The notes beneath the pieces were generated by a model. The model was given only the letters and a program-made list of their open reading frames with translations, was not told the DNA's origin and searched no databases. A program made the position numbers and the translations under genes. Shown here piece after piece: positions 1-64,000 of a stretch of 64,000 nucleotides of DNA. How positions within the stretch are numbered: position 1 is the stretch's first letter; every line of letters starts with the position of its first letter. Source of the stretch: Pyropia yezoensis (Eukaryota; Rhodophyta; Bangiophyceae; Bangiales; Bangiaceae); contig CM020618.1 in NCBI GenBank assembly GCA_009829735.1, positions 30,480,894-30,544,893 on the forward strand, read 5' to 3'.

Positions 1-361
1 TGTACATCTTGTTTATGCCTGGGTGCCCTGCGTGTCCCGGTTCATGTTCCAAGCTCAGGACCTCTTGTTGTAGTGCCTTCGGGACCACGATCTGGACCGC
101 TCGGTCAAGGGGAGCCGATCGTACCAGTAACCCTTCCGGCATTTCCCCGCACCTTGAGTTCATGTTCTGGTCCATCTCTTTCCGTAGATCCTGGCAACGC
201 TGGTCCTGACCTTCGGCCTCGAGGGTCTTGTCGACTGTCAGAGGAGGGTACCGTGTGCCCTTCTTAAAGTTCGGCCGGGTCCAACCAGGAACAAAGTTAG
301 CCAAGGTCAACAACGAGGGTATCTCGTCAGCTATAGGGCCCCTGTCATATCCCGTGGTATC
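1..361 (-). pseudogene. Family B-like pol fragment (end of RNase H to integrase zinc-binding region)
   Basis: The minus strand reads as pol sequence closely matching family B pol at about 14400-14750: a linker with GPIADEIPSLL, then GWTRPNFKKGTRYPPLTVDK, then the start of the integrase HHCC region (LEHEPGHAGHPGINKMY). In the full-length family this part links RNase H to the integrase zinc finger. It runs off the left edge of the window and is cut on the right by the LTR of element A1 at 362. No frameshift is visible in the 361 bases. Its orientation and content do not match what lies on the far side of A1. Confidence 0.8.
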
Positions 362-830
362 TGTGGCAGTATTGAACCCCAGGTAGGGGGGCAACACGTG
401 CCATGCAAGGGGCGGCAGGCCACTAGCCTGATCCGTTCCTCCCCCTGCATTTGGGTTCATATTCCCTAAGTTTGGGATAGTTAGCTTAGTAGTAAATCCA
501 ACTTGGATTTGAGGGTTTTCTGCATTTATCGTCTTGAATTTTCGTGTGGCCCGGTGGGCAGGTGCTGGGGTGGGAGATTCTGAGTGGCGAGATTCTGAGT
601 GGACCCTGGGGGGATAAGGGGAGGGACAGCGGGGCTTGGCCCTGCGTCCCCGTCCCGACCAAGAAACTGTTGGACCACACACCATCCTCTTGTTTGTCCG
701 TGGGGGGTTTGCCCCACAACAGGGACAGAGTGTGTGCGACTTGCACTTCTTCCGGTTCCCCCGACACGGGAGGCAGCCCTTGCACACCGCCCCAACTTGG
801 GTGCCGTGTGTGCATGTGGTTTTTGCCACA
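362..830 (+). repeat. 5' LTR of A1
   Basis: 469 bp with 7-bp terminal inverted repeats TGTGGCA/TGCCACA. It contains a 15-bp direct repeat (GAGATTCTGAGTGG twice, near 572-602) and two CAACTTGG sites, features shared by all family A LTRs in the window. Confidence 0.93.
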
Positions 831-832
831 TT

Positions 833-849
833 TGGTGGAGCAGCAGGGG
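833..849 (+). other. Primer binding site of A1
   Basis: TGGTGGAGCAGCAGGGG starts 2 bp after the 5' LTR. The leading TGG pairs with a tRNA 3' CCA end. The same 17-mer follows the 5' LTRs of A2, B and C. I could not name the tRNA from the sequence. Confidence 0.75.
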
Positions 850-949
850 ACAGAGGTAAACTTTACCTCCGGGTGCACCCGGGTGTAGGGGGCCCTCTGT
901 CTCAGAGGAACGGTGGTCTTGGACCGTGTCATACGGATCGTCAGCCAAC

Positions 950-3900
950 ATGGCTAGCTCGGACCCCCCGTCGTCCGGGGAGTACACGGGTGACGCACGT
1001 ACTTCAGTGCCTTCGAATACTGGTGAGACACAGGTGGGTTTACCTGGGGTCGCAGAGGGACTGGAGGTCCCTCAAGCCAGCAGGACTGGAAGTACGGGCG
1101 GGCAACAGGCCACCCCGACTCAGTCGGGAGTTCACTCGGGTGACACTTCTGATGTGGGTGGGCCGAAGTCTGGCCACCGTGTGGTATACTCAACGGGAAC
1201 GTCCCAAGGGGTGAGGACTGTCCCCGCGGGTTCCACTCGGGTTGGAGCCAACTTTGGCTTGGAGTCGTCGCCAACTAGGCTTTCGGAGGACGGTGGACCT
1301 CCGTTGGTCGGCGATGGGCTCGCGCCCATGCCCCCGGTTGAGACCCCTGAGGAACGTGGTTACCCCTCAGGTGGACTCCCGGAGGCGGACCGAGACTCAA
1401 CTGGAGTCTTCAATCCACTCCTCGCGGAAACTGTCCGTCGGGAGGCGACCAATGTGTTGCGGCAGACTTTGCCGGACCTGGTGGTCACGATGACGAATAC
1501 TATTCTGAATCAGATTGTGGCGAGTTTGCCAGATGGCCTTAATGTCCAGACCAGATTGGGGCTTTCGAGCCCACAGGCGCAGGGGGAATCTCTCCTGACG
1601 CCTACCTCGGGTCGCCCCGAACTGGGGGCGACACCTGTGACTCCCAACGAGGGAGCCACACCATACGCGGTGGGGCGTACGCCCTTCACGGGGGAGTTCC
1701 CCTCGGAAACGCCGGCGGCTACACCAAGCGCGCCGCGCCGGACTACAGGCACTGAGAGTGAACTTACCCCAGTGCCACAGCGGCTGTTCCCTCAACGTAA
1801 GGTGCCGCCCAAGATTCAAGTAGCCAACCCGGTCTACCAGCGGATCTTTGACTGTGAGACCTACGCCCTCCACAACAAGTCGGTGGCGTATGGTCCTGAC
1901 CAGGCCCAAGCTATGGGCCGTGCCAAGAAGAATGCACTTCATTCTTTTGGGCACAGAGCGGAGTGGGATGGAACTCCCCCCCTCCGTGTCTTTGAGTTCC
2001 TACGTCGTTTCACAAAAGCCTGTGACGACAATGCCATAAGTGAAGGCATGGCTTTTTACAGGCTACAGGAGTTTACGAAGGGAGACCTGCGGACAGAACT
2101 TATGTCCGTCATGCCCAGCTCCTCAAGTGGAGGCGCTGGGGAGGTGACGTCCTATTTGGAGCTCGTCAACTGGTTGTTGAGAGCCATGGTTGATGAGGCA
2201 GCGTTGGCTTCTCAAGTCGAGGAGTTTACGCAAGCCCATCAGGAAGAGGCGGAGGACGAGTTGTCCTTTGCGGAGCGAGTCCGTAAGCTCAACAATCTCT
2301 GTGGGTTTCTTCATCCACAAGCTGTGGTGAAGAGTCGGTTTGTGGAGGGACTCCATTGGTCAGTCCAGATGAAGACCGGGGAGCATAACACTACCCGGGC
2401 GACCCTGGCCGAGTTGGCCAGGTTCGCCTATCGCAGAGGCGAGGCCTACCGCAAGTTGCGGGAGGAACAACGCCAGGAGCGTCAGGCCGAGTTGGCCAAG
2501 GAACGGGAGGAGGCGCGCCAAGCCAGAGAGTTGAGAGAGGCACGCCGAATCCGCAAGGAGAGGGTGGTAGCTGCAGTGGGAACCTTCCAGGGTACCTCTT
2601 CGTCTTCCCCAGTTGGGAAGACCCCTCCCGGACCGGACCATCGGTGTTGGAACTGCAACTCCGATGGTCACTGGGCATATGATTGCCCCAAGTTGAGTAA
2701 ACGCATCCAACAACTTGTTAGGAATGCGAGTAAAAAGTCGGCCACCTCTCCTCGGCCCCATGTGAACATGGAGGGTGTTCCCCCCAGGTTGAGGGTTCAA
2801 GTTGAACGCCTCTTGGACCAATATCACAAGTTGTGGGATGGTCAATTGGGACTCATGAGAGCCACCCAACACCGGATCGAGTTGAAGCCCGGTGCACCCC
2901 CTATACGCCAACAACCGTATAGGGGAGGACCTCGTTCAAGGGCCCTCGTTAAGGAGCAAGTTGCTCGCATGGAGGCCCTCGGTGTGATCGAGGCCAGCAA
3001 CGCCGAGTGGGCGAGTCCGGTGGTTATCGTCCCCAAAGTTGATGGGACCCCCCGGTTTTGTATCGACTACCGTAAGCTCAACGAGAGCACGGTGAAGGAC
3101 AGTTATCCCCTACCTAGGATGGATGACTGTCTGGACTCTCTGGGGGAGGCAAACGTGTTCTCTACCCTAGACTGTAACGCGGGGTACTGGCAAATTCCCA
3201 TTGCCCCGGAGGACAGGCATAAAACTACCTTTACCTGTCACTGTGGTACCTACCAGTGCAAGCGCCTACCGTTTGGTCTGTGTAACGCGCCGGCAACTTT
3301 CCAGCGCGCTATGGACATGATTCTGGCCGGAGTACGGTGGCAGATCTGTCTTGTGTACCTAGACGACATCATTGTGTTCTCCCGAAGTCCGGAGGAACAC
3401 ATTGGCCATCTTGGCCAGGTGTTCAAGCTACTTGCTGACGCCGGTGTGTCACTGAAGGCGAGTAAGTGCCACCTCTTCACTCAAGAGGTGGAGTACTTGG
3501 GACATGTTGTCCGTCCTAGGCGTCTCAGTGTTAACGAGAAGAACTTGAGGGCCATACGTAAGGCTCAGTACCCCCGGACCCAGACCCAGATGAGGAGCTT
3601 CCTCGGGATGTGTAACGTGTACCGACGTTTCACCAAGGGCTTCGCCAAGGTGGCGAAGCCGTTGAATGAGCTAGTGAGCTCAACGCTACCGAAGAACCTG
3701 CCTCCCCCAAGTCGGGTGGAGCAGGAATCCTTTGAGACTCTTCGGGACCTTCTGCTGAAGCCCCCCATCTTGGCAATTCCTAGGTTGGGAGGCCACTACA
3801 TCCTGGATGTGGACGCTAGCTACGACCAACTTGGTTGTGTGTTGCTTCAGCAGCAGCCGGACAAGGAGTACTTGCCGGTGGGATACTTTAGTAAGGGGCT

Positions 3901-5095
3901 GAACTCGGCCGAGAAGAACTGCGGAGTCACCGAGTTGGAAGGACTCACAGTGGTGTGGGCGGTGACGTCACTTCGTCACTACCTGGAGGGTGAGAAGTTC
4001 CTCATCCGCTGTGACCACCGCGCGTTGCAGTTCATCTTTAAGACGGACTGTACGAACACTCGTCTCAACCGGTGGAGGGTGCGACTGGCACCCTTCAACT
4101 TTGACATTGAGTACCGACCTGGCAGGCAACATGCCCTTGCCGACGGCCTCTCTCGGGTACCTACCGAGGGGCTGGACACTAACCCAGTCGATGAGGACAT
4201 CCCCATCGTGGGGGTAGTCACGCGCTCGGGTCAGGCGTTGAACCCCGAGGCGCCAGGGAACAAGAAGTACTTGCCCCTGTCCCTGGACGAGGTGGTGAAG
4301 GCCCACGCCGAGGATCCCTTCTGCAAGTCGCAGAGGGATATACTGGATACGGTGGTTGAGACGCGCTTCTTTCTGGGAGACGATGGCCTCCTCATGAGGA
4401 GGGGGGTATTCCAGGGGACCGAACAACTTGTCGTCCCCGCATCCCTCAAGGACAGTATCCTTGAGAGGGAGCACAACGCTCCCACGGGTGGACACCTGGG
4501 GTCTAGTAAACTGTACCAGACCCTGAGGACCAGGTACTACTGGCCGTCCATGGTGGTGGACATCTACAGTTGGGTGGCTGCCTGCACAAGTTGTGCACAG
4601 AACCGTCTGATGGAACGGCGGCCTACTACGGCTATGCTATTGTTCCCGGCCAAGGAGCCCTTCGCCGCGTTGGCGATGGACATCCTTGGGCCACTGCCCG
4701 TGACCGAGGAGGGCAACCAGTACCTCCTGGTCATCTGTGACCGCTTCACGAAACTTACGCGAGCGATCCCACTGGCAGAGATCACGGCCATGTCGGTCGT
4801 GTCAGCCTTCCTAGATCACTGGGTTGCCGCGTATGGCATCCCAGATAGTACACTATCGGACAATGGACCGCAATTTGCGTCTGTACTGTTTCAGGGAGTG
4901 CTGGATATGTTGGGGGTTAAGGCAAACTATGCCACCCCCTACCACCCACAAACTAATGGGCAGGTGGAGCGCTTCAACAAAACTATTGTTAGGCAGCTGC
5001 GCCACTATGTGAGTGAGCACGTGAAGACGTGGGACCAATATATTTCTATCCTTACTACTGCCTACAATTCGCAGGTTCACTCATCTACAGGGTAA
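950..5095 (+). CDS. Gag-Pol fusion ORF lacking protease, stops inside integrase
   Basis: The frame opens at ATG 950 (same start as A2 gag) and runs through the Gag capsid region and the CCHC knuckle CWNCNSDGHWAYDC. It then passes directly into the start of reverse transcriptase without the DTGSGAS protease. The join lies at an AAGTCGGC repeat near 2735; relative to A2, 1106 bp are missing, a length that puts pol into the gag frame. Reverse transcriptase has the VYLDD active site, followed by RNase H, the integrase HHCC finger and the DDE residues (AMDILGPLP, SDNGPQF, NGQVERFN). A GAA codon has become TAA at 5093-5095, so the integrase C-terminus and chromodomain are not read. Loss of protease should block particle maturation unless supplied in trans. 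Confidence 0.9.
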   Translation: MASSDPPSSGEYTGDARTSVPSNTGETQVGLPGVAEGLEVPQASRTGSTGGQQATPTQSGVHSGDTSDVGGPKSGHRVVYSTGTSQGVRTVPAGSTRVGANFGLESSPTRLSEDGGPPLVGDGLAPMPPVETPEERGYPSGGLPEADRDSTGVFNPLLAETVRREATNVLRQTLPDLVVTMTNTILNQIVASLPDGLNVQTRLGLSSPQAQGESLLTPTSGRPELGATPVTPNEGATPYAVGRTPFTGEFPSETPAATPSAPRRTTGTESELTPVPQRLFPQRKVPPKIQVANPVYQRIFDCETYALHNKSVAYGPDQAQAMGRAKKNALHSFGHRAEWDGTPPLRVFEFLRRFTKACDDNAISEGMAFYRLQEFTKGDLRTELMSVMPSSSSGGAGEVTSYLELVNWLLRAMVDEAALASQVEEFTQAHQEEAEDELSFAERVRKLNNLCGFLHPQAVVKSRFVEGLHWSVQMKTGEHNTTRATLAELARFAYRRGEAYRKLREEQRQERQAELAKEREEARQARELREARRIRKERVVAAVGTFQGTSSSSPVGKTPPGPDHRCWNCNSDGHWAYDCPKLSKRIQQLVRNASKKSATSPRPHVNMEGVPPRLRVQVERLLDQYHKLWDGQLGLMRATQHRIELKPGAPPIRQQPYRGGPRSRALVKEQVARMEALGVIEASNAEWASPVVIVPKVDGTPRFCIDYRKLNESTVKDSYPLPRMDDCLDSLGEANVFSTLDCNAGYWQIPIAPEDRHKTTFTCHCGTYQCKRLPFGLCNAPATFQRAMDMILAGVRWQICLVYLDDIIVFSRSPEEHIGHLGQVFKLLADAGVSLKASKCHLFTQEVEYLGHVVRPRRLSVNEKNLRAIRKAQYPRTQTQMRSFLGMCNVYRRFTKGFAKVAKPLNELVSSTLPKNLPPPSRVEQESFETLRDLLLKPPILAIPRLGGHYILDVDASYDQLGCVLLQQQPDKEYLPVGYFSKGLNSAEKNCGVTELEGLTVVWAVTSLRHYLEGEKFLIRCDHRALQFIFKTDCTNTRLNRWRVRLAPFNFDIEYRPGRQHALADGLSRVPTEGLDTNPVDEDIPIVGVVTRSGQALNPEAPGNKKYLPLSLDEVVKAHAEDPFCKSQRDILDTVVETRFFLGDDGLLMRRGVFQGTEQLVVPASLKDSILEREHNAPTGGHLGSSKLYQTLRTRYYWPSMVVDIYSWVAACTSCAQNRLMERRPTTAMLLFPAKEPFAALAMDILGPLPVTEEGNQYLLVICDRFTKLTRAIPLAEITAMSVVSAFLDHWVAAYGIPDSTLSDNGPQFASVLFQGVLDMLGVKANYATPYHPQTNGQVERFNKTIVRQLRHYVSEHVKTWDQYISILTTAYNSQVHSSTG

Positions 5096-5770
5096 GTACC
5101 CCTCGCTTTTGCGACCCCCCGTCGCGTGCGGTCTATTGCCGTGCGGCGGTCGCTCCCAACTAGGGAGGATGGTGGCAGTACGCTTACTCCTACTGAGAGT
5201 AAGGCGGAGTTCGCCGCTAGGCTTGAAAACCTCATCCCTAAAGTCAGGGCTGAGATGGACAAAGCACAAAAGCGCTACAAGCGTACCTTTGACAAAAAGG
5301 TGCGCAATGCTAAACATGTCCCCGAGCAGGGTGACTGGGTGCTGGTACACTCGCACACCCCAACTGGGGGTAAGCTGGTATTCCAGACGAAGGGACCGTA
5401 CCAGGTCCTTCGTACTGATGGGCGGCGCTTCACCATCGAAAGTGACGATGGGGTCCGCACAGTGAACGGACAGGACGTGGTCAAAGTTGCACCACCGCCT
5501 GCAGGCGACCCAGCTTGGGCACGTGCGTTGGAGTCGTGGCGCCTCCCCTCACTGCCTGCGGCCAAACAGGGCCCGCAGGAGTACGTGTTCGATAAGTTCA
5601 TCGACCATGAATGGGATGAAGACACTGACCGCCTCATGTTGAGGGTGCGTTGGTTTGGCTACAAAGCCAAGGACGATACATGGGAGTATGTGGAGGACCT
5701 TCCTGCTGAGAAGGTCCGGGCGTACTGTGCCCGGAATGAGATAGACCCTAACAGCCCTCCCTCAACGTGA
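5096..5770 (+). pseudogene. Integrase C-terminus and chromodomain of A1, downstream of a premature stop
   Basis: Same frame as the preceding ORF, open from the TAA at 5093-5095 to the normal pol stop at 5768-5770. It contains the integrase C-terminal region followed by a chromodomain (YVFDKFIDHEWDEDTDRLML, RVRWFGYKAKDDTWEYVEDL). Chromodomains of this kind bind modified histone tails and bias integration toward heterochromatin. It could be expressed only by stop readthrough or internal initiation. Confidence 0.85.
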
Positions 5771-5881
5771 GGGAAGGCCGAGCAACAGTGCCACGAGAGT
5801 GCTTCAAGTCGAAGTGGTACGCAGAGTGGCTTTTAACTACAGCCCTAACCCTCACACTCTCACAACAAAGGCAGCTGCCAA

Positions 5882-7998
5882 CTAGGCACGCATGCTAGAC
5901 TCTCCCACTCCACGGCCCTCGCCCTCACGTGGAGGCGAGCGGCGAGACCCACGGCGATAACGCTCCCCACCAGTCGGAGCGGGCGGCGGCTCCAAGTCGG
6001 AACCGTCGCGCCCCTCACGGTCGCGCAAGTGGCGCCGACCGTGGCCACTCTTCTGCCTGGTCTTGTGCGCAAGTTTGCGACGCAGACGCTGGACAGACTC
6101 CGTCTCCGACGGGGTAGAGGACTCTGAGACGGAGTAGGACAACTCGTCTTCCGACACGGAGGGAGAGCGCCGCGAGTGACGGCGACGACGGCGAGGAGGC
6201 GAGTATGCCCGGCTCGCGCGACGTTTGCCACGCCCAAGTGGGGCTGGCTGGGGCATAATAGCCCCAATGCGAGCCAACTCGGCTGTCATAAACTCCGCCA
6301 CCGACTCGCAACTCGCGGTCGCCACTGCAGTACGAACGCGCGCCTCAAGTTGAGGAGTCTCGGAACTCTGTAGGGTTGCGGTTGACGCGGCCAACCAGGA
6401 AATGGTGCGCACCAACGTGGCGATCATCATCTCTGAGGTTAGAGGCGTGGGCGGCAACACCAACTTGGGGTATACCGTCAGGAGGGTGGCCCCCAAGTTG
6501 GGGGACACCGGGGTGGAAGACTCCACGGCCACGCTGATCGGGATGTTCCCGTGAGGTTGGAAAGGAACCGGAGGAAGCGGAGGGGCCCGCCGAGGTGGCG
6601 GTACCCGGGTGTAGCTGCGACCCCGACTTGGGGCTCCCGCAGTGGGTTGAGTCATGTGGTCATCATAGGACGGCACGGCCATAACTATGGGCTTGTCCGG
6701 GGGTGGCGCAGTGTGGCGATCCACCCCCGGGGCATACGGGTAGTCCCCGATGCCCAACCCCTCTCGTAGGACCACACGGCCGTCGTGAAGTTCACGAGCG
6801 ACTCACACGAACTGGCGAAGTGCGCCATCGTCCTTGGGCCCACGAGTGGGGCGGCGCAACTTGTGCTCAATGCTCTCCCACTCGATAAACTTATGGAGCC
6901 GGAGCATCTCATCAAGTATAGTGAGTTGTCCTGATGAGCACCCCTCAGCAACTAGCTGAGGGGTGAGCTGTTCCAAACCCTGGATGAGCCGGAGGGGGAG
7001 ATGCCAGAGCATCCCCCGCCGCTGAACACAGGACACCCAGGTCGACATGACCTCGAGGAGCCACTGGGTGGCCAGCATGGCCCACACCAGGTGATCAGGG
7101 CCAGCCGTCAACATGACGGAGCCGAAGTGGTCAAGCAACCGGGGCAACAACGCCGGGAACCCGTAAGGGACCTCAACTTGAGGCCACCACTCGGGCTTCT
7201 TCGGATAGTACTGCTCCTTACTGGCAGCAGACTGTTGAGGAAACTCAAGTTGAGCCGAGGTCACCAAGTAGGGACCTCGCCGGAAGTCTTTCTCCATCCG
7301 CACATCAAAGTGATGAGTGTGCGGATCGGCCTCGTGGAGGTACGGTGGGCGAGTTGCCGCAGCGTCCCACGTGAAGGTCGGCAAGTCCCCGGGACCCGGG
7401 ATAGTTCTCCCCCGCGGTCCACCATGGCCTTGGCACGTTGGACGTCTTCAACCTCCTCGTCGTCCAGGAAGGCAAACTGGTCCGTCCTGAAGCCGGCAGG
7501 GAACCCGACCCTACGGGGATACTTCTCCCGTAGGCGGTCCCATACCCGGCCCATCGCTGCGCCAAGTCGGCCACAGCGAAGAACAGTCAACCCCTCCTCA
7601 TAGAGAGACCAAGCGGGGTAAAACCACCGCCCCAAGGCCTCACGCGGGACAACTTGTCCCGCCTCCGGGGGAGATCCCGCCGTCAACCCAAAGCCGGGTG
7701 ACGCGGGAGTCCCGTCCCCCGGAGCGATCGCGGAGCCCCCGCCGGAAGTCCCGGCGGGTGCTGCCCCGTAGGAGGTGTCCTCCATGCGCTCGTCAAGAGA
7801 GTCCGTCTCCACTCCCGGAGTCGCCATGGCTCTCCCCAAGTTGGGGAGAGACGCTCTGGCTATCGCAGCACGAGACCCGCCTCGAGTTGAGGGGGACTCG
7901 GATCGTGGGTATACGGGTGGCCTCCCCAGCGTGGGGCGGCCCAGTGGAAGGTGAAGGGGAGGTGGTGGTGATGGTGAAGTGTGAACCGAGGAGAGCAA
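5882..7998 (-). pseudogene. Antisense ORF of A1 (broken)
   Basis: This is the minus-strand counterpart of the 704-residue antisense ORF of A2, with the Arg/Ser-rich tail at the low-coordinate end. It is broken in two places: a TGG codon has become TGA near 6810, and 2 extra bases in the C-run near 7410 shift the frame. The three pieces remain highly similar to A2. The original start is MLSS at 7998 or MATPGVETD at 7827. The function is unknown; see the A2 entry. Confidence 0.85.
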
Positions 7999-8152
7999 GC
8001 TGCCGAGTGGGCAAGCTTGAGGAGAGGGGCGGTCAACGTGACCGCCTCCACATCCGTGTTACGTACTCGATGGGGGACAGCAAGTCGCGCCCCCAACGCC
8101 GAGACGTGCGTTTACGCACCCCCTCACAGGGCCGACCGGGTCGGTCGGAACT

Positions 8153-8165
8153 GAGGAGAGGGGAG
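8153..8165 (+). other. Polypurine tract of A1
   Basis: GAGGAGAGGGGAG lies immediately before the 3' LTR, the expected primer for plus-strand DNA synthesis. The same tract precedes the 3' LTRs of A2 and A4. Confidence 0.8.
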
Positions 8166-8634
8166 TGTGGCAGTATTGACCCCCAGGTAGGGGGGCAACA
8201 CGTGCCATGCAAGGGGCGGCAGGCCACTAGCCTGATCCGTTCCTCCCCCTGCATTTGGGTCCATATTCCCTAAGTTTGGGATAGTTAGCTTAGTAGTAAA
8301 TCCAACTTGGATTTGAGGGTTTTCTGCATTTATCGTCTTGAATTTTCGTGTGGCCCGGTGGGCAGGTGCTGGGGTGGGAGATTCTGAGTGGCGAGATTCT
8401 GAGTGGACCCTGGGGGGATAAGGGGAGGGACAGCGGGGCTTGGCCCTGCGTCCCCGTCCCGACCAAGAAACTGTTGGACCACACACCATCCTCTTGTTTG
8501 TCCGTGGGGGGTTTGCCCCACAACAGGGACAGAGTGTGTGCGACTTGCACTTCTTCCGGTTCCCCCGACACGAATGGCAGCCCTGGCACACCGCCCCAAC
8601 TTGGGTGCCGTGTGTGCTTGTGGTTTTTGCCACA
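8166..8634 (+). repeat. 3' LTR of A1
   Basis: 469 bp, TGTGGCA...TGCCACA, with about six substitutions relative to the 5' LTR (for example GACCCCC against GAACCCC near the start, and GAATGGCAGCCCTGG against GGAGGCAGCCCTTG near the end). Confidence 0.93.
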
Positions 8635-9068
8635 ATGGGGTCTCAGTCGCGGGGAACGAGGGAGCCCGTGAGGGCCCTCTTATCCCTGGGCCCCCACTCC
8701 AACGGAACCCAGGCTGCGCCCGTGTGCCGCCGGCCCCCGTCCGCATCCCTACGCCACCTCACCCACCCCAGGGGCCGAGTGCCACATGGGGAGGGCGAGG
8801 GGAGGAGGAATGCAGGTGGGCCGCCGGCGCGGGCTGCGCCACACCCCCATGGTTACCCTGTGCGTGGCCTTCGCCTCTCCCGTGCTGCCCTGTTCAGTCT
8901 GCCTGGGACCCTCTGACTCGAGACACTTGTCGGGAGGACCCTGTTTGCAGACACTGGCCCAACGTCCCGTTAGTTGTGACCCTGGTGTAACCCTCTCGGA
9001 CCCTTTCCAGTCCCTCTCCCCGGTTTCCCTGTTGGCCGGCGGGACGCTCGGCCCTAGTGAGGGGGCCA
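8635..9068 (+). mobile_element. 3' internal end of a family B-like element, plus strand
   Basis: 434 bp that match, on the opposite strand, the internal sequence of element B just upstream of its 3' LTR (about 11160-10725). Shared stretches include GCCACATGGGGAGGGCGA, the block around CGCGGGCTGCGCCACACCC, and the final purine-rich AGTGAGGGGGCCA before the LTR. No gene is seen. It abuts the A1 LTR with no target duplication. Confidence 0.8.
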
Positions 9069-9642
9069 TGTGGCGTTGTGGCCCTCAGGTACCGTTGGGA
9101 CCCGGGAGGCTGACTTGGGGCCCGGCTGGCAGCGTTACGTGGAACCACGCGCTGGCTTGGGATCCCTGCATCGGTGGCCCGGGGCAGTGGCGACACGCCC
9201 GGTGCCCTGATTGGTCCCCCGGAGTGGAGAACTTGCCCGGTTGGGGGCATACTGACCTTCGAGTTATTTGCTTGATTTTTCGCGTTTATTCTCCTTGCGT
9301 GATTTCGTGTCTTTCCCCTTTTACGCACTGGGTTTTTTGGGGGGATTGACATTTGTGAGTGGGGGGATTTCGCTTGCTTTTCGTGTGTTGGCCCGGTGAG
9401 CGGCCGATGCCTTGCTGGCACTTGGCCCGCTGGAAGGGCTCTCTGGTGGCCTCGCTCTGGGCCCCTGGAGGGGCGAGGGGGGGGAGGTTTTTGAGGTGTG
9501 CTCCGTGGCTCCACGCGGGGCCACCTTGTAAAATCAACAGAGCTTTGGGTTCTCTGACCTTTTCCTTCTTGGGCTTCGGACTGTGGCCTCTGTGTGTGTG
9601 TTCGTCGCTTGCGGTTTCGAGAACCTGGGTTCTATTACGCTA
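9069..9642 (+). repeat. Diverged family B-type LTR (B')
   Basis: It begins TGTGGCGTTGTGG and ends TATTACGCTAC, and aligns along its length with the reverse complement of the B LTRs but lacks about 60 bp near its 3' end. It is preceded by B-like internal sequence and followed at 9643 by TGTGGAGAAGCAGGGG, a degenerate form of the shared primer binding site. So it has a 3'-type internal end on its left and a 5'-type leader on its right. Confidence 0.8.
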
Positions 9643-10079
9643 CTGTGGAGAAGCAGGGGACGTGTTTCCGTCACCCTTGTGGTGACGCCATGTTCATCCC
9701 TGGCAGACAGATACCGATCCGGACCTGTTCTTGTACTCGTGGTTCTGCGATCTGGTTGATTGTGTTGAGTGGTTGCGTTTGACTGCGATCGACTATTATT
9801 CTCCCCCAACTACCCCCTCGCTTTCTTATTCGAGGTGACCGTTACGTCGAATGACTGATTGAGAATTATCTACCCAAGAGACGGGGAACGTTCAAGATGA
9901 CGGATCGGCGTCAACGCCGACACCGGAGCTGAACCCGGGAACCGGGATTGGTAACCCGATGGACAACATTGATACGCCAATGCTTTCCGGTGCCGGATCG
10001 ACGTTTGGTACGGCACAGACGGCCGGGGGCGGCGGACCGCCTCAGCCGTCTTCTGCCCACCACACTCCGTCGCCACCTT
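9643..10079 (+). pseudogene. Leader and N-terminal gag of element D, left piece
   Basis: After a degenerate primer binding site (9643-9658) and about 220 bp of leader, a plus-strand frame reads a Pro/Gly/Thr-rich segment (DDGSASTPTPELNPGTGIGN onward) up to 10079. Element B is inserted there. With one copy of the ACCTT duplication removed, the frame continues directly at 42732 (SPGDSLMA, then a TGA). This marks it as the left part of the gag split by element B. The leader itself holds no other feature I can name. Confidence 0.7.
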
Positions 10080-10724
10080 TGTAGCGTGATGGGACCCAGA
10101 TTCCCGGACCCAGAAACCACAACCACACGCACAGAGACCACAGTCCGAAGCCCAGATAGGAACAGGTAAGAGCTCTTGCTGATCCACTCGCCCGCCACGA
10201 TGCGAGGCAGCGGTAAACAGGACAAAAGCCCGAAGGAGAAGGAACCCAAAGCACTGTTGATTTTACAAGATGGCCCCGGGGAGAACCCCGAAGCACCCCT
10301 CAAAAACCTTCCCCCCCTGGCCGCTCCAGGGGCCCAGAGCGAGGCCACCAGAGGGCGCCCCCAGCGGGCCATTTGCCAGCAAGGCATCGGCCGCTCACCG
10401 GGCCAACACACGAAAAGCAAGCGAAATCCCCCCACTCACAAATGTCAATCCCCCCAAAAAACCCAGTGCGTAAAAGGGGAAAGACACGAAATCACGCAAG
10501 GAGAATAAACGCGAAAAATCAAGCAAATAACCCGAAGGTCAGTATGCCCCAACCCGGCAAGTCCTTCACTCCGGGGGACCAATCAGGGCACCGGGCGTGT
10601 CGCCACTGCCCCGGGCCACCGATGCAGGGATCCCAAGCCAGCGCGTGGTTCCACGTAACGCTGCCAGCCGGGCCCCAAGTCAGCCTCCGGGGTCCCAACG
10701 GTACCTGAGGGCCACAACGCCACA
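10080..10724 (-). repeat. 3' LTR of element B
   Basis: 645 bp; on the minus strand it starts TGTGGCGTTGTGG and ends CACGCTACA. It has the same length as the 5' LTR at 42082-42726 but many substitutions. It lies in inverted orientation to the B-type LTR at 9069-9642, 437 bp away. Confidence 0.9.
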
Positions 10725-11192
10725 TGGCCCCCTCACTTGGGCCGAGCGTCCCGCCGGCCAGCAAGGAAACCGAGAAAAGGGACTGGGGAACGTATGACAG
10801 GGTTACAACAGGGCCACAGCTGACGCGTTGTGGGGCCACTGTCTGTCAACAGCGACCCGCCGACCAGTGTCTTGTGCCATGGGAACTCTTTGAGACTGGC
10901 CAGGGGCTGGTACAGGAGAGGTGTGGGCCACGCGTAGGGGAAACCAAAGAGGGTGTGGCGCAGCCCGCGCCGGCCGCCCGCCTGCATTCCTCCCCCCCGT
11001 CGCCCTCCCCATGTGGCGCCGCACGCCAGGGGGGGTGACGCGGTGTAGGGGCACAGGCGGGGGCCAGCGGAACGTGGGCGCAGCCCAGGTACCATTTCGA
11101 ACGCAGGGGGCCAGTGGATAAGAGCACCCTCACGGGTTCCCTCGTCCCCAGCACCCGGATCGCATTGTACCATCGTTCCCGCGGCGCTTTCC
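10725..11192 (-). other. Non-coding 3' internal region of element B with polypurine tract
   Basis: On the minus strand this ends CCCAAGTGAGGGGGCCA directly before the 3' LTR, a plausible polypurine tract. The rest matches 8635-9068 in inverted orientation. No gene is seen; by position it should hold the promoter of the antisense ORF that starts about 11193. Confidence 0.65.
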
Positions 11193-13039
11193 ATGGCCAC
11201 CTGGTTCTGCCTCGTTACCTCGTCCCGCTTCTCCGTCTCCGTGCCCACGTACCCCACCACACGTACCACCACGTTCCCCTCCACCTGGGCCGCCATAGAA
11301 ACCGGGTGCGCCGCGGCGGGTTCGCCTGCTGGCGCGGGCCCTGGGGTCCCCGACCGTCAAGGTGACCGAGCTGGGCAAGATTGCCCCGGTACTGGGCCAG
11401 GCATACTGGGTGGGCAAGGCGTACACGCTACTCAAGGTGGCCCTGCTACTGGGCCAGACGTTAACTACGAGCCAAGAAGAAACCGGGGCGGGCCAGTTGT
11501 TCGCGGCCATAGTTGGCGTGGTTCCTGAAGACTTCGGACCCGAGGCGGCTACGGCGTGGCGTCGGGAGGAGGCGCGAGGTTGGGTTACTGGTACCCGGTC
11601 TCATGGGATCTTTCAAGCCGTGGACGGGAGCTGACCGGGTAACTCGTTTCGTAAGCAGATGGCAGTGATGCTGGAAGCTCGAATCCCTGTCCTTGCGGAC
11701 CGTTCCCTATCGATCACGGTTGTACGGCACGCGGACGAGGTCGGGTACGTCGAACGGTTCAAGGCGGTCCGCATGGAACTCATCCCAGGGACCCTACCTG
11801 CCGCACCTTCAACCGGTTATCTGATCGGGTCTCCCCCGTACCTGAACCGTCCCGGGTTCCAAGTGACCCAGCCTAGCCTGGTGTTCAGTCGGCAACATCT
11901 TGACAAGAGTCGGTTCCTGGTCGGGTGGCATCCACAAGAGTTCCCCGGCTGTTCAGCGGCTACCCGTGGGCTCCATTACGTTCGGGTTCCACACTGGTTC
12001 GAGAACGTGGAACAACCATTCGGGGCCCTTGTGGAACTTCCTGCCGTCCAGTGATACTTCACGGAACTTCTTCGTTAGTCGGACGCGTTCGCTTGGTACG
12101 TGTTTCAAACGGAATGGGCTACAAACTGTGCGGTGTACCTGCTCGAGTTCGCAAGGCGAGAGGGTTACCTGTGCCACTTCTCTAGGCCCCTTAGTACGTG
12201 GATCCAGCGCGTTGGTACCCGTATCATCTGTCAGGGTCCCGGTGGCGTGGACGAGGCCGCAGTGCGGGACCTGGACGCCCTTCTGACCCTCACTGACCAA
12301 GTGGTCTCCGTGGCGGGGGCTCCGTGCGCGTCTCCTTACTTCGAGGAAACGTCGCAAGGATCGCGGTTCTTTCGTCCGGGTTCGGTTCGATAGTCGGGAC
12401 GGGGTATGGGCGGCTCTGGTAGACGAGGACCTGGCCCCATTGGACCTACCGTACTTGTCGGACGTACTGGAAGGGCGTGAGATCCTCGGGGCCCAGGACC
12501 AGAACGCTGATCAGTCGAACAAGAAGGTTCCGGCAGGTCCCTCTGGGTTTTTGGGCGCTCGGTCATCGGGGTCAGCGGGTCATCGTTCCAACCCTCCCGG
12601 GAGTCGTATCTTGTACGTGGCCAACTATCTGGACCATGGAGACGTGCCCGACGCGGAACTCATGGACCTGAAGGGAAACCTGACTACCACGGCGGTTCTT
12701 GGGCTTCGCACTTTCTTTGGGGGTCCCGCAGACGTCCTTGCTAACGCTCATTTCGGGCCCATGTTGTCGGTCTCCCTGCCCGCGACGGTTAACCTTGGGG
12801 CCCGTGTAGTCGAGTGGACCCTTGTTCAAAGGGGATCCAGTAACCCATACTACAAAGGGATACTGAACCTGGTTGACCGTAACGGGATCCGTGGGGACCT
12901 TGGTGCCGAGTTGGGTAACGCCGAGGCGGCCGGGCGACGTGCCTGGACTGGGACCAAGGAAGGTTCTCGGGTCCGTGGCCGGGACGACATGGACGAGGAA
13001 GAGTCTAATTGTCCCGACAGTCATTTCCGTAGGCACTAG
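11193..13039 (+). pseudogene. Antisense ORF of element B (degenerate)
   Basis: The plus strand is largely open in one frame from about 11362 to 12393 with a few in-frame stops, then shifts to another frame (12440-13039). The middle part (about 11860-12330) resembles the core of the A2 antisense protein: an HYVRVPHWF segment against QVEVPYGF, RREGYLCHFSRPLSTWIQ against RRGMLWHLPLRLIQGLEQ, then an acidic helical stretch (RDLDALLTL against LTLLEEMLRL). Position and direction match too, lying between integrase and the 3' LTR and opposite to pol. The C-terminal end is acidic and basic (GRDDMDEEE) rather than Arg/Ser-rich. The function is unknown. The homology is by eye only. Confidence 0.6.
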
Positions 13040-13084
13040 GTTAGCGAGGGTATGAGGGTTCTGCGGGCGTGTTCCGTGCGTTGA

Positions 13085-13272
13085 CCCTACGTCTTGTTGC
13101 TTGGAGGGTCATAAAGTTTCCACTGGTTCTTGCCATCCTCTTGGTAGTCCTGCCCCCTTTCCATAATCACCCTTTCTTGTAATCCCTGAAAGGAAAGTGA
13201 GAGTAATGGGGGAAAGGGGGAAAGAACCAAACCAAGGTTAGCAAGAAACAGAATTCCAAGTGGCCCTCCTTT

Positions 13273-13309
<37 letters not shown>

Positions 13310-13317
13310 AAGACAAT
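13085..13317 (+). repeat. Poly(A)-ended segment, possible SINE-like insertion
   Basis: About 190 bp of sequence less GC-rich than its surroundings ends in a pure run of 44 A (13274-13317). It lies between the antisense ORF and the chromodomain remnant of element B. I found no convincing target duplication and no A/B-box promoter, so a retroposed short element, a captured transcript end and a simple A-tract expansion all remain possible. Confidence 0.4.
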
Positions 13318-13589
13318 GTATTCCTTGCCACATTCATGTTGACTGGGACCCTATGTTGAGCCTGTGACCTTCCTATGCACATGGGCCTCTTGGATGGCAC
13401 TCAACCTCGGCGGGGTCCGACTGACCAGGTCAAGGGTGCGTGGCCCAGGGTTGGCAACGGGGCCACATATCCGCGCCCGCTTCAAGGTTCCAGGGCCACA
13501 CAGCATAGGTATCATTGAAGGGTTCCAGTAGTACGATGGCCTCCTCATCCCGCAGTGGAGGTTCGGTCCCAACGCGTTCACAGCACTGG

Positions 13590-15948
13590 ATAACCATGGC
13601 GCTGTCGAACGTATGGTAAGGTTCCCAGGTATCCTCGGACTAGGCGTAACCCCACCAGCGTACCAAGAGCCAAACGTTCCTTTCCAAGGTGGGCCCGTGT
13701 CATCTCACGTACCTGGCGTGCGTTGCAACTGAACTCCTTGGGATACGGGGATTCTGGGAGCCGGTCCAGCTCAAACGTACGCATGCCTTCAGGGATAACG
13801 AACTCAAACAGGGCCACGCCAGTACTCTGTTGTGGCCTTGTGTTGTGCGCCACGGTAAGCACGGAAACCAATTCGTCCCACTGGTCGTGATGGTCCTCGA
13901 TGTACGTACGTAACTGGGCCACGATGGTACGGTTAAAGCGTTCAACTTGTCCCTGGGTCTGCGGATGGTACGTGGTAGACGTTACGTGTTTGATCCCAAG
14001 CATACTGCCGACGCTCGGAAGTGCGTAGACACCAGCTGGGGCCCGCTGTCTGTCAGTAACGTTTCCGGGGGCCCGTAAGAAGCGACCCATGTATCCAAAA
14101 AGGCCGAGGCCACCACTTCCGCGTCTTGACTACTGATGGGTACCACTCTGGTAAGCTTGGTAGACCTGTCCACGATAACCAAAAGGTACTTGTTCCCGTT
14201 CACTGTCTCGGGCAAGGGTCCCACCAGGTCAAGGCATACGTCCTTAAAGGGATCCGTGGCGGGGAACAACTTCAGCGGATTGGTACGTCGCCGTCCCCGA
14301 ACCATACCCTTGGAAGTAGCGGTACAGTTGGTAACAAAAGCATGCATGTCGGCCACTATAGTTTCCCAGTAGAACGTTCGTCTCATAGAGGTATACATCT
14401 CATTGATCCCTGGGTGTCCCGCGTGGCCTGGTTCATGTTCCAAAGTCAGTACTTCCTGCTGTAGTTCCTAGGGGACCACAATCTGAACGGCTCGGTCCAG
14501 AGGAGCCAGTTGTACAAGTGACCCTTTTGGTGTTTCCCCGTACCGCGAGTTAGCGTTCCGGTTCATCTCTTCCTGAAGTTCCTTGCAACGCTTGTCGTTT
14601 CCCTGAGCCTTGAGGATCCTATCAACCGACAACGGTGGGTACCTCTTGTGTGTCCTGAAGTTCGGGCGGATCCATCCGGTAAAAAAGTTGGCCATGGTTA
14701 ACAGGGAAGGTATCTTCTCAGGTAAAGGTCCTCGGTCGTGTCCCGTAGTTTCTAGCCTTGACATAAAGTCTGCAGCATGGTTGTGTTGACCAGGGCGGGA
14801 CTCAGAGGTATAATTGTACTCGGCTAACCGAGGTCGCCAACGAGCAAAATGTCCATGGGCTCCGTCCATGTGTAACATCCACTTTAAAGCGGTGTGGTCC
14901 GTGCGTACAATGAAGCGTGTCCCCTCTAGGTACGGTCGTAAAAGAAAGAGAGCCCCAACAACGGCAAGACACTTGCGTTCCGTGGTACTATAGCCCCGTT
15001 CCGCTTGTGTCAGGACCCTGCTCCAGTAACCCACGAGCGTGTAGGCCCCGTCCTCTTGTTCCTGTAGCAAAACGCAACCAATCTGGGCAGCGCTCGCGCC
15101 GGTATCCACAATAAACTGGCCCGAGCGTCGCGGAAGCGCCAGGATCAGCGTGTGGGTCAGACGGTACTTGAGTTCCTCGAACGAGTCTGTCTGAGCCGGA
15201 GTGAAAGGAGGCAAAGGGTCGGGTACCTTGGTACTTGTCATAGCCAACAGAGCGCGGGCCACCTGAGCATAGTCCTTAACAAAGCGACGGTAAACGTTAC
15301 ACATTCCAAGGAATCTGCGTAGGTCCTTCTTGGTTCTCGGTGTCTTGGCTTCCCGTAGCCCGACTAGATTCTTCTCGATCACGCGGAGCTGGCCCTTGCC
15401 GACAATATGGCCAAGGTACTCGACCTCGTCATGAAACAAAAAGCACTTGCTGACCTTAAGGGAAACACCGGCCGTAACGAGTAGCCAAAAGATCTCTTCC
15501 AGGTGTTCTACGTGTTCCGTAGGATTCTTAGAGGAGACAATAATGTCGTCCTGGTACACGAGGCACGTCTTCCACTTAACCCCGGACAGGATCATGTCAA
15601 TGGCCCGTTGAAACGTAGCCGGAGCGTTCGCAAGACCAAAGGCAGCCTTATGTACCGGAAGGTTCCCTCGTGACACGTGAACGTCGTCTTATCCTGGTCC
15701 TCGGCAGCAACAGGGATCTGCCAGTAACAACAGTTCGCGTCCAACATCGAAATCACGGTTGCTTCTCCCAGAAAGTCGATACAGTCGTCCATCCTCGGTA
15801 ACGGGTACGTGTGCTTAACCGTCACATCGCTCAGTCTGCGAGATTAAACAAAGAACCACGGGGTACCATCGGGCTTGAGGACCAAGACGACCGGAAAGGA
15901 CCACTCAGCCTGAGACAGTTCAATGACCCCGAGCGTGGTCTGCTTTTC
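13590..15948 (-). pseudogene. pol of element B, 3' part (reverse transcriptase, RNase H, integrase, chromodomain remnant)
   Basis: Reading from 15948 downward: the reverse transcriptase segment with AEWSFPVVLVLKPDGTPW, then YPLPRMDDCIDF, then the active site CLVYQDDIIV, with YQDD where the family usually has YLDD or YVDD. RNase H follows (FVDTGASAAQIGCVLLQEQ), then the integrase HHCC finger (HEPGHAGHPGINEMY), core motifs DLVGPLP, LLTDSGPQ and YHPQTQGQVERFN, and a chromodomain remnant near 13600-13690 (WEPYHTFD) interrupted by a stop. Frame changes lie near 15670 and 14050, and there is a stop at 14468. The upstream end is cut exactly at the target duplication of element C. The remainder of reverse transcriptase lies at 34002 and above. 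Confidence 0.88.
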
Positions 15949-16519
15949 TGTGGTATCACACTCGATCCTCTCAGACACGTGTCAATATCCCTCGGAGGAA
16001 AGGGACAGGTAACACAGAAAGGGGAACTACGAGAGTGATATGCCTGTTGCCTGACGTGCCTGCTCGCAGAGCAAACAGATACGCACGGTAGTGCACACGG
16101 GGAAGAGGAAAACAAACACGCAGTTGTCTTTTTCCTGAGGGCGCGGGCCAAGGGCGCCTCGCTGTCCCTCTTAACGTGCATCTGGGGGAGCCTCGGCACG
16201 TTGGCCAGGTAGCCCCCCCATACCCCCGAGTGGCCCCGACCCGAGTCTAACCTCGTCAGGTCAGGGGCCACTATCACTACTAACTCTATTCCCACTCACT
16301 AATCTCACACTCAAATTCTCTCAAATCAAGTCCCTCACAAGTATGCAAAAACCCGTCAGAAATCCCTCTCTCACGTGTGGGTAGCGTAGTCCACCGCATC
16401 TCAGTGCCAGGCACGGGCCACGGCCGCCAACCATCACCACACGGCGGGCGTGCTCTGGCACCTGGTGCCCTCTGGTCGCAGTCCCGGGTCGGCACTAAGT
16501 CGGGGCCACGGATGCTACA
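15949..16519 (-). repeat. 3' LTR of element C
   Basis: 571 bp with TGT...ACA ends. It could be mistaken for a solo LTR because element A2 starts 28 bp away, but the TTTTC duplication pairs it with the LTR at 33431-34001. On the minus strand the LTR is preceded by the purine-rich CTAGGGAGGGAGCTA (16520-16534), a plausible polypurine tract. Confidence 0.92.
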
Positions 16520-16547
16520 TAGCTCCCTCCCTAGTCCGGCACATCCT

Positions 16548-17015
16548 TGTGGCAGTATTGACCCCCAGGTAGGGGGCAACACGTGCCATGCAAGGGGCGG
16601 CAGGCCACTAGCCTGATCCGTTCCTCCCCCTGCATTTGGGTCCATATTCCCTAAGTTCGGGATAGTTAGCTTAGTAGTAAATCCAACTTGGATTTGAGGG
16701 TTTTCTGCATTTATCGTCTTGAATTTTCGTGTGGCCCGGTGGGCAGGTGCTGGGGTGGGAGATTCTGAGTGGCGAGATTCTGAGTGGACCCTGGGGGGAT
16801 AAGGGGAGGGACAGCGGGGCTTGGCCCTGCGTCCCCGTCCCGACCAAGAAACTGTTGGACCACACACCATCTTCTTGTTTGTCCGTGGGGGGATTGCCCC
16901 ACAACAGGGATAGAGTGTGTGCGACTTGCACTTCTTCCGGTTCCCCCGACACGGGAGGCAGCCCTGGCACACCGCCCCAACTTGGGTGCCGTGTGTGCTT
17001 GTGGTTTTTGCCACA
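16548..17015 (+). repeat. 5' LTR of A2
   Basis: 468 bp, TGTGGCA...TGCCACA, with the internal 15-bp direct repeat GAGATTCTGAGTGG. I found no difference from the 3' LTR on reading through. No clear TATA box was seen. Confidence 0.95.
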
Positions 17016-17017
17016 TT

Positions 17018-17034
17018 TGGTGGAGCAGCAGGGG
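17018..17034 (+). other. Primer binding site of A2
   Basis: TGGTGGAGCAGCAGGGG, 2 bp after the LTR, identical to the site in A1 and, on the minus strand, in B (42061-42077) and C (33410-33426). Confidence 0.78.
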
Positions 17035-17134
17035 ACAGAGGTAAACTTTACCTCCGGGTGCACCCGGGTGTAGGGGGCCCTCTGTCTCAGAGGAACGGTG
17101 GACTTGGACCGTGTCATACGGATCGTTAGCCAAC

Positions 17135-19081
17135 ATGGCTAGCTCGGACCCCCCGTCGTCCGGGGAGTACACGGGTGACGCACGTACTTCAGTGCCTTTG
17201 AATACTGGTGAGACACAGGTGGGTTTACCTGGGGTCGCAGAGGGACTAGAGGTCCCTCAAGCCAGCAGGACTGGAAGTACGGGCGGGCAACAGGCCACCC
17301 CGACTCAGTCGGGAGTTCACTCGGGTGACACTTCTGACGTGGGTGGGCCGAAGTCTGGCCACCGCGTGGTATACTCAACGGGAACGTCCCAAGGGGTGAG
17401 GACTGTCCCCGCGAGTTCCACTCGGGTTGGAGCCAACTTTGGCATGGAGCCATCGCCAACTAGGCTTTCGGAGGACGGCGGACCTCCGTTGGTCGGCGAT
17501 GGGCTCGCGCCCATGCCCCCGGTTGAGACCCCTGAGGAACGTGGTTACCCCTCAGGTGGACTCCCGAAGGCGGACCGAGACTCAACTGGAGTCGTCAATC
17601 CACTCCTCGCGGAAACTGTCCGTCGGGAGGCGACCAATGTGTTGCGGCAGACTTTGCCGGACCTGGTGGTCACGATGACGAATACTATTCTGAATCAGAT
17701 TGTGGCGAGTTTGCCAGATGGCCTTAATGTCCAGACCGGATTGGGGCCTTCGAGCCCGCAGGCGCAGGGGGTGCCCCCCCTGACACCTATCTCGGGTCGC
17801 CCTGAACAGGGGGCGACCCCTGTGACTCCCAACGAGGGAGCCACACCATACTCGGTGGGGCGTACGCCCTTCATGGGGGAGTTCCCCCCGACAACACCGG
17901 CGGCTACACCAAGCGCGCCGCGCCGGACTACAGGCACTGTGGGTGAACTTACCCCAGTGCCACAGCGGCTGTTCCCTCAACGTGAGGTGCCGCCCAAGAT
18001 CCAGGTAGCCAACCCGGTCTACCAGAGGATCTTTGACTGTGAGACCTACGCCCTCCACAACAAGTCGGTGGCGTATGGTCCTGACCAGGCCCGAGCCATG
18101 GGCCGTGCCAAGAAGAATGCACTTCACTCTTTTGGGCACAAAGCGGAGTGGGATGGAACTCCCCCCCTCCGTGTCTTTGAGTTCCTACGTCGTTTCACAA
18201 AAGCCTGTGACGACAATGCCATAAGTGAAGGCATGGCTTTTTACATGCTACAGGAGTTTACGAAGGGAGACCTGCGGACAGAACTTATGTCCGTCATGCC
18301 CAGCTCCTCAAGTGGAGGCGCTGGGGAGGTGACGTCCTATTTGGAGCTCGTCAACTGGTTGTTGAGGGCCATGGTTGATGAAGCGGCGTTGGCTTCTCAA
18401 GTCGAGGAGTTTACGCAAGCCCATCAGGAAGAGGCGGAGGACGAGTTGTCCTTTGCGGAGCGAGTCCGTAAGCTCAACAATCTTTGTGGGTTTCTTCATC
18501 CACAAGCTGTGGTGAAGAGTCGGTTTGTGGAAGGACTCCACTGGTCAGTCCGGATGGAGACCCGGGAGCATAACACTGCCCGGGCGACCCTGGCCGAGTT
18601 GGCTAGGTTCGCCTACCGCAGAGGCGAGGCCTACCGCAAGTTGCGGGAAGAACAACGCCAGGAGCGTCAGGCCGAGTTGGCCAAGGAACGGGAAGAGGCG
18701 CGCCAGGCCAGAGAGTTGCGAGAGGCACGCCGAATCCGCAAGGAGAGGGTGGTAGCTGCCGTGGGAACTTCCCAAGGTACCTCGTCGTCTTCCCCAGTTG
18801 GGAAGACCCCTCCGGGAACTGATCATCGGTGTTGGAACTGCAACTCCGATGGTCACTGGGCATATGATTGCCCCAAGTTGAGTAAACGCATCCAACAGCT
18901 TGTTAGGAATGCGAGTAAGAAGTCGGCTACGAACGAAGTGCGTTCACGCCGCGAGGGAGGGTCTCGACCAGTGGTGGCGGTCGCCACACCCTCGACGGAG
19001 GGGGCGGACACGTCGTCCTCGGACTCGTCGTCGTCCCCTTCGCCCTCAGATTCGGACGCCAAGTCGGCGGGAAACGAATGA
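17135..19081 (+). CDS. gag: Gag polyprotein of A2
   Basis: 648 residues. ATG 17135 (AACATGGCTAGC) is chosen because it is the first in-frame ATG after the leader and is conserved in A1. The N-terminal half is Ser/Thr/Pro/Gly-rich and probably disordered. A Retrotrans_gag-type capsid region follows (about FEFLRRFTKACDDNAISEGM to the LNNLCGFLHPQ area), then a long Arg/Glu-rich helix that looks like a coiled coil (EEQRQERQAELAKEREEAR). Next come the nucleocapsid zinc knuckle CWNCNSDGHWAYDC (CX2CX4HX4C) and an acidic Ser/Asp tail. Gag packages the RNA and forms the particle. The stop overlaps the pol start as ATGA. Confidence 0.93.
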   Translation: MASSDPPSSGEYTGDARTSVPLNTGETQVGLPGVAEGLEVPQASRTGSTGGQQATPTQSGVHSGDTSDVGGPKSGHRVVYSTGTSQGVRTVPASSTRVGANFGMEPSPTRLSEDGGPPLVGDGLAPMPPVETPEERGYPSGGLPKADRDSTGVVNPLLAETVRREATNVLRQTLPDLVVTMTNTILNQIVASLPDGLNVQTGLGPSSPQAQGVPPLTPISGRPEQGATPVTPNEGATPYSVGRTPFMGEFPPTTPAATPSAPRRTTGTVGELTPVPQRLFPQREVPPKIQVANPVYQRIFDCETYALHNKSVAYGPDQARAMGRAKKNALHSFGHKAEWDGTPPLRVFEFLRRFTKACDDNAISEGMAFYMLQEFTKGDLRTELMSVMPSSSSGGAGEVTSYLELVNWLLRAMVDEAALASQVEEFTQAHQEEAEDELSFAERVRKLNNLCGFLHPQAVVKSRFVEGLHWSVRMETREHNTARATLAELARFAYRRGEAYRKLREEQRQERQAELAKEREEARQARELREARRIRKERVVAAVGTSQGTSSSSPVGKTPPGTDHRCWNCNSDGHWAYDCPKLSKRIQQLVRNASKKSATNEVRSRREGGSRPVVAVATPSTEGADTSSSDSSSSPSPSDSDAKSAGNE

Positions 19082-22000
19082 CCGTTGGAGCTGGTCGTCC
19101 GAAGCTCACAACGGCAGCCTCGGCCAAGTGGGCCAAGAGGACGAACCAACCGTGTCGGATACTGCGGCGACCTAAGGGAGTCCGCCCACCTCGGGTGGGA
19201 CTTCCCAAGAACGTAAACCCACGTCGGGTCATCGCGGTGCTGACGGGTGAGAACTTCCAGGTGGCTGGACGGGTGCAACTTGCCCCCGGCCGCGCCTGTT
19301 GTGTCCGTATCGTATTTGATACCGGGTCAGGAGCCTCCTTGATACGCAAGTCGCTATTACCAAAGGGGATGAGGCTCCAACGCTGGAAGTCTAAAGCTGA
19401 CCATCTGATCGATATCAATGGTGGGGTACTTCCCATCGTTGGTGCCGTGACCCTACCAACTCGGTTGGGGACCCATGAGGTCGACGTGACCTATGGTGTA
19501 GTTGAGAATATATCGGTACCCCTGCTTCTGGGTACCCCTTATGTCGTAACACAAGTGCCTTTGATTTGTGGCCCTGAGTACTGGGTCAAGTTGATGAATG
19601 GGGAGACTATCCCCATCCTTGGTAAGGGAAAGTCTGTGGCTCCTGTGACAGTTTCACAGTCGAAGCCTGTTTGTTCTGTGAGGGAAGGGTTTACTGCTAC
19701 TCTGCGTTTAGCCCGTAAAGTCATGTTGCCCCCCAACTCGGTGGCGCACGTGGATGTTGTAACTGATTATGCGGGGAACGGGTTGGTGCACCCTAACCCC
19801 CGTCTTGCTCGCAAGCACCAAGTGCATGTTGCCCTTGGCACGATGGACTCCAAAGCCGGAGTCCCGTGGAGGATCCAGGTGATGAACCTGAGCTCGTCGC
19901 CCAAGTTCTTCAAGTCGGGGGCCAAGTTCGGCTATATCGACCAACATGAGGGACCGGTAGTAGCGGTCACCCTCAACGCGGGCGCAAGTAGCGACCCGAA
20001 GTCCGGAAAGGAGAAGCATCAAGCCAAGTCGGCCACCTCTCCTCGGCCCCATGTGAACATGGAGGGTGTTCCCCCCCGGTTGAGGGTTCAAGTTGAACGC
20101 CTCTTGGACCAATATCACAAGTTGTGGGATGGTCAATTGGGACTCATGAGAGCCACCCAACACCGGATCGAGTTGAAGCCCGGTGCACCCCCTATACGCC
20201 AACAACCGTATAGGGGAGGACCTCGTTCAAGGGCCCTCGTTAAGGAGCAAGTTGCTCGCATGGAGGCCCTCGATGTGATCGAGGCCAGCAACGCCGAGTG
20301 GGCGAGTCCGGTGGTTATCGTCCCCAAAGTTGATGGGACCCCCCGGTTTTGTATCGACTACCGTAAGCTCAACGAGAGCACGGTGAAGGACAGTTATCCC
20401 CTACCTAGGATGGATGACTGTCTGGACTCCCTGGGGGAGGCAAACGTGTTCTCTACCCTGGACTGTAACGCGGGGTACTGGCAAATTCCCATTGCCCCGG
20501 AGGACAGGCATAAAACTACCTTTACCTGTCACTGTGGTACCTACCAGTGCAAACGCCTACCGTTTGGTCTGTGTAACGCGCCGGCAACTTTCCAGCGCGC
20601 TATGGACATGATTCTCGCCGGAGTACGGTGGCAGATCTGTCTTGTGTACCTAGACGATATCATTGTGTTCTCCCGAAGTCCGGAGGAACACATTGGCCAT
20701 CTTGGCCAGGTGTTCAAGCTACTTGCTGACGCCGGTGTGTCACTGAAGGCGAGTAAGTGCCACCTCTTCACTCAAGAGGTGGAGTACTTGGGACATGTTG
20801 TCCGTCCTAGGCGTCTCAGTGTTAACGAGAAGAACTTGAGGGCCATACGTAAGGCTCAGTACCCCCGGACCCAGACCCAGATGAGGAGCTTCCTCGGGAT
20901 GTGTAACGTGTACCGACGTTTCACCAAGGGCTTCGCCAAGGTGGCGAAGCCGTTGAATGAGCTAGTGAGCTCAACGCTACCGAAGAACCTGCCTCCCCCA
21001 AGTCGGGTGGAGCAGGAATCCTTTGAGACTCTTCGGGACCTTCTGCTGAAGCCCCCCATCTTGGCTATTCCTAGGTTGGGAGGCCACTACATCCTGGATG
21101 TGGACGCTAGCTACGACCAACTTGGTTGTGTGTTGCTTCAGCAACAGCCGGACAAGGAGTACTTGCCGGTGGGATACTTCAGCAAGGGGCTAAACTCGGC
21201 CGAGAAGAACTACGGAGTCACCGAGTTGGAAGGACTCGCAGTGGTATGGGCGGTGACGTCACTTCGTCACTACCTAGAGGGTGAGAAGTTCCTCATCCGC
21301 TGTGACCACCGCGCGTTGCAGTTCATCTTCAAAACGGACTGTACGAACACTCGTCTCAACCGGTGGAGGGTGCGACTTGCACCCTTCAACTTTGATATTG
21401 AGTACCGACCTGGCAGGCAACATGCCCTTGCCGACGGCCTCTCTCGGGTACCTACCGAGGGACTGGACACCACCCCAGTCGATGAGGACATCCCCATCGT
21501 GGGGGTAGTCACGCGCTCGGGTCAGGCGTTGAATCCCGAGGCGCCAGGGAACAAGAAGTACTTGCCCCTGTCCCTGGACGAAGTAGTGAAGGCCCAGGCC
21601 GAGGATCTCTTCTGCAAGTCGCAGAGGGATACCCTGGATACAGTGGCGGAGACGCGGTTCTTCCTGGGAGACGATGGCCTCCTCATGAGGAGGGGGGTAT
21701 TCCAGGGGACCGAACAACTTGTCGTCCCCGCATCCCTCAAGGACAGTATCCTTGAGAGGGAGCATAACGCTCCCACGGGTGGACACCTGGGGTCTAGTAA
21801 ACTGTACCAGACCCTGAGGACCAGGTACTACTGGCCGTCCATGGTGGTGGACATCTACAGTTGGGTGGCTGCCTGCACAAGTTGTGCACAGAACCGTCTG
21901 ATGGAACGGCGGCCTACTACGGCTATGCTATTGTTCCCGGCCAAGGAGCCCTTCGCCGCGTTGGCGATGGACATCCTTGGGCCACTGCCAGTGACCGAGG

Positions 22001-23061
22001 AGGGCAACCAGTACCTCCTGGTCATCTGTGACCGCTTCACGAAACTTACGCGAGCGATCCCACTGGCAGAGATCACGGCCATGTCGGTCGTGTCAGCCTT
22101 CCTAGATCACTGGGTTGCCGCGTATGGCATTCCGGATAGTACACTATCGGACAATGGACCGCAATTTGCGTCTGTACTGTTTCAAGGAGTGCTGGATATG
22201 TTGGGGGTTAAGGCAAACTATGCCACCCCCTACCACCCACAAACTAATGGGCAGGTGGAGCGCTTCAACAAAACTATTGTTAGGCAGCTGCGCCATTATG
22301 TGAGTGAGCACGTGAAGACGTGGGACCAATACATTTCTATTCTGACCACTGCCTACAATTCGCAGGTTCACTCATCTACCGGGGAAGTACCCCTCGCTTT
22401 TGTGACCCCCCGTCGCGTGCGGTCTATTGCCGTGCGGCGGCCGCTCCCAACTAGGGAGGATGGTGGCAGTACGCCCACTCCTACTGAGAGTAAGGCGGAG
22501 TTCGCTGCTAGGCTTGAAAACCTCATCCCTAAAGTCAGGGCTGAGATGGACAAAGCACAAAAGCGCTACAAGCGTACCTTTGACAAAAAGGTGCGCAACG
22601 CCAAGCATGTCCCCGAGCAGGGTGACTGGGTATTGGTCCACTCACACACCCCAACTGGGGGTAAGTTGGTGTTCCAGACGAAGGGGCCGTACCAGGTCCT
22701 TCGTACTGATGGGCGGCGCTTCACCATCGAAAGTGACGATGGGGTCCGCACAGTGAACGGACAGGACGTGGTCAAAGTTGCACCACCGCCTGCAGGCGAC
22801 CCAGCTTGGGCGAGTGCTTTGAAAACGTGGCGCCTGCCCTCGCTGCCTGCAGCCAAACAGGGCCCGCAGGAGTACGTGTTCGACAAGTTCATCGACCACG
22901 GCTGGGATGAGGATACTGACCGCCTCATGTTGAGGGTGCGTTGGTTTGGCTACAAAGCCAAGGATGATACGTGGGAGTATGTGGAGGACCTTCCTGCTGA
23001 GAAGGTCCGGGCGTACTGTGCCCGGAACGAGATAGACCCTAACAGCCCTCCCTCAACGTGA
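19078..23061 (+). CDS. pol: Pol polyprotein of A2: protease, reverse transcriptase, RNase H, integrase, chromodomain
   Basis: 1327 residues in the -1 frame relative to gag, starting at the ATG that overlaps the gag stop by 4 nt. Domains in order: aspartic protease with DTGSGAS at about 81-87; reverse transcriptase with the VYLDD active site at about 523; RNase H (ILDVDASYDQLGCVLLQQ); integrase with an HHCC finger (REHNAPTGGHLG ... CTSCAQNR) and DDE residues in LAMDILGPLP (about 962), SDNGPQF (about 1023) and NGQVERFN (about 1060). A C-terminal chromodomain follows (about 1265-1315; YVFDKFIDHGW, LRVRWFGYKAKDDTWEYVEDL). All catalytic motifs are present. The domain order and chromodomain place it in Ty3/Gypsy chromoviruses. 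Expression may be by stop-start reinitiation or -1 frameshifting. Confidence 0.95.
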   Translation: MTVGAGRPKLTTAASAKWAKRTNQPCRILRRPKGVRPPRVGLPKNVNPRRVIAVLTGENFQVAGRVQLAPGRACCVRIVFDTGSGASLIRKSLLPKGMRLQRWKSKADHLIDINGGVLPIVGAVTLPTRLGTHEVDVTYGVVENISVPLLLGTPYVVTQVPLICGPEYWVKLMNGETIPILGKGKSVAPVTVSQSKPVCSVREGFTATLRLARKVMLPPNSVAHVDVVTDYAGNGLVHPNPRLARKHQVHVALGTMDSKAGVPWRIQVMNLSSSPKFFKSGAKFGYIDQHEGPVVAVTLNAGASSDPKSGKEKHQAKSATSPRPHVNMEGVPPRLRVQVERLLDQYHKLWDGQLGLMRATQHRIELKPGAPPIRQQPYRGGPRSRALVKEQVARMEALDVIEASNAEWASPVVIVPKVDGTPRFCIDYRKLNESTVKDSYPLPRMDDCLDSLGEANVFSTLDCNAGYWQIPIAPEDRHKTTFTCHCGTYQCKRLPFGLCNAPATFQRAMDMILAGVRWQICLVYLDDIIVFSRSPEEHIGHLGQVFKLLADAGVSLKASKCHLFTQEVEYLGHVVRPRRLSVNEKNLRAIRKAQYPRTQTQMRSFLGMCNVYRRFTKGFAKVAKPLNELVSSTLPKNLPPPSRVEQESFETLRDLLLKPPILAIPRLGGHYILDVDASYDQLGCVLLQQQPDKEYLPVGYFSKGLNSAEKNYGVTELEGLAVVWAVTSLRHYLEGEKFLIRCDHRALQFIFKTDCTNTRLNRWRVRLAPFNFDIEYRPGRQHALADGLSRVPTEGLDTTPVDEDIPIVGVVTRSGQALNPEAPGNKKYLPLSLDEVVKAQAEDLFCKSQRDTLDTVAETRFFLGDDGLLMRRGVFQGTEQLVVPASLKDSILEREHNAPTGGHLGSSKLYQTLRTRYYWPSMVVDIYSWVAACTSCAQNRLMERRPTTAMLLFPAKEPFAALAMDILGPLPVTEEGNQYLLVICDRFTKLTRAIPLAEITAMSVVSAFLDHWVAAYGIPDSTLSDNGPQFASVLFQGVLDMLGVKANYATPYHPQTNGQVERFNKTIVRQLRHYVSEHVKTWDQYISILTTAYNSQVHSSTGEVPLAFVTPRRVRSIAVRRPLPTREDGGSTPTPTESKAEFAARLENLIPKVRAEMDKAQKRYKRTFDKKVRNAKHVPEQGDWVLVHSHTPTGGKLVFQTKGPYQVLRTDGRRFTIESDDGVRTVNGQDVVKVAPPPAGDPAWASALKTWRLPSLPAAKQGPQEYVFDKFIDHGWDEDTDRLMLRVRWFGYKAKDDTWEYVEDLPAEKVRAYCARNEIDPNSPPST

Positions 23062-23172
23062 GGGAAGGCCGAGCAACAGTGCCAAGAGAGTGCTTCAAGT
23101 CGAAGTGGTACGCAGAGTGGCTTTTAACTACAGCCCTAACCCTCACACTCTCACAACAAAGGCAGCTGCCAA

Positions 23173-25287
23173 CTAGGCACGCATGCTAGACTCTCCCACT
23201 CCACGGCCCTCGCCCTCACGTGGAGGCGAGCGGCGAGACCCACGCCGATAACGGTCTCCACTCGTTGGAAGGGGCGGCGGCTCCAAGTCGGAACCGTCGC
23301 GCCCCTCACGGTCGCGCAAGTGGCGCCGACCGTGGCTACTCTTCTGCCTGGTCTTGCGCGCAAGTTTGCGACGCAGACGCTGGACAGACTCCGTCTCCGA
23401 TGGGGTAGAGGACTCCGAGACGGAGTAGGACAACTCGTCTTCCGACACGGAGGGAGAGCGCCGCGAGTGACGGCGACGACGGCGAGGAGGCGAGTATGCC
23501 CGGCTCGCACGACGCTTGCCACGCCCAAGTGGGGTTGGCTGGGGCATAATAGCCCCAATGCGAGCCAACTCGGCCGTCATAAACTCCGCCACCGACTCGC
23601 AACTCGCGGTCGCCACTGCAGTACGAACGCGCTCCTCAAGTTGAGGAGTCTCGGAACTTTGGAGGGTTGCGGTCGACGCGGCCAACCAGGAAATGGTGCG
23701 CACCAACGTGGTGATCATCATCTCTGAGGTTAGAGGCGTGGGCGGTAACACCAACTTGGGGTATACCGTCAGGAGGGTGGCCCCCAAGTTGGGAGACACC
23801 GGTGTGGATGACTCCACGGCCACGCTGATCGGGATGTTCCCGTGAGGCTGGAAAGGAACAGGAGGAAGCGGAGGGGCACGCCGAGGTGGCGGTACCCGGG
23901 TGTAACTGCGACCCCGACTTGGGGCCCCCGCAGTAGGTTGAGTCATATGGTCATCATATGAGGGCACAGCCATAACTATGGGCTTGTCCGGGGGTGGCGC
24001 AGTGTGACGATCCACCCCCGGGGCATACGGGTAGTCCCCGATGCCCAACCCCTCTCGTAGGACCACACGGCCGTCGTGAAGTTCACGAGCGACCCACACG
24101 AACTGGCGAAGTGCGCCATCGTCCTTGGGCCCCCGAGTGGGGCGGCGCAACTTGTGCTCAATGCTCTCCCACTCGATAAACTTGTGGAGGCGGAGCATCT
24201 CCTCAAGTAGAGTGAGTTGTCCTGACGAGCACCCCTCAGCAACTAGCTGAGGGGTGAGCTGTTCCAAACCCTGGATGAGCCGGAGGGGGAGATGCCAGAG
24301 CATCCCCCGCCGCTGAACACATGACACCCAGGTCGACATGACCTCGAGGAGCCACTGGGTGGCCAACATGGCCCACACCAGATGATCAGGGCCAGCCGTC
24401 AACAGGACGGAGCCGAAGTGGTCAAGCAACCGTGGCAACAATGCCGGGAACCCGTAGGGGACCTCAACTTGAGGCCACCACTCGGGCTTCTTCGGGTAGT
24501 ATTGCTCCTTACTGGCAGCAGACTGCTGAGGAAACTCAAGTTGAGCCGAGGTCACCAAGTAGGGACCTCGCCGGAAGTCCTTCTCCATCCGCACATCAAA
24601 GTGATGAGTGTGCGGATCGGCCTCGTGAAGGTACGGGGGGCGAGTTGCCACCGCGTCCCAAGTGAAGGTCGGCAAGTCGCCGGGACCCGGGATAGTTCCC
24701 CCGCGGTCCACCATGGCCTTGGCCCGCTGCACGTCCTCGACCTCCTCGTCGTCCAGGAAGGCAAACTGGTCCGTCCTGAAGCCGGCAGGGAACCCGACCC
24801 TACGGGGATACTTCTCCCGTAGGCGGTCCCATACCCGACCCATCGCTGCGCCGAGTCGGCCACAGCGAAGAACAGTCAACCCCTCCTCATACAGAGGCCA
24901 AGCGGGGTAAAACCACCGCCCCAAGGCCTCACGCGGGACAACTTGTCCCGCCTCCGGGGGAGATCCTGCCGTCAACCCAAAGCCGGGTGACGCGGGAGTC
25001 CCACCCCCCGGAGCGATCGCGGAGCCCCCGCCGGAAGTCCCGGCAGGCGCTGCACCGTAGGAGGTGTCCTCCATACGCTCATCGAGAGAGTCCGTCTCCA
25101 CTCCCGGAGTCGCCATGGCTCTCCCCAAGTTGGGGAGAGACGTCCTGGCTATCGCGGCACGAGACCCGCCTCGAGTTGAGGGGGACTCGGATCGTGGGTA
25201 AACGGGTGGCCTCCCCAGCGTGGGGTGGCCCCGTGTAAGGTGAAGGAGAAGTGGTGGTGGTGGTGAGGTGTGAACCGAGGAGAGCAA
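23173..25287 (-). CDS. Antisense ORF of A2, unknown protein with Arg/Ser-rich tail
   Basis: 704 residues on the strand opposite gag and pol, filling the space between pol and the 3' LTR. Its stop is 111 bp from the pol stop, tail to tail. It starts at MLSS (25287) or at MATPGVETD (25116); the longer frame stays open in A1 and A4 too. The N-terminal part is Pro/Gly/Ser-rich. A probably helical core spans about 243-385 (YLVTSAQLEF ... QVEVPYGF ... VQRRGMLWHLPLRL ... LTLLEEMLRLHKFIEW). A Pro-rich linker follows, then a basic Arg/Ser tail at about 591-704 (YSPPRRRRRHSRRSPSVSED) that looks like a nuclear targeting or RNA-binding segment. I recognise no known family. Related ORFs occupy the same place in families B, C and D. 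Antisense ORFs between integrase and 3' LTR are known in some plant Ty3/Gypsy elements, but I cannot show homology to those. Confidence 0.85.
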   Translation of the reverse strand: MLSSVHTSPPPPLLLHLTRGHPTLGRPPVYPRSESPSTRGGSRAAIARTSLPNLGRAMATPGVETDSLDERMEDTSYGAAPAGTSGGGSAIAPGGGTPASPGFGLTAGSPPEAGQVVPREALGRWFYPAWPLYEEGLTVLRCGRLGAAMGRVWDRLREKYPRRVGFPAGFRTDQFAFLDDEEVEDVQRAKAMVDRGGTIPGPGDLPTFTWDAVATRPPYLHEADPHTHHFDVRMEKDFRRGPYLVTSAQLEFPQQSAASKEQYYPKKPEWWPQVEVPYGFPALLPRLLDHFGSVLLTAGPDHLVWAMLATQWLLEVMSTWVSCVQRRGMLWHLPLRLIQGLEQLTPQLVAEGCSSGQLTLLEEMLRLHKFIEWESIEHKLRRPTRGPKDDGALRQFVWVARELHDGRVVLREGLGIGDYPYAPGVDRHTAPPPDKPIVMAVPSYDDHMTQPTAGAPSRGRSYTRVPPPRRAPPLPPVPFQPHGNIPISVAVESSTPVSPNLGATLLTVYPKLVLPPTPLTSEMMITTLVRTISWLAASTATLQSSETPQLEERVRTAVATASCESVAEFMTAELARIGAIMPQPTPLGRGKRRASRAYSPPRRRRRHSRRSPSVSEDELSYSVSESSTPSETESVQRLRRKLARKTRQKSSHGRRHLRDREGRDGSDLEPPPLPTSGDRYRRGSRRSPPREGEGRGVGESSMRA

Positions 25288-25446
25288 GCTGCCAAGTGGG
25301 CAAGCTTGAGGAGAGGGGCGGCCAACGTGACCGCCTCCACATCCGCGTTACGTACTCAAGGGGGGGACAGCAAGTCGCGTCCCCCCCCAACGCCGAGACG
25401 TGCGTTTACGCACCCCCTCACAGGGCCGACCGGGTCGGTCGGAACT

Positions 25447-25459
25447 GAGGAGAGGGGAG
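25447..25459 (+). other. Polypurine tract of A2
   Basis: GAGGAGAGGGGAG directly before the 3' LTR, identical to that of A1. Confidence 0.82.
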
Positions 25460-25927
25460 TGTGGCAGTATTGACCCCCAGGTAGGGGGCAACACGTGCCA
25501 TGCAAGGGGCGGCAGGCCACTAGCCTGATCCGTTCCTCCCCCTGCATTTGGGTCCATATTCCCTAAGTTCGGGATAGTTAGCTTAGTAGTAAATCCAACT
25601 TGGATTTGAGGGTTTTCTGCATTTATCGTCTTGAATTTTCGTGTGGCCCGGTGGGCAGGTGCTGGGGTGGGAGATTCTGAGTGGCGAGATTCTGAGTGGA
25701 CCCTGGGGGGATAAGGGGAGGGACAGCGGGGCTTGGCCCTGCGTCCCCGTCCCGACCAAGAAACTGTTGGACCACACACCATCTTCTTGTTTGTCCGTGG
25801 GGGGATTGCCCCACAACAGGGATAGAGTGTGTGCGACTTGCACTTCTTCCGGTTCCCCCGACACGGGAGGCAGCCCTGGCACACCGCCCCAACTTGGGTG
25901 CCGTGTGTGCTTGTGGTTTTTGCCACA
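25460..25927 (+). repeat. 3' LTR of A2
   Basis: 468 bp, no difference from the 5' LTR seen by eye. Followed by ATCCT, the second copy of the target duplication. Confidence 0.95.
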
Positions 25928-26089
25928 ATCCTCGGGCCGAACAAGGTGCCACCGTGCACAGCCTCGAGCACGTCCACAGCGGTGCCGAGGTCGAGCGTCT
26001 TGACCCGGAGCACGATCACCTGGACCAATCCTGCCCCCCCCCCCTCCTCCTTCACCTTGACCCTCCCGTTCCCCCGGATTCCGGACGTC

Positions 26090-28238
26090 ATGTCCAGTTC
26101 CGAGATCCAAGTTGGGCCCGCGGCTCCGGCGGTCAGTGTTTTAGAGGAGAGCTCGGGCGGCCGTGCCCTTCCCTTGCCTCCGGTTTCTCGGGTGTCGGTG
26201 CCGGCGTCGGCCGCCACGGCTAAAGCGGATCGAGTTCGCCCGGCTTCTGCGTCGCGCCCGGTCGAGACCCCCCCGGCGGGTCTCCCGGAGAACCTTCTTG
26301 GGCAGGATCCTCTGGCGGGCCGGCGCTATTCTACGGTGGTCGCCAACGCCAGCGCGGCCCAGTGCCAGCAGGATTGCCTGGTCATCTGGCGCAAGGAACA
26401 CCAGCGCGGAGTCGTGACGTAAATGGACAAGACTCGTCTCCATGCCGCGGACCTGTTGCGCCTGGCTCAAGACCGCTCCCAGAGCTTCTCGGGTTCCTCT
26501 TGAGTTGCTCGCCTGGAAGATCACCCCTTCGCGCTGGTGCTGGATCTTCCCTTGACGGAGCGTCGCGTGTCTGCGTCCGTTCTCCTGTGGCCGGAGGAGG
26601 AAGGCTACGTCCAGGGGGCGCTCAAGGTGTAGGACGAGGCGCTGAACGGGTCGAGGAGCCTGAACTGTGATCTCCGTCCAAGCATGGTCGCTCTGGAGCC
26701 GTCTTTTCTAACCCGGAGGTACTCCATGTTGTCGCCGGCGCGGGAGCAAGGCGAGCGGCGCGGGCGCCAGCGTGACTACATCGTGAGCTGCAACCATCAA
26801 GAGTTCTGGAAGCTGGACAAGTCCAACCGGGCAGCGTACTACCCCAAGGTCATTTCGCAGCAGCAGGAAGTCGAGATCCCGGTCGGGTTTGCTCCATTCA
26901 GCATCCCCTATACCTGGTACTTTCTGGACGCCTTGACCCAGGCGTCAATCAAGGGCTCCTTCCATTTTCTCCAGTACATGATGTACACCTCCAAGATGAC
27001 CATCTTGGCGGCCAACCACTGGCTCAACAAGGTCTTGGTGACTAACCGACTTTGGCTTCTCCCCGACCTCCTGACTGTCTACATCGTCGACAAGTTGACC
27101 GTCGACTTCCTGTGCAGCCAGGAAAGGAAAAACAAGGAGCGCTTGCAGACGATGATTGACTTTCGGCGTCAGCTACCGGTGCATGACCGGAGCTTCCTGA
27201 ACGCGATCGCCGACCAGAACAGCCCCCGTCGGGATGGCTCAGGTTGGGTGCAGGTGGTCTTCCAGTTTTCTCCGGCCAAGGTGCAGCTGGCGACACCGCT
27301 GCCGGCGTGGCCGCAGCTAGGCAGCCTTCCTGCTCCGCTCGCCCTCGATCTCCTGCCAACTGGGCCGCCGATACAAGAGTCGGGATGGGTTGCGGCGGTC
27401 GGTCGGGCGTCTGCGGCGGCTCCGCTTCCTCCAGTTGCGCCTGTCGCCCCCGGTGGCCTTGCCTGAACCGTCGCCGGCGCGTTTGCGCCCCGCTCTGGCT
27501 GTTCCGGTACTTCAAGCTCGTCCGGTACCGCGCTTGTCTGCAGCGAGTCTTGGCGTGGACGTCCGGTCGCCGACTACTCCGGCCTCTCTTTTTCGGGCGC
27601 CTTCTCCAACTGGCGGCGGCCCTGTGTCCACCCTTGAGTTGGGGACCCCGGTTTCCGGGGCCATTGCTCACCGTCCGGTGGTGGCAAACTCGGGTCGGTT
27701 TGAGATCCCGGCGCCGACTCTGCGCCTTTCCCGCTTTCGGGTGCCTGACTGGTACCTGAACCAAGGTAGCCCGACGTGCGACCAGTATGACGTTGGTATG
27801 ATTGAGGACCAGCTGGGTCGTCTTCCGGTGCAGGTCAAAGACGTCGGGTCTTCCTTGGTTCTGGGCACATATGCCAGCGTCTTGAATGACGTGGTCGACC
27901 GGGTGTTTGCTTGCGCGGACAGCGGTCAGATGTCGGACAGTCCTGTGGTTGGTGAACTTCTGGCGACCTTTACGCGTCATGTTTTGGCCCAGCAGTGGTC
28001 GGAGACATTTACTAGGTTCCAGGGGCGCCGAAAGGTATATATGAATGAGCGTGAGCGCCCGGTAACTACCGGTACTGCTTCGGTGGCGTCATACATGGAA
28101 GCGCCTCGCCCACCGCACTACGTCATCCCGCCTTCCTCCGGGTCCCGTCGTGCCGGGGAAGCGGCGCTGGAGGACGCTCCTGCGGCGCAGCGTCCGCGCC
28201 GGAAGTGGTACTTGGAGGCAAGGAGGACGAGAGTCTAG
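26090..28238 (+). pseudogene. Antisense ORF of element C (decayed)
   Basis: From ATG 26090 one plus-strand frame continues to about 27466 with only three in-frame stops (TAA 26420-26422, TGA about 26498, TAG about 26630). A single frameshift near 27390-27466 leads into an open frame to 28238. The core (about 26777-27205) aligns by eye with the A2 antisense core: YIVSCNHQEF against YLVTSAQLEF, then YYPK in both, EVEIPVGF against QVEVPYGF, and a long helical stretch with LWLLPDLL against LWHLPLRL. The tail is basic (QRPRRKWYLEARRTRV). It lies opposite C pol and ends near its stop. The function is unknown. The 160 bases before it (25928-26089) show no gene. Confidence 0.75.
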
Positions 28239-28362
28239 GGAGGAGTGAGGAGGGATGAGGCGGATATAAGGGTTGCTCGAGCGGGTGCTTGCGTTTCTTG
28301 ATGGTACCATTTTCAATGCTTGCATTGCGTGTTTTCCTTGACACACCCGTTCCCTTTTTTCC

Positions 28363-31300
28363 TCAATCTTCTTGTTCCGCGTCTGTTGCGGGTGAGCTTG
28401 GCTCGTCCCGCGGGTCTTGATCAGCTCCTTCCTTCTCGTCATCCTCCGAGTCCGATTCCAGGATCTCGCCGGCTCTGGCCACCGGAGTGCCCTCAATCCC
28501 GTTCCGTCGCTTGTAGGCGCAGACGTCCGCAATGGGTAACCGAATAGAGGGTTCCCAGGTATCATCCGCCGGGTTGAAACCGAACCAGCGCACTCGCAGG
28601 TACAAGCGCCCCTCCCTCCAGCCGTGGTCGACAAACTTGTCGTGGACATATTCTCGGCCTTCTCCTTGGAATAACCAGGGTACTGCGGCCCTCTTGCGCC
28701 GGGTCAAGTCCCGTTCGCTCGGCGGTGGAGCTCGGGTGATGTGGTCGCTGCTCAACCAGTACGGGGAGCCATTCACGTTCAGAAGGATGGTCCAGCCGTC
28801 CGTATTCAGGATCTCATAGGGCCCATCCGTCTTGGAGTCCAGCTTCCCCCGGGTCTTGCTACGATTGTCCACAAAAACCCAGTCGCCACCACCCAGTTTC
28901 TTGTTCTTTTCGCGGACACCTTTGTCATAGTCCCGCTTGTGTCGCTCCTGGGTCTTTGAGATTGACTCCTTGACTCTTGGGAGCAGGAGCTTCAGTTGTT
29001 CCAGGAACTCATCCTTTTTGCCTTGGGACCTGATCTCAGTGCAGGCTGGAGAGCGACTGGTATTCTTTTCAGGGAGAAGTTCGTCAGCCGCCCTGGGGTG
29101 CCAAAGTCAAGTGGAGCAACCCCCGTTGTCGGGTAAACACGATAGCTGTAGGCTAGAGTGAGGACGGCCAGGAGCTCGTCCCAGTCTTCTTGATGCCCCT
29201 CAACGAAGTGCCGTAGCATGTCCACCAGGGCCCGGTTGAATCACTCCACCTGGCCGTTCGTTTGTGGATGATACGTCGTGGTGAACCAGTTCTTGATACC
29301 TATCAGGTCACAGACTCGTTGGAAGCCCAGGGATGCATTCTAGGGGCCATTGTCAGTTAAGACGGAGTCTGGAGGGCCGTAGGCAGCTATCCAGTACTCG
29401 CAGAAGGCTGACGTGACATCCAGGGCTGCGATGGTCCTCAGCGGGATCGCTCGAGTGATCTTGGAGAACCGGTCACAAATGATGAGCAGGTATATGTTGC
29501 CACTGGATGTTTCAGGTAGGGGCCCCAGGATGTCCATGCTTAAGTTTGCAAAGATCTCCGCCGCAGGGAACAGGCGTAGCTTAGAAGTCTTCTTCGTCTG
29601 GGACAACCGGTTCCTTGCACAGGAGACAAAAGCCTCAAGGTGCATATGGACGTCACTGGCCATGGTTTCCCAGTAGTAGTGTCGTCGCATCGAGGCATAC
29701 ATCCGGTTGATGCCAGGATGTCCAGCCTGGGTAGACGATTGCTCCAGGCGGAGGACTTCAGCTCGTAGACTCCGGGGTACGTCGACTCTAGTTGCCCCAT
29801 CGAAGAGTGACACCCGTATCTGGAGTCCATCTGTAGACTCGGAGAAGCGAGTATTCCGGTTCAGGTCCATTTGGTGGCGAAGCTTCAAGCACTGAGGATC
29901 CGTCAGTTGTGCCTCCAGCATGCGGTGAATGGTCACCGGTTGATGAGCTTCAGGTGTCTCATACAGGGGAGCATGCCAGCCACGTCCAACATTCGGTAGG
30001 ATGAAGCAAGGTATTTCCTCCGGAATAGGACCGGTGTCGGCTGCAGGAGTCTCCAACCGGGACATCGTGTCGGCGTAGTAGTGCTCCCTTCCTGCTCTGG
30101 TGCACACCTTGTACTTGAATTCTGAAAGGCGTAGGCGCCACCGGGCGACCCTTCCTTGGCTGCAGTCCATGCGTAGCAGCCACTTTAGCCTGGCGTGATC
30201 CGTCCGGATGAGGAACTCTTGTCCTTAAAGATAGGGGCGTAACAGGAAGCAAGCCCAGACGACCGCCAAGCACTCGCGCTCCGTTGTGGAATAGTTCTTC
30301 TCGGCTGGAGTCAGGACGCGACTGTAGTAGCCTATCGAGAGGATGTGCCCATCAGGTTGCTGCTGGAGTAGAGAGCACCCCACCTGGACGCCACAGGCAT
30401 CAGTCTCGAGGCCAAACTGGCCCTCCCGCTTGGGTAACGCCAGTACTGGAGAGGTGGTCAGGCGCTTCTTGAGCTCTTCGAAGGCAGCGGTCTGCTTCTT
30501 GTCGAACACCGGGAGTTGTGCGGGGAGCTTCTCGCTGGTGAGCTGGGTCAATGGTCGGGCAATCAGGGCATCGTCCCGTACGAACCGGCGGTAGACGTTG
30601 CACGTACCCAGAAAGCTCTGGAGTACCGTCTGGATCTAAGGTTGCCGTGCATGCCGGAGGGCCTTGATGTTCTTCTCGTTGACCCGAAGCTCCCCCGGAC
30701 TCAGCACGTGCCCCAGGTACTCCACTTCAGTCTCAATCAGGTGGCACTTCCCGGCCTTCAGGGTAACTCCAGCCTTGGACAGGAGAGCCAGGACCTCTCG
30801 AAGGTGCTCCAGGTGTTCCGCCGGAGTCTTGGAGAAAACGATAATGTCGTCCAGGTAGACCGAACATATTCTCCACCTTAGCCCCCATAGCATGATGTCG
30901 ATGGCTCTCTGGAAGGACGCCGGAGCATTCGTGGGACCAAAAAGAAGGCGCTTGCACCGGAATAGCCCCAAGTCGCACGTGAAGGTGGTCTTGTCCTTGT
31001 CCTCGTCAGCCAGAGGGATCTGCCAGTAACCGGCATTACAATCCAGCGTTGAGAAGACGGTGGCATCACCAAGAAAGTCGACGCAATCGTCCATCCGGGG
31101 TATCGGGTATACATCTTTGACGGTCATCTCGTTCAGGCGCCTGTAGTCAACGCAGAAACGGAAGTGACCGCCAGGTTTCGGGACGACTACCACCAGAAAG
31201 GCCCACTCGCCATCAGACGGCTCGATAACATCCATCTTGAGCATCTTGTTAACCTGCTTCTCAATCTCATCCCGGCGATGTGGTTCAGCCCGGTATGGTT

Positions 31301-31460
31301 GCAGGTGCACTGGCTTGGCATCTGGCTTGAGTTGAATCCGGTGTAGAGTGGCGTCCATCTTGCCCAGCTCTCCCGACCATAGGTGCCGATATTCCTGGAG
31401 AAGCTTCTCCAGTGCCTCCTTCAAGTCGGGAGGGACATGTTCTTGGTTGACTTTCGGCAT
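28363..31460 (-). pseudogene. pol of element C (reverse transcriptase to chromodomain)
   Basis: The minus strand from 31460 encodes reverse transcriptase (CVDYRRLNEMTVKDVYPIPR; active site CSVYLDDIIVFSK), RNase H (GLETDACGVQVGCSLLQQQ) and integrase (HHCC finger from EQSSTQAGHPGINRMY, core DILGPLP and VLTDNGP). A single frame holds from 31460 to about 28990 with scattered stop codons (for example at 30636, 30225 and 29340). A frameshift then precedes the last piece (28872-28363), which contains the chromodomain (YVHDKFVDHGWREGRLYLRV, RWFGFNPADDTWEP). Decay is by point mutation more than by rearrangement. The gap 28239-28362 separates its end from the end of the antisense ORF. Confidence 0.9.
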
Positions 31461-31715
31461 CCCGGGTGGTGCTTGATCGGGCTTCGGGGTGACGCTGCCA
31501 GCCTGCTCTTGTTCCGGAGGAACGTCTCAGGCCGTTAGGATGGATGCCAGTTCTTGTTCCAGGTTCAAGAGGTCCTCCTTGCTCATGGCACAGGCAGACC
31601 CGCGGTAAAGCTCTGCTGTTCCAACTCGAGTGCCCTTGGCGAGAGTTATCGGCTTCCGGCTCACATTGATGATTAGCACCGAGAATGGGGTGTGCCTCTC
31701 TAACTTCTTGTGATG

Positions 31716-32190
31716 TCAGTGGGCCAAGTATAACCGGTGTTTCGCCAGCGATTCCTTACGTCTGTAGATCAGGCATTGACCCGTAGTCCGGGTGGTTACT
31801 TGAGCCTTGGTCTCCGAGCGAGGAGGTAGGAGCACCGGTTTGAAGAGAGTCAAGGTAGACGGTGGGATGCGTTCCTTCGTGCTCTTGACAACACGAACGT
31901 TGGTGTCCAGATGCTCCAGCACCGGTGATACAAACCCATGGTTGAACTGCACCTTTCCTTCTCCGGGCAGGATACTCTTGACATGCTGCTTCTGGAAGTC
32001 CCAGCCTAGGATGAGGGGGACTGATAGAGTCTTGACTACTAGAAAGGGAAAAAGCATTGGTTCATTGTTGACATAGATGGCGACAGGAAGACGGCCCAGC
32101 GGTCGTAGGGTTTGGCCTGAAGCGTCGACAATATGGGCTCTGGTAGGCGCTCTCCAGGCATGTCGACGCCAGCCCGGACGTAACAGGTTC
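31716..32190 (-). pseudogene. Protease remnant of element C
   Basis: The minus strand reads VITENLLRPGW, then HIVDASGQTLRPLGRLPVAI, then VVKTLSVPLILGWDFQKQHV, the C-terminal half of a retroviral-type aspartic protease (ILGWDF is the conserved second motif). The catalytic DTGAG segment and the nucleocapsid zinc knuckle are absent: capsid sequence ending NYADANSL runs straight into this piece near 32195. An internal deletion is the simplest explanation. Confidence 0.75.
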
Positions 32191-33221
32191 TCAGTGATGA
32201 CGCAGGGAGTTCGCGTCAGCGTAGTTGGTCAGGAGCCAAATGACCGCTTCTGGGTACCGCCCAACGGTACGCCCGACAATCTGTCCGGCAAAATCTGGTA
32301 GAACCTGTGCGAACCGCTCTTCCGCTTCTCCGGTCATGTAGTTAACCAGGAGAGAGAGTGCCTTGCCCTCGGACACATCGTTGTCATTACATGCCTTGAC
32401 AAACCGGCGCAGGAAGGCAAAGATAAGCGCCGGTTTCTTCCCGGAAAACTTAGGATGTCCCCCTAAGGCCGGCTGCATTCGCCGGTTCAGGGATGCCATC
32501 TTCTTGGCCATCTTCCGAGTGTAACCTTGGTCTTGGTCCTCCAGCCGGTAGTTGCCCTAATACCTGACCTTGTTCAGGCTGCCATCCCCCACGTGATGGG
32601 CAGGAAAGTCAAACTCGACTAGCCTGCGCCGGGTGGAACCAGAAGATGCGTCCCAGTCATATCCCTCCTGAGGCTGAAGGAACTAGTCTCGCTGGTGCTA
32701 GAGCGACGACGACGACGTCGATGCCTCCGGCTGCTCCAGTAACCGGTCTTGGAGCTCCCCGCCCTATAAGACGCAAGGGGAGGAAACGCATGGCCGGTCC
32801 CGGGAGTCGAGGTCTCAGGGTGACCCGTAGAACCAGTTACAGCGGTGCCTCTGGCACTGCAAGTGCCCACAGGAAGAGGTGTATACACCCAGCTGCCATG
32901 TGTCGGTCCAGGAGTAAACACACCAGAGGCTATCCCTGGAGGTTGAGGAGTAGAACCGACAGGAGGGAGACGTCTGCTGCGAGCGGACTCAAACGCCGTT
33001 GACCCCGGGGTGGCTCCCGCAGGAGGGACAGCCGGAGGGACGGGCGCAGGAGGTACTTGGCCGCCCGTAGACTCCAGTCCGCTACCCGTTGTCACGCCCA
33101 GGTCTGCTTCGCCCGTAGGGAAATCGCCGGGTTGGGCACCTTCCCCCGCGGTCACCAGGAATGCGTCAAGGGACGCGGGGTCTACCCCTTCGGCCACCGT
33201 CGTACCAGGGAGGGTAGCCAT
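32191..33221 (-). pseudogene. gag of element C (truncated, frameshifted)
   Basis: Starts at ATG 33221 (MATLPGTTVAEGVDP) with a Pro/Gly/Thr-rich N-terminal part to about 32619. A frame change then leads into a capsid segment (32511-32191) with MQPALGGHPKFSGKKPALIF and FLRRFVKACNDNDVSEGKAL, matching the capsid regions of families A and B. The C-terminal part with the zinc knuckle has been deleted. Confidence 0.8.
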
Positions 33222-33409
33222 GTTGGTCTCTTGACGGCCACAGTCCAGTTGCCTGCGTGTCCAAAGATCGCAAGACCACAAGAGAGGGGTTGGAGAGCCA
33301 GGATTGGGATTCCCGTGAACGGGTGCAAATAATTCCCAAACCACAGAAAAAGACAGAACAGGAACAACCCAACCGCTGCTCCGAAATGTCTCTTCTCAAA
33401 CACCATAAT

Positions 33410-33426
33410 CCCCTGCTGCTCCACCA
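33410..33426 (-). other. Primer binding site of element C
   Basis: The minus strand carries TGGTGGAGCAGCAGGGG four bases after the end of the 5' LTR, the same 17-mer as in families A and B. Confidence 0.75.
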
Positions 33427-33430
33427 AATA

Positions 33431-34001
33431 TGTGGTATAAAACTCGATCCTCTCAGACACGTGTCAATATCCCTCGGAGGAAAGGGACAGGTAACACAGA
33501 AAGGGGAACTACGAGAGTGATATGCCTGTTGCCTGACGTGCCTGCTCGCAGAGCAAACAGATACGCACGGTAGTGCACACGGGGAAGAGGAAAACAAACA
33601 CGCAGTTGTCTTTTTCCTGAGGGCGCGGGCCAAGGGTGCCTCGCTGTCCCTCTTAACGTGCATCTGGGGGAGCCTCGGCACGTTGGCCAGGTAGCCCCCC
33701 CATACCCCCGAGTGGCCCCGACCCGAGCCGAACCTCATCAGGTCAGGGGCCACTATCACTACTAACTCTATTCCCACTCACTAATCTCACACTCAAATTC
33801 TCTCAAATCAAGTCCCTCACAAGTATGCAAAAACCCGTCAGAAATCCCTCTCTCACGTGTGGGTAGCGTAGTCCACCGCATCTCAGTGCCGGGCACGGGC
33901 CACGGCCGCCAACCATCACCACACGGCGGGCGTGCTTTGGCACCTGGTGCCCTCTGGTCGCAGTCCCGGGTCGGCGCCAAGTCGGGGCTAGGGATGCTAC
34001 A
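33431..34001 (-). repeat. 5' LTR of element C
   Basis: 571 bp, same length as the 3' LTR at 15949-16519 with about a dozen differences. It directly abuts element B reverse transcriptase through the TTTTC duplication at 34002-34006. Confidence 0.92.
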
Positions 34002-35271
34002 TTTTCCACTTGTTCCACGATCAGGTCCCGATGATGGAGCCCGGTACGGTACGGTTGGGAACGAATAGGCTTGGCCCCTTCCTTCACAGTGATCCGGTAG
34101 GGTGTCACGTCAATATTTCCCAGTTAACCGTCCCACAGACCCTTGTAGCGTTCCAAAAGTTCACGTACAGCCTGGTGTAGCTCAGGCGGGATCAGCTCGT
34201 ACGCTACCTTGGGCATCTTGACCGGGGTTCCGTCGGACGACTGTCCTTTTGTATCCGGCTCGGGTACCGTGGTTCCATCGGATCCTTCCGGGGTCTCCCC
34301 CCCCGCTGACGAAGCTTGACCCGACGTGTTCCCTTGCTCGGTTCCCAGAGTAACAATAGGGTCGGCCCCCTCACTAGGGGCCGGCAAGTAACCAGTGGGG
34401 ACCTTGAGCACGGCTCCGTCGTACGGGATAGCGAGGCCTACGGCGACGTTCTTGGGCAAGTTGACCGCCCGGCTTGAGATGTTCATTATATGGATCCGGA
34501 AGTCCCGCCGGGTCCGTACGTTAGCCAGGGCGTTATGCAGACGGAGCCTTTTCTTAGCCATCTTGTGCGGTCGTTCATAAGGTAAACAACGTCCATTTGC
34601 TCCGCACTTGACGTAGACCGCTTGGAGGGATCGGGGTGCCAAAGTTACACCCTTAGAGAGGTACTATCAGAAGAACAATGGCGTACAGGGTTACCCTTCA
34701 CAGGAAAAGCGTTCTGGGTAGATCGCCTTAACGTGTTCCTTCTGAAAGTCCATCCCGAGGATCAACGGTACCGCAAGGGCCCTGACCACGAGGAACTTGA
34801 ACTTTATCGGCTTCCCGTTCACAATAACCGAGAGTTCCACGATCCCACGGGCCCGTAATAACTGACCCGAGGCGTCACACACATGCGTCGACTTGGGGGC
34901 TCTCGACGCCAGTCGTCGCCGCCCGTCAGGGAGCATGTCCTCAAGTACCACGCTTGGCCCAGCACCAGTGTCGAGGATAGCAGTGGTGTTCTTCGGTTCC
35001 TCCTTGTCCAGTCGAATCAAAGCATTCAGAGCAAAGTTTCTCTTACGCAGTACAAGCAAGGTACCCTTGAACCCAAAGGGCTTTTTCATCCCCATCCGAC
35101 GTCGGAGCCCAGACTTGGATAGTCGTGCCAGAGATGGCAGACAGGAACAAGGGGTTTTCACAGTAATAGGATACTCAGAACGTACAGGTAAAACGGGGCC
35201 CTCGAAGATCTTGGAGAACCCCAACGCAGTTGCAAACGAGCAGGTACTATCCCGACAATGGGGAGGGGACC
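34002..35271 (-). pseudogene. pol of element B, 5' part (protease and start of reverse transcriptase)
   Basis: Reading from 35224 downward: a protease with the intact active site AILDTGAGPSVVLEDMLPDG and the second motif VPLILGMDF, a linker, then the beginning of reverse transcriptase (PELHQAVRELLERYKGLWDG, GAKPIRSQPYRTGLHHRDLI). One frame is used with stops at 34691 and 34124. It ends at the C insertion, and sequence at 15948 continues it in frame. The upstream end is cut by the hAT-like element at 35272-35279. Confidence 0.88.
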
Positions 35272-36609
35272 GTTTCGATCAGGCCCTACCATGAGTATCA
35301 CTTTAAGAACCGAGTATGGGTATCGCCTCAAGTTAATTGCACGAGTACCAGTATATGAAATTTGGTCTGGCGACCACTAGTATAAGCAATTGGGAAATCG
35401 GCTCGAGTAGCGATATTTTATATACTCGAAACTTCGAGTATTTTGAGGTTTGGAACTGCCCCGAAAGGAACGGTTGTGCTCCGATGACGGTTGCTACCAG
35501 TCAGGAGAGCAGGGCCCACGGCCGTCTCTGAGTCTCGTGTGAGCGCCGGCTGAAAGCCGCACGGCGTGCTGCGGTGGCATCTGAGGGCGTGCTGCGCTGC
35601 CGCCCGAACCACCGAGGACGACTTCCCGCGGGCGGGCTCTCCCGCTGGAAGGCAACCACGCTGCCTGGCGCGAAAGGGAGGTCTTGCGCTCCGCATCCCC
35701 TTTTCACCCACCCCTTCAGCAAGCACCTTCCCCCTCTGCCCCCCCCCCCCGAGGTGGCATCTACCCCTCCCCACCCCCATGTTCTCATTAACCAGGTCGT
35801 GCCACCCCGCGCCCGCTTCTGCACTACTGTTGCGGCCATCAGCTCTGCCGCCGCAGCTATAGCCACTGGCTGTGGCTGCGCCGGTCGGCTTGCGGAGTTG
35901 GTGGCGCCGGCGGGAAGCAATGCAGGCACAGCGTCTGCGTGCACGCCAGGCGGGTGCCATTGCCGCTCACGACGGGAACGAGGCAGGCGTCCTGGTGTGC
36001 CCAGTACGTGTGCAGGTGCCCGCAAGGTCGCGTTTTTGGGCGGCTGTTGGGGAGGCGGGCGCATCCCTTTCGCCCCATTCCCCCTCCCCCCCACTCCAAT
36101 CCCCGATCCCCTCCCCCTCCTCCCCCCCCACCTCCCTCTGTGCTCGACCCAACTGCGACAGCGGACACGTGGCCTCTCCTTCCACAACGGCCTCCACCGC
36201 CTCCAACACCCCCTTCCCCCCCCTCTCCCACCAATCCCAACCCCCCTCCCTCTCCCCCCCCCTCATCCCCCGCCGCCGCCACAACCGCGGACTGCTCACG
36301 TCTGCGCCGGCAGCAGGACCCCCGCCGCCTCCGCAGCTGCCGGCATGACGGGCCCGCACCCCGGCTTGACGGCAGGCGGCCGTGAAGGCGACGGCGGTGG
36401 CGGACCGCCGGTCTCCGCGAAGCTGCCGTCGCCGGCGGCGGTGGCGGCGGCACCGCCCGCGGCGATGAGGTGCGTCGTAATGCGTCGCCGCCGCCGGGGT
36501 TGCGGCTGCCGCCGCCGCCGCTGAGGCTGCGGCTGCTGCCGCTGCTGCCGCCGCCGACACGTCGTCGGCGGGGGTGGTGGACCACTCACCATAGTAGTGG
36601 CGTCGCCGC

Positions 36610-36715
36610 CGCCGCCGCCGCCGCCGCCTCCTCACCGCAGCGGTGCCCGCGGGCGTACCCCCTCGACACGTCCGCGGCGGTCAGGCCCAGCACCTCTGCG
36701 CACGCCCCCCCATTG
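36610..36715 (-). repeat. Second copy of the Cys-containing sulfurase segment
   Basis: The minus strand reads GGCACNGGACAEVLGLTAAD then YARGHRCGE, a close copy of the segment at about 38015-38110 (GGCACNGGACAEVLSLTAAK, then YVRGHRYG). Both copies are followed by CCG/GGC repeats. In a normal sulfurase this segment occurs once, before the MOSC domain; here the extra copy lies after MOSC-like sequence. This indicates a partial tandem duplication or two overlapping gene copies. Confidence 0.65.
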
Positions 36716-37971
36716 CAGGCGCACCCCCCTCAGACGGTGGCCTCGACCGCCCTCAAAAGCAACCGCGGCGGCACGCGGGCCGCGGTGAGCATTACGTTGG
36801 CCCGCCACGCCGCGCCGTCAACGGGTGGCGCCGCCGCCGCCACCACCGCCCGCCGTATCGCCAGCGCCGACTGTGCAATGGTCACCAGCAGGGCCGCGCG
36901 GTTAGCGAGGCTGCCGCCGCCGCCGCCGCCGCCGCCGCCGTCGCCGCGGCCGCTCAAGACGCACCGCGCCCCCCCGCCCCCATCCCCGCCGGCGGCCTTT
37001 CCCCCCCCCCCCGCGGGGCGTGGCACCGCCACCAGCCACACCCGCTGTCGCAGGGCGGCGGACAGCCACCCATCCGCCGACACTCCCCCACCCCTCCGCT
37101 CGCCCCCCCCCCACGCGCACCACCCGTCGGCCCCCCCCCCCCCCAGCACGCCACCGTCACGTCCACACCCTCCTCCGTCCACCCGCTCCACCCCCCCCGC
37201 TCCCACCAGCTGCCCATCCCCAATGACATTGCCGGGACGGCCAGGCGGGTGGCCACGTCGGGGTGGGTGGTGAGGACGAGCGTCGCACCCCCCCCCCCCT
37301 CCCTTTCCCCCCCCCGCCGCTGGTGGCGGCAGGCACAGTAGCGGCGTTCAGGTGGCCGGCGGCCGGCGACGTTGCGCGGCCGAGCAGCCGGTGCGGCGGC
37401 GCCGCGGTCGCGGCGCCCCGGTGGCGGTCGCCCTCTCGGCCGCCGCCGCCGCCGCTGGGAGCGGCGGCCGCCGCGTCGAGCGGCCACACGGGGGGGGAAA
37501 AGCCGCCCAGCACCTTGACGAGGTACACCCCCACGGCGGTGATGACCGCGCCGTCCAGGGGGTGCGCAGGCGGGCCAAGCGGGGCGGCGGCGGCAGCTGC
37601 CGCGGGGGGACAAGCTCCGGCGGCAGCGGCCGCGTCAGCAGCGACGGGGGCGGGGGCGGCAGCAACACCAGCTGGGGGCACCGAGCGCGGGGAGGGTGGC
37701 CGCCCGCTGCGGCCGGCGGCAACGAGCACGGTAGCCGCCGCGGCGGCGGCGGGGGCAACGTCGGCGTCGGTGGCGGCCGTCCTTCCCCAAGCCAGGGGGC
37801 CCGCCGGCGGCACGTCCACCCCCCCAAACGCGTCGGCCAGCACCCGCGTCAGCACCGCCCCGTCGGCGGTTTGCTCGTGCGCCCGACGCTGGCGCGCACC
37901 ACCCCTCGCGGCCGGCCGTCGGGGATGAGCCGCCCCTCCCACCCCGCCCCTCACCCCCGCTTCCCACCGCC

Positions 37972-38002
<31 letters not shown>

Positions 38003-38241
38003 CCACCCCCACCGTAGCGGTGCCCGCGGACGTACCCTCCCAACCCTTTCGCGGCAGTCAGGCTCAGCACCTCAGCGCACGCCCCGCCATTGCACGCGCA
38101 CCCCCCCCGAAGGGCCACCCGCCTCGCCGCCGCGGCGGCGACCACCGCCCCGTGCGGGACGTACCCCCCCCCCCGGGTGCGCACACTAAACGCCACCACC
38201 GTCCCGCCAACCGCGGCCGTGCACGCGGACGCGGACATCGC

Positions 38242-38262
38242 GGCGGGGGGGGGGGGGGGGGG
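38242..38262 (+). repeat. Homopolymeric G tract inside the hAT-like element
   Basis: A run of about 17-18 G beginning shortly after CGCGGC near 38242. Several other C or G runs of 8-10 lie nearby. Such tracts are prone to length errors, which may explain frame changes in the sulfurase-like gene. Confidence 0.7.
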
Positions 38263-40233
38263 CGAGTAGAGGGTGATCAGCGGGCGGTCCCGGTCGGCGG
38301 CCACCCGCAACGAGGGCCAGCGCGGCGCGAGTGGCGGCCGCCGCGGCGGCGGCGCGGGCGAAAATGGCCGCCATGCCGCCGACGAAGGCGAGGAGGTCCA
38401 GGCCAGCCGCCAGCGCGGCGACGCCCAGGTAGTGGGGGGTGCCCTTCTCGAGGCCCGCGGGGGGGGAGAGCGCCACGGGGCGGCCAGCGCGCGCAGTCGG
38501 GGGCGCCACCGCAACGGTACCGCCGGCCCAGTGCAGCGCCGACGGGGGGGGGGCGGCGGAAGCGGCCCCGTCTGTGACCCCCGCCGCCGTCGGCGGGCGC
38601 GGAACGTAGAGGAGCGCCCGCACCGCGGGGGAGTGGCGCGCAAGCAGCAGCGCGCCGAGGCCGGTGGGGTCGCCAAAGAGCTTGAAAAACGAGACGGCCA
38701 CCGCGTCGGCGGCGGGGGTGCCCAACAGGTCCACCGGCCGCGTCGTGGCCGCCCTGGCCGCGTCCGACAGCGACAGCACGAGGCGCGCCGGGGAGGGGGG
38801 GGGGTCCCACCGCCCCCACCGCCGCCGCGACTGCAACCGCCTGCGCCACTACCACCGTTCCCACCACGGCCGTTTCGCGGCAGGACCCCGCTGGCGCGCT
38901 TGGCACCCGCACACAGCGCCTGGACGGGAAAGACGGTGCCGGTGAGGTTGCACTCAGCAGACAGGACGACGAGCACAAACGGATGCAACCCCCCTCCGCC
39001 CTCCACAGCAGTTCCACCGCCTCCCCCCACCCCGCTTCCCCCCGCCCCCCCCTACCTGATCACCTTACCACACGCGGTGGCCATCCCCCCCCCTTCCACC
39101 GTCACCACACGCCCCCCACCCCTCACCGCATACGCCGCCACCCCCGCCGCCGAGTGGAGGTACCACTGGTGGACCACCGCCCCGTCGTCGGGCGTCCACG
39201 GCAGGCGCTCGGCGGCCAGCTTGAGCGCCGCCGTCGCGACCGCCGTCCACACCACCAGGTGGGTGGCGCGGGTGACGCTAAAAAAGACCAGCACCCGCCG
39301 CCGCACCGCCTGGGCGGCTGAGAGCGCCGACGGGGGGGCCCGCACCGGGCCGAAGACCCAGCGTGGGAGGTTGCCGCCACCACCGCCGCCGTCGCCGCTG
39401 CCGCCGCCGCCGCCGCTGCAGCCGTCGCCCCCAACGCCGCCGTCGCCCCCAACGCCGCCGTCAGCCTCACCGTCGCTGTCGCCGTCGCCGACGTCGGTTA
39501 GCGGGGGGGCCACCGCCGAGTGGGGGTTGGCGGCGACGCCCGCCACCAGCGCCGCCGCCACCGCCGCACGTAGGCGTCTGCGTAGGGCACCGCGGCGGCG
39601 GCGTCGAGGTAGGTCCACCCACCCAGCCGGGACGCCAAGTCGGCGCGGAGCGCCGCAAACGCCCACATCCTTGCCCACAGGTCCAGCCTAGTGAGCCAGA
39701 GGGCTTGCGCATTCGGTTTTCAAACTTAGGTCGGCTGGCTCTGCTCCTGCTCCCCGTGAAATGAATGGCCTCCTGTATCGGTAGTCTGCGGAGTCTATGT
39801 ATGCTGACACTCGTGTTTCACAAACCACAGTCTCGCGGCACTCCTCGCCACAGATAGCCATGAACTTTCTTAGCGCTCGTGCTTACAAGCTGGGCCGATA
39901 TTTTGCTCCCACGGCGGATGAGTCTCCATGAATACGCGCTCGTCGCACCATTTGTACGCTCTCACGCGAGCCAAAACCTATCCATATAGTGAAAAGGAAA
40001 GGCTCTCATTCCAGATGACTGTAGAACTGGGGCAGACATGGACTGTGAGCGGTGATCATGACCAGTACTCACTCGGCTGTATCTGTGAGTATAGTATGTG
40101 ACTCTCTCAGCGGATCAAGTACCGTATGTAGCTCTCGGAAAAACGACGAGTACGGGTATACCAGTACTCACACCCGTGGGAATACTCACTCAAAATATAC
40201 TTATGGTAGGGCCTGGTTTCGATCCGCCCCCCG

Positions 40234-41940
40234 TTACTCTTTTCCCGAGGGTCGCGGCTCCTGGGAACCGACGTTCACGTGGCACCCTTGGTCCGCCGCG
40301 TCATCCGAGAGGTTTATGCCTTCACAAAGGGCCTGTACCATAGCAACTTGGATCTGACGATGGAACTGGCGGTCCGCGTTCGGCTTTACTTCGGTACTCT
40401 GACTCCGTCCACGAGTGGCCGCAAGGAACGAGTCCCGGGCCTGGATAACCGCTTTCCGTTGGACCGCAGACAACATGGAACATCGATAGGCCATGTGGCC
40501 CGGTTCCCAACAAATGTAACAACGGTACGGGCGTCGACTGTCCATGGTACGTACTCCCACGAACTGGGGCGTGGGTCCCTTGAACCCAAACACTTGACCC
40601 GACCCGTTCTTCTAAGTTTCCTTCTCGAGGGGGCCCTTAAGGATCGTAGAGAGGCCCATAGGATTAACAGCCATCAACGAGGACGAGTCCAGCAAACGAT
40701 TGGGCCTCGGTTCAATGGGTCTGCGGACGGTTCCAGATGGGCCAGCCTTGGTCACAGAGGCCCCTCGAACCATCTTGATGACCTCGGTAGCCGCCTTGCT
40801 CTTGCCCGCAATAAACTTTACAAGCTGCTGGTACGTACGGTCAGGGATTTTGTAAACAAATGAGTCCGTACGTAGGTACTCAGGGAGCCTTTGAATCAGC
40901 TGCTGTTTCATGGTACCTTCGGTGTGGATGTTACCACATAATTCCGTCAGACCCCGTAAGCGTACCGCAAAAGCCTCGATACCTTTATCTGGTTCCTTGG
41001 CGGCCCGACTGAACTTATCCTGCGCCAGTGCCAACGCATGGGGTTCAGCGTACGTTTCAAGGAACCAGTTAACAGCCTCGGGGTAACTCGTGATCGAAGC
41101 GCCACCTGACGCGCTTGAGGAGTCCGGAAGGGCCCGAGTGTACCGCAGTTCCGCGTCCCCAGACAGGAAATGAGGGATCGCGTACAGGGCCATGCCCTCG
41201 GAAACCCCATTATCGTTACATGCCTTAACCAGTTTTCGGAGCCACGTGAAGACCTTGAGGGCCTCTTTCCCAGAGAAGTCAGGGTACCCAGCAAAAGAGT
41301 GTTTCATGCTACGAGCAACCCGTCCCATATTGTGTGCTTCTCGCGTTCCATAGGTCGATTTTTTGTTCCGTAGGAGAAACGCACGATAGTCCAGGACCCG
41401 AGCAAAACGATCGTCGGAACACTTGATTACCTGGGGCTCGGTTCGTGGGTTCCGAATGGGTTCCAGGTCCTCCTCGTCAAATACGGATGAAATTGGGGTA
41501 CCAGAAGAAGAAGAGGAAGAGGAGCCACTCGAATAATGACGACGCCGGTGACGGCGGGAACGAGAACGATCGGAACGACTGGTATCACGGGACCCACCCT
41601 GGCCAGCAGGACTCTGGCTCAGGGCCTGGGAAACAGTAGCCAAAATCTCATCTCGAAACGTTTCCAGTGTGGACAGAATGTCGGGGGACCCAGTAACAGT
41701 GGCCGAAGGTGGAACTCGGGTCCCTGACTCGGAACCCGCGTCCCCGCGTAAATCCTGACCCGTTGTAGCCCGGATCCCACCCGGGGGCGCTGTCCCCCGA
41801 CGAGGAATCCCTGCCTGCCCGCCTCCACCACGGTTCGACGGACCCGAGGGACCGCCGCGGCCACGGCCAGCGGGAGTAACCATCGAAACGTCCGACGGCG
41901 CACCACGGCCCCGACCGCCCGAAGGGACAGGGTCCGTCAT
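40234..41940 (-). pseudogene. gag of element B
   Basis: ATG 41940 opens a frame with a Gly/Arg/Pro-rich N-terminus (MTDPVPSGGRGRGAPSDV), a Ser/Arg stretch (SRSDRSRSRRHRRRHYSSGS) and a capsid region (HSFAGYPDFSGKEALKVF, WLRKLVKACNDNGVSEGMAL). A stop at 40612-40614 interrupts it. The same frame then continues with the zinc knuckle CYICWEPGHMAYRC to 40234. Apart from that stop the frame is intact. The hAT-like element starts 10 bp downstream, past its target duplication. Confidence 0.88.
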
Positions 41941-42060
41941 GTTCGCCGTGCGGCACTCGAACTGAACCAAACGATCTCGTTAACGGAAACGGGAACCGAG
42001 GAACCAAACGCCACAGAGCAAGAAGAGGGCTGTCCCGATAAGGGAGAAGAGTAAAGCCCT

Positions 42061-42077
42061 CCCCTGCTGCTCCACCA
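42061..42077 (-). other. Primer binding site of element B
   Basis: The minus strand has TGGTGGAGCAGCAGGGG four bases after the 5' LTR end (42082), identical to families A and C. Confidence 0.75.
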
Positions 42078-42081
42078 TAAA

Positions 42082-42726
42082 TGTAGCGTAATGGGACCCA
42101 GATTCCCGGACCCAGAAACCACAACCACACACACAGAGACCACAGTCCGAAGCCCAGGAAGGAACAGGTAAGAGCCCTTGCTGGTCCACTCGCCCGCCAC
42201 GATACGAGGCAACGGTAAACAGGACAAAAAAGCCCGAGGGAGAAGGAACCCAAAGCACTGTTGATTTCTCAAGATGGCCCCGGGGAGAACCCCGGAGCAC
42301 CCCTCAAGAACCTTCCCCCCCTGGCCGCTCCAGGGGCCCTGAGCGAGGCCACCAGAGGGCGCCCCCAGCGGGCCAAGTGCCAGCAAGGCACAGGCCGCTC
42401 GCCGGGCCAGCACACAAAAAGCAAGCGAAATCCCCCAACACAAATTTAAATCCCCGAAAAAAACCCAGTGGGTAAAAGGGGAAAGACACGAAATCACGCA
42501 AGGAAAACAAATGCGAAAAATCAAGCAAATAACCCGAAGGTCAGTATGCCCCAACCCGGCAAGTCCACCGCTCCGGGTGACCAATCAGGGCGCCGGGCGT
42601 GTCGCCACTGCCCCGGGCCACCCATGCAGAGATTCTCGCGCAGCGCGTGGCTCCACGTAACACTGCCAGCCGGGTCCCAAGTCAGTCTCCCGGGTTCCAA
42701 CGGTCCCGGGGGCGCAGAACGCCACA
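42082..42726 (-). repeat. 5' LTR of element B
   Basis: 645 bp; minus strand TGTGGCGTTCTGCG ... CATTACGCTACA. Flanked by ACCTT at 42727-42731, matching 10075-10079. It has dozens of differences from the 3' LTR, indicating an old insertion. Confidence 0.9.
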
Positions 42727-42731
42727 ACCTT

Positions 42732-44691
42732 CACCAGGGGACTCCCTGATGGCATGATTGGCTCGCATCGAGGCCCGGCTCACCGGCCTCGACGACAGTC
42801 AGGAGCGTACGGAGGACGCAATGGCTGTGCTGATGTCAACACGCCACACAACGTTACCCCGTCGTGTTCCTTTCACTCCGGTACGGTTCGAACCGGCCGG
42901 ACTGCTTTCGGAGTCCATCAGGGTCGACCCCGGCGTTGCTACTCCTGGACAGCCCCCGGACACGGGGTGTTATGGATCCGACTCGTCAGCCGAATTGGAT
43001 CGTAGCCATACGGAGTGCTACGCTCGGAAAACCCAGAGCGGGCTCCGCGGACATGGCCCGGCGGATACTTACGCCGGAACAGAGTCGGCGATGGGGGGAG
43101 GCGGTACCATATCGCAGTACCCCTCGACGACGGAAGCCAAGCAACTCGAGTACCCGAGGCGCCGACGCCGGAAGTTCCAGCGTCTCTGGTGCAAGCTTTG
43201 ACAGCGCAGGTTACTGCGAGCTTACTGAAACGGATGGAGTCCGATGAGTTCGCCCATCAACTGGCCAAGCGACTGGATATCCAGGACGCTGACACGGAGA
43301 TCGTCAACGAAGTCTTCAGGTCTGTACTGACTCCTGAACCTTATCATTTGGAAGACCGATCCGCTACCGTATCGGAATCGATGCGTACTACCTCGCACCG
43401 AGCGATCCGCTCTATGCAGACCCTTATGAAGGGAGTCCCTATGTTCGGGGGCCCGAACGGACGCCCGTTGGCAGTCATTGGCTTCTTGACTAGCTTCAAG
43501 GCAGCCGCAGACAAGGCACTCGTTAACGAGGGGCTGGCTCTGGAGATCCTACCGTTCGTTGTTGACGAACGGGTACGAGGCATCCTCCGCCAGGCATCCC
43601 CGATGCCGGGAATGAGGGTCGCAGCCACCCCCAAGGATTACCGTGGTATTCTGAAGGAGCTGCTTCGCAGCTACTTCAGTGAGGACAAGTGCGAAAACCA
43701 CTACCGGGCCTTTCGCACCGCCACCGCCCAGTCCTGGGAGGATGAGGAGATTTTTGGACGCCGGATCCAAGAGCTCGAGTACGAGCTGGGGAAGCTTCTC
43801 GGCGAAGGGGAACTACGGGCCATCCTGTTCGCAGGAGTACTCAACTATGTGCGGATATCCGCACGGGGAGCCAATACGGCTCGGACGAACTTCAGTCGAC
43901 TGATGCATATGTGCAAGTCCCTCGGGGACGCCTACCGGGCGCTACACCCGGAGTGTGCCTTGGCCCCGAGGGCCAAGGGTGAGGAAGGCAAACCCAATCT
44001 TACCCCGGTACCGAGGCAAGAGAAGGTGGAACGTAAGGCCGCACCAGTACTGGTGGCGACGGAGTATGCCCCCACGGGTGAGGAAGGACCTCTAGTCGAC
44101 CAACAGGGCCACCTGTTGCTACCGGCGACTCCGGTGGTTGATGGACAAGGTACGGTAGCGTACATGGCCCAGGCTGGGACCCAGTTCCAGGTCAATGAGG
44201 GCGCGGGTCGACGCGTCCCGTATGTACGGACTACGGGGTATGCCCCGGTTACGGGTAATCCCCACCAACCCCTGCCGACATGGGCAGTGCGTACGGAGGC
44301 ACCTCCGCACATCGCGGGTAGAACCAACCGGCTGGGGGAGTCCATATTCCGTTTGGCACCGGGACCCAAGGCCTACCAACGGGCAGGCACTTGGGCACTC
44401 GAGGCAGGCAATCGGACCTATGGAGCCAACCCGACGCGGACGCCCGGGACGGCCGGCCTTTCCGGATGTATGCTGTGCGGAGACCCCCAACACTGGGTGT
44501 CCTCATGCCCGCTCATCCCGGAGGAGTCTCGACGGGCAGCGGCGCAACGCAAGGCATCCATCGGGGGCTATTCCGCCAGAGCACCCGCACCGGGTAGGCA
44601 GCAAGCTCCAGGAGGAGTACTGGCAGTCGAGGAGGCACCTCCTCTCCCGGATGTCCCGGAGGACAGCCCCCGGCCAAGCGCGGGAGACTAG
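42732..44691 (+). pseudogene. gag of element D, right piece
   Basis: It continues the frame left at 10079: SPGDSLMA, then a TGA at 42755-42757, then ARIEARLTGLDDSQERTEDA. A frame change near 43100 leads into the long open frame 43015-44691, which holds the capsid (LKRMESDEFAHQLAKRLDIQ, then KGVPMFGGPNGRPLAVIGFL) and a zinc knuckle CMLCGDPQHWVSSC (CX2CX4HX4C). The tail is Pro-rich. The frame ends at 44691, where the pol frame opens in the -1 phase, as in family A. Confidence 0.82.
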
Positions 44692-47600
44692 TGAGAGGCA
44701 GGACGACCCGGGGTCGCTGGGGCAACCCTACCAAGCCACCCCGGACGGCTGCGGGGAAAGCTCCACGGAGAGCGCGGTTGAGACGACGCCGCATCAATCC
44801 CCGGGTACACCTTCCGGCCCCGACGACACAGCGTCAGGGGATTGACGACCAACCTCCAAGGTGGGGAGGAGAGGACGGGAAGCCCCGTCACATGGAACCA
44901 GACGAGGGCCCTGTTCAGGATGCCCGAGCTACACCGGATATCGGTGTAAGCCATGTACTGCTCACCTAGGAAAACTTCAAGGTATCAGCCACACTGGGTG
45001 TTGACCCCCAGTCCACCCGATCGTATTACCCTGAACTGGAAAGAGGGGCTGGGCCAAACCTTATCCGGAAGGATACCCTCCCGGACAAGTGGCTCCCGCG
45101 AGTCAGAGTGACTCGGGGATCCACGATCAAGGATGCGAATGGTCGTCTCATTCGTACGACCGCAGCGATGTCGCTGCGGGTCACCATCGGGGAACTCACT
45201 ACGGAAGTCGACTTCCTGGAATGTGAGACTGTATCTGTGCCCTGCATACTGGGGTTCACCTTCATCAACGTTCACGTTGATGCAATCCGGCCGGGCTGGA
45301 GGACCGTCGAGCTGCAAGAGGCCGACGGGACGAAGAGAGGACAGACAGCTATTTTCAGGGACCTGACGCTACAAGGGAGCCACGCTCACGTGGCTGAGGT
45401 ATACGCAAGCGTAGAACCGAAGACACTCCGGCTGGCCAAGCGGACTCGCTTTGAGCCGTAATCGGAGACAGTCCTCCCGGTTAACTGTGACCTCGCAAGC
45501 ATCTGCAGAGTCCAGTCCAAACTACGAACCTAAAAGCGCCATGGGTTGACCATGGCCAACGGCATCGTAGACCTCCCAGCGGGGGGGTCATCACTGCTCG
45601 TGATGGCGAACTATCGCCGGAAGGCAGTCACCCTTCCGAAAGGGACTATCCTCGGGATCGCCGAGCTCGACGAAGGAGACATCCTTAACCCTGACAAGGA
45701 AGGTCAAGTGGAACCACTTGAGGTGCTGGCGGTCACCGAGACCACCGAGCTGCAGCAACCCGATGACGGGAAGCCTAACCAATCAACAGCTCCGGCGGAC
45801 ATTCCAGCAAAGGACCAAGAAGCCTCGAAGGCCCTGGCCGAGGCTGACCTCGACCACCTTCCCCCTTTGGTGGCTGAAGGGGTACGACGGATGCTAAGAA
45901 AGCATGACGTCATGTGGACCGGCGGGGCGCTGGGTACCATTGGGGCAACCCAACACCGTATAGACCTGGTACCAGGTGCTCGACCAGCGCGGTCGCAACC
46001 GCATCGCGCGGGACCTATGCAACGAGAGATCGTTGATGGAGTAGTGAAGAGAATGAGCGAAGCTAAGGTGATCCGACCTTCGATGTCGGAGTGGGGCGCC
46101 CCAGTCGTTATCGTACCAAAGAAGTATCAAACCCCTCGGTTCTGCATCGATTATCGACGCCTCAACTTGGTAACCAAGAAAGACTCATACCCTTTACCAA
46201 GGATTGACGAGTGTATCGACTCCGTGGGGGACGCCACAGTGTTTACCACTATCAACTGCCATGCCGGGTACTGGCAGATCCCAGTTGCAGAGGAGAATGT
46301 CCCCAAGACGGCGTTCGGCTGTCACAGTGGAGTGCACGAGCTCCTAAGGATGCCCTTTGGATTGTCCAACGCCCCCGCCACATTCCAGCGGGCCATCGAC
46401 ATTATACTGTCGGGAGTCAAGTGGCGTAACTGCCTGGTGTACCTGGACGATGTCATCGTCTTCTCGCGTAACATGGATGACCATGTGCAACATGTCGATG
46501 AGATACTCACCCTCTTGCGGAACGCCGGGGTAACCCTGCGTCTCAAGAAGTGCGCCTTATTTCAGCAGACCGTCGAGTATCTGGGTCACCAGATCACGTC
46601 ATGCAAACTGGGAGGGCTCGAAGCTAATACCCAGGCACTCTGGGATGCGCAATACCCTATCACCCAGACACAGCTGAAAAGCTTCCTGGGGATGTGCAAC
46701 GTATACCGACGGTTCGTGAAGGATTTCGCTCGTATGGACAAACCGTTAACGGTTCTGACGAGCAGCTCCTTGCCAAAGGTACTCCAACCTCCCTCGCCTA
46801 GCTAGGGAGAGGCATTAGAGCTGCTCACGCAAGCGCTGCTAGCCCCACCCGTGCTTGCGTTGCCGCACAGACGCGGGACCTTCGTCATCCACGTCGATGC
46901 CTGCGATACCCAAGTGGGATGCACCCTGTTGCAGGGAGAGACAATCATCGGTATCGATAGTGCCATCCCGGCCCTACATCCGGTGGGGTACTTCAGCCGG
47001 ACACTCAACCCGGCTGAGAGTAACTATAGTGCTACCGAGCGCGAGTGCCTCGGAGTCATATGGGCAGTGCAGCTGCTCCGGCCATACCTGGAAGGGTCCA
47101 GGTTCATCGTGAGGTCCGACCACGACCCTTGACGATGGCTCCTCAACCTTGGTGACAAGGGTTCCGTCAGCCATGGACGGCTAGCCCTGTGGAGACTGAA
47201 CATGGACGAGCACAACTACCGGACCATATATAAGGCCGGCGCTACCCATCATCTGGGAGACGCGCTGTCTCGACTCGACACACCGAGCGAGGACACCCGA
47301 CAAGTGGACGAGGACATCCCGGTGGTACCGTTTTGCATGGTGGGTAACGCCACCCAAGGTATGGTTGACCATACCATGGCACACCTTGCGTGCCCATTGA
47401 CCCTCGCGGACTTCGGCGAGGCACAGGCCAATGACGATGACTGTAAACGCCATCGTGCTAACCTCCTGGCCGGCACGGCCGGCATCGTCACCGAGAATGA
47501 GGACGGACTCATATACCGGCGGGCACCCGCGGATGGACGACATCAGGTCGTGGTTCCCGTATCCTTACGACGAGCCGTCATGGAACGGGAACACGAGAAC

Positions 47601-47945
47601 CCTACAGCCGGACACCCGGGGGGGTCGCGCATGTTCGCAGCAATGTGGAGGTTCTACTACTGGGCAGCAATGGCCGTCGACGTAGTCGACCACGTGCGGG
47701 GATGCCACCCGTGTGCACGGAATCGTATGAGTCTTCATAGGCGGGCATCCGCTATGAAACTCTTCCCTCCGAATGGGCCCAACGAGCAAGTCGCTATCGA
47801 CATACTCGGGCCACTTCCGATAACGGAAAAAGGGAACAGGTACATCCTGGTCATGTCGGACCGCTTTGTTGGAGCGGACTTAGCCAACCTAAGTGGGCTA
47901 CTGACTTTTACAAGTTTACTTGAAGGAGATGACTCACTCCGATAA
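44691..47945 (+). pseudogene. pol of element D, truncated in integrase
   Basis: One frame is kept from 44691 to 47945, interrupted by stops at about 44967, 45459, 45531, 46803 (TAG) and 47130 (TGA). Protease: LERGAGPNLIRKDTLPD near 45036, with ERG where the catalytic D-T/S-G is expected, and VPCILGFTF later. Reverse transcriptase: RFCIDYRRLNLVTKKDSYPL and the active site CLVYLDDVIVFSR. RNase H: VIHVDACDTQVGCTLLQGE. Integrase: HHCC finger (REHENPTAGHPGGSRMF ... CHPCARNR) and the first core motif IDILGPLPITEKGN. After VMSDRF (about 47865) the sequence no longer matches integrase, so the second Asp, the Glu and any chromodomain are missing. Confidence 0.87.
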
Positions 47946-48266
47946 TTTCAAAGTAGCCTGAGGCTTACACCAAGGTAAACCTTCATCCATGGGGCAAGTG
48001 ACACCGGAAAAGGTTGACCTTCACGAGTATTAACCAACCAGGATGGGTTGGGGGCGCGAGAAAAACCAAGGCAAGCCACTGCTAAGGCAGACGGGGTACT
48101 CCCCAAAGGCAGCCTTCGGTAACATGCAAGCGCCCCAGCGGGGGATGAGTTTTACTCACTACTACCCGGCCACCGTAAGGGTCACCGGGTCCCTCTCCCT
48201 CACAAACACCAGCACTCCTCAGGGGGTACCCCCGCTGCCCGAATGAGGCCACTCACGCGTGAACGC
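47946..48266. other. Unassigned sequence between truncated integrase and antisense ORF of D
   Basis: About 320 bp without recognisable coding sequence on either strand. It replaces the missing integrase C-terminus, probably the result of a deletion or replacement within D. No inverted repeats or short target duplication were seen. Confidence 0.5.
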
Positions 48267-50582
48267 TTACACCTCCATGCTCCACCGGTCGGCAATCTCG
48301 CAACGGTCAATCGCCTGAGTTACCTCAGTGCATAGCTCCACGAGGGTGCTTCGGCAAGCCTCCACTTCCTCCAGAGCTATCTGGAGGCGGTCCAGCACCC
48401 CACCGAAGCAACGCGCGGAACCAACCAGCGCAGCACTTGGGGAAATATCCCCCCAGCTAATAGAGAGACCCTCCCGCAGCTCGCGGGCTATGAGGGCGTT
48501 AACGCCCTCATACCATAGACGGGGACCCCCGTCACGCATGAAAGGGACGGAAGGTGACACTGGCGCAGCCAGAGGAGCCACAGGAGCCGATACGGCTACC
48601 ACCGGAGCCGGTGCCGCCCGATACGAGGACGGGTAGGACCCCACGGAGGGGGCTCCACCGTAAACCCGGCGGTACTCCGCCCGGCGACGGGACACCTCAC
48701 GCTCCCCACCCGTAGAGTCCCACTCTCGGGGACGACGGCCGTTGCCCACTGGTATCGGGTTAGAGAACCACGGGGCCAAGACCTGGAGAGGGTCATGCAT
48801 AACGATGGGAGTATCCAGGTCAGGAACAGCCTCTGTGGATGCCCACCCACGGTTACTGGGCTCATTCTGCTGAGTACGCCGGATGCGCAACGAGTGACGA
48901 GGCAAGGGGGCAGCCCCAGCGTACGGATCCCGGTACGGGGGAAGGGTCAATACCTCAGCCCAGTTCACGGCATCGTGAACGGCCAGGAGGGCCTCGAACT
49001 CCCGGGCCAACCCGGTCTTGGCAGCAATCATGTCAACGCGCAGCTGCCCGATATGCAGACGGACACCCGTCGGAAGGCAAAACAGCCGCCCCTGCCGACG
49101 GACGGACAGCAAGAAGGAGGAAGCCCGCACGAGGGTAACCTCGAGGGTGAAGGTCCCTTGCTACGGGTGTGCAGGCCGGGAGGCCAACACACTACCGAAG
49201 TATCGGAGACAGGAGCCGGTGTCAAACCGAAAAGCCGGAGCGGGCTCCCACCCCTCCTGCCACAGAGGCGGGCGCACTGGAGTGTACAACGGCGCGCGGC
49301 CGTTACCGGTCTGCAACGCACACGTTATATCGGTGCGGAACGCATCCGCCATGACACCATGGTTGCGTCGCCAGCTCGACGCCGACTTCAGCCTCGCCAT
49401 GGGCGGATGCGGCGCCGTCAACGTCAGATACGGGGATCCCCCCGGGAAGTACTCAAACCCGGGATACCGGCCGGTATCGGCGACAGTCTGCCCGAACGCA
49501 ACAGGGGCCACAGCCGCCGCACTCTCTCGAGCACTAGCCGGGTAGTCAACTTCCCGCGGCAACGCGGGGGCAACGAAGTCGCATACCCCGAAGGCGAGGT
49601 TGAGAAAGACTTCACCCCGCCCGAACCGGGTGCGCCAGAGCTGTGCATGCCGGTCGTCCGGCTGACTCAGGATCCAATGATGCTCCACACGGACCGCATT
49701 CAGCTGGTTGACCAGCCGCGACAACTCCCGCTCCCAACTCGGGTCCAACTTGATACGCCGGGAGGAGCCTCCACGGTAGCTCGGTGGGTGGAAGTCCACC
49801 CGCATCCGCCCAGCGGAGTCCATGGGCTCTTGTACGGTGAGGCCTCGAACCCGAGCCACCAAGTCGGACACCGACGGGGAGGGTTGACCCGCCGCCAAGG
49901 CGACGCCGCCACCCAGCGGGGCCACCCGGACGAGCCCAGGAAGAATCGGCGGCGCCGAGGGAAGCCCCACCGGCAGATGGGCCGGCGCCGCAGGCGCACG
50001 GGGGCGAGGAGGAAGAAGAACGGCGGGCGCCCGCCCGGAGTAGCTCCGGGAGTCCACCGCCATCGGGGAAGACACGTCTTGACCACCAATCGCCCGCGGC
50101 ACAGCGGGAAGAGCGCCGCCGCCACCCGGGCCCGACGAAGGCACAACGGGGACGGAGGGGGTAGACCCGTCAACCACCCCCGCGGACGGACCACCCACCG
50201 GGCTGTAACCCGCGCCATCTTAACCCGCCGTCCCGGCCGGGGTGCCGCCACGACCGTCAGAAGCAGCGGCTGCACCTTCTTAGGGTAGAGCCACGCCAGC
50301 ACCGGCGACAGGAGGCATCCGGGCCGCCGGAGGAGTAGGAGTAGAGGCCGCCACACGCGGTTGACCGCCCCCCGACGGAGCCGTCGTGCCGCTGCAAACG
50401 GACGACAACCCGCCCGGCGCGCCCGCCGCAGCCACGCGGACGGTCACTTGATCCTCGTCGTCCGATGAACTCGCAAGGAAGCACTCGGCAGCGGTGGTGG
50501 AGACGGGAGTGTCGGCCTGCATCACCTCCTTCTCCTCAAACAGGATTTCGTCCTCGCCCCCGGGCACCTGGGGGTCCGACAT
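48267..50582 (-). pseudogene. Antisense ORF of element D
   Basis: From ATG 50582 (MSDPQVPGGEDEILFEEKEV) one minus-strand frame of about 770 codons runs to the TAA at 48267, interrupted only by in-frame stops (about 50280, 50225 and 49161) and no frameshift. The N-terminus is acidic, then Pro/Ala-rich. The middle (about 49300-48960) resembles the A2 antisense core: RYFGSVLAS against DHFGSVLLT, VRRQGRLFCLPTGV against VQRRGMLWHLPLRL, FEALLAVHDAVNWAEV against LEEMLRLHKFIEWESI. The C-terminal part ends in a leucine-rich, coiled-coil-like stretch (LDRLQIALEEVEACRSTLVE). It lies opposite pol, between integrase and the 3' LTR. The function is unknown; the homology is by eye. Confidence 0.7.
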
Positions 50583-51141
50583 GGTGGATCGGGGGTAGCA
50601 GGGGCGCCCCGGGCCAAGAAAGCCGCAGCCTGCTCGACCCGGTACAAGTAACGCTCGGGGACAAGCCAGGGAAGCGCGAGCACCCGTGCTTATAACCACA
50701 GAGCCCAGCACGAGCGATACGGCAGCGCGGGAAGACCCGCGCCAGCCGAGCTACGAGGTCGCTCCACCCAGGCACCTGGGTCGGAGCCACACCCCCACAA
50801 GGGGTTATTAAGGGGGTTCACCCCTCAACCGCCCCCTCACACTCGTCCACACGAGAAGGCCCCCCCTACCACCAGGCGCCTGGTGGCGGATCCGCTTGCA
50901 CCACCCCTCGGAAAGGGGGGTCGTGGACAGAAACCCGCATCGGGAATTCAACGGTCCGGAAAACGGATCGTGGGTGGACGAAACAAAGGGGAGCACCCCC
51001 CTCAGACAACCCCGAAAAAGGGTGTCTGTCGCGACAGGGCGCAAAGCTCCACCCGACTGGTAAACGGTCTCGCGACCCACTTACATTCGGTAACCCGAAT
51101 GCAACTCGACCCGATGACGGGCCGAATCTAAGGGGGGGATA
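50583..51141. other. Non-coding 3' internal region of element D with polypurine tract
   Basis: No gene is seen. It contains short hairpin-like repeats (ACCACCAGGCGCCTGGTGG near 50869-50887) and ends with AAGGGGGGGATA (51130-51141) directly before the 3' LTR, a good polypurine tract. Its position suggests it holds the promoter of the antisense ORF. Confidence 0.6.
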
Positions 51142-51503
51142 TGTAGCAATATGGATGACCGTATTGTGACCCTAATACAGGGGGACTACTTCTTACCCTT
51201 TACTTCCAATTTAGGAGTCCCTACTGGTCACGGTATCTATAAGTTACGTATGAGCAGAGGGACTTGCATCTTGGGGTGGAGGGTAATTAGTAGTGTCTCC
51301 GAGGGATTATAACGAGGGGGCCGGTGGCGAATCCAATGCCGGCCATGGTAGAACAACAAACCCCTCACATTTGGGCTCCCATCTTGGTCCCGTGGCTTGC
51401 GATGCAAGGGCAGCAACCTTGGCCTCCCGATGACGTTGGTGCCGATCCCCCTTGGTGAGTGCTCCCTGAGAGTGGACGTGCAGCGGATACCTATTGTGCT
51501 ACA
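51142..51503 (+). repeat. 3' LTR of element D
   Basis: 362 bp with perfect 7-bp terminal inverted repeats TGTAGCA/TGCTACA, preceded by a polypurine tract and followed by CTTGA. No matching LTR was found at the left end of D, where a B-type LTR lies instead. Confidence 0.78.
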
Positions 51504-52440
51504 CTTGAGCCTTCGCAGATAGGTAGTCCGAGAGCGCCGACGTGTCCTGCTCGGAGTGCGGTGAGGCTAGGTTGCGCATGACCATAACCAGGTGCAGGAG
51601 GAGAGAAAAGGTAGATGGTTGCCAGTCGTAGCACTTGGAGACACCTCCAAGCACAGGCGCAATACGAGTGTGGTGATAACATCGGGCCCCATATTCAACA
51701 AGCGCGGCCACACGGTCTGCGACCACAGGGACTCGAACCGTCCCGAACGCGGCCGAAAGGGCACGAATAGCGAGCGCGACGAGCGTCACAGCACGACGTT
51801 CGCTGCACAATGCCCGCTCCCCCGCTTCAACACTCGCTGGCTGCTCTGATATAGCACCCTCGCGCCCTCGAGAAACGCAGATTGGTGCCGAGTCACAGGA
51901 CGCGGCGGCCCTGGCAGGGGAGGGAGACCAGCTGTAGCTGGACGCTGCAGCGTAGGGGCACCACCATTGCCCGAACGCATCGAGTGCTCAGTGCAGCTGC
52001 AGCAGCTGCAGCAGCTGCGCAGGGAAGGTGCACGCGCACACTATGCCCATTACGCGTCGATGTGGGCGTGGCCTTGGGCAGACCGCCCGCATAGCGCCTC
52101 GACATGCTCCCTGCAGCCGCCGCTGCAGCAGCCGCTGCCAGAGGCTCCGAGGCGCTGCAAGGAGCACACATTTGCGTGGCGGACTGCAGCGACCTTGCAC
52201 GCCAGATGCGCGAGCTGCGTCCTCTGCCCGGAAAAAGCATCCTAGGACAGTATGCATAAAGTTGTTACTGTTTGGTAGGCTACCAGACGCCAATCCATGC
52301 TGTTCGATGGTGTCGACTGACTGATTTATGGCGTAGAGCATGCTCAATCGACTATTGTTGAAAAGTGAGCTCCAGATGCACTCTTAACTGGTCTGAGCAT
52401 GGTACTTTTGTTGGCCCCCCCTAATATTTCACACTGGTCC
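51504..52440. other. Unassigned sequence with a CAG/CTG repeat
   Basis: No recognisable protein. A GCAGCTGCAGCAGCTGCAGC-type repeat lies near 51988-52020, and a second cluster of GCAGC units near 52110-52145. Short open frames occur on both strands but look compositional. It may be host DNA flanking element D. Confidence 0.5.
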
Positions 52441-54475
52441 CGAGCATTTCATATTTGAGTGAGATTGGCCGTTGGTCGCACCCCAGTGGCCGAGGATGCT
52501 CCACGTCAACGCATAATTCGACTGAAGTCATACCGACAGCGCAGCTCAGCGACGACGCTCCAATTTGCCTGCAGCACAGGTCGCCACGTCACCCGACCGT
52601 GTGCCGCCCGAGAGGAGCCCGTCCGACCGCCACCTCCCTCAAGTTGGCATCCCACTGTCGTCGTCCCCGTCCTCTGCTCGGACGCCGTCGTCGTCGCGGC
52701 AGCCATCCTCGTCGCGGCCGCCAACCTCATCGCCGACGTCATCCTCGAACGTACCATGTCTCCGACGCTGCCTTCTCGCCATGGTGCCGCTGACCGCCTT
52801 GCTCACGCAAGCACCCACGCCAGCAGCGAAGCCCACCGTGCCAACGGCCACCCTTTCGCCGCCGACAAGGCCCACCCTGCTCCTGCGGACGACGTCCCGC
52901 CTGCCGCTGCCGACAGTCTTCCCCGTACCGCGGCACACAGGGTCCGACCTGCCGCCGCCAACGGCGCTCACCCTGCACGCCCAGGCCTACCACGACTGCC
53001 ATCTCGACGCTGCGGCCGGCCACGAAGACGCCACGCTGACGCCGTCGAAAAAAGCACCGGCGAAGCCCGTCCCGTCGGCCGCGCGGACCGCGTTGGCGAC
53101 GGCGACACAGGCGTCGACAGGGACGCCCGTGGCGGCGTCCGCGCGTATGCTGCGTGCGACGGTACTGGCGGCGTCCGCCCCGGCGCCCGCGCGGACCGCC
53201 GTGGCGACGGCGACGGGCACACTGACGCTACACGGACGCCCGTAGCGGTGCACACGCCGACGATGCGCGCGGAGGGCACGGCGTCGCTGTCGACCACTTC
53301 CGCGCATGTTGGGGACCGATGAGGGTGCCACGGCACTCATCACGGCGGCTGCGCCGACGCGAGGCACTGCGGCGATGCCCAGCACGGCAGCCAAAATGAC
53401 CCGTCTGCACGCCACAGCGGCCGCGACCACCTCTTCGGCCACACCCATCACGACGGCAGCGCCCACATCTAACTGAGCGGCCACTACCCGCTCGGCCGCG
53501 ACGGCGGACTCGGTCCGTTTGGCAGCCACGACCTCCTCGGCTGACGCGACCCGCACAACGGCAGTATCGACACCTTCCTCAGCGGCCGCGACCCGCTCGG
53601 CCACGACGGCAACCACGGGATCCGCTTCCAACAAGGAGGCCACAGCCACCTCGACGGCGATGCTGTCACTCATCACGGCCAGCACGAACGTGTGCGCAAG
53701 CATGGCGACCACAAGGGCCACGGTCGCGACGGCGGCCACAGATACGCAAACCTCGGCGGCCCACGATCCCCTCGGTCACAGCCACAGCGTCGGCGCAGGC
53801 CCCCTCGGTCACGACGGCGGCCTCGCTCCGCTCGGTCGCGACGGCGGCCTCGCCCCGCTCGGTGACCACTGCCACCACGGTCACCACGGTGGGCACGCCA
53901 ACACACGCCACGGCGACCACGAGCTGAACAAGCACCACGGCCGCGGACAACGTGGCTGCCACGCCAAAACCCGTCACGGGGACCACGAGGCGCACAGCGG
54001 CCACGGCAACCAAGATCGGTATGACCCGCACAGGACCTACGGCGACACTTTGAATGGCAGTGACGCCATCTCCCACAGAGGCAGCCATGGCCTCAGTTGC
54101 AGGCAAGGCCACCAAACCAAAACCAGTTCAGACGGCAACGGCCAGCACGGTGGCCGCAACGACAGACGCGGAGACAACCACCACGGTGGCCACAACGGCG
54201 GCGATGATCCAGCCGCCGACCTCGCCGATGCCCACGGTGCTCACGGGGACGAGGCATGCACTGTCGTGTACGACCACGCTCCAATCCAGAATGGCGACCA
54301 AGTCCACGGCGCGTGGGTGCGTGGATTTCGCGTCTCAGAGGGCCTCTGAGAAAGTTATCATGTATGAACACCGCTGTCCCTTCTGCTATTTTCGAGTACC
54401 GGTCACTTGTCCCACTGCCCACCAGTCAGCCTCCGACTGTCGATCGAATGTTCGTTTTTATCAGAGTAACCACCC
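52441..54475. repeat. GC-rich low-complexity region with degenerate short repeats
   Basis: Imperfect repeats built on units such as GCCACGACGGC and CTCGGTCACGACGGCGG recur through about 2 kb. Overlapping long frames on both strands are Ala/Thr/Pro-, Ala/Val- or Gly/His-rich (for example 52459-53322 plus, 53519-54349 plus, 53739-52987 minus), so open length is not evidence for a gene. A coding exon cannot be excluded. Confidence 0.5.
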
Positions 54476-54721
54476 TTGAAATCGCGGTTTTCGTCAACCC
54501 ACATGACGCGACCAAGTCGTGTCGTACAAGAACGAGGCAGTGATGCCTTGATTGTGTTTCTACAAAAGTTAAGAAGCATGGGAGCAAGGCTGCCCGGCCC
54601 TGTGCGACGCAAACACAACACAAGTCCAAGGAGCCCTCACCAGCACAACGCCCCTCATCATCGCGCAAGCCCACACGCCGCCGCAATGGCGCCGCACGGC
54701 ACCCACGCACACAAAAGCGTA

Positions 54722-55123
54722 TCAAACGCGATCGTCACCGCGGATGCGCCGAGCCAGGCGGATGTCACGTACAGTGACGGTGACGCTGTGCGCACCGAGA
54801 GCGCACAGGTCAGCCTCCTGAAAGAACTCGACCAGGTACTCCTCGGCGGCCTGCCTCACGGTGGCGATAGCGCTCGACTGGAACGGCAGGTCGACCTCCA
54901 GGTCCTGGGCCGTGTCCTGGACCAGCTTCTGGAAAGGAAGCTTCCTGATGAGCGCCTCGGTGCTCTTCTGGAACGTGCGAACTTCCCGCAGCGCCGCGGT
55001 CCCCGGGCGGCAATGCCACTTGGGCTTGGTCGCCGGGGCACCACCGGGACGCTTCTCGCCGGCAACCGCCTCTCGGAGCGCAGGCGCACGAGACTGGCCC
55101 GGGATCTTCTTGCGGCGCACCAT
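54722..55123 (-). CDS. Divergent histone H3 variant
   Basis: 133 residues, single exon. The start is the ATG at 55123 (MVRRKKIPG); upstream codons in the same frame are low-complexity His/Arg and unlikely to be coding. The histone fold is complete: alpha-N ([20 protein letters not shown]), alpha-1 ([17 protein letters not shown]), loop 1 (EVDLPFQSS), alpha-2 ([13 protein letters not shown] helix, [16 protein letters not shown]), loop 2 and alpha-3 ([11 protein letters not shown]). Length is close to canonical H3 (136). The tail differs strongly from canonical H3: it lacks the ARTKQTARKS start and the K9 and K27 contexts. Several core positions differ (KWHCRPGT for [17 protein letters not shown] for VREIAQDFKT). 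Loop 1 is not lengthened, unlike many centromeric H3 proteins. It may be a centromeric H3 or another specialised variant; no introns and an open frame suggest a working gene. Confidence 0.88.
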
Positions 55124-55330
55124 GTTGACGGCAGATTGGCGGTGGCGGGGATGTAGGGGGTGGTGGTGGCGGTGGCGGCGGCCGTGGCGGTAGTGGTGAT
55201 GAGGTCGATGGCGGTAGCGGTGATGGGGTGGATGGCGGTGGTGGTGGTGGTGACGGTGCCGCAGACGGCGGCCCGGGTGGTCGTGAGGTGGTGGTGAGCA
55301 CGGTCGCGCGCGAGGCAATCATGGCGGCTG
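55124..55330 (-). promoter_or_regulatory. Low-complexity upstream region of the H3-like gene
   Basis: GGTGGTGGCGGT-type repeats directly upstream of the histone start. No TATA box or known histone motif was recognised, so this is assigned by position only. Confidence 0.3.
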
Positions 55331-55650
55331 TTGGGTGACCCTCTTTTATTCACGCGGGATCGTGCCCTGGGACGTGCGTTCCGCAGGGGTGCGTGGCGCT
55401 GCCCCCAGCCGCAGCTGCATGACGGCGGGCTCTCGGGGAGACCGCGTCCGCTGGCCACGCCCGCGGGTGCGTGTGTCAGTCGGGACGACAGGGCGATAGC
55501 GCATCCCCCAGGGAGCAGGGTTAGATTGTAGAGCGGTAGAGGTCGTCGTGGGCGTGAAGCTGGAGGCGACTAGCAATGAGGGCGTCGATGGGTACGACTC
55601 ATCCGCGTCCAACTTTTCCAAGGGACGTTTGGTTGCTCCGACACCATTCA
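55331..55650. other. Unassigned sequence between H3-like gene and element A4
   Basis: About 320 bp without a recognisable gene or RNA on either strand. Confidence 0.4.
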
Positions 55651-55692
55651 GGACAAAGTCGTACTTAACGTGGACAAAGTCGTACACAACGT
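55651..55692 (+). repeat. Two-copy 21-bp tandem repeat
   Basis: GGACAAAGTCGTACTTAACGT is followed immediately by GGACAAAGTCGTACACAACGT, differing at two bases. It is just outside element A4. Confidence 0.8.
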
Positions 55693-55728
55693 GAAAGAGT
55701 GCCTATGATAGACGGCGAAGGCCCTAAT

Positions 55729-56198
55729 TGTGGCAAAACCCACTTGCACACGCGACACCCAAGTTGGGGCGGTGTACAAGGGCTGCCTCCCGTGTCGGGG
55801 GAACCGGAAGAAGTGCAAGTCGCACACACTCTGTCCCTGTTGTGGGGCAAACCCCCCACGGACAAACAAGAGGATGGTGTGTGGTCCAACAGTTTCTTGG
55901 TCGGGACGGGGAAGCAGGGCCAAGCCCCGCTGTCCCTCCCCTTATCCCCCCAGGGTCCACTCAGAATCTCGCCACTCAGAATCTCCCACCCCAGCACCTG
56001 CCCACCGGGCCACACGAAAATTCAAGACGATAAATGCAGAAAACCCTCAAATCCAAGTTGGATTTACTACTAAGCTAACTATCCCAAACTTAGGGAATAC
56101 GGACCCAAATGCAGGGGGAGGAACGGATCAGGCTAGTGGCCTGCCGCCCCTTGCATGGCACGTGTTGCCCCCCCTACCTGGGGGTCAATACTGCCACA
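55729..56198 (-). repeat. 3' LTR of A4
   Basis: 470 bp, TGTGGCA...TGCCACA. The adjoining CTCCCCTCTCCTC (56199-56211) is the reverse complement of the family A polypurine tract. Confidence 0.93.
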
Positions 56199-56365
56199 CT
56201 CCCCTCTCCTCAGTTCCGACCGACCCGGTCGGCCCTGTGAGGGGGTGCGTAAACGCACGTCTCGGCGTTGGGGGCGCGACTTGCTGTCCCCCATCGAGTA
56301 CGTAACGCGGATGTGGAGGCGGTCACGTTGACCGCCCCTCTCCTCAAGCTTGCCCACTCGGCAGC

Positions 56366-58453
56366 TTGCTCTCCTCGGTTCACACTTCACCATCACCACC
56401 ACCTCCCCTTCACCTTCCACTGGGCCGCCCCATGCTGGGGAGGCCACCCGTATACCCACGATCCGAGTCCCCCTCAACTCGAGGCGGGTCTCGTGCCGCT
56501 GTAGCCAGGGCGTCTCTCCCCAACTTGGGGAGAGCCATGGCGACCCCGGGAGTGGAGACGGACTCTCTAGATGAGCGTATGGAGGACACCACCTACGGTG
56601 CAGCACCCGCCAGGACTTCCAGCGAGGGCTCCGCGATCGCTCCGGAGGATGGGACTCCCGCGTCACCCGGCTTTGGGTTGACGGCGGGGTCTCCCCCGGA
56701 GGCGGGACAAGTTGTCCCACGTGAGGCCTTGGGGCGGTGGTTTTACCCCGCTTGGCCTCTCTATGAGGAGGGGTTGACGGTTCTTCGCTGTGGCCGACTT
56801 GGCGCAGCGATGGGTTGGGTATGTGACCGCCTACGGGAGAAGTATCCCCGTAGGGTCGGGTTCCCTGCCGGCTTCAGGACGGACCAGTTTGCCTTCCTGG
56901 ACGACGAGGAGGTCGAAGACGTACAGCGGGCCAAGGCCATGGTGGACCGCGGGGGCACTATCCCGGGTCCCGGCGACTTGCCGACCTTTACTTGGGACGC
57001 GGTGGCAACTCGCCCCCCGTACCTCCACGAGGCCGATCCGCACACTCATCACTTTGATGTGCGGATGGAGAAGGACTTCCGGCGAGGTCCCTACTTGGTG
57101 ACCCCGGCTCAACTTGAGATTCCCCAGCAGTCTGCTGCCAGTAAGGAGCAGTACTATCCGAAGAAGCCCGAGTGGTGGCCTCAAGTTGAGGTCCCCTACG
57201 GGTTCCCGGCGTTGCTGCCACGGTTGCTTGACCACTTCGGCTCCGTCATGTTGACGGCTGGCCCTGATCACCTGGTGCGGGCCATGTTGGCCACCCAGTG
57301 GCTCCTGGAGGTCATGTCGACCTGGGTGTCTTGTGCTCAGCGGCAGGGGATGCTCTGGCATCTCCCCCTCCGGCTCATCAAAGGTTTAGAACAGCTCACC
57401 CCTCAGCTACTTGCTGAGGGGTGCTCATCAGGACAACTCACTCTACTTGAGGAGATGCTCCGCCTCCACAAGTTTATCGAGTGGGAGAGCATCGAGCACA
57501 AGTTGCGCCGCCCCACTCGTGGGCCCAAGGACGATGGCGCACTTCGTCAGTTCGTGTGGGTCGCTCGTGAACTTCACGACGGCCGTGTGGTCCTACGAGA
57601 GGGGTTGGGCATCGGGGACTACCCGTATGCCCCAGGGGTGGATCGCCGCACTGCGTCACCCCCGGACAAGCCCATAGTTATGGCCGTGCCGTCCTATGAT
57701 GACCACATGACTCAACCCACTGCGGGGGCCCCAAGTCGGGGTGGCAGTTACACCCGGGTACCGCCACCTCGGCGTGCCCCTCCGCTTCCTCCTGTTCCTT
57801 TCCAGCCTCACGGGAACATCCCGATTAGCGTGGCCGTTGAGTCGTCCACCCCGGTGTCCCCCCACTTGGGGGCCACCCTCCTGACGATATACCCCAAGTT
57901 GGTGTTACCTCCCCCGCCTCTAACCTCAGAGATGATGATCGCCACGTTGGTGCGCACCATTTCCTGGTTGGCCGCGTCGACCGCAACTCTTCAAACTTCC
58001 GAGACTCCTCAACTTGAGGAGCGCGTTCGTACTGCAGTGGCGACCGCGAGTTGCGAGTCGGTGGCGGAGTTTATGACGGCCGAGTTGGCTCGCATTGGGG
58101 CTATTATGCCCCAGCCAGCCCCACTTGGGCGTGGCAAACGTCGCGCGAGCCGGGCATACTCGCCTCCTCGCCGTCGTCGCCGACACTCGCGGCGCTCTCC
58201 CTCCGTGTCGGAAGACGAGTTGTCCTACTCCGTCTCGGAGTCCTCGACTCCGTCAGAGTCGGAGTCGGTCCGGCGTCTGCGTCGCCAACTTGCGCGCAAG
58301 ACCAGGCAGAAGAGTAGCCACGGTCGGCGCCACTTGCGCGACCGTGAGGGGCGCGACGGTTCCGACTTGGAGCCGCCGCCCGCTCCGACTGGTGGGGAGC
58401 GTTATCGCCGTGGGTCTCGCCGCTCGCCTCTACGTGAGGGCGAGGGCCGTTGA
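56366..58453 (+). CDS. Antisense ORF of A4, unknown protein with Arg/Ser-rich tail
   Basis: 695 residues on the strand opposite A4 pol, open throughout. It starts at MLSS (56366) or MATPGVETD (56537). It has the same plan as the A2 protein, including the core (QVEVPYGF, RQGMLWHLPLRL, LLEEMLRLHKFIEW) and the Arg/Ser tail. It ends about nine residues early because a GGA codon became TGA (58451-58453). Retention of a long open frame in a copy whose integrase is dead is notable. Confidence 0.85.
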   Translation: MLSSVHTSPSPPPPLHLPLGRPMLGRPPVYPRSESPSTRGGSRAAVARASLPNLGRAMATPGVETDSLDERMEDTTYGAAPARTSSEGSAIAPEDGTPASPGFGLTAGSPPEAGQVVPREALGRWFYPAWPLYEEGLTVLRCGRLGAAMGWVCDRLREKYPRRVGFPAGFRTDQFAFLDDEEVEDVQRAKAMVDRGGTIPGPGDLPTFTWDAVATRPPYLHEADPHTHHFDVRMEKDFRRGPYLVTPAQLEIPQQSAASKEQYYPKKPEWWPQVEVPYGFPALLPRLLDHFGSVMLTAGPDHLVRAMLATQWLLEVMSTWVSCAQRQGMLWHLPLRLIKGLEQLTPQLLAEGCSSGQLTLLEEMLRLHKFIEWESIEHKLRRPTRGPKDDGALRQFVWVARELHDGRVVLREGLGIGDYPYAPGVDRRTASPPDKPIVMAVPSYDDHMTQPTAGAPSRGGSYTRVPPPRRAPPLPPVPFQPHGNIPISVAVESSTPVSPHLGATLLTIYPKLVLPPPPLTSEMMIATLVRTISWLAASTATLQTSETPQLEERVRTAVATASCESVAEFMTAELARIGAIMPQPAPLGRGKRRASRAYSPPRRRRRHSRRSPSVSEDELSYSVSESSTPSESESVRRLRRQLARKTRQKSSHGRRHLRDREGRDGSDLEPPPAPTGGERYRRGSRRSPLREGEGR

Positions 58454-58591
58454 GTTGGAGAGTCTAGCATGCGTGCCTAGTTGGCAGCTGCCTTTGTTGT
58501 GAGAGTGTGTGGCTTAGGGCTGTAGTTAAAAGCCACTCTGCGTACCACTTCGACTTGAAGCACTCTCTTGGCACTGTTGCTCGGCCCTCCC

Positions 58592-61500
58592 TCACGTTGA
58601 GGGATGGCTGTTAGGGTCTATCTCATTCCGGGCACAGTACGCCCGGACCTTCTCAGCGGGAAGGTCCTCCACATACTCCCACGTATCATCCTTGGCTTTG
58701 TAGCCAAACCAACGCACCCTCAACATGAGGCGGTCAGTGTCCTCATCACATCCGTGGTCGATGAGCTTATCGAACACGTACTCCTGCGGGCCCTGTTTGG
58801 CCGCAGGCAGTGAGGGGAGGCGCCACGCTTCCAAAGCACGCGCCCAAGCTGGGTCGCCTGCAGGCGGTGGTACAACTTTGACCACGTCCTGTCCGTTCAC
58901 TGTGCGGACCCCATCGTCACTTTCGATGGTGAAACGCCGCCCATCAGTACGAAGGACCTGGTACGGCCCCTTCGTCTGGAATACCAACTTACCCCCAGTT
59001 GGGGTGTGTGAGTGAACCAGCACCCAGTCACCCTGTTCGGGGACATGCTTAGCATTGCGCACTTTCTTGTCAAAGGTACGCTTGTAGCGCTTTTGTGCTT
59101 TGTCCATCTCAGCCCTGACTTTAGGGATGAGGTGTTCAAGCCTAGCAGCGAACTCCGCCTTACTCCCAGTAGGAGTTGGCGTACTGCCGCCATCCTCCCT
59201 AGTTGGGAGCGGCCTCCGCACGGCAATAGACCGCACGCGACGGGGGGTCACAAAAGCGAGGGGTACTTCCCCGGTAGATGAGTGAACCTGCGAATTGTAG
59301 GCAGTAGTAAGAATAGAAATGTATTGGTCCCACGTCTTCACGTGCTCACTCACATAGTGGCGCAGCTGTGAAACAGTACAGACGCAAATTGCGGTCCATT
59401 GTCCGATAGTGTACTATCCGGGATGCCATACGCGGCAACCCAGTGATCTAGGAAGGCTGACACGACCGACATGGCCGTGATCTCTGCCAGTGGGATCGCT
59501 CGCGTAAGTTTCGTGAAGCGGTCACAGATGACCAGGAGGTACTGGTTGCCCTCCTCGGTCACTGGCAGGGGCCCAAGGATGTCCATCGCCAACGCGACGA
59601 AGGGTTCCTTGGCCGGGAACAATAGCATAGCCGTACTAGGCCGCCGTTCCATCAGACGGTTCTGTGCACAACTTGTGCAGGCAGCCACCCAACTGTAGAT
59701 GTCCACCACCATGGACGGCCAGTAGTACCTGGTCCTCAGGGTCTGGTACAGTTTACTAGACCCCAGGTGTCCACCCGTGGGAGCATTGTGCTCCCTCTCA
59801 AGGATACGGTCCTTGAGGGATGCAGGGACGACAAGTTGTTCGGTCCCCTGGAATACCCCCCTCCTCATGAGGAGGCCATCGTCTCCCAAAAAGAAACGCG
59901 TCTCCACCACTGTATCCAGTGTATCCCTCTGCGACTTGCAGAAGGGATCCTCGGCCTGGGCCTTCACCACCTCGTCCAGGGACAGGGGCAAGTACTTCTT
60001 GTTCCCTGGCGCCTCGGGGTTCAACGCCTGACCCGAGCGCGTGACTACCCCCACGATGGGGATGTCCTCATCGACTGGGTTAGTGTCCAGCCCCTCGGTA
60101 GGTACCCGGGAGAGGCCGTCGGCAAGGGCATGTTGCCTGCCAGGTCGGTACTCAATATCAAAGTTGAAGGGTGCCAGTCGCACCCTCCACCGATTGAGAC
60201 GAGTGTTCGTACAGTCCGTCTTAAAGATGAACTGCAACGCGCGGTGATCACAGCGGATGAGGAACTTCTCACCCTCTAGGTAGTGACGAAGTGACGTCAC
60301 CGCCCACACCACTGCGAGTCCTTCCAACTCGGTGACTCCGTAGTTCTTCTCGGCCGAGTTCAGCCCCTTGCTGAAGTATCCCACCGGCAAGTACTCCTTG
60401 TCCGGCTGCTGCTGAAGCAACACACAATCAAGTTGGTCGTATCTAGCGTCCACATCCAGGATGTAGTGGCCTCCCAACCTGGGAATAGCCAGGATAGGGG
60501 GCTTCAGCAGAACGTCCCGAAGAGTCTCAAAGGATTCCTGCTCCACCCGACTTGGGGGAGGCAGGTTCTTCGGTAGCGTTGAGCTCACTAACTCATTCAA
60601 CGGCTTTGCCACCTTGGCGAAGCCCTTGGTGAAACGTCGGTACACGTTACACATCCCGAGGAAGCTCCTCATCTGGGTCTGGGTCCGGGGGTACTGAGCC
60701 TTACGGATGGCTTTCAAGTTTTTCTCGTTGACACTGAGACGTCCCGGACGGACAGCATGTCCCAAGTATTCCACCTCTTGAGTGAAGAGGTGGCACTTAC
60801 TCGCCTTCAGTGACACACCGGCGTCAGCAAGTAGCTTGAACACCTGGCCAAGATGGCCAATGTGTTCCTCCGGACTTCGGGAGAACACAATGATATCGTC
60901 TAGGTACACGAGACAGATCTGCCACCGTACTCCGGCCAGAATCATGTCCATAGCGCGCTGGAAAGTTGCCAGCGCGTTACACAGGCCAAACGGTAGACGC
61001 TTGCACTGGTAGGTACCACAGTGACAGGTAAAGGTAGTTTTATGCCTGTCTTCCGGGGCAATGGGAATTTGCCAGTACCCCGCGATACAGTCCAAGGTAG
61101 AGAATACGTTCGCCTCCCCCAGAGATTCCAGACAGTCGTCCATCCTAGGTAGGGGATAACTGTCCTTCACCGTGCTCTCGTTGAGCTTACGGTAGTCGAT
61201 ACAGAACCGGGGAGTCCCATCAACTTTGGGGACGATGACCACCGGACTCGCCCACTCGGCGTTACTGGCCTCGATCACACCGAGGGCCTCCATGCGAGCA
61301 ACTTGCTCCTTAACGAGGGCCCTTGAACGGGGCCCTCCCCTATACGGTTGTTGGCGTATAGGGGGTGCACCGGGCTTCAACTCGATCCGGTGTTGGGTAG
61401 CTCTCATGAGTCCCAATTGGCCATCCCACAACTTGTGATATTGGTCCAAGAGGCGTTCAACTTGAACCCTCAACCTGGGTGGGACACCCTCCATGTTCAC

Positions 61501-62475
61501 ATGGGGCCGAGGAGAGGCGGCCGACTTGGCTTGATGCTTCTCCTTTCCGGACTTCGGGTCGCTACTCGCGCCCGCGTTGAGGGTGACCGCTACTACCGGT
61601 CCCTCGTGTTGGTCGATATAGCCGAACTTGGCTCCCGACTTGAAGTACTTGAGCGACGAGCTCAGGTTCATCACCTGGATCCTCCACGGGACTCCGGCTT
61701 TGGAGTCCATCGTGCCAAGGGCAACATGCACTTGGTGCTTGCGAGCAAGACGGGGGTAAGGGTGTACCAACCCGTTCCCCGTATAATCAGATACAACATC
61801 AACGTGCGCCACCGAGTTGGGGGGCAACGTGACTTTACGGGCTAGACACAGGGTAGCGGTAAACCCTTCCCTCACAGAACAAACAGGCTTCGACTGTGAG
61901 ACTGTCACAGGAGCCACAGACTTTCCCTTACCAAGGATGGGGATGGTTTCCCCATTCATCAACTTGACCCAGTACTCAGGGCCACAAATCAAAGGCAATT
62001 GTGTTACTACATAAGGGGTACCCAGAAGCAAGGGTACCGATATATTCTCAACTACACCATAGGTCACGTCGACCTCATGGGTCCCCAACCTAGTTGGTAG
62101 GGTCACGGCACCAACAATGGGAAGTACCCCACCATTGATATCAATCAGATGGTCAGCTTTAGACTTCCAGCGTTGGAGCTTCATCTCCTTTGGTAATAGC
62201 GACTTGCGTATCAAGGAGGCTCCTGACCCGGTATCAAGTACGATACGGGCACAACAGGCGCGGCCGGGGGCAAGTTGCACCCGTCCAGGCACCTGGAAGT
62301 TCTCACCCGTCAGCACCGCGATGACCCGACGTGGGTTTACGTTCTTGGGGAGTCCTACCCGAGGTGGGCGGACTCCCTTAGGTCGCCGCAGTATCCGGCA
62401 CGGTTGGTTCGTCCTCTTGGCCCACTTGGCCGAGGCTGCCGTTGTGAGCTTCGGACGGCCAGCTCCAACGGTCAT
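58592..62475 (-). pseudogene. pol: pol of A4, integrase frameshifted by deletion
   Basis: Open from ATG 62475 (overlapping the gag stop as ATGA) through protease (DTGSGAS), reverse transcriptase (VYLDDIIV), RNase H and integrase to SDNGPQFASVLF. There, 100 bp present in A2 (22185-22284) are missing at about 59366. This removes YHPQTNGQVERFN, including the catalytic Glu, and shifts the frame to a stop at 59350. The remaining integrase C-terminus and chromodomain are open in another frame (59353-58592). The deletion ends share a CA dinucleotide only. Confidence 0.92.
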
Positions 62476-64000
62476 TCGTTTCCCGCCGACTTGGCGTCCG
62501 AATCTGAGGACGAAGGGGAAGACGACGAGTCCGAGGACGACGTGTCCGCCCCCTTCGTCGAGGGTGTGGCGACCGCCACCACCGGTCGAGACCCACCCTC
62601 GCGGCGTGAACGTACTTCGTTCGTAGCCGACTTCTTACTCGCATTCCTAACAAGTTGGTGGATGCGTTTACTCAACTTGGGGCAATCATACGCCCAGTGT
62701 CCATCGGAGTTGCAGTTCCAACACCGATTGTCAGTTCCCGGAGGGGTCTTCCCAACTGGGGAAGACGAAGAGATACCCTGGGAAGCTCCCACGGCAGCTA
62801 CCACCCTCTCCTTGCGGGTTCGGCGTGCCTCTCTCAACTCTCTGGCCTGGCGCGCCTCCTCCCGTTCCTTGGCCAACTCGGCTTGACGCTCCTGGCGTTG
62901 TTCCTCCCGCAACTTGCGGTAGGCCTCGCCTCTGCGGTAGGCGAACCTAGCCAACTCGGCGAGGGTCGCCCGGGCAGTGTTATGCTCCCGGGTCTCCATC
63001 CGGACTGACCAACGGAGTCCCTCCACAAACCGACTCTTCTCCACAGCTTGTGGATGAAGAAACCCACAAAGATTGTTGAGCTTACGGACTCGCTCCGCAA
63101 AGGACAACTCGTCCTCGGCCTCTTCCTGATGGGCTTGCGTAAACTCCTCGACTTGAGAAGCCAACGCCGCTTCATCAACCATGGCCCTCAACAACCAGTT
63201 GACGAGCTCAAAATAGGACGTCACCTCCCCAGCGCCTTCACTTGAGGAGCTGGGCATGACGGACATAAGTTCTGTCCGCAGGTCGCCCTTCGTAAACTCC
63301 TGTAGCATGTAAAAAGCCATGCCTTCACTTATGGCATTGTCGTCACAGGCTTTTTTGAAACGACGTAGGCACTCAAAGACACGGAGGGGGGGGGTTCCAT
63401 CCCACTCCGCTTTATGCCCAAAAGAATGAAGTGCATTCTTCTTGGCACGGCCCATGGCTCGGGCCTGGTCAGGACCATACGCCACCGACTTGTTGTGGAG
63501 GGCGTAGGTCTCACAGTCAAAGATCCTCTTGTAGACCGGGTTGGCTACCTGGATCTTTGGCGGCACCTCACGTTGAGGGAACGGCCGCTGTGGCACTGGG
63601 GTAAGTTCACCCTCAGTGCCTGTAGTCCGGCGCGGCGCGCTTGGTGTAGCCGCCGGCGTTTCCGGGGGGAACTCCCCCGTGAAGGGCGTACGCCCCACCG
63701 AGTATGGTGTGGCTCCCTCGTTGGGAGTCACAGGGGTCGACCCCTGTTCGGGGCGACCAGAGGTAGGCGTCAGGAGGGATTCCCCCTGCACCTGCGGGCT
63801 CGAAAGCCCCGATCCGGTCTGGACATTAAGGCCATCTGGCAAACTCGCCACAATCTGATTCAGAATAGTATTCGTCATCGTGACCACCAGGTCCGGCAAA
63901 GTCTGCCGCAACACATTGGTCGCCTCTCGACGGACAGTTTCCGCGAGGAGTGGATTGACGACTCCAGTTGAGTCTCGGTCCGCCTTCGGGAGTCCACCTG
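62472..64000 (-). CDS. gag: Gag polyprotein of A4, N-terminus beyond window
   Basis: The frame is open from the window edge to the stop at 62472-62474. It contains the Pro/Thr-rich N-terminal part, capsid region (ECLRRFKKACDDNAISEGM), Arg/Glu-rich coiled-coil-like helix, zinc knuckle CWNCNSDGHWAYDC and acidic Ser/Asp tail. It is highly similar to A2 gag with scattered substitutions. The start codon lies to the right of the window. Confidence 0.92.
   Translation of the reverse strand, partial: GGLPKADRDSTGVVNPLLAETVRREATNVLRQTLPDLVVTMTNTILNQIVASLPDGLNVQTGSGLSSPQVQGESLLTPTSGRPEQGSTPVTPNEGATPYSVGRTPFTGEFPPETPAATPSAPRRTTGTEGELTPVPQRPFPQREVPPKIQVANPVYKRIFDCETYALHNKSVAYGPDQARAMGRAKKNALHSFGHKAEWDGTPPLRVFECLRRFKKACDDNAISEGMAFYMLQEFTKGDLRTELMSVMPSSSSEGAGEVTSYFELVNWLLRAMVDEAALASQVEEFTQAHQEEAEDELSFAERVRKLNNLCGFLHPQAVEKSRFVEGLRWSVRMETREHNTARATLAELARFAYRRGEAYRKLREEQRQERQAELAKEREEARQARELREARRTRKERVVAAVGASQGISSSSPVGKTPPGTDNRCWNCNSDGHWAYDCPKLSKRIHQLVRNASKKSATNEVRSRREGGSRPVVAVATPSTKGADTSSSDSSSSPSSSDSDAKSAGNE

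Follow-up and report, generated by a model that had tools for sequence, protein, structure and literature searches.

An antisense gene of probable single origin between integrase and the 3' LTR in four Ty3/Gypsy families of Pyropia yezoensis

Introduction

HBZ of HTLV-1 is a minus-strand gene that lies near the 3' LTR and has a regulatory role. In plants, PMC11963269 describes Ty3/Gypsy Retand elements with the TRP28 domain (PF04195) that possess a long region between pol and the 3' LTR and, in recently active copies, antisense ORFs, whose function is given there as unknown and for which a regulatory role is proposed. According to PMC7264820, the antisense ORFs of maize Grande (GENE23) and rice RIRE2 are conserved like other element proteins, an upstream promoter of its own drives transcription of GENE23, and the GENE23 protein is found in the nucleus; the same source places the antisense promoter of HTLV in the 3' LTR. 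In addition, Boty-like Gypsy elements of the fungus Botrytis cinerea carry an extra antisense gene, brtn, in the interval between pol and the 3' LTR (PMC8365987, PMC7264820). As far as the portions of the literature compared here go, such genes come from flowering plants and a fungus and their function is unknown; the portions of PMC2864245 and PMC12477816 consulted contain nothing on retroelement antisense genes.

Here we report Ty3/Gypsy elements from a 64-kb window (the whole stretch of DNA analysed) of the nori genome, Pyropia yezoensis (Neopyropia), with an antisense gene in the position and on the strand described for GENE23 and the RIRE2 ORF. The region is comparable to that of Retand, but Retand belongs to flowering plants, and its PF04195 domain was not found in the nori genes. 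The likeness to Grande, RIRE2 and brtn is one of description, not of sequence, and their hosts are different, fungal in the case of brtn. Like HBZ, the nori gene is a minus-strand gene near a 3' LTR, but host and size differ and the nori proteins have neither a bZIP nor any other Pfam domain above cut-off. Thus, while the kind of gene is already known from plants and fungi, the nori protein family appears to be new and is apparently unrelated to the plant and fungal ones, which would make it an independent instance of this arrangement, in red algae.

Results

Elements of four families with different LTRs (A, B, C and D) are nested in the window in the order A2-in-C-in-B-in-D. The innermost element, A2 (16548..25927, plus strand), possesses LTRs at 16548-17015 and 25460-25927, a target duplication (ATCCT), a gag with a CCHC zinc knuckle (17045..19081, plus strand) and a pol encoding RT, RNase H and integrase (18919..23061, plus strand). 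A chromodomain match, scored in A2 alone and not in intact B, C and D, was weak (19.4 bits, under the cut-off of 25.1). A2 is inserted in element C (15949..34002, minus strand), which has LTRs at about 15949-16520 and 33431-34002, the target duplication TTTTC, and RT (30636-31526) and integrase (29340-30224) domains on the minus strand. Element B (10080..42727, minus strand) contains C and has LTRs at about 10080-10724 and 42074-42727, the target duplication ACCTT, RT/RNase H at 14468-15688 and, at the gag position, an ORF (40612-41979) with no domain match. B in turn split off the first part of element D (9645-10079) from the rest (42720..51503, plus strand), in which we found RT (45534-46805), an integrase zinc finger (47133-47945) and a 3' LTR at about 51141-51503. 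The hallmarks of Ty3/Gypsy elements were present, namely TG...CA LTR ends, the order RT-RNase H-integrase and 5-bp target duplications, the last seen for A2, C and B, while the 5' LTR of D is missing in the window. LTR divergence was 0/468 in A2, 1.5% in the further copy A1, 2.1% in C and 8.6% in B; A1 (2735-8636) and A2 (20026-25929) share 96.8% DNA identity.

The original prediction had placed a long ORF on the strand opposite to pol, between integrase and the 3' LTR, in A2, B, C and D, and all four were found. The A2 gene (23173..25347, minus strand) is intact with 724 codons open; its predicted position and strand held, but not its predicted start, since 25287 is a TTG, the frame stays open to 25347 and the conserved-frame ATG lies at 25116. 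The only other intact antisense gene within the window is that of A3 (56306..58453, plus strand, 715 codons open), an element on the minus strand. The A1 copy is broken, its largest open piece being 5882..6802 (minus strand). The B gene (11193..13039, plus strand) is decayed, with a C-terminal open piece at 12287-13039 and 90% DNA identity to its intact relative L069. Three stops and a frame change interrupt the C gene (26090..28238, plus strand, ATG at 26090), leaving main open pieces at 26633-27466 and 27321-28238, and three internal stops interrupt the D gene (48267..50582, minus strand, ATG at 50582). The broken state of the A1, B, C and D copies, as against the intact A2, agrees with the LTR divergence.

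In orientation the antisense gene is tail-to-tail with pol. For A and C, which have both LTRs in the window, its place between integrase and the 3' LTR can be read directly, whereas B and D were completed through relatives: for B, RT/RNase H and the 3' LTR are visible in the window itself, and an intact relative supplied pol up to and including integrase; for D, the 3' LTR was located through a relative. At 23 of 30 D loci, the window copy included, an opposite-strand integrase follows downstream; at the other 7 none was found within 1.5 kb. The leader next to the 3' LTR measures 344 bases in A and 559 in D.

Constraint on these frames was evaluated with dN/dS ratios. In the A2/A3 pair the ratio was 0.24 for the antisense gene, 0.17 for pol and 0.30 for gag, and the antisense values in the other families were 0.21-0.40 for B (6 pairs), with medians of 0.28 for C (45 pairs) and 0.48 for D (91 pairs). 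Among B subfamilies, antisense protein identity is 49-67% at dS 1.1-1.7. Genome searches, in which only the best candidates were scored, returned 62 A copies, all with 724 codons open and about 100% identical, and copies stop-free within the matched part in 133 of 140 cases for C and 120 of 132 for D, where the match spans just a 277- or 297-residue piece; these counts reveal many conserved open copies, not the share of open copies per family. In the stretches examined, open frames of relatives reach 549-846 codons, many copies being shorter. Homologues of the antisense protein are also present in Pyropia vietnamensis. Selection, the many open copies and the homologues in a second species thus uphold the prediction of a real, conserved third gene. 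Because one other P. yezoensis Gypsy family that we checked has no antisense gene in the 2.1 kb after pol, the gene belongs to this lineage and not to every Gypsy element. In a search of viral contigs with the B profile only, none of 76 pattern matches encodes a relative.

A shared core had been recognised by eye, and it was borne out by a collinear alignment. Its first segment reads VEVP.GF in A, VEVPFGA in B, VEIPVGF in C and WEPAPAF in D, followed by YFgsvL, R.G.LwhLP and an LL..(L)H/D end. Profile comparisons gave significant links between families, with E values of 7e-19 (B-C), 8e-12 (A-B), 3e-7 (A-D), 2e-6 (A-C) and 7e-5 (B-D) and scores of 47-152 in these five of the six pairs; an A+B+C profile matched D with an E value of 4e-12 and a score of 104. 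The scores exceed those of shuffled, reversed and unrelated controls, the last being 12 unrelated window ORFs, gag and GC-rich ORFs included, with a top score of 25. C and D compared alone gave no significant match (E 0.02, score 28) and passed the controls only narrowly, so on sequence the direct C-D link is the weakest and is bridged through A and B. A gag origin of the antisense gene was considered and rejected; the profiles scored at most 20.2 against three gag-position ORFs, which is control level.

The antisense and pol trees, whose comparison had been proposed with the prediction, favour the same grouping of the four families, the antisense tree not significantly. In the latter, B+C received 94% bootstrap support, and the two alternative groupings were disfavoured at a p-AU of about 0.075 but not rejected. 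When single representatives were used, 2 of 4 quartets paired C with D, and the internal branch was then close to zero.

Pfam scans with permissive thresholds revealed no domain above cut-off, bZIP included, in the antisense proteins scanned, and two DUF hits below threshold (E 0.014 and 0.14) were dropped. A PDB sequence search with the B profile only gave a best E value of 0.56, which was taken as chance, and AlphaFold on a 7-sequence alignment produced an unusable model (mean pLDDT 36), from which no activity can be assigned. None of 8 antisense proteins showed a membrane segment (top 19-residue hydropathy 1.54); for this reason, and because no frame other than the antisense one is open, an env-like third gene was rejected. 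Stretches of basic residues reminiscent of a nuclear signal are prominent in A2 (KRR, RRRRR, RRK and RRGSRR), whereas those of C and D are short (RRRR, RRR) and 2 of the 3 B proteins tested have none.

Discussion

Purifying selection, many open copies and homologues in another Pyropia species argue for an ancestral gene that was kept, and we consider it highly probable that the antisense frame is a conserved third gene that encodes a protein and arose once. Chance frames in GC-rich, stop-poor DNA, with a merely compositional family resemblance, are almost certainly not the explanation: GC is indeed high and same-length shuffles have longest frames averaging about 210-250 codons, but four frames of 651-845 codons compare with maxima of 392-510 in 500 dinucleotide shuffles each, and neither the dN/dS of 0.2-0.5 nor the profile scores above unrelated ORFs fit composition. 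An equally negligible chance attaches to coding on the sense strand (an env-like gene) with the antisense frame as its shadow. Single copies do have long overlapping sense frames, such as 48558-50288 in the window, and one A2/A3 sense frame has a dN/dS of 0.32; yet that window frame has no Pfam match, and in 23 open copies the remaining five frames, every sense frame among them, hold 4-29 stops each. A functional antisense RNA, acting through double-stranded RNA, small RNAs or transcriptional interference in place of a protein, is very improbable. Noncoding antisense transcripts exist in other elements, and PMC7264820 describes RNA and protein roles as able to coexist, but an RNA product leaves the codon-structured substitution and the protein identity among the B subfamilies at their high dS unexplained.

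As for origin, the antisense gene would already have been present in the common ancestor of the four families and been passed down with pol. That it was gained separately in each family, or swapped between elements, seems improbable to us. Between families, divergence is far greater in the antisense protein than in pol (identity about 20% against 47-59%), the tree test was not significant and some quartets disagree; on the other side, slot and strand are identical in all four families, and the antisense tree leans to the pol grouping with its well-supported B+C. The gene might instead belong to the TRP28 family (Transposase_28) as an extremely remote member, and would then be older than the divergence of plants from red algae; in favour of this, the slot, strand and size class agree, and both occur in Ty3/Gypsy elements (PMC11963269). 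We give this little credence, since PF04195 yielded 0 matches up to E 10 in the P. yezoensis genome (a search run with no plant genome as positive control) and none in the antisense proteins scanned, and PMC11963269 describes TRP28 as confined to flowering plants. The protein family is old, as only about 50% identity is left in pol and about 20% in the antisense core; even so, it is still under selection.

With regard to function, an antisense mRNA would start in the 3' LTR or the adjoining leader and encode an accessory protein that is about 530-790 residues long and lacks membrane segments. This protein would act in trans, either on the expression of its own element or at nuclear stages of retrotransposition, in line with the proposals for Grande GENE23 and Retand ORF4. 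By this analogy, the role of accessory regulator made from an antisense mRNA is plausible, at slightly less than even odds. For the reading as a whole, a third gene of single origin, expressed from an antisense mRNA as an accessory regulator acting in trans, we estimate a probability of roughly 0.55.

A further and rather unlikely possibility is that plant, fungal and red-algal elements filled the same slot independently with unrelated proteins, the nori gene being a self-limiting switch. The slot would then be favoured because a gene there is silent during sense transcription and active otherwise, and such a switch would let many young, near-identical copies coexist in the 107-Mb nori genome. 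Since this genome holds many open copies, antisense expression and function are testable in it. In addition, the profiles can be used to annotate frames to which gene finders assign the label hypothetical protein, for example in P. vietnamensis.

Nested Gypsy elements in the window

The genome of P. yezoensis spans 107.5 Mb, with three large contigs of 43.59, 34.33 and 29.39 Mb. DNA self-comparison and relatives revealed a four-level nest of retroelements at window positions 9645-51503, in which A2 (16548-25927) lies within C (15949-34002), C lies within B (10080-42727), and B in turn interrupts D, whose two parts are at 9645-10079 and 42720-51503. LTR divergence increases outward, from 0% in A2, with identical LTRs of 468 bases, to 2.1% in C and 8.6% in B, and these inner three elements show 5-bp target duplications (ATCCT, TTTTC and ACCTT, respectively). 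The LTR of D, about 364 bp, was taken from a relative. Two further A copies are A1 (362-8634; LTRs 1.5% diverged, TG...CA ends) and A3, on the minus strand from 55726 to the window end. Pfam domains were found for gag zinc knuckle, RT, RNase H and integrase in A, for RT, RNase H and integrase pieces in the window's C, for RT and the integrase zinc finger in its D, and for RT and RNase H in its B.

Because the A1 flanks at 362-8634 carry no matching 5-bp target duplication and the 5' LTR of D, expected immediately left of 9645, is absent there, the A1/D corner seems to be rearranged. At 8651-9643, immediately next to the split D and A1, lies a further incomplete piece of B (86-87% identical) that runs in the reverse direction to B itself. 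We also noted that about 4.9 kb at 35287-40215 are missing from a relative of B (L076). The 36-40 kb stretch of this segment has a GC content of 0.73-0.78 and long open frames; none of the five open frames scanned had a Pfam match, and the segment is probably an insertion of unknown kind.

Homology of the antisense frames among families

Each family carries a long ORF on the strand opposite pol, between integrase and the 3' LTR, and the original prediction held that all four descend from one ancestral gene. Profile-profile comparison was performed twice, the second time with fuller profiles. With the latter, five of the six family pairs matched (B-C, E 7e-19; A-B, 8e-12; A-D, 3e-7; A-C, 2e-6; B-D, 7e-5), as did ABC versus D (E 4e-12, score 104), while 12 unrelated window ORFs, among them three from gag positions and some GC-rich frames, scored at most 25.0; C-D alone was not significant (E 0.02, score 28.3). 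Controls for the first set scored no higher than 31.4 in ten column shuffles per pair and 26.7 in reversals. The core features previously recognized by eye were all present in the aligned core, which also includes YFgsvL and an upstream PyL/PfL.

In the pol phylogeny, built on 849 shared columns, (A,D)(B,C) outperformed both alternative groupings with p-AU values of 0.005 and below, in a test of 1000 replicates, few by the program's own warning. The antisense phylogeny (251 columns, 13 sequences; the relatives P0013 and P0014 excluded for missing parts) had the same best grouping, with 94% support for B+C, but here the alternatives were not rejected (p-AU about 0.075). Among four single-representative quartets, two recovered (B,C) and two (C,D), the latter with an internal branch near zero. 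The trees agree with joint descent of the antisense gene and pol, without proving it. Overall, we consider a single origin of the antisense gene highly probable, at about 0.9.

Coding evidence for the antisense frame

Values of dN/dS were estimated by the Nei-Gojobori method with Jukes-Cantor correction in our own script. For the antisense frame, the value was 0.24 between A2 and A3, 0.21-0.40 in B (six pairs; dS 1.1-1.7, near saturation), and had medians of 0.28 in C (45 pairs) and 0.48 in D (91 pairs). The identical script gave 0.17 for pol and 0.30 for gag between A2 and A3. When the antisense DNA of A2 and A3 was read as sense-strand frames, values of 1.16, 0.32 and 1.79 were obtained; the frame with 0.32 is taken as mirroring the antisense codon structure, and the sense frames, this one included, are interrupted by 14-29 stops in both copies. 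In 23 copies, picked for an open antisense frame and thus without stops there by construction, the remaining five frames contain 4-29 stops each, and it is these five frames that are the informative part of the counts. The antisense frame is a real, conserved, protein-coding third gene.

Position and genome copies

Within the window, A2 and A3 retain an open frame, which is broken in the other copies (A1, B, C and D). About 110 bases separate the end of the A2 frame from the pol stop, and the distance between ATG and 3' LTR is 344 bases in A2 and 559 bases in D. Because the best candidates alone were scored, the genome copy counts favour intact copies and give no estimate of the share of each family keeping the gene; so read, all 62 A copies scored (the best of 14,186 first-look candidates) have an open frame of 724 codons and an identity of about 100%, 133 of 140 C copies are stop-free within the matched 277-residue piece, and so are 120 of 132 D copies within a 297-residue piece. 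The 105 B matches range in identity from 86% down to 27% (the window's own 100%), and many of them contain an open frame of 549-663 codons.

Pol is opposite in strand to the antisense frame in one intact copy each of B, C and D. For 23 of 30 D loci, the window's own included, an integrase was detected downstream on the other strand; none was found in the other 7, where similarity to a reference copy stops within about 0-0.75 kb of the frame or another element comes next. One D copy (L013) has an open antisense frame of 765 codons, and the D LTR that comes after it is oppositely oriented, apparently from a further D element inside or beside this copy. Four C-family antisense matches (L044-L047, G000:C2:16966861-16975701) lie on one strand spaced exactly 2,673 bases, apparently a tandem array whose unit includes the antisense gene.

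Possible role and distribution

A membrane-like segment was absent from all eight antisense proteins measured. Their first 60 residues are acidic in A2, in both D proteins and in two of the three B proteins, and the A2 tail is basic and serine/arginine-rich. These features, together with the gene position, fit an accessory protein made from a predicted antisense transcript. An AlphaFold model was of too poor quality to use. For Grande GENE23, an antisense ORF of a plant Gypsy element, its own upstream promoter and nuclear localisation have been reported (PMC7264820), which may serve as an analogy for the nori gene, not as a test of it.

Antisense additional ORFs are described in plants and fungi. 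Our literature search, which covered few subscription papers, returned none uniting an antisense ORF, Rhodophyta and a retrotransposon; nor did Pyropia/Porphyra titles and abstract openings within the same scope name such a gene, which does not imply its absence from print. The original descriptions of P. yezoensis retrotransposons are among the subscription papers. This kind of gene is already known, and the protein family seems to be new.

Three protein searches returned relatives P0006-P0012, together with two proteins of P. vietnamensis that bear a hypothetical annotation. P0007 also has the core and matches A with 37% identity across 39% of the query. The homologous P. vietnamensis proteins are MMPV_008444 (32% identity, 59% of the query covered) and MMPV_001347 (49% identity, 31% covered). 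Comparison with other Gypsy families of P. yezoensis covered one family, at L081 (G000:C1:23120800-23123800), where the 2.1 kb after pol gave no convincing antisense profile match (best hmmsearch E 0.0024, 6 bits, for a short ORF when the search set was tiny; highest hhalign score 23.4 among four ORFs). The integrase end of this family, judged by eye, is presumably chromodomain-like, and its RT matches, 6.6 kb apart, suggest neighbouring copies.
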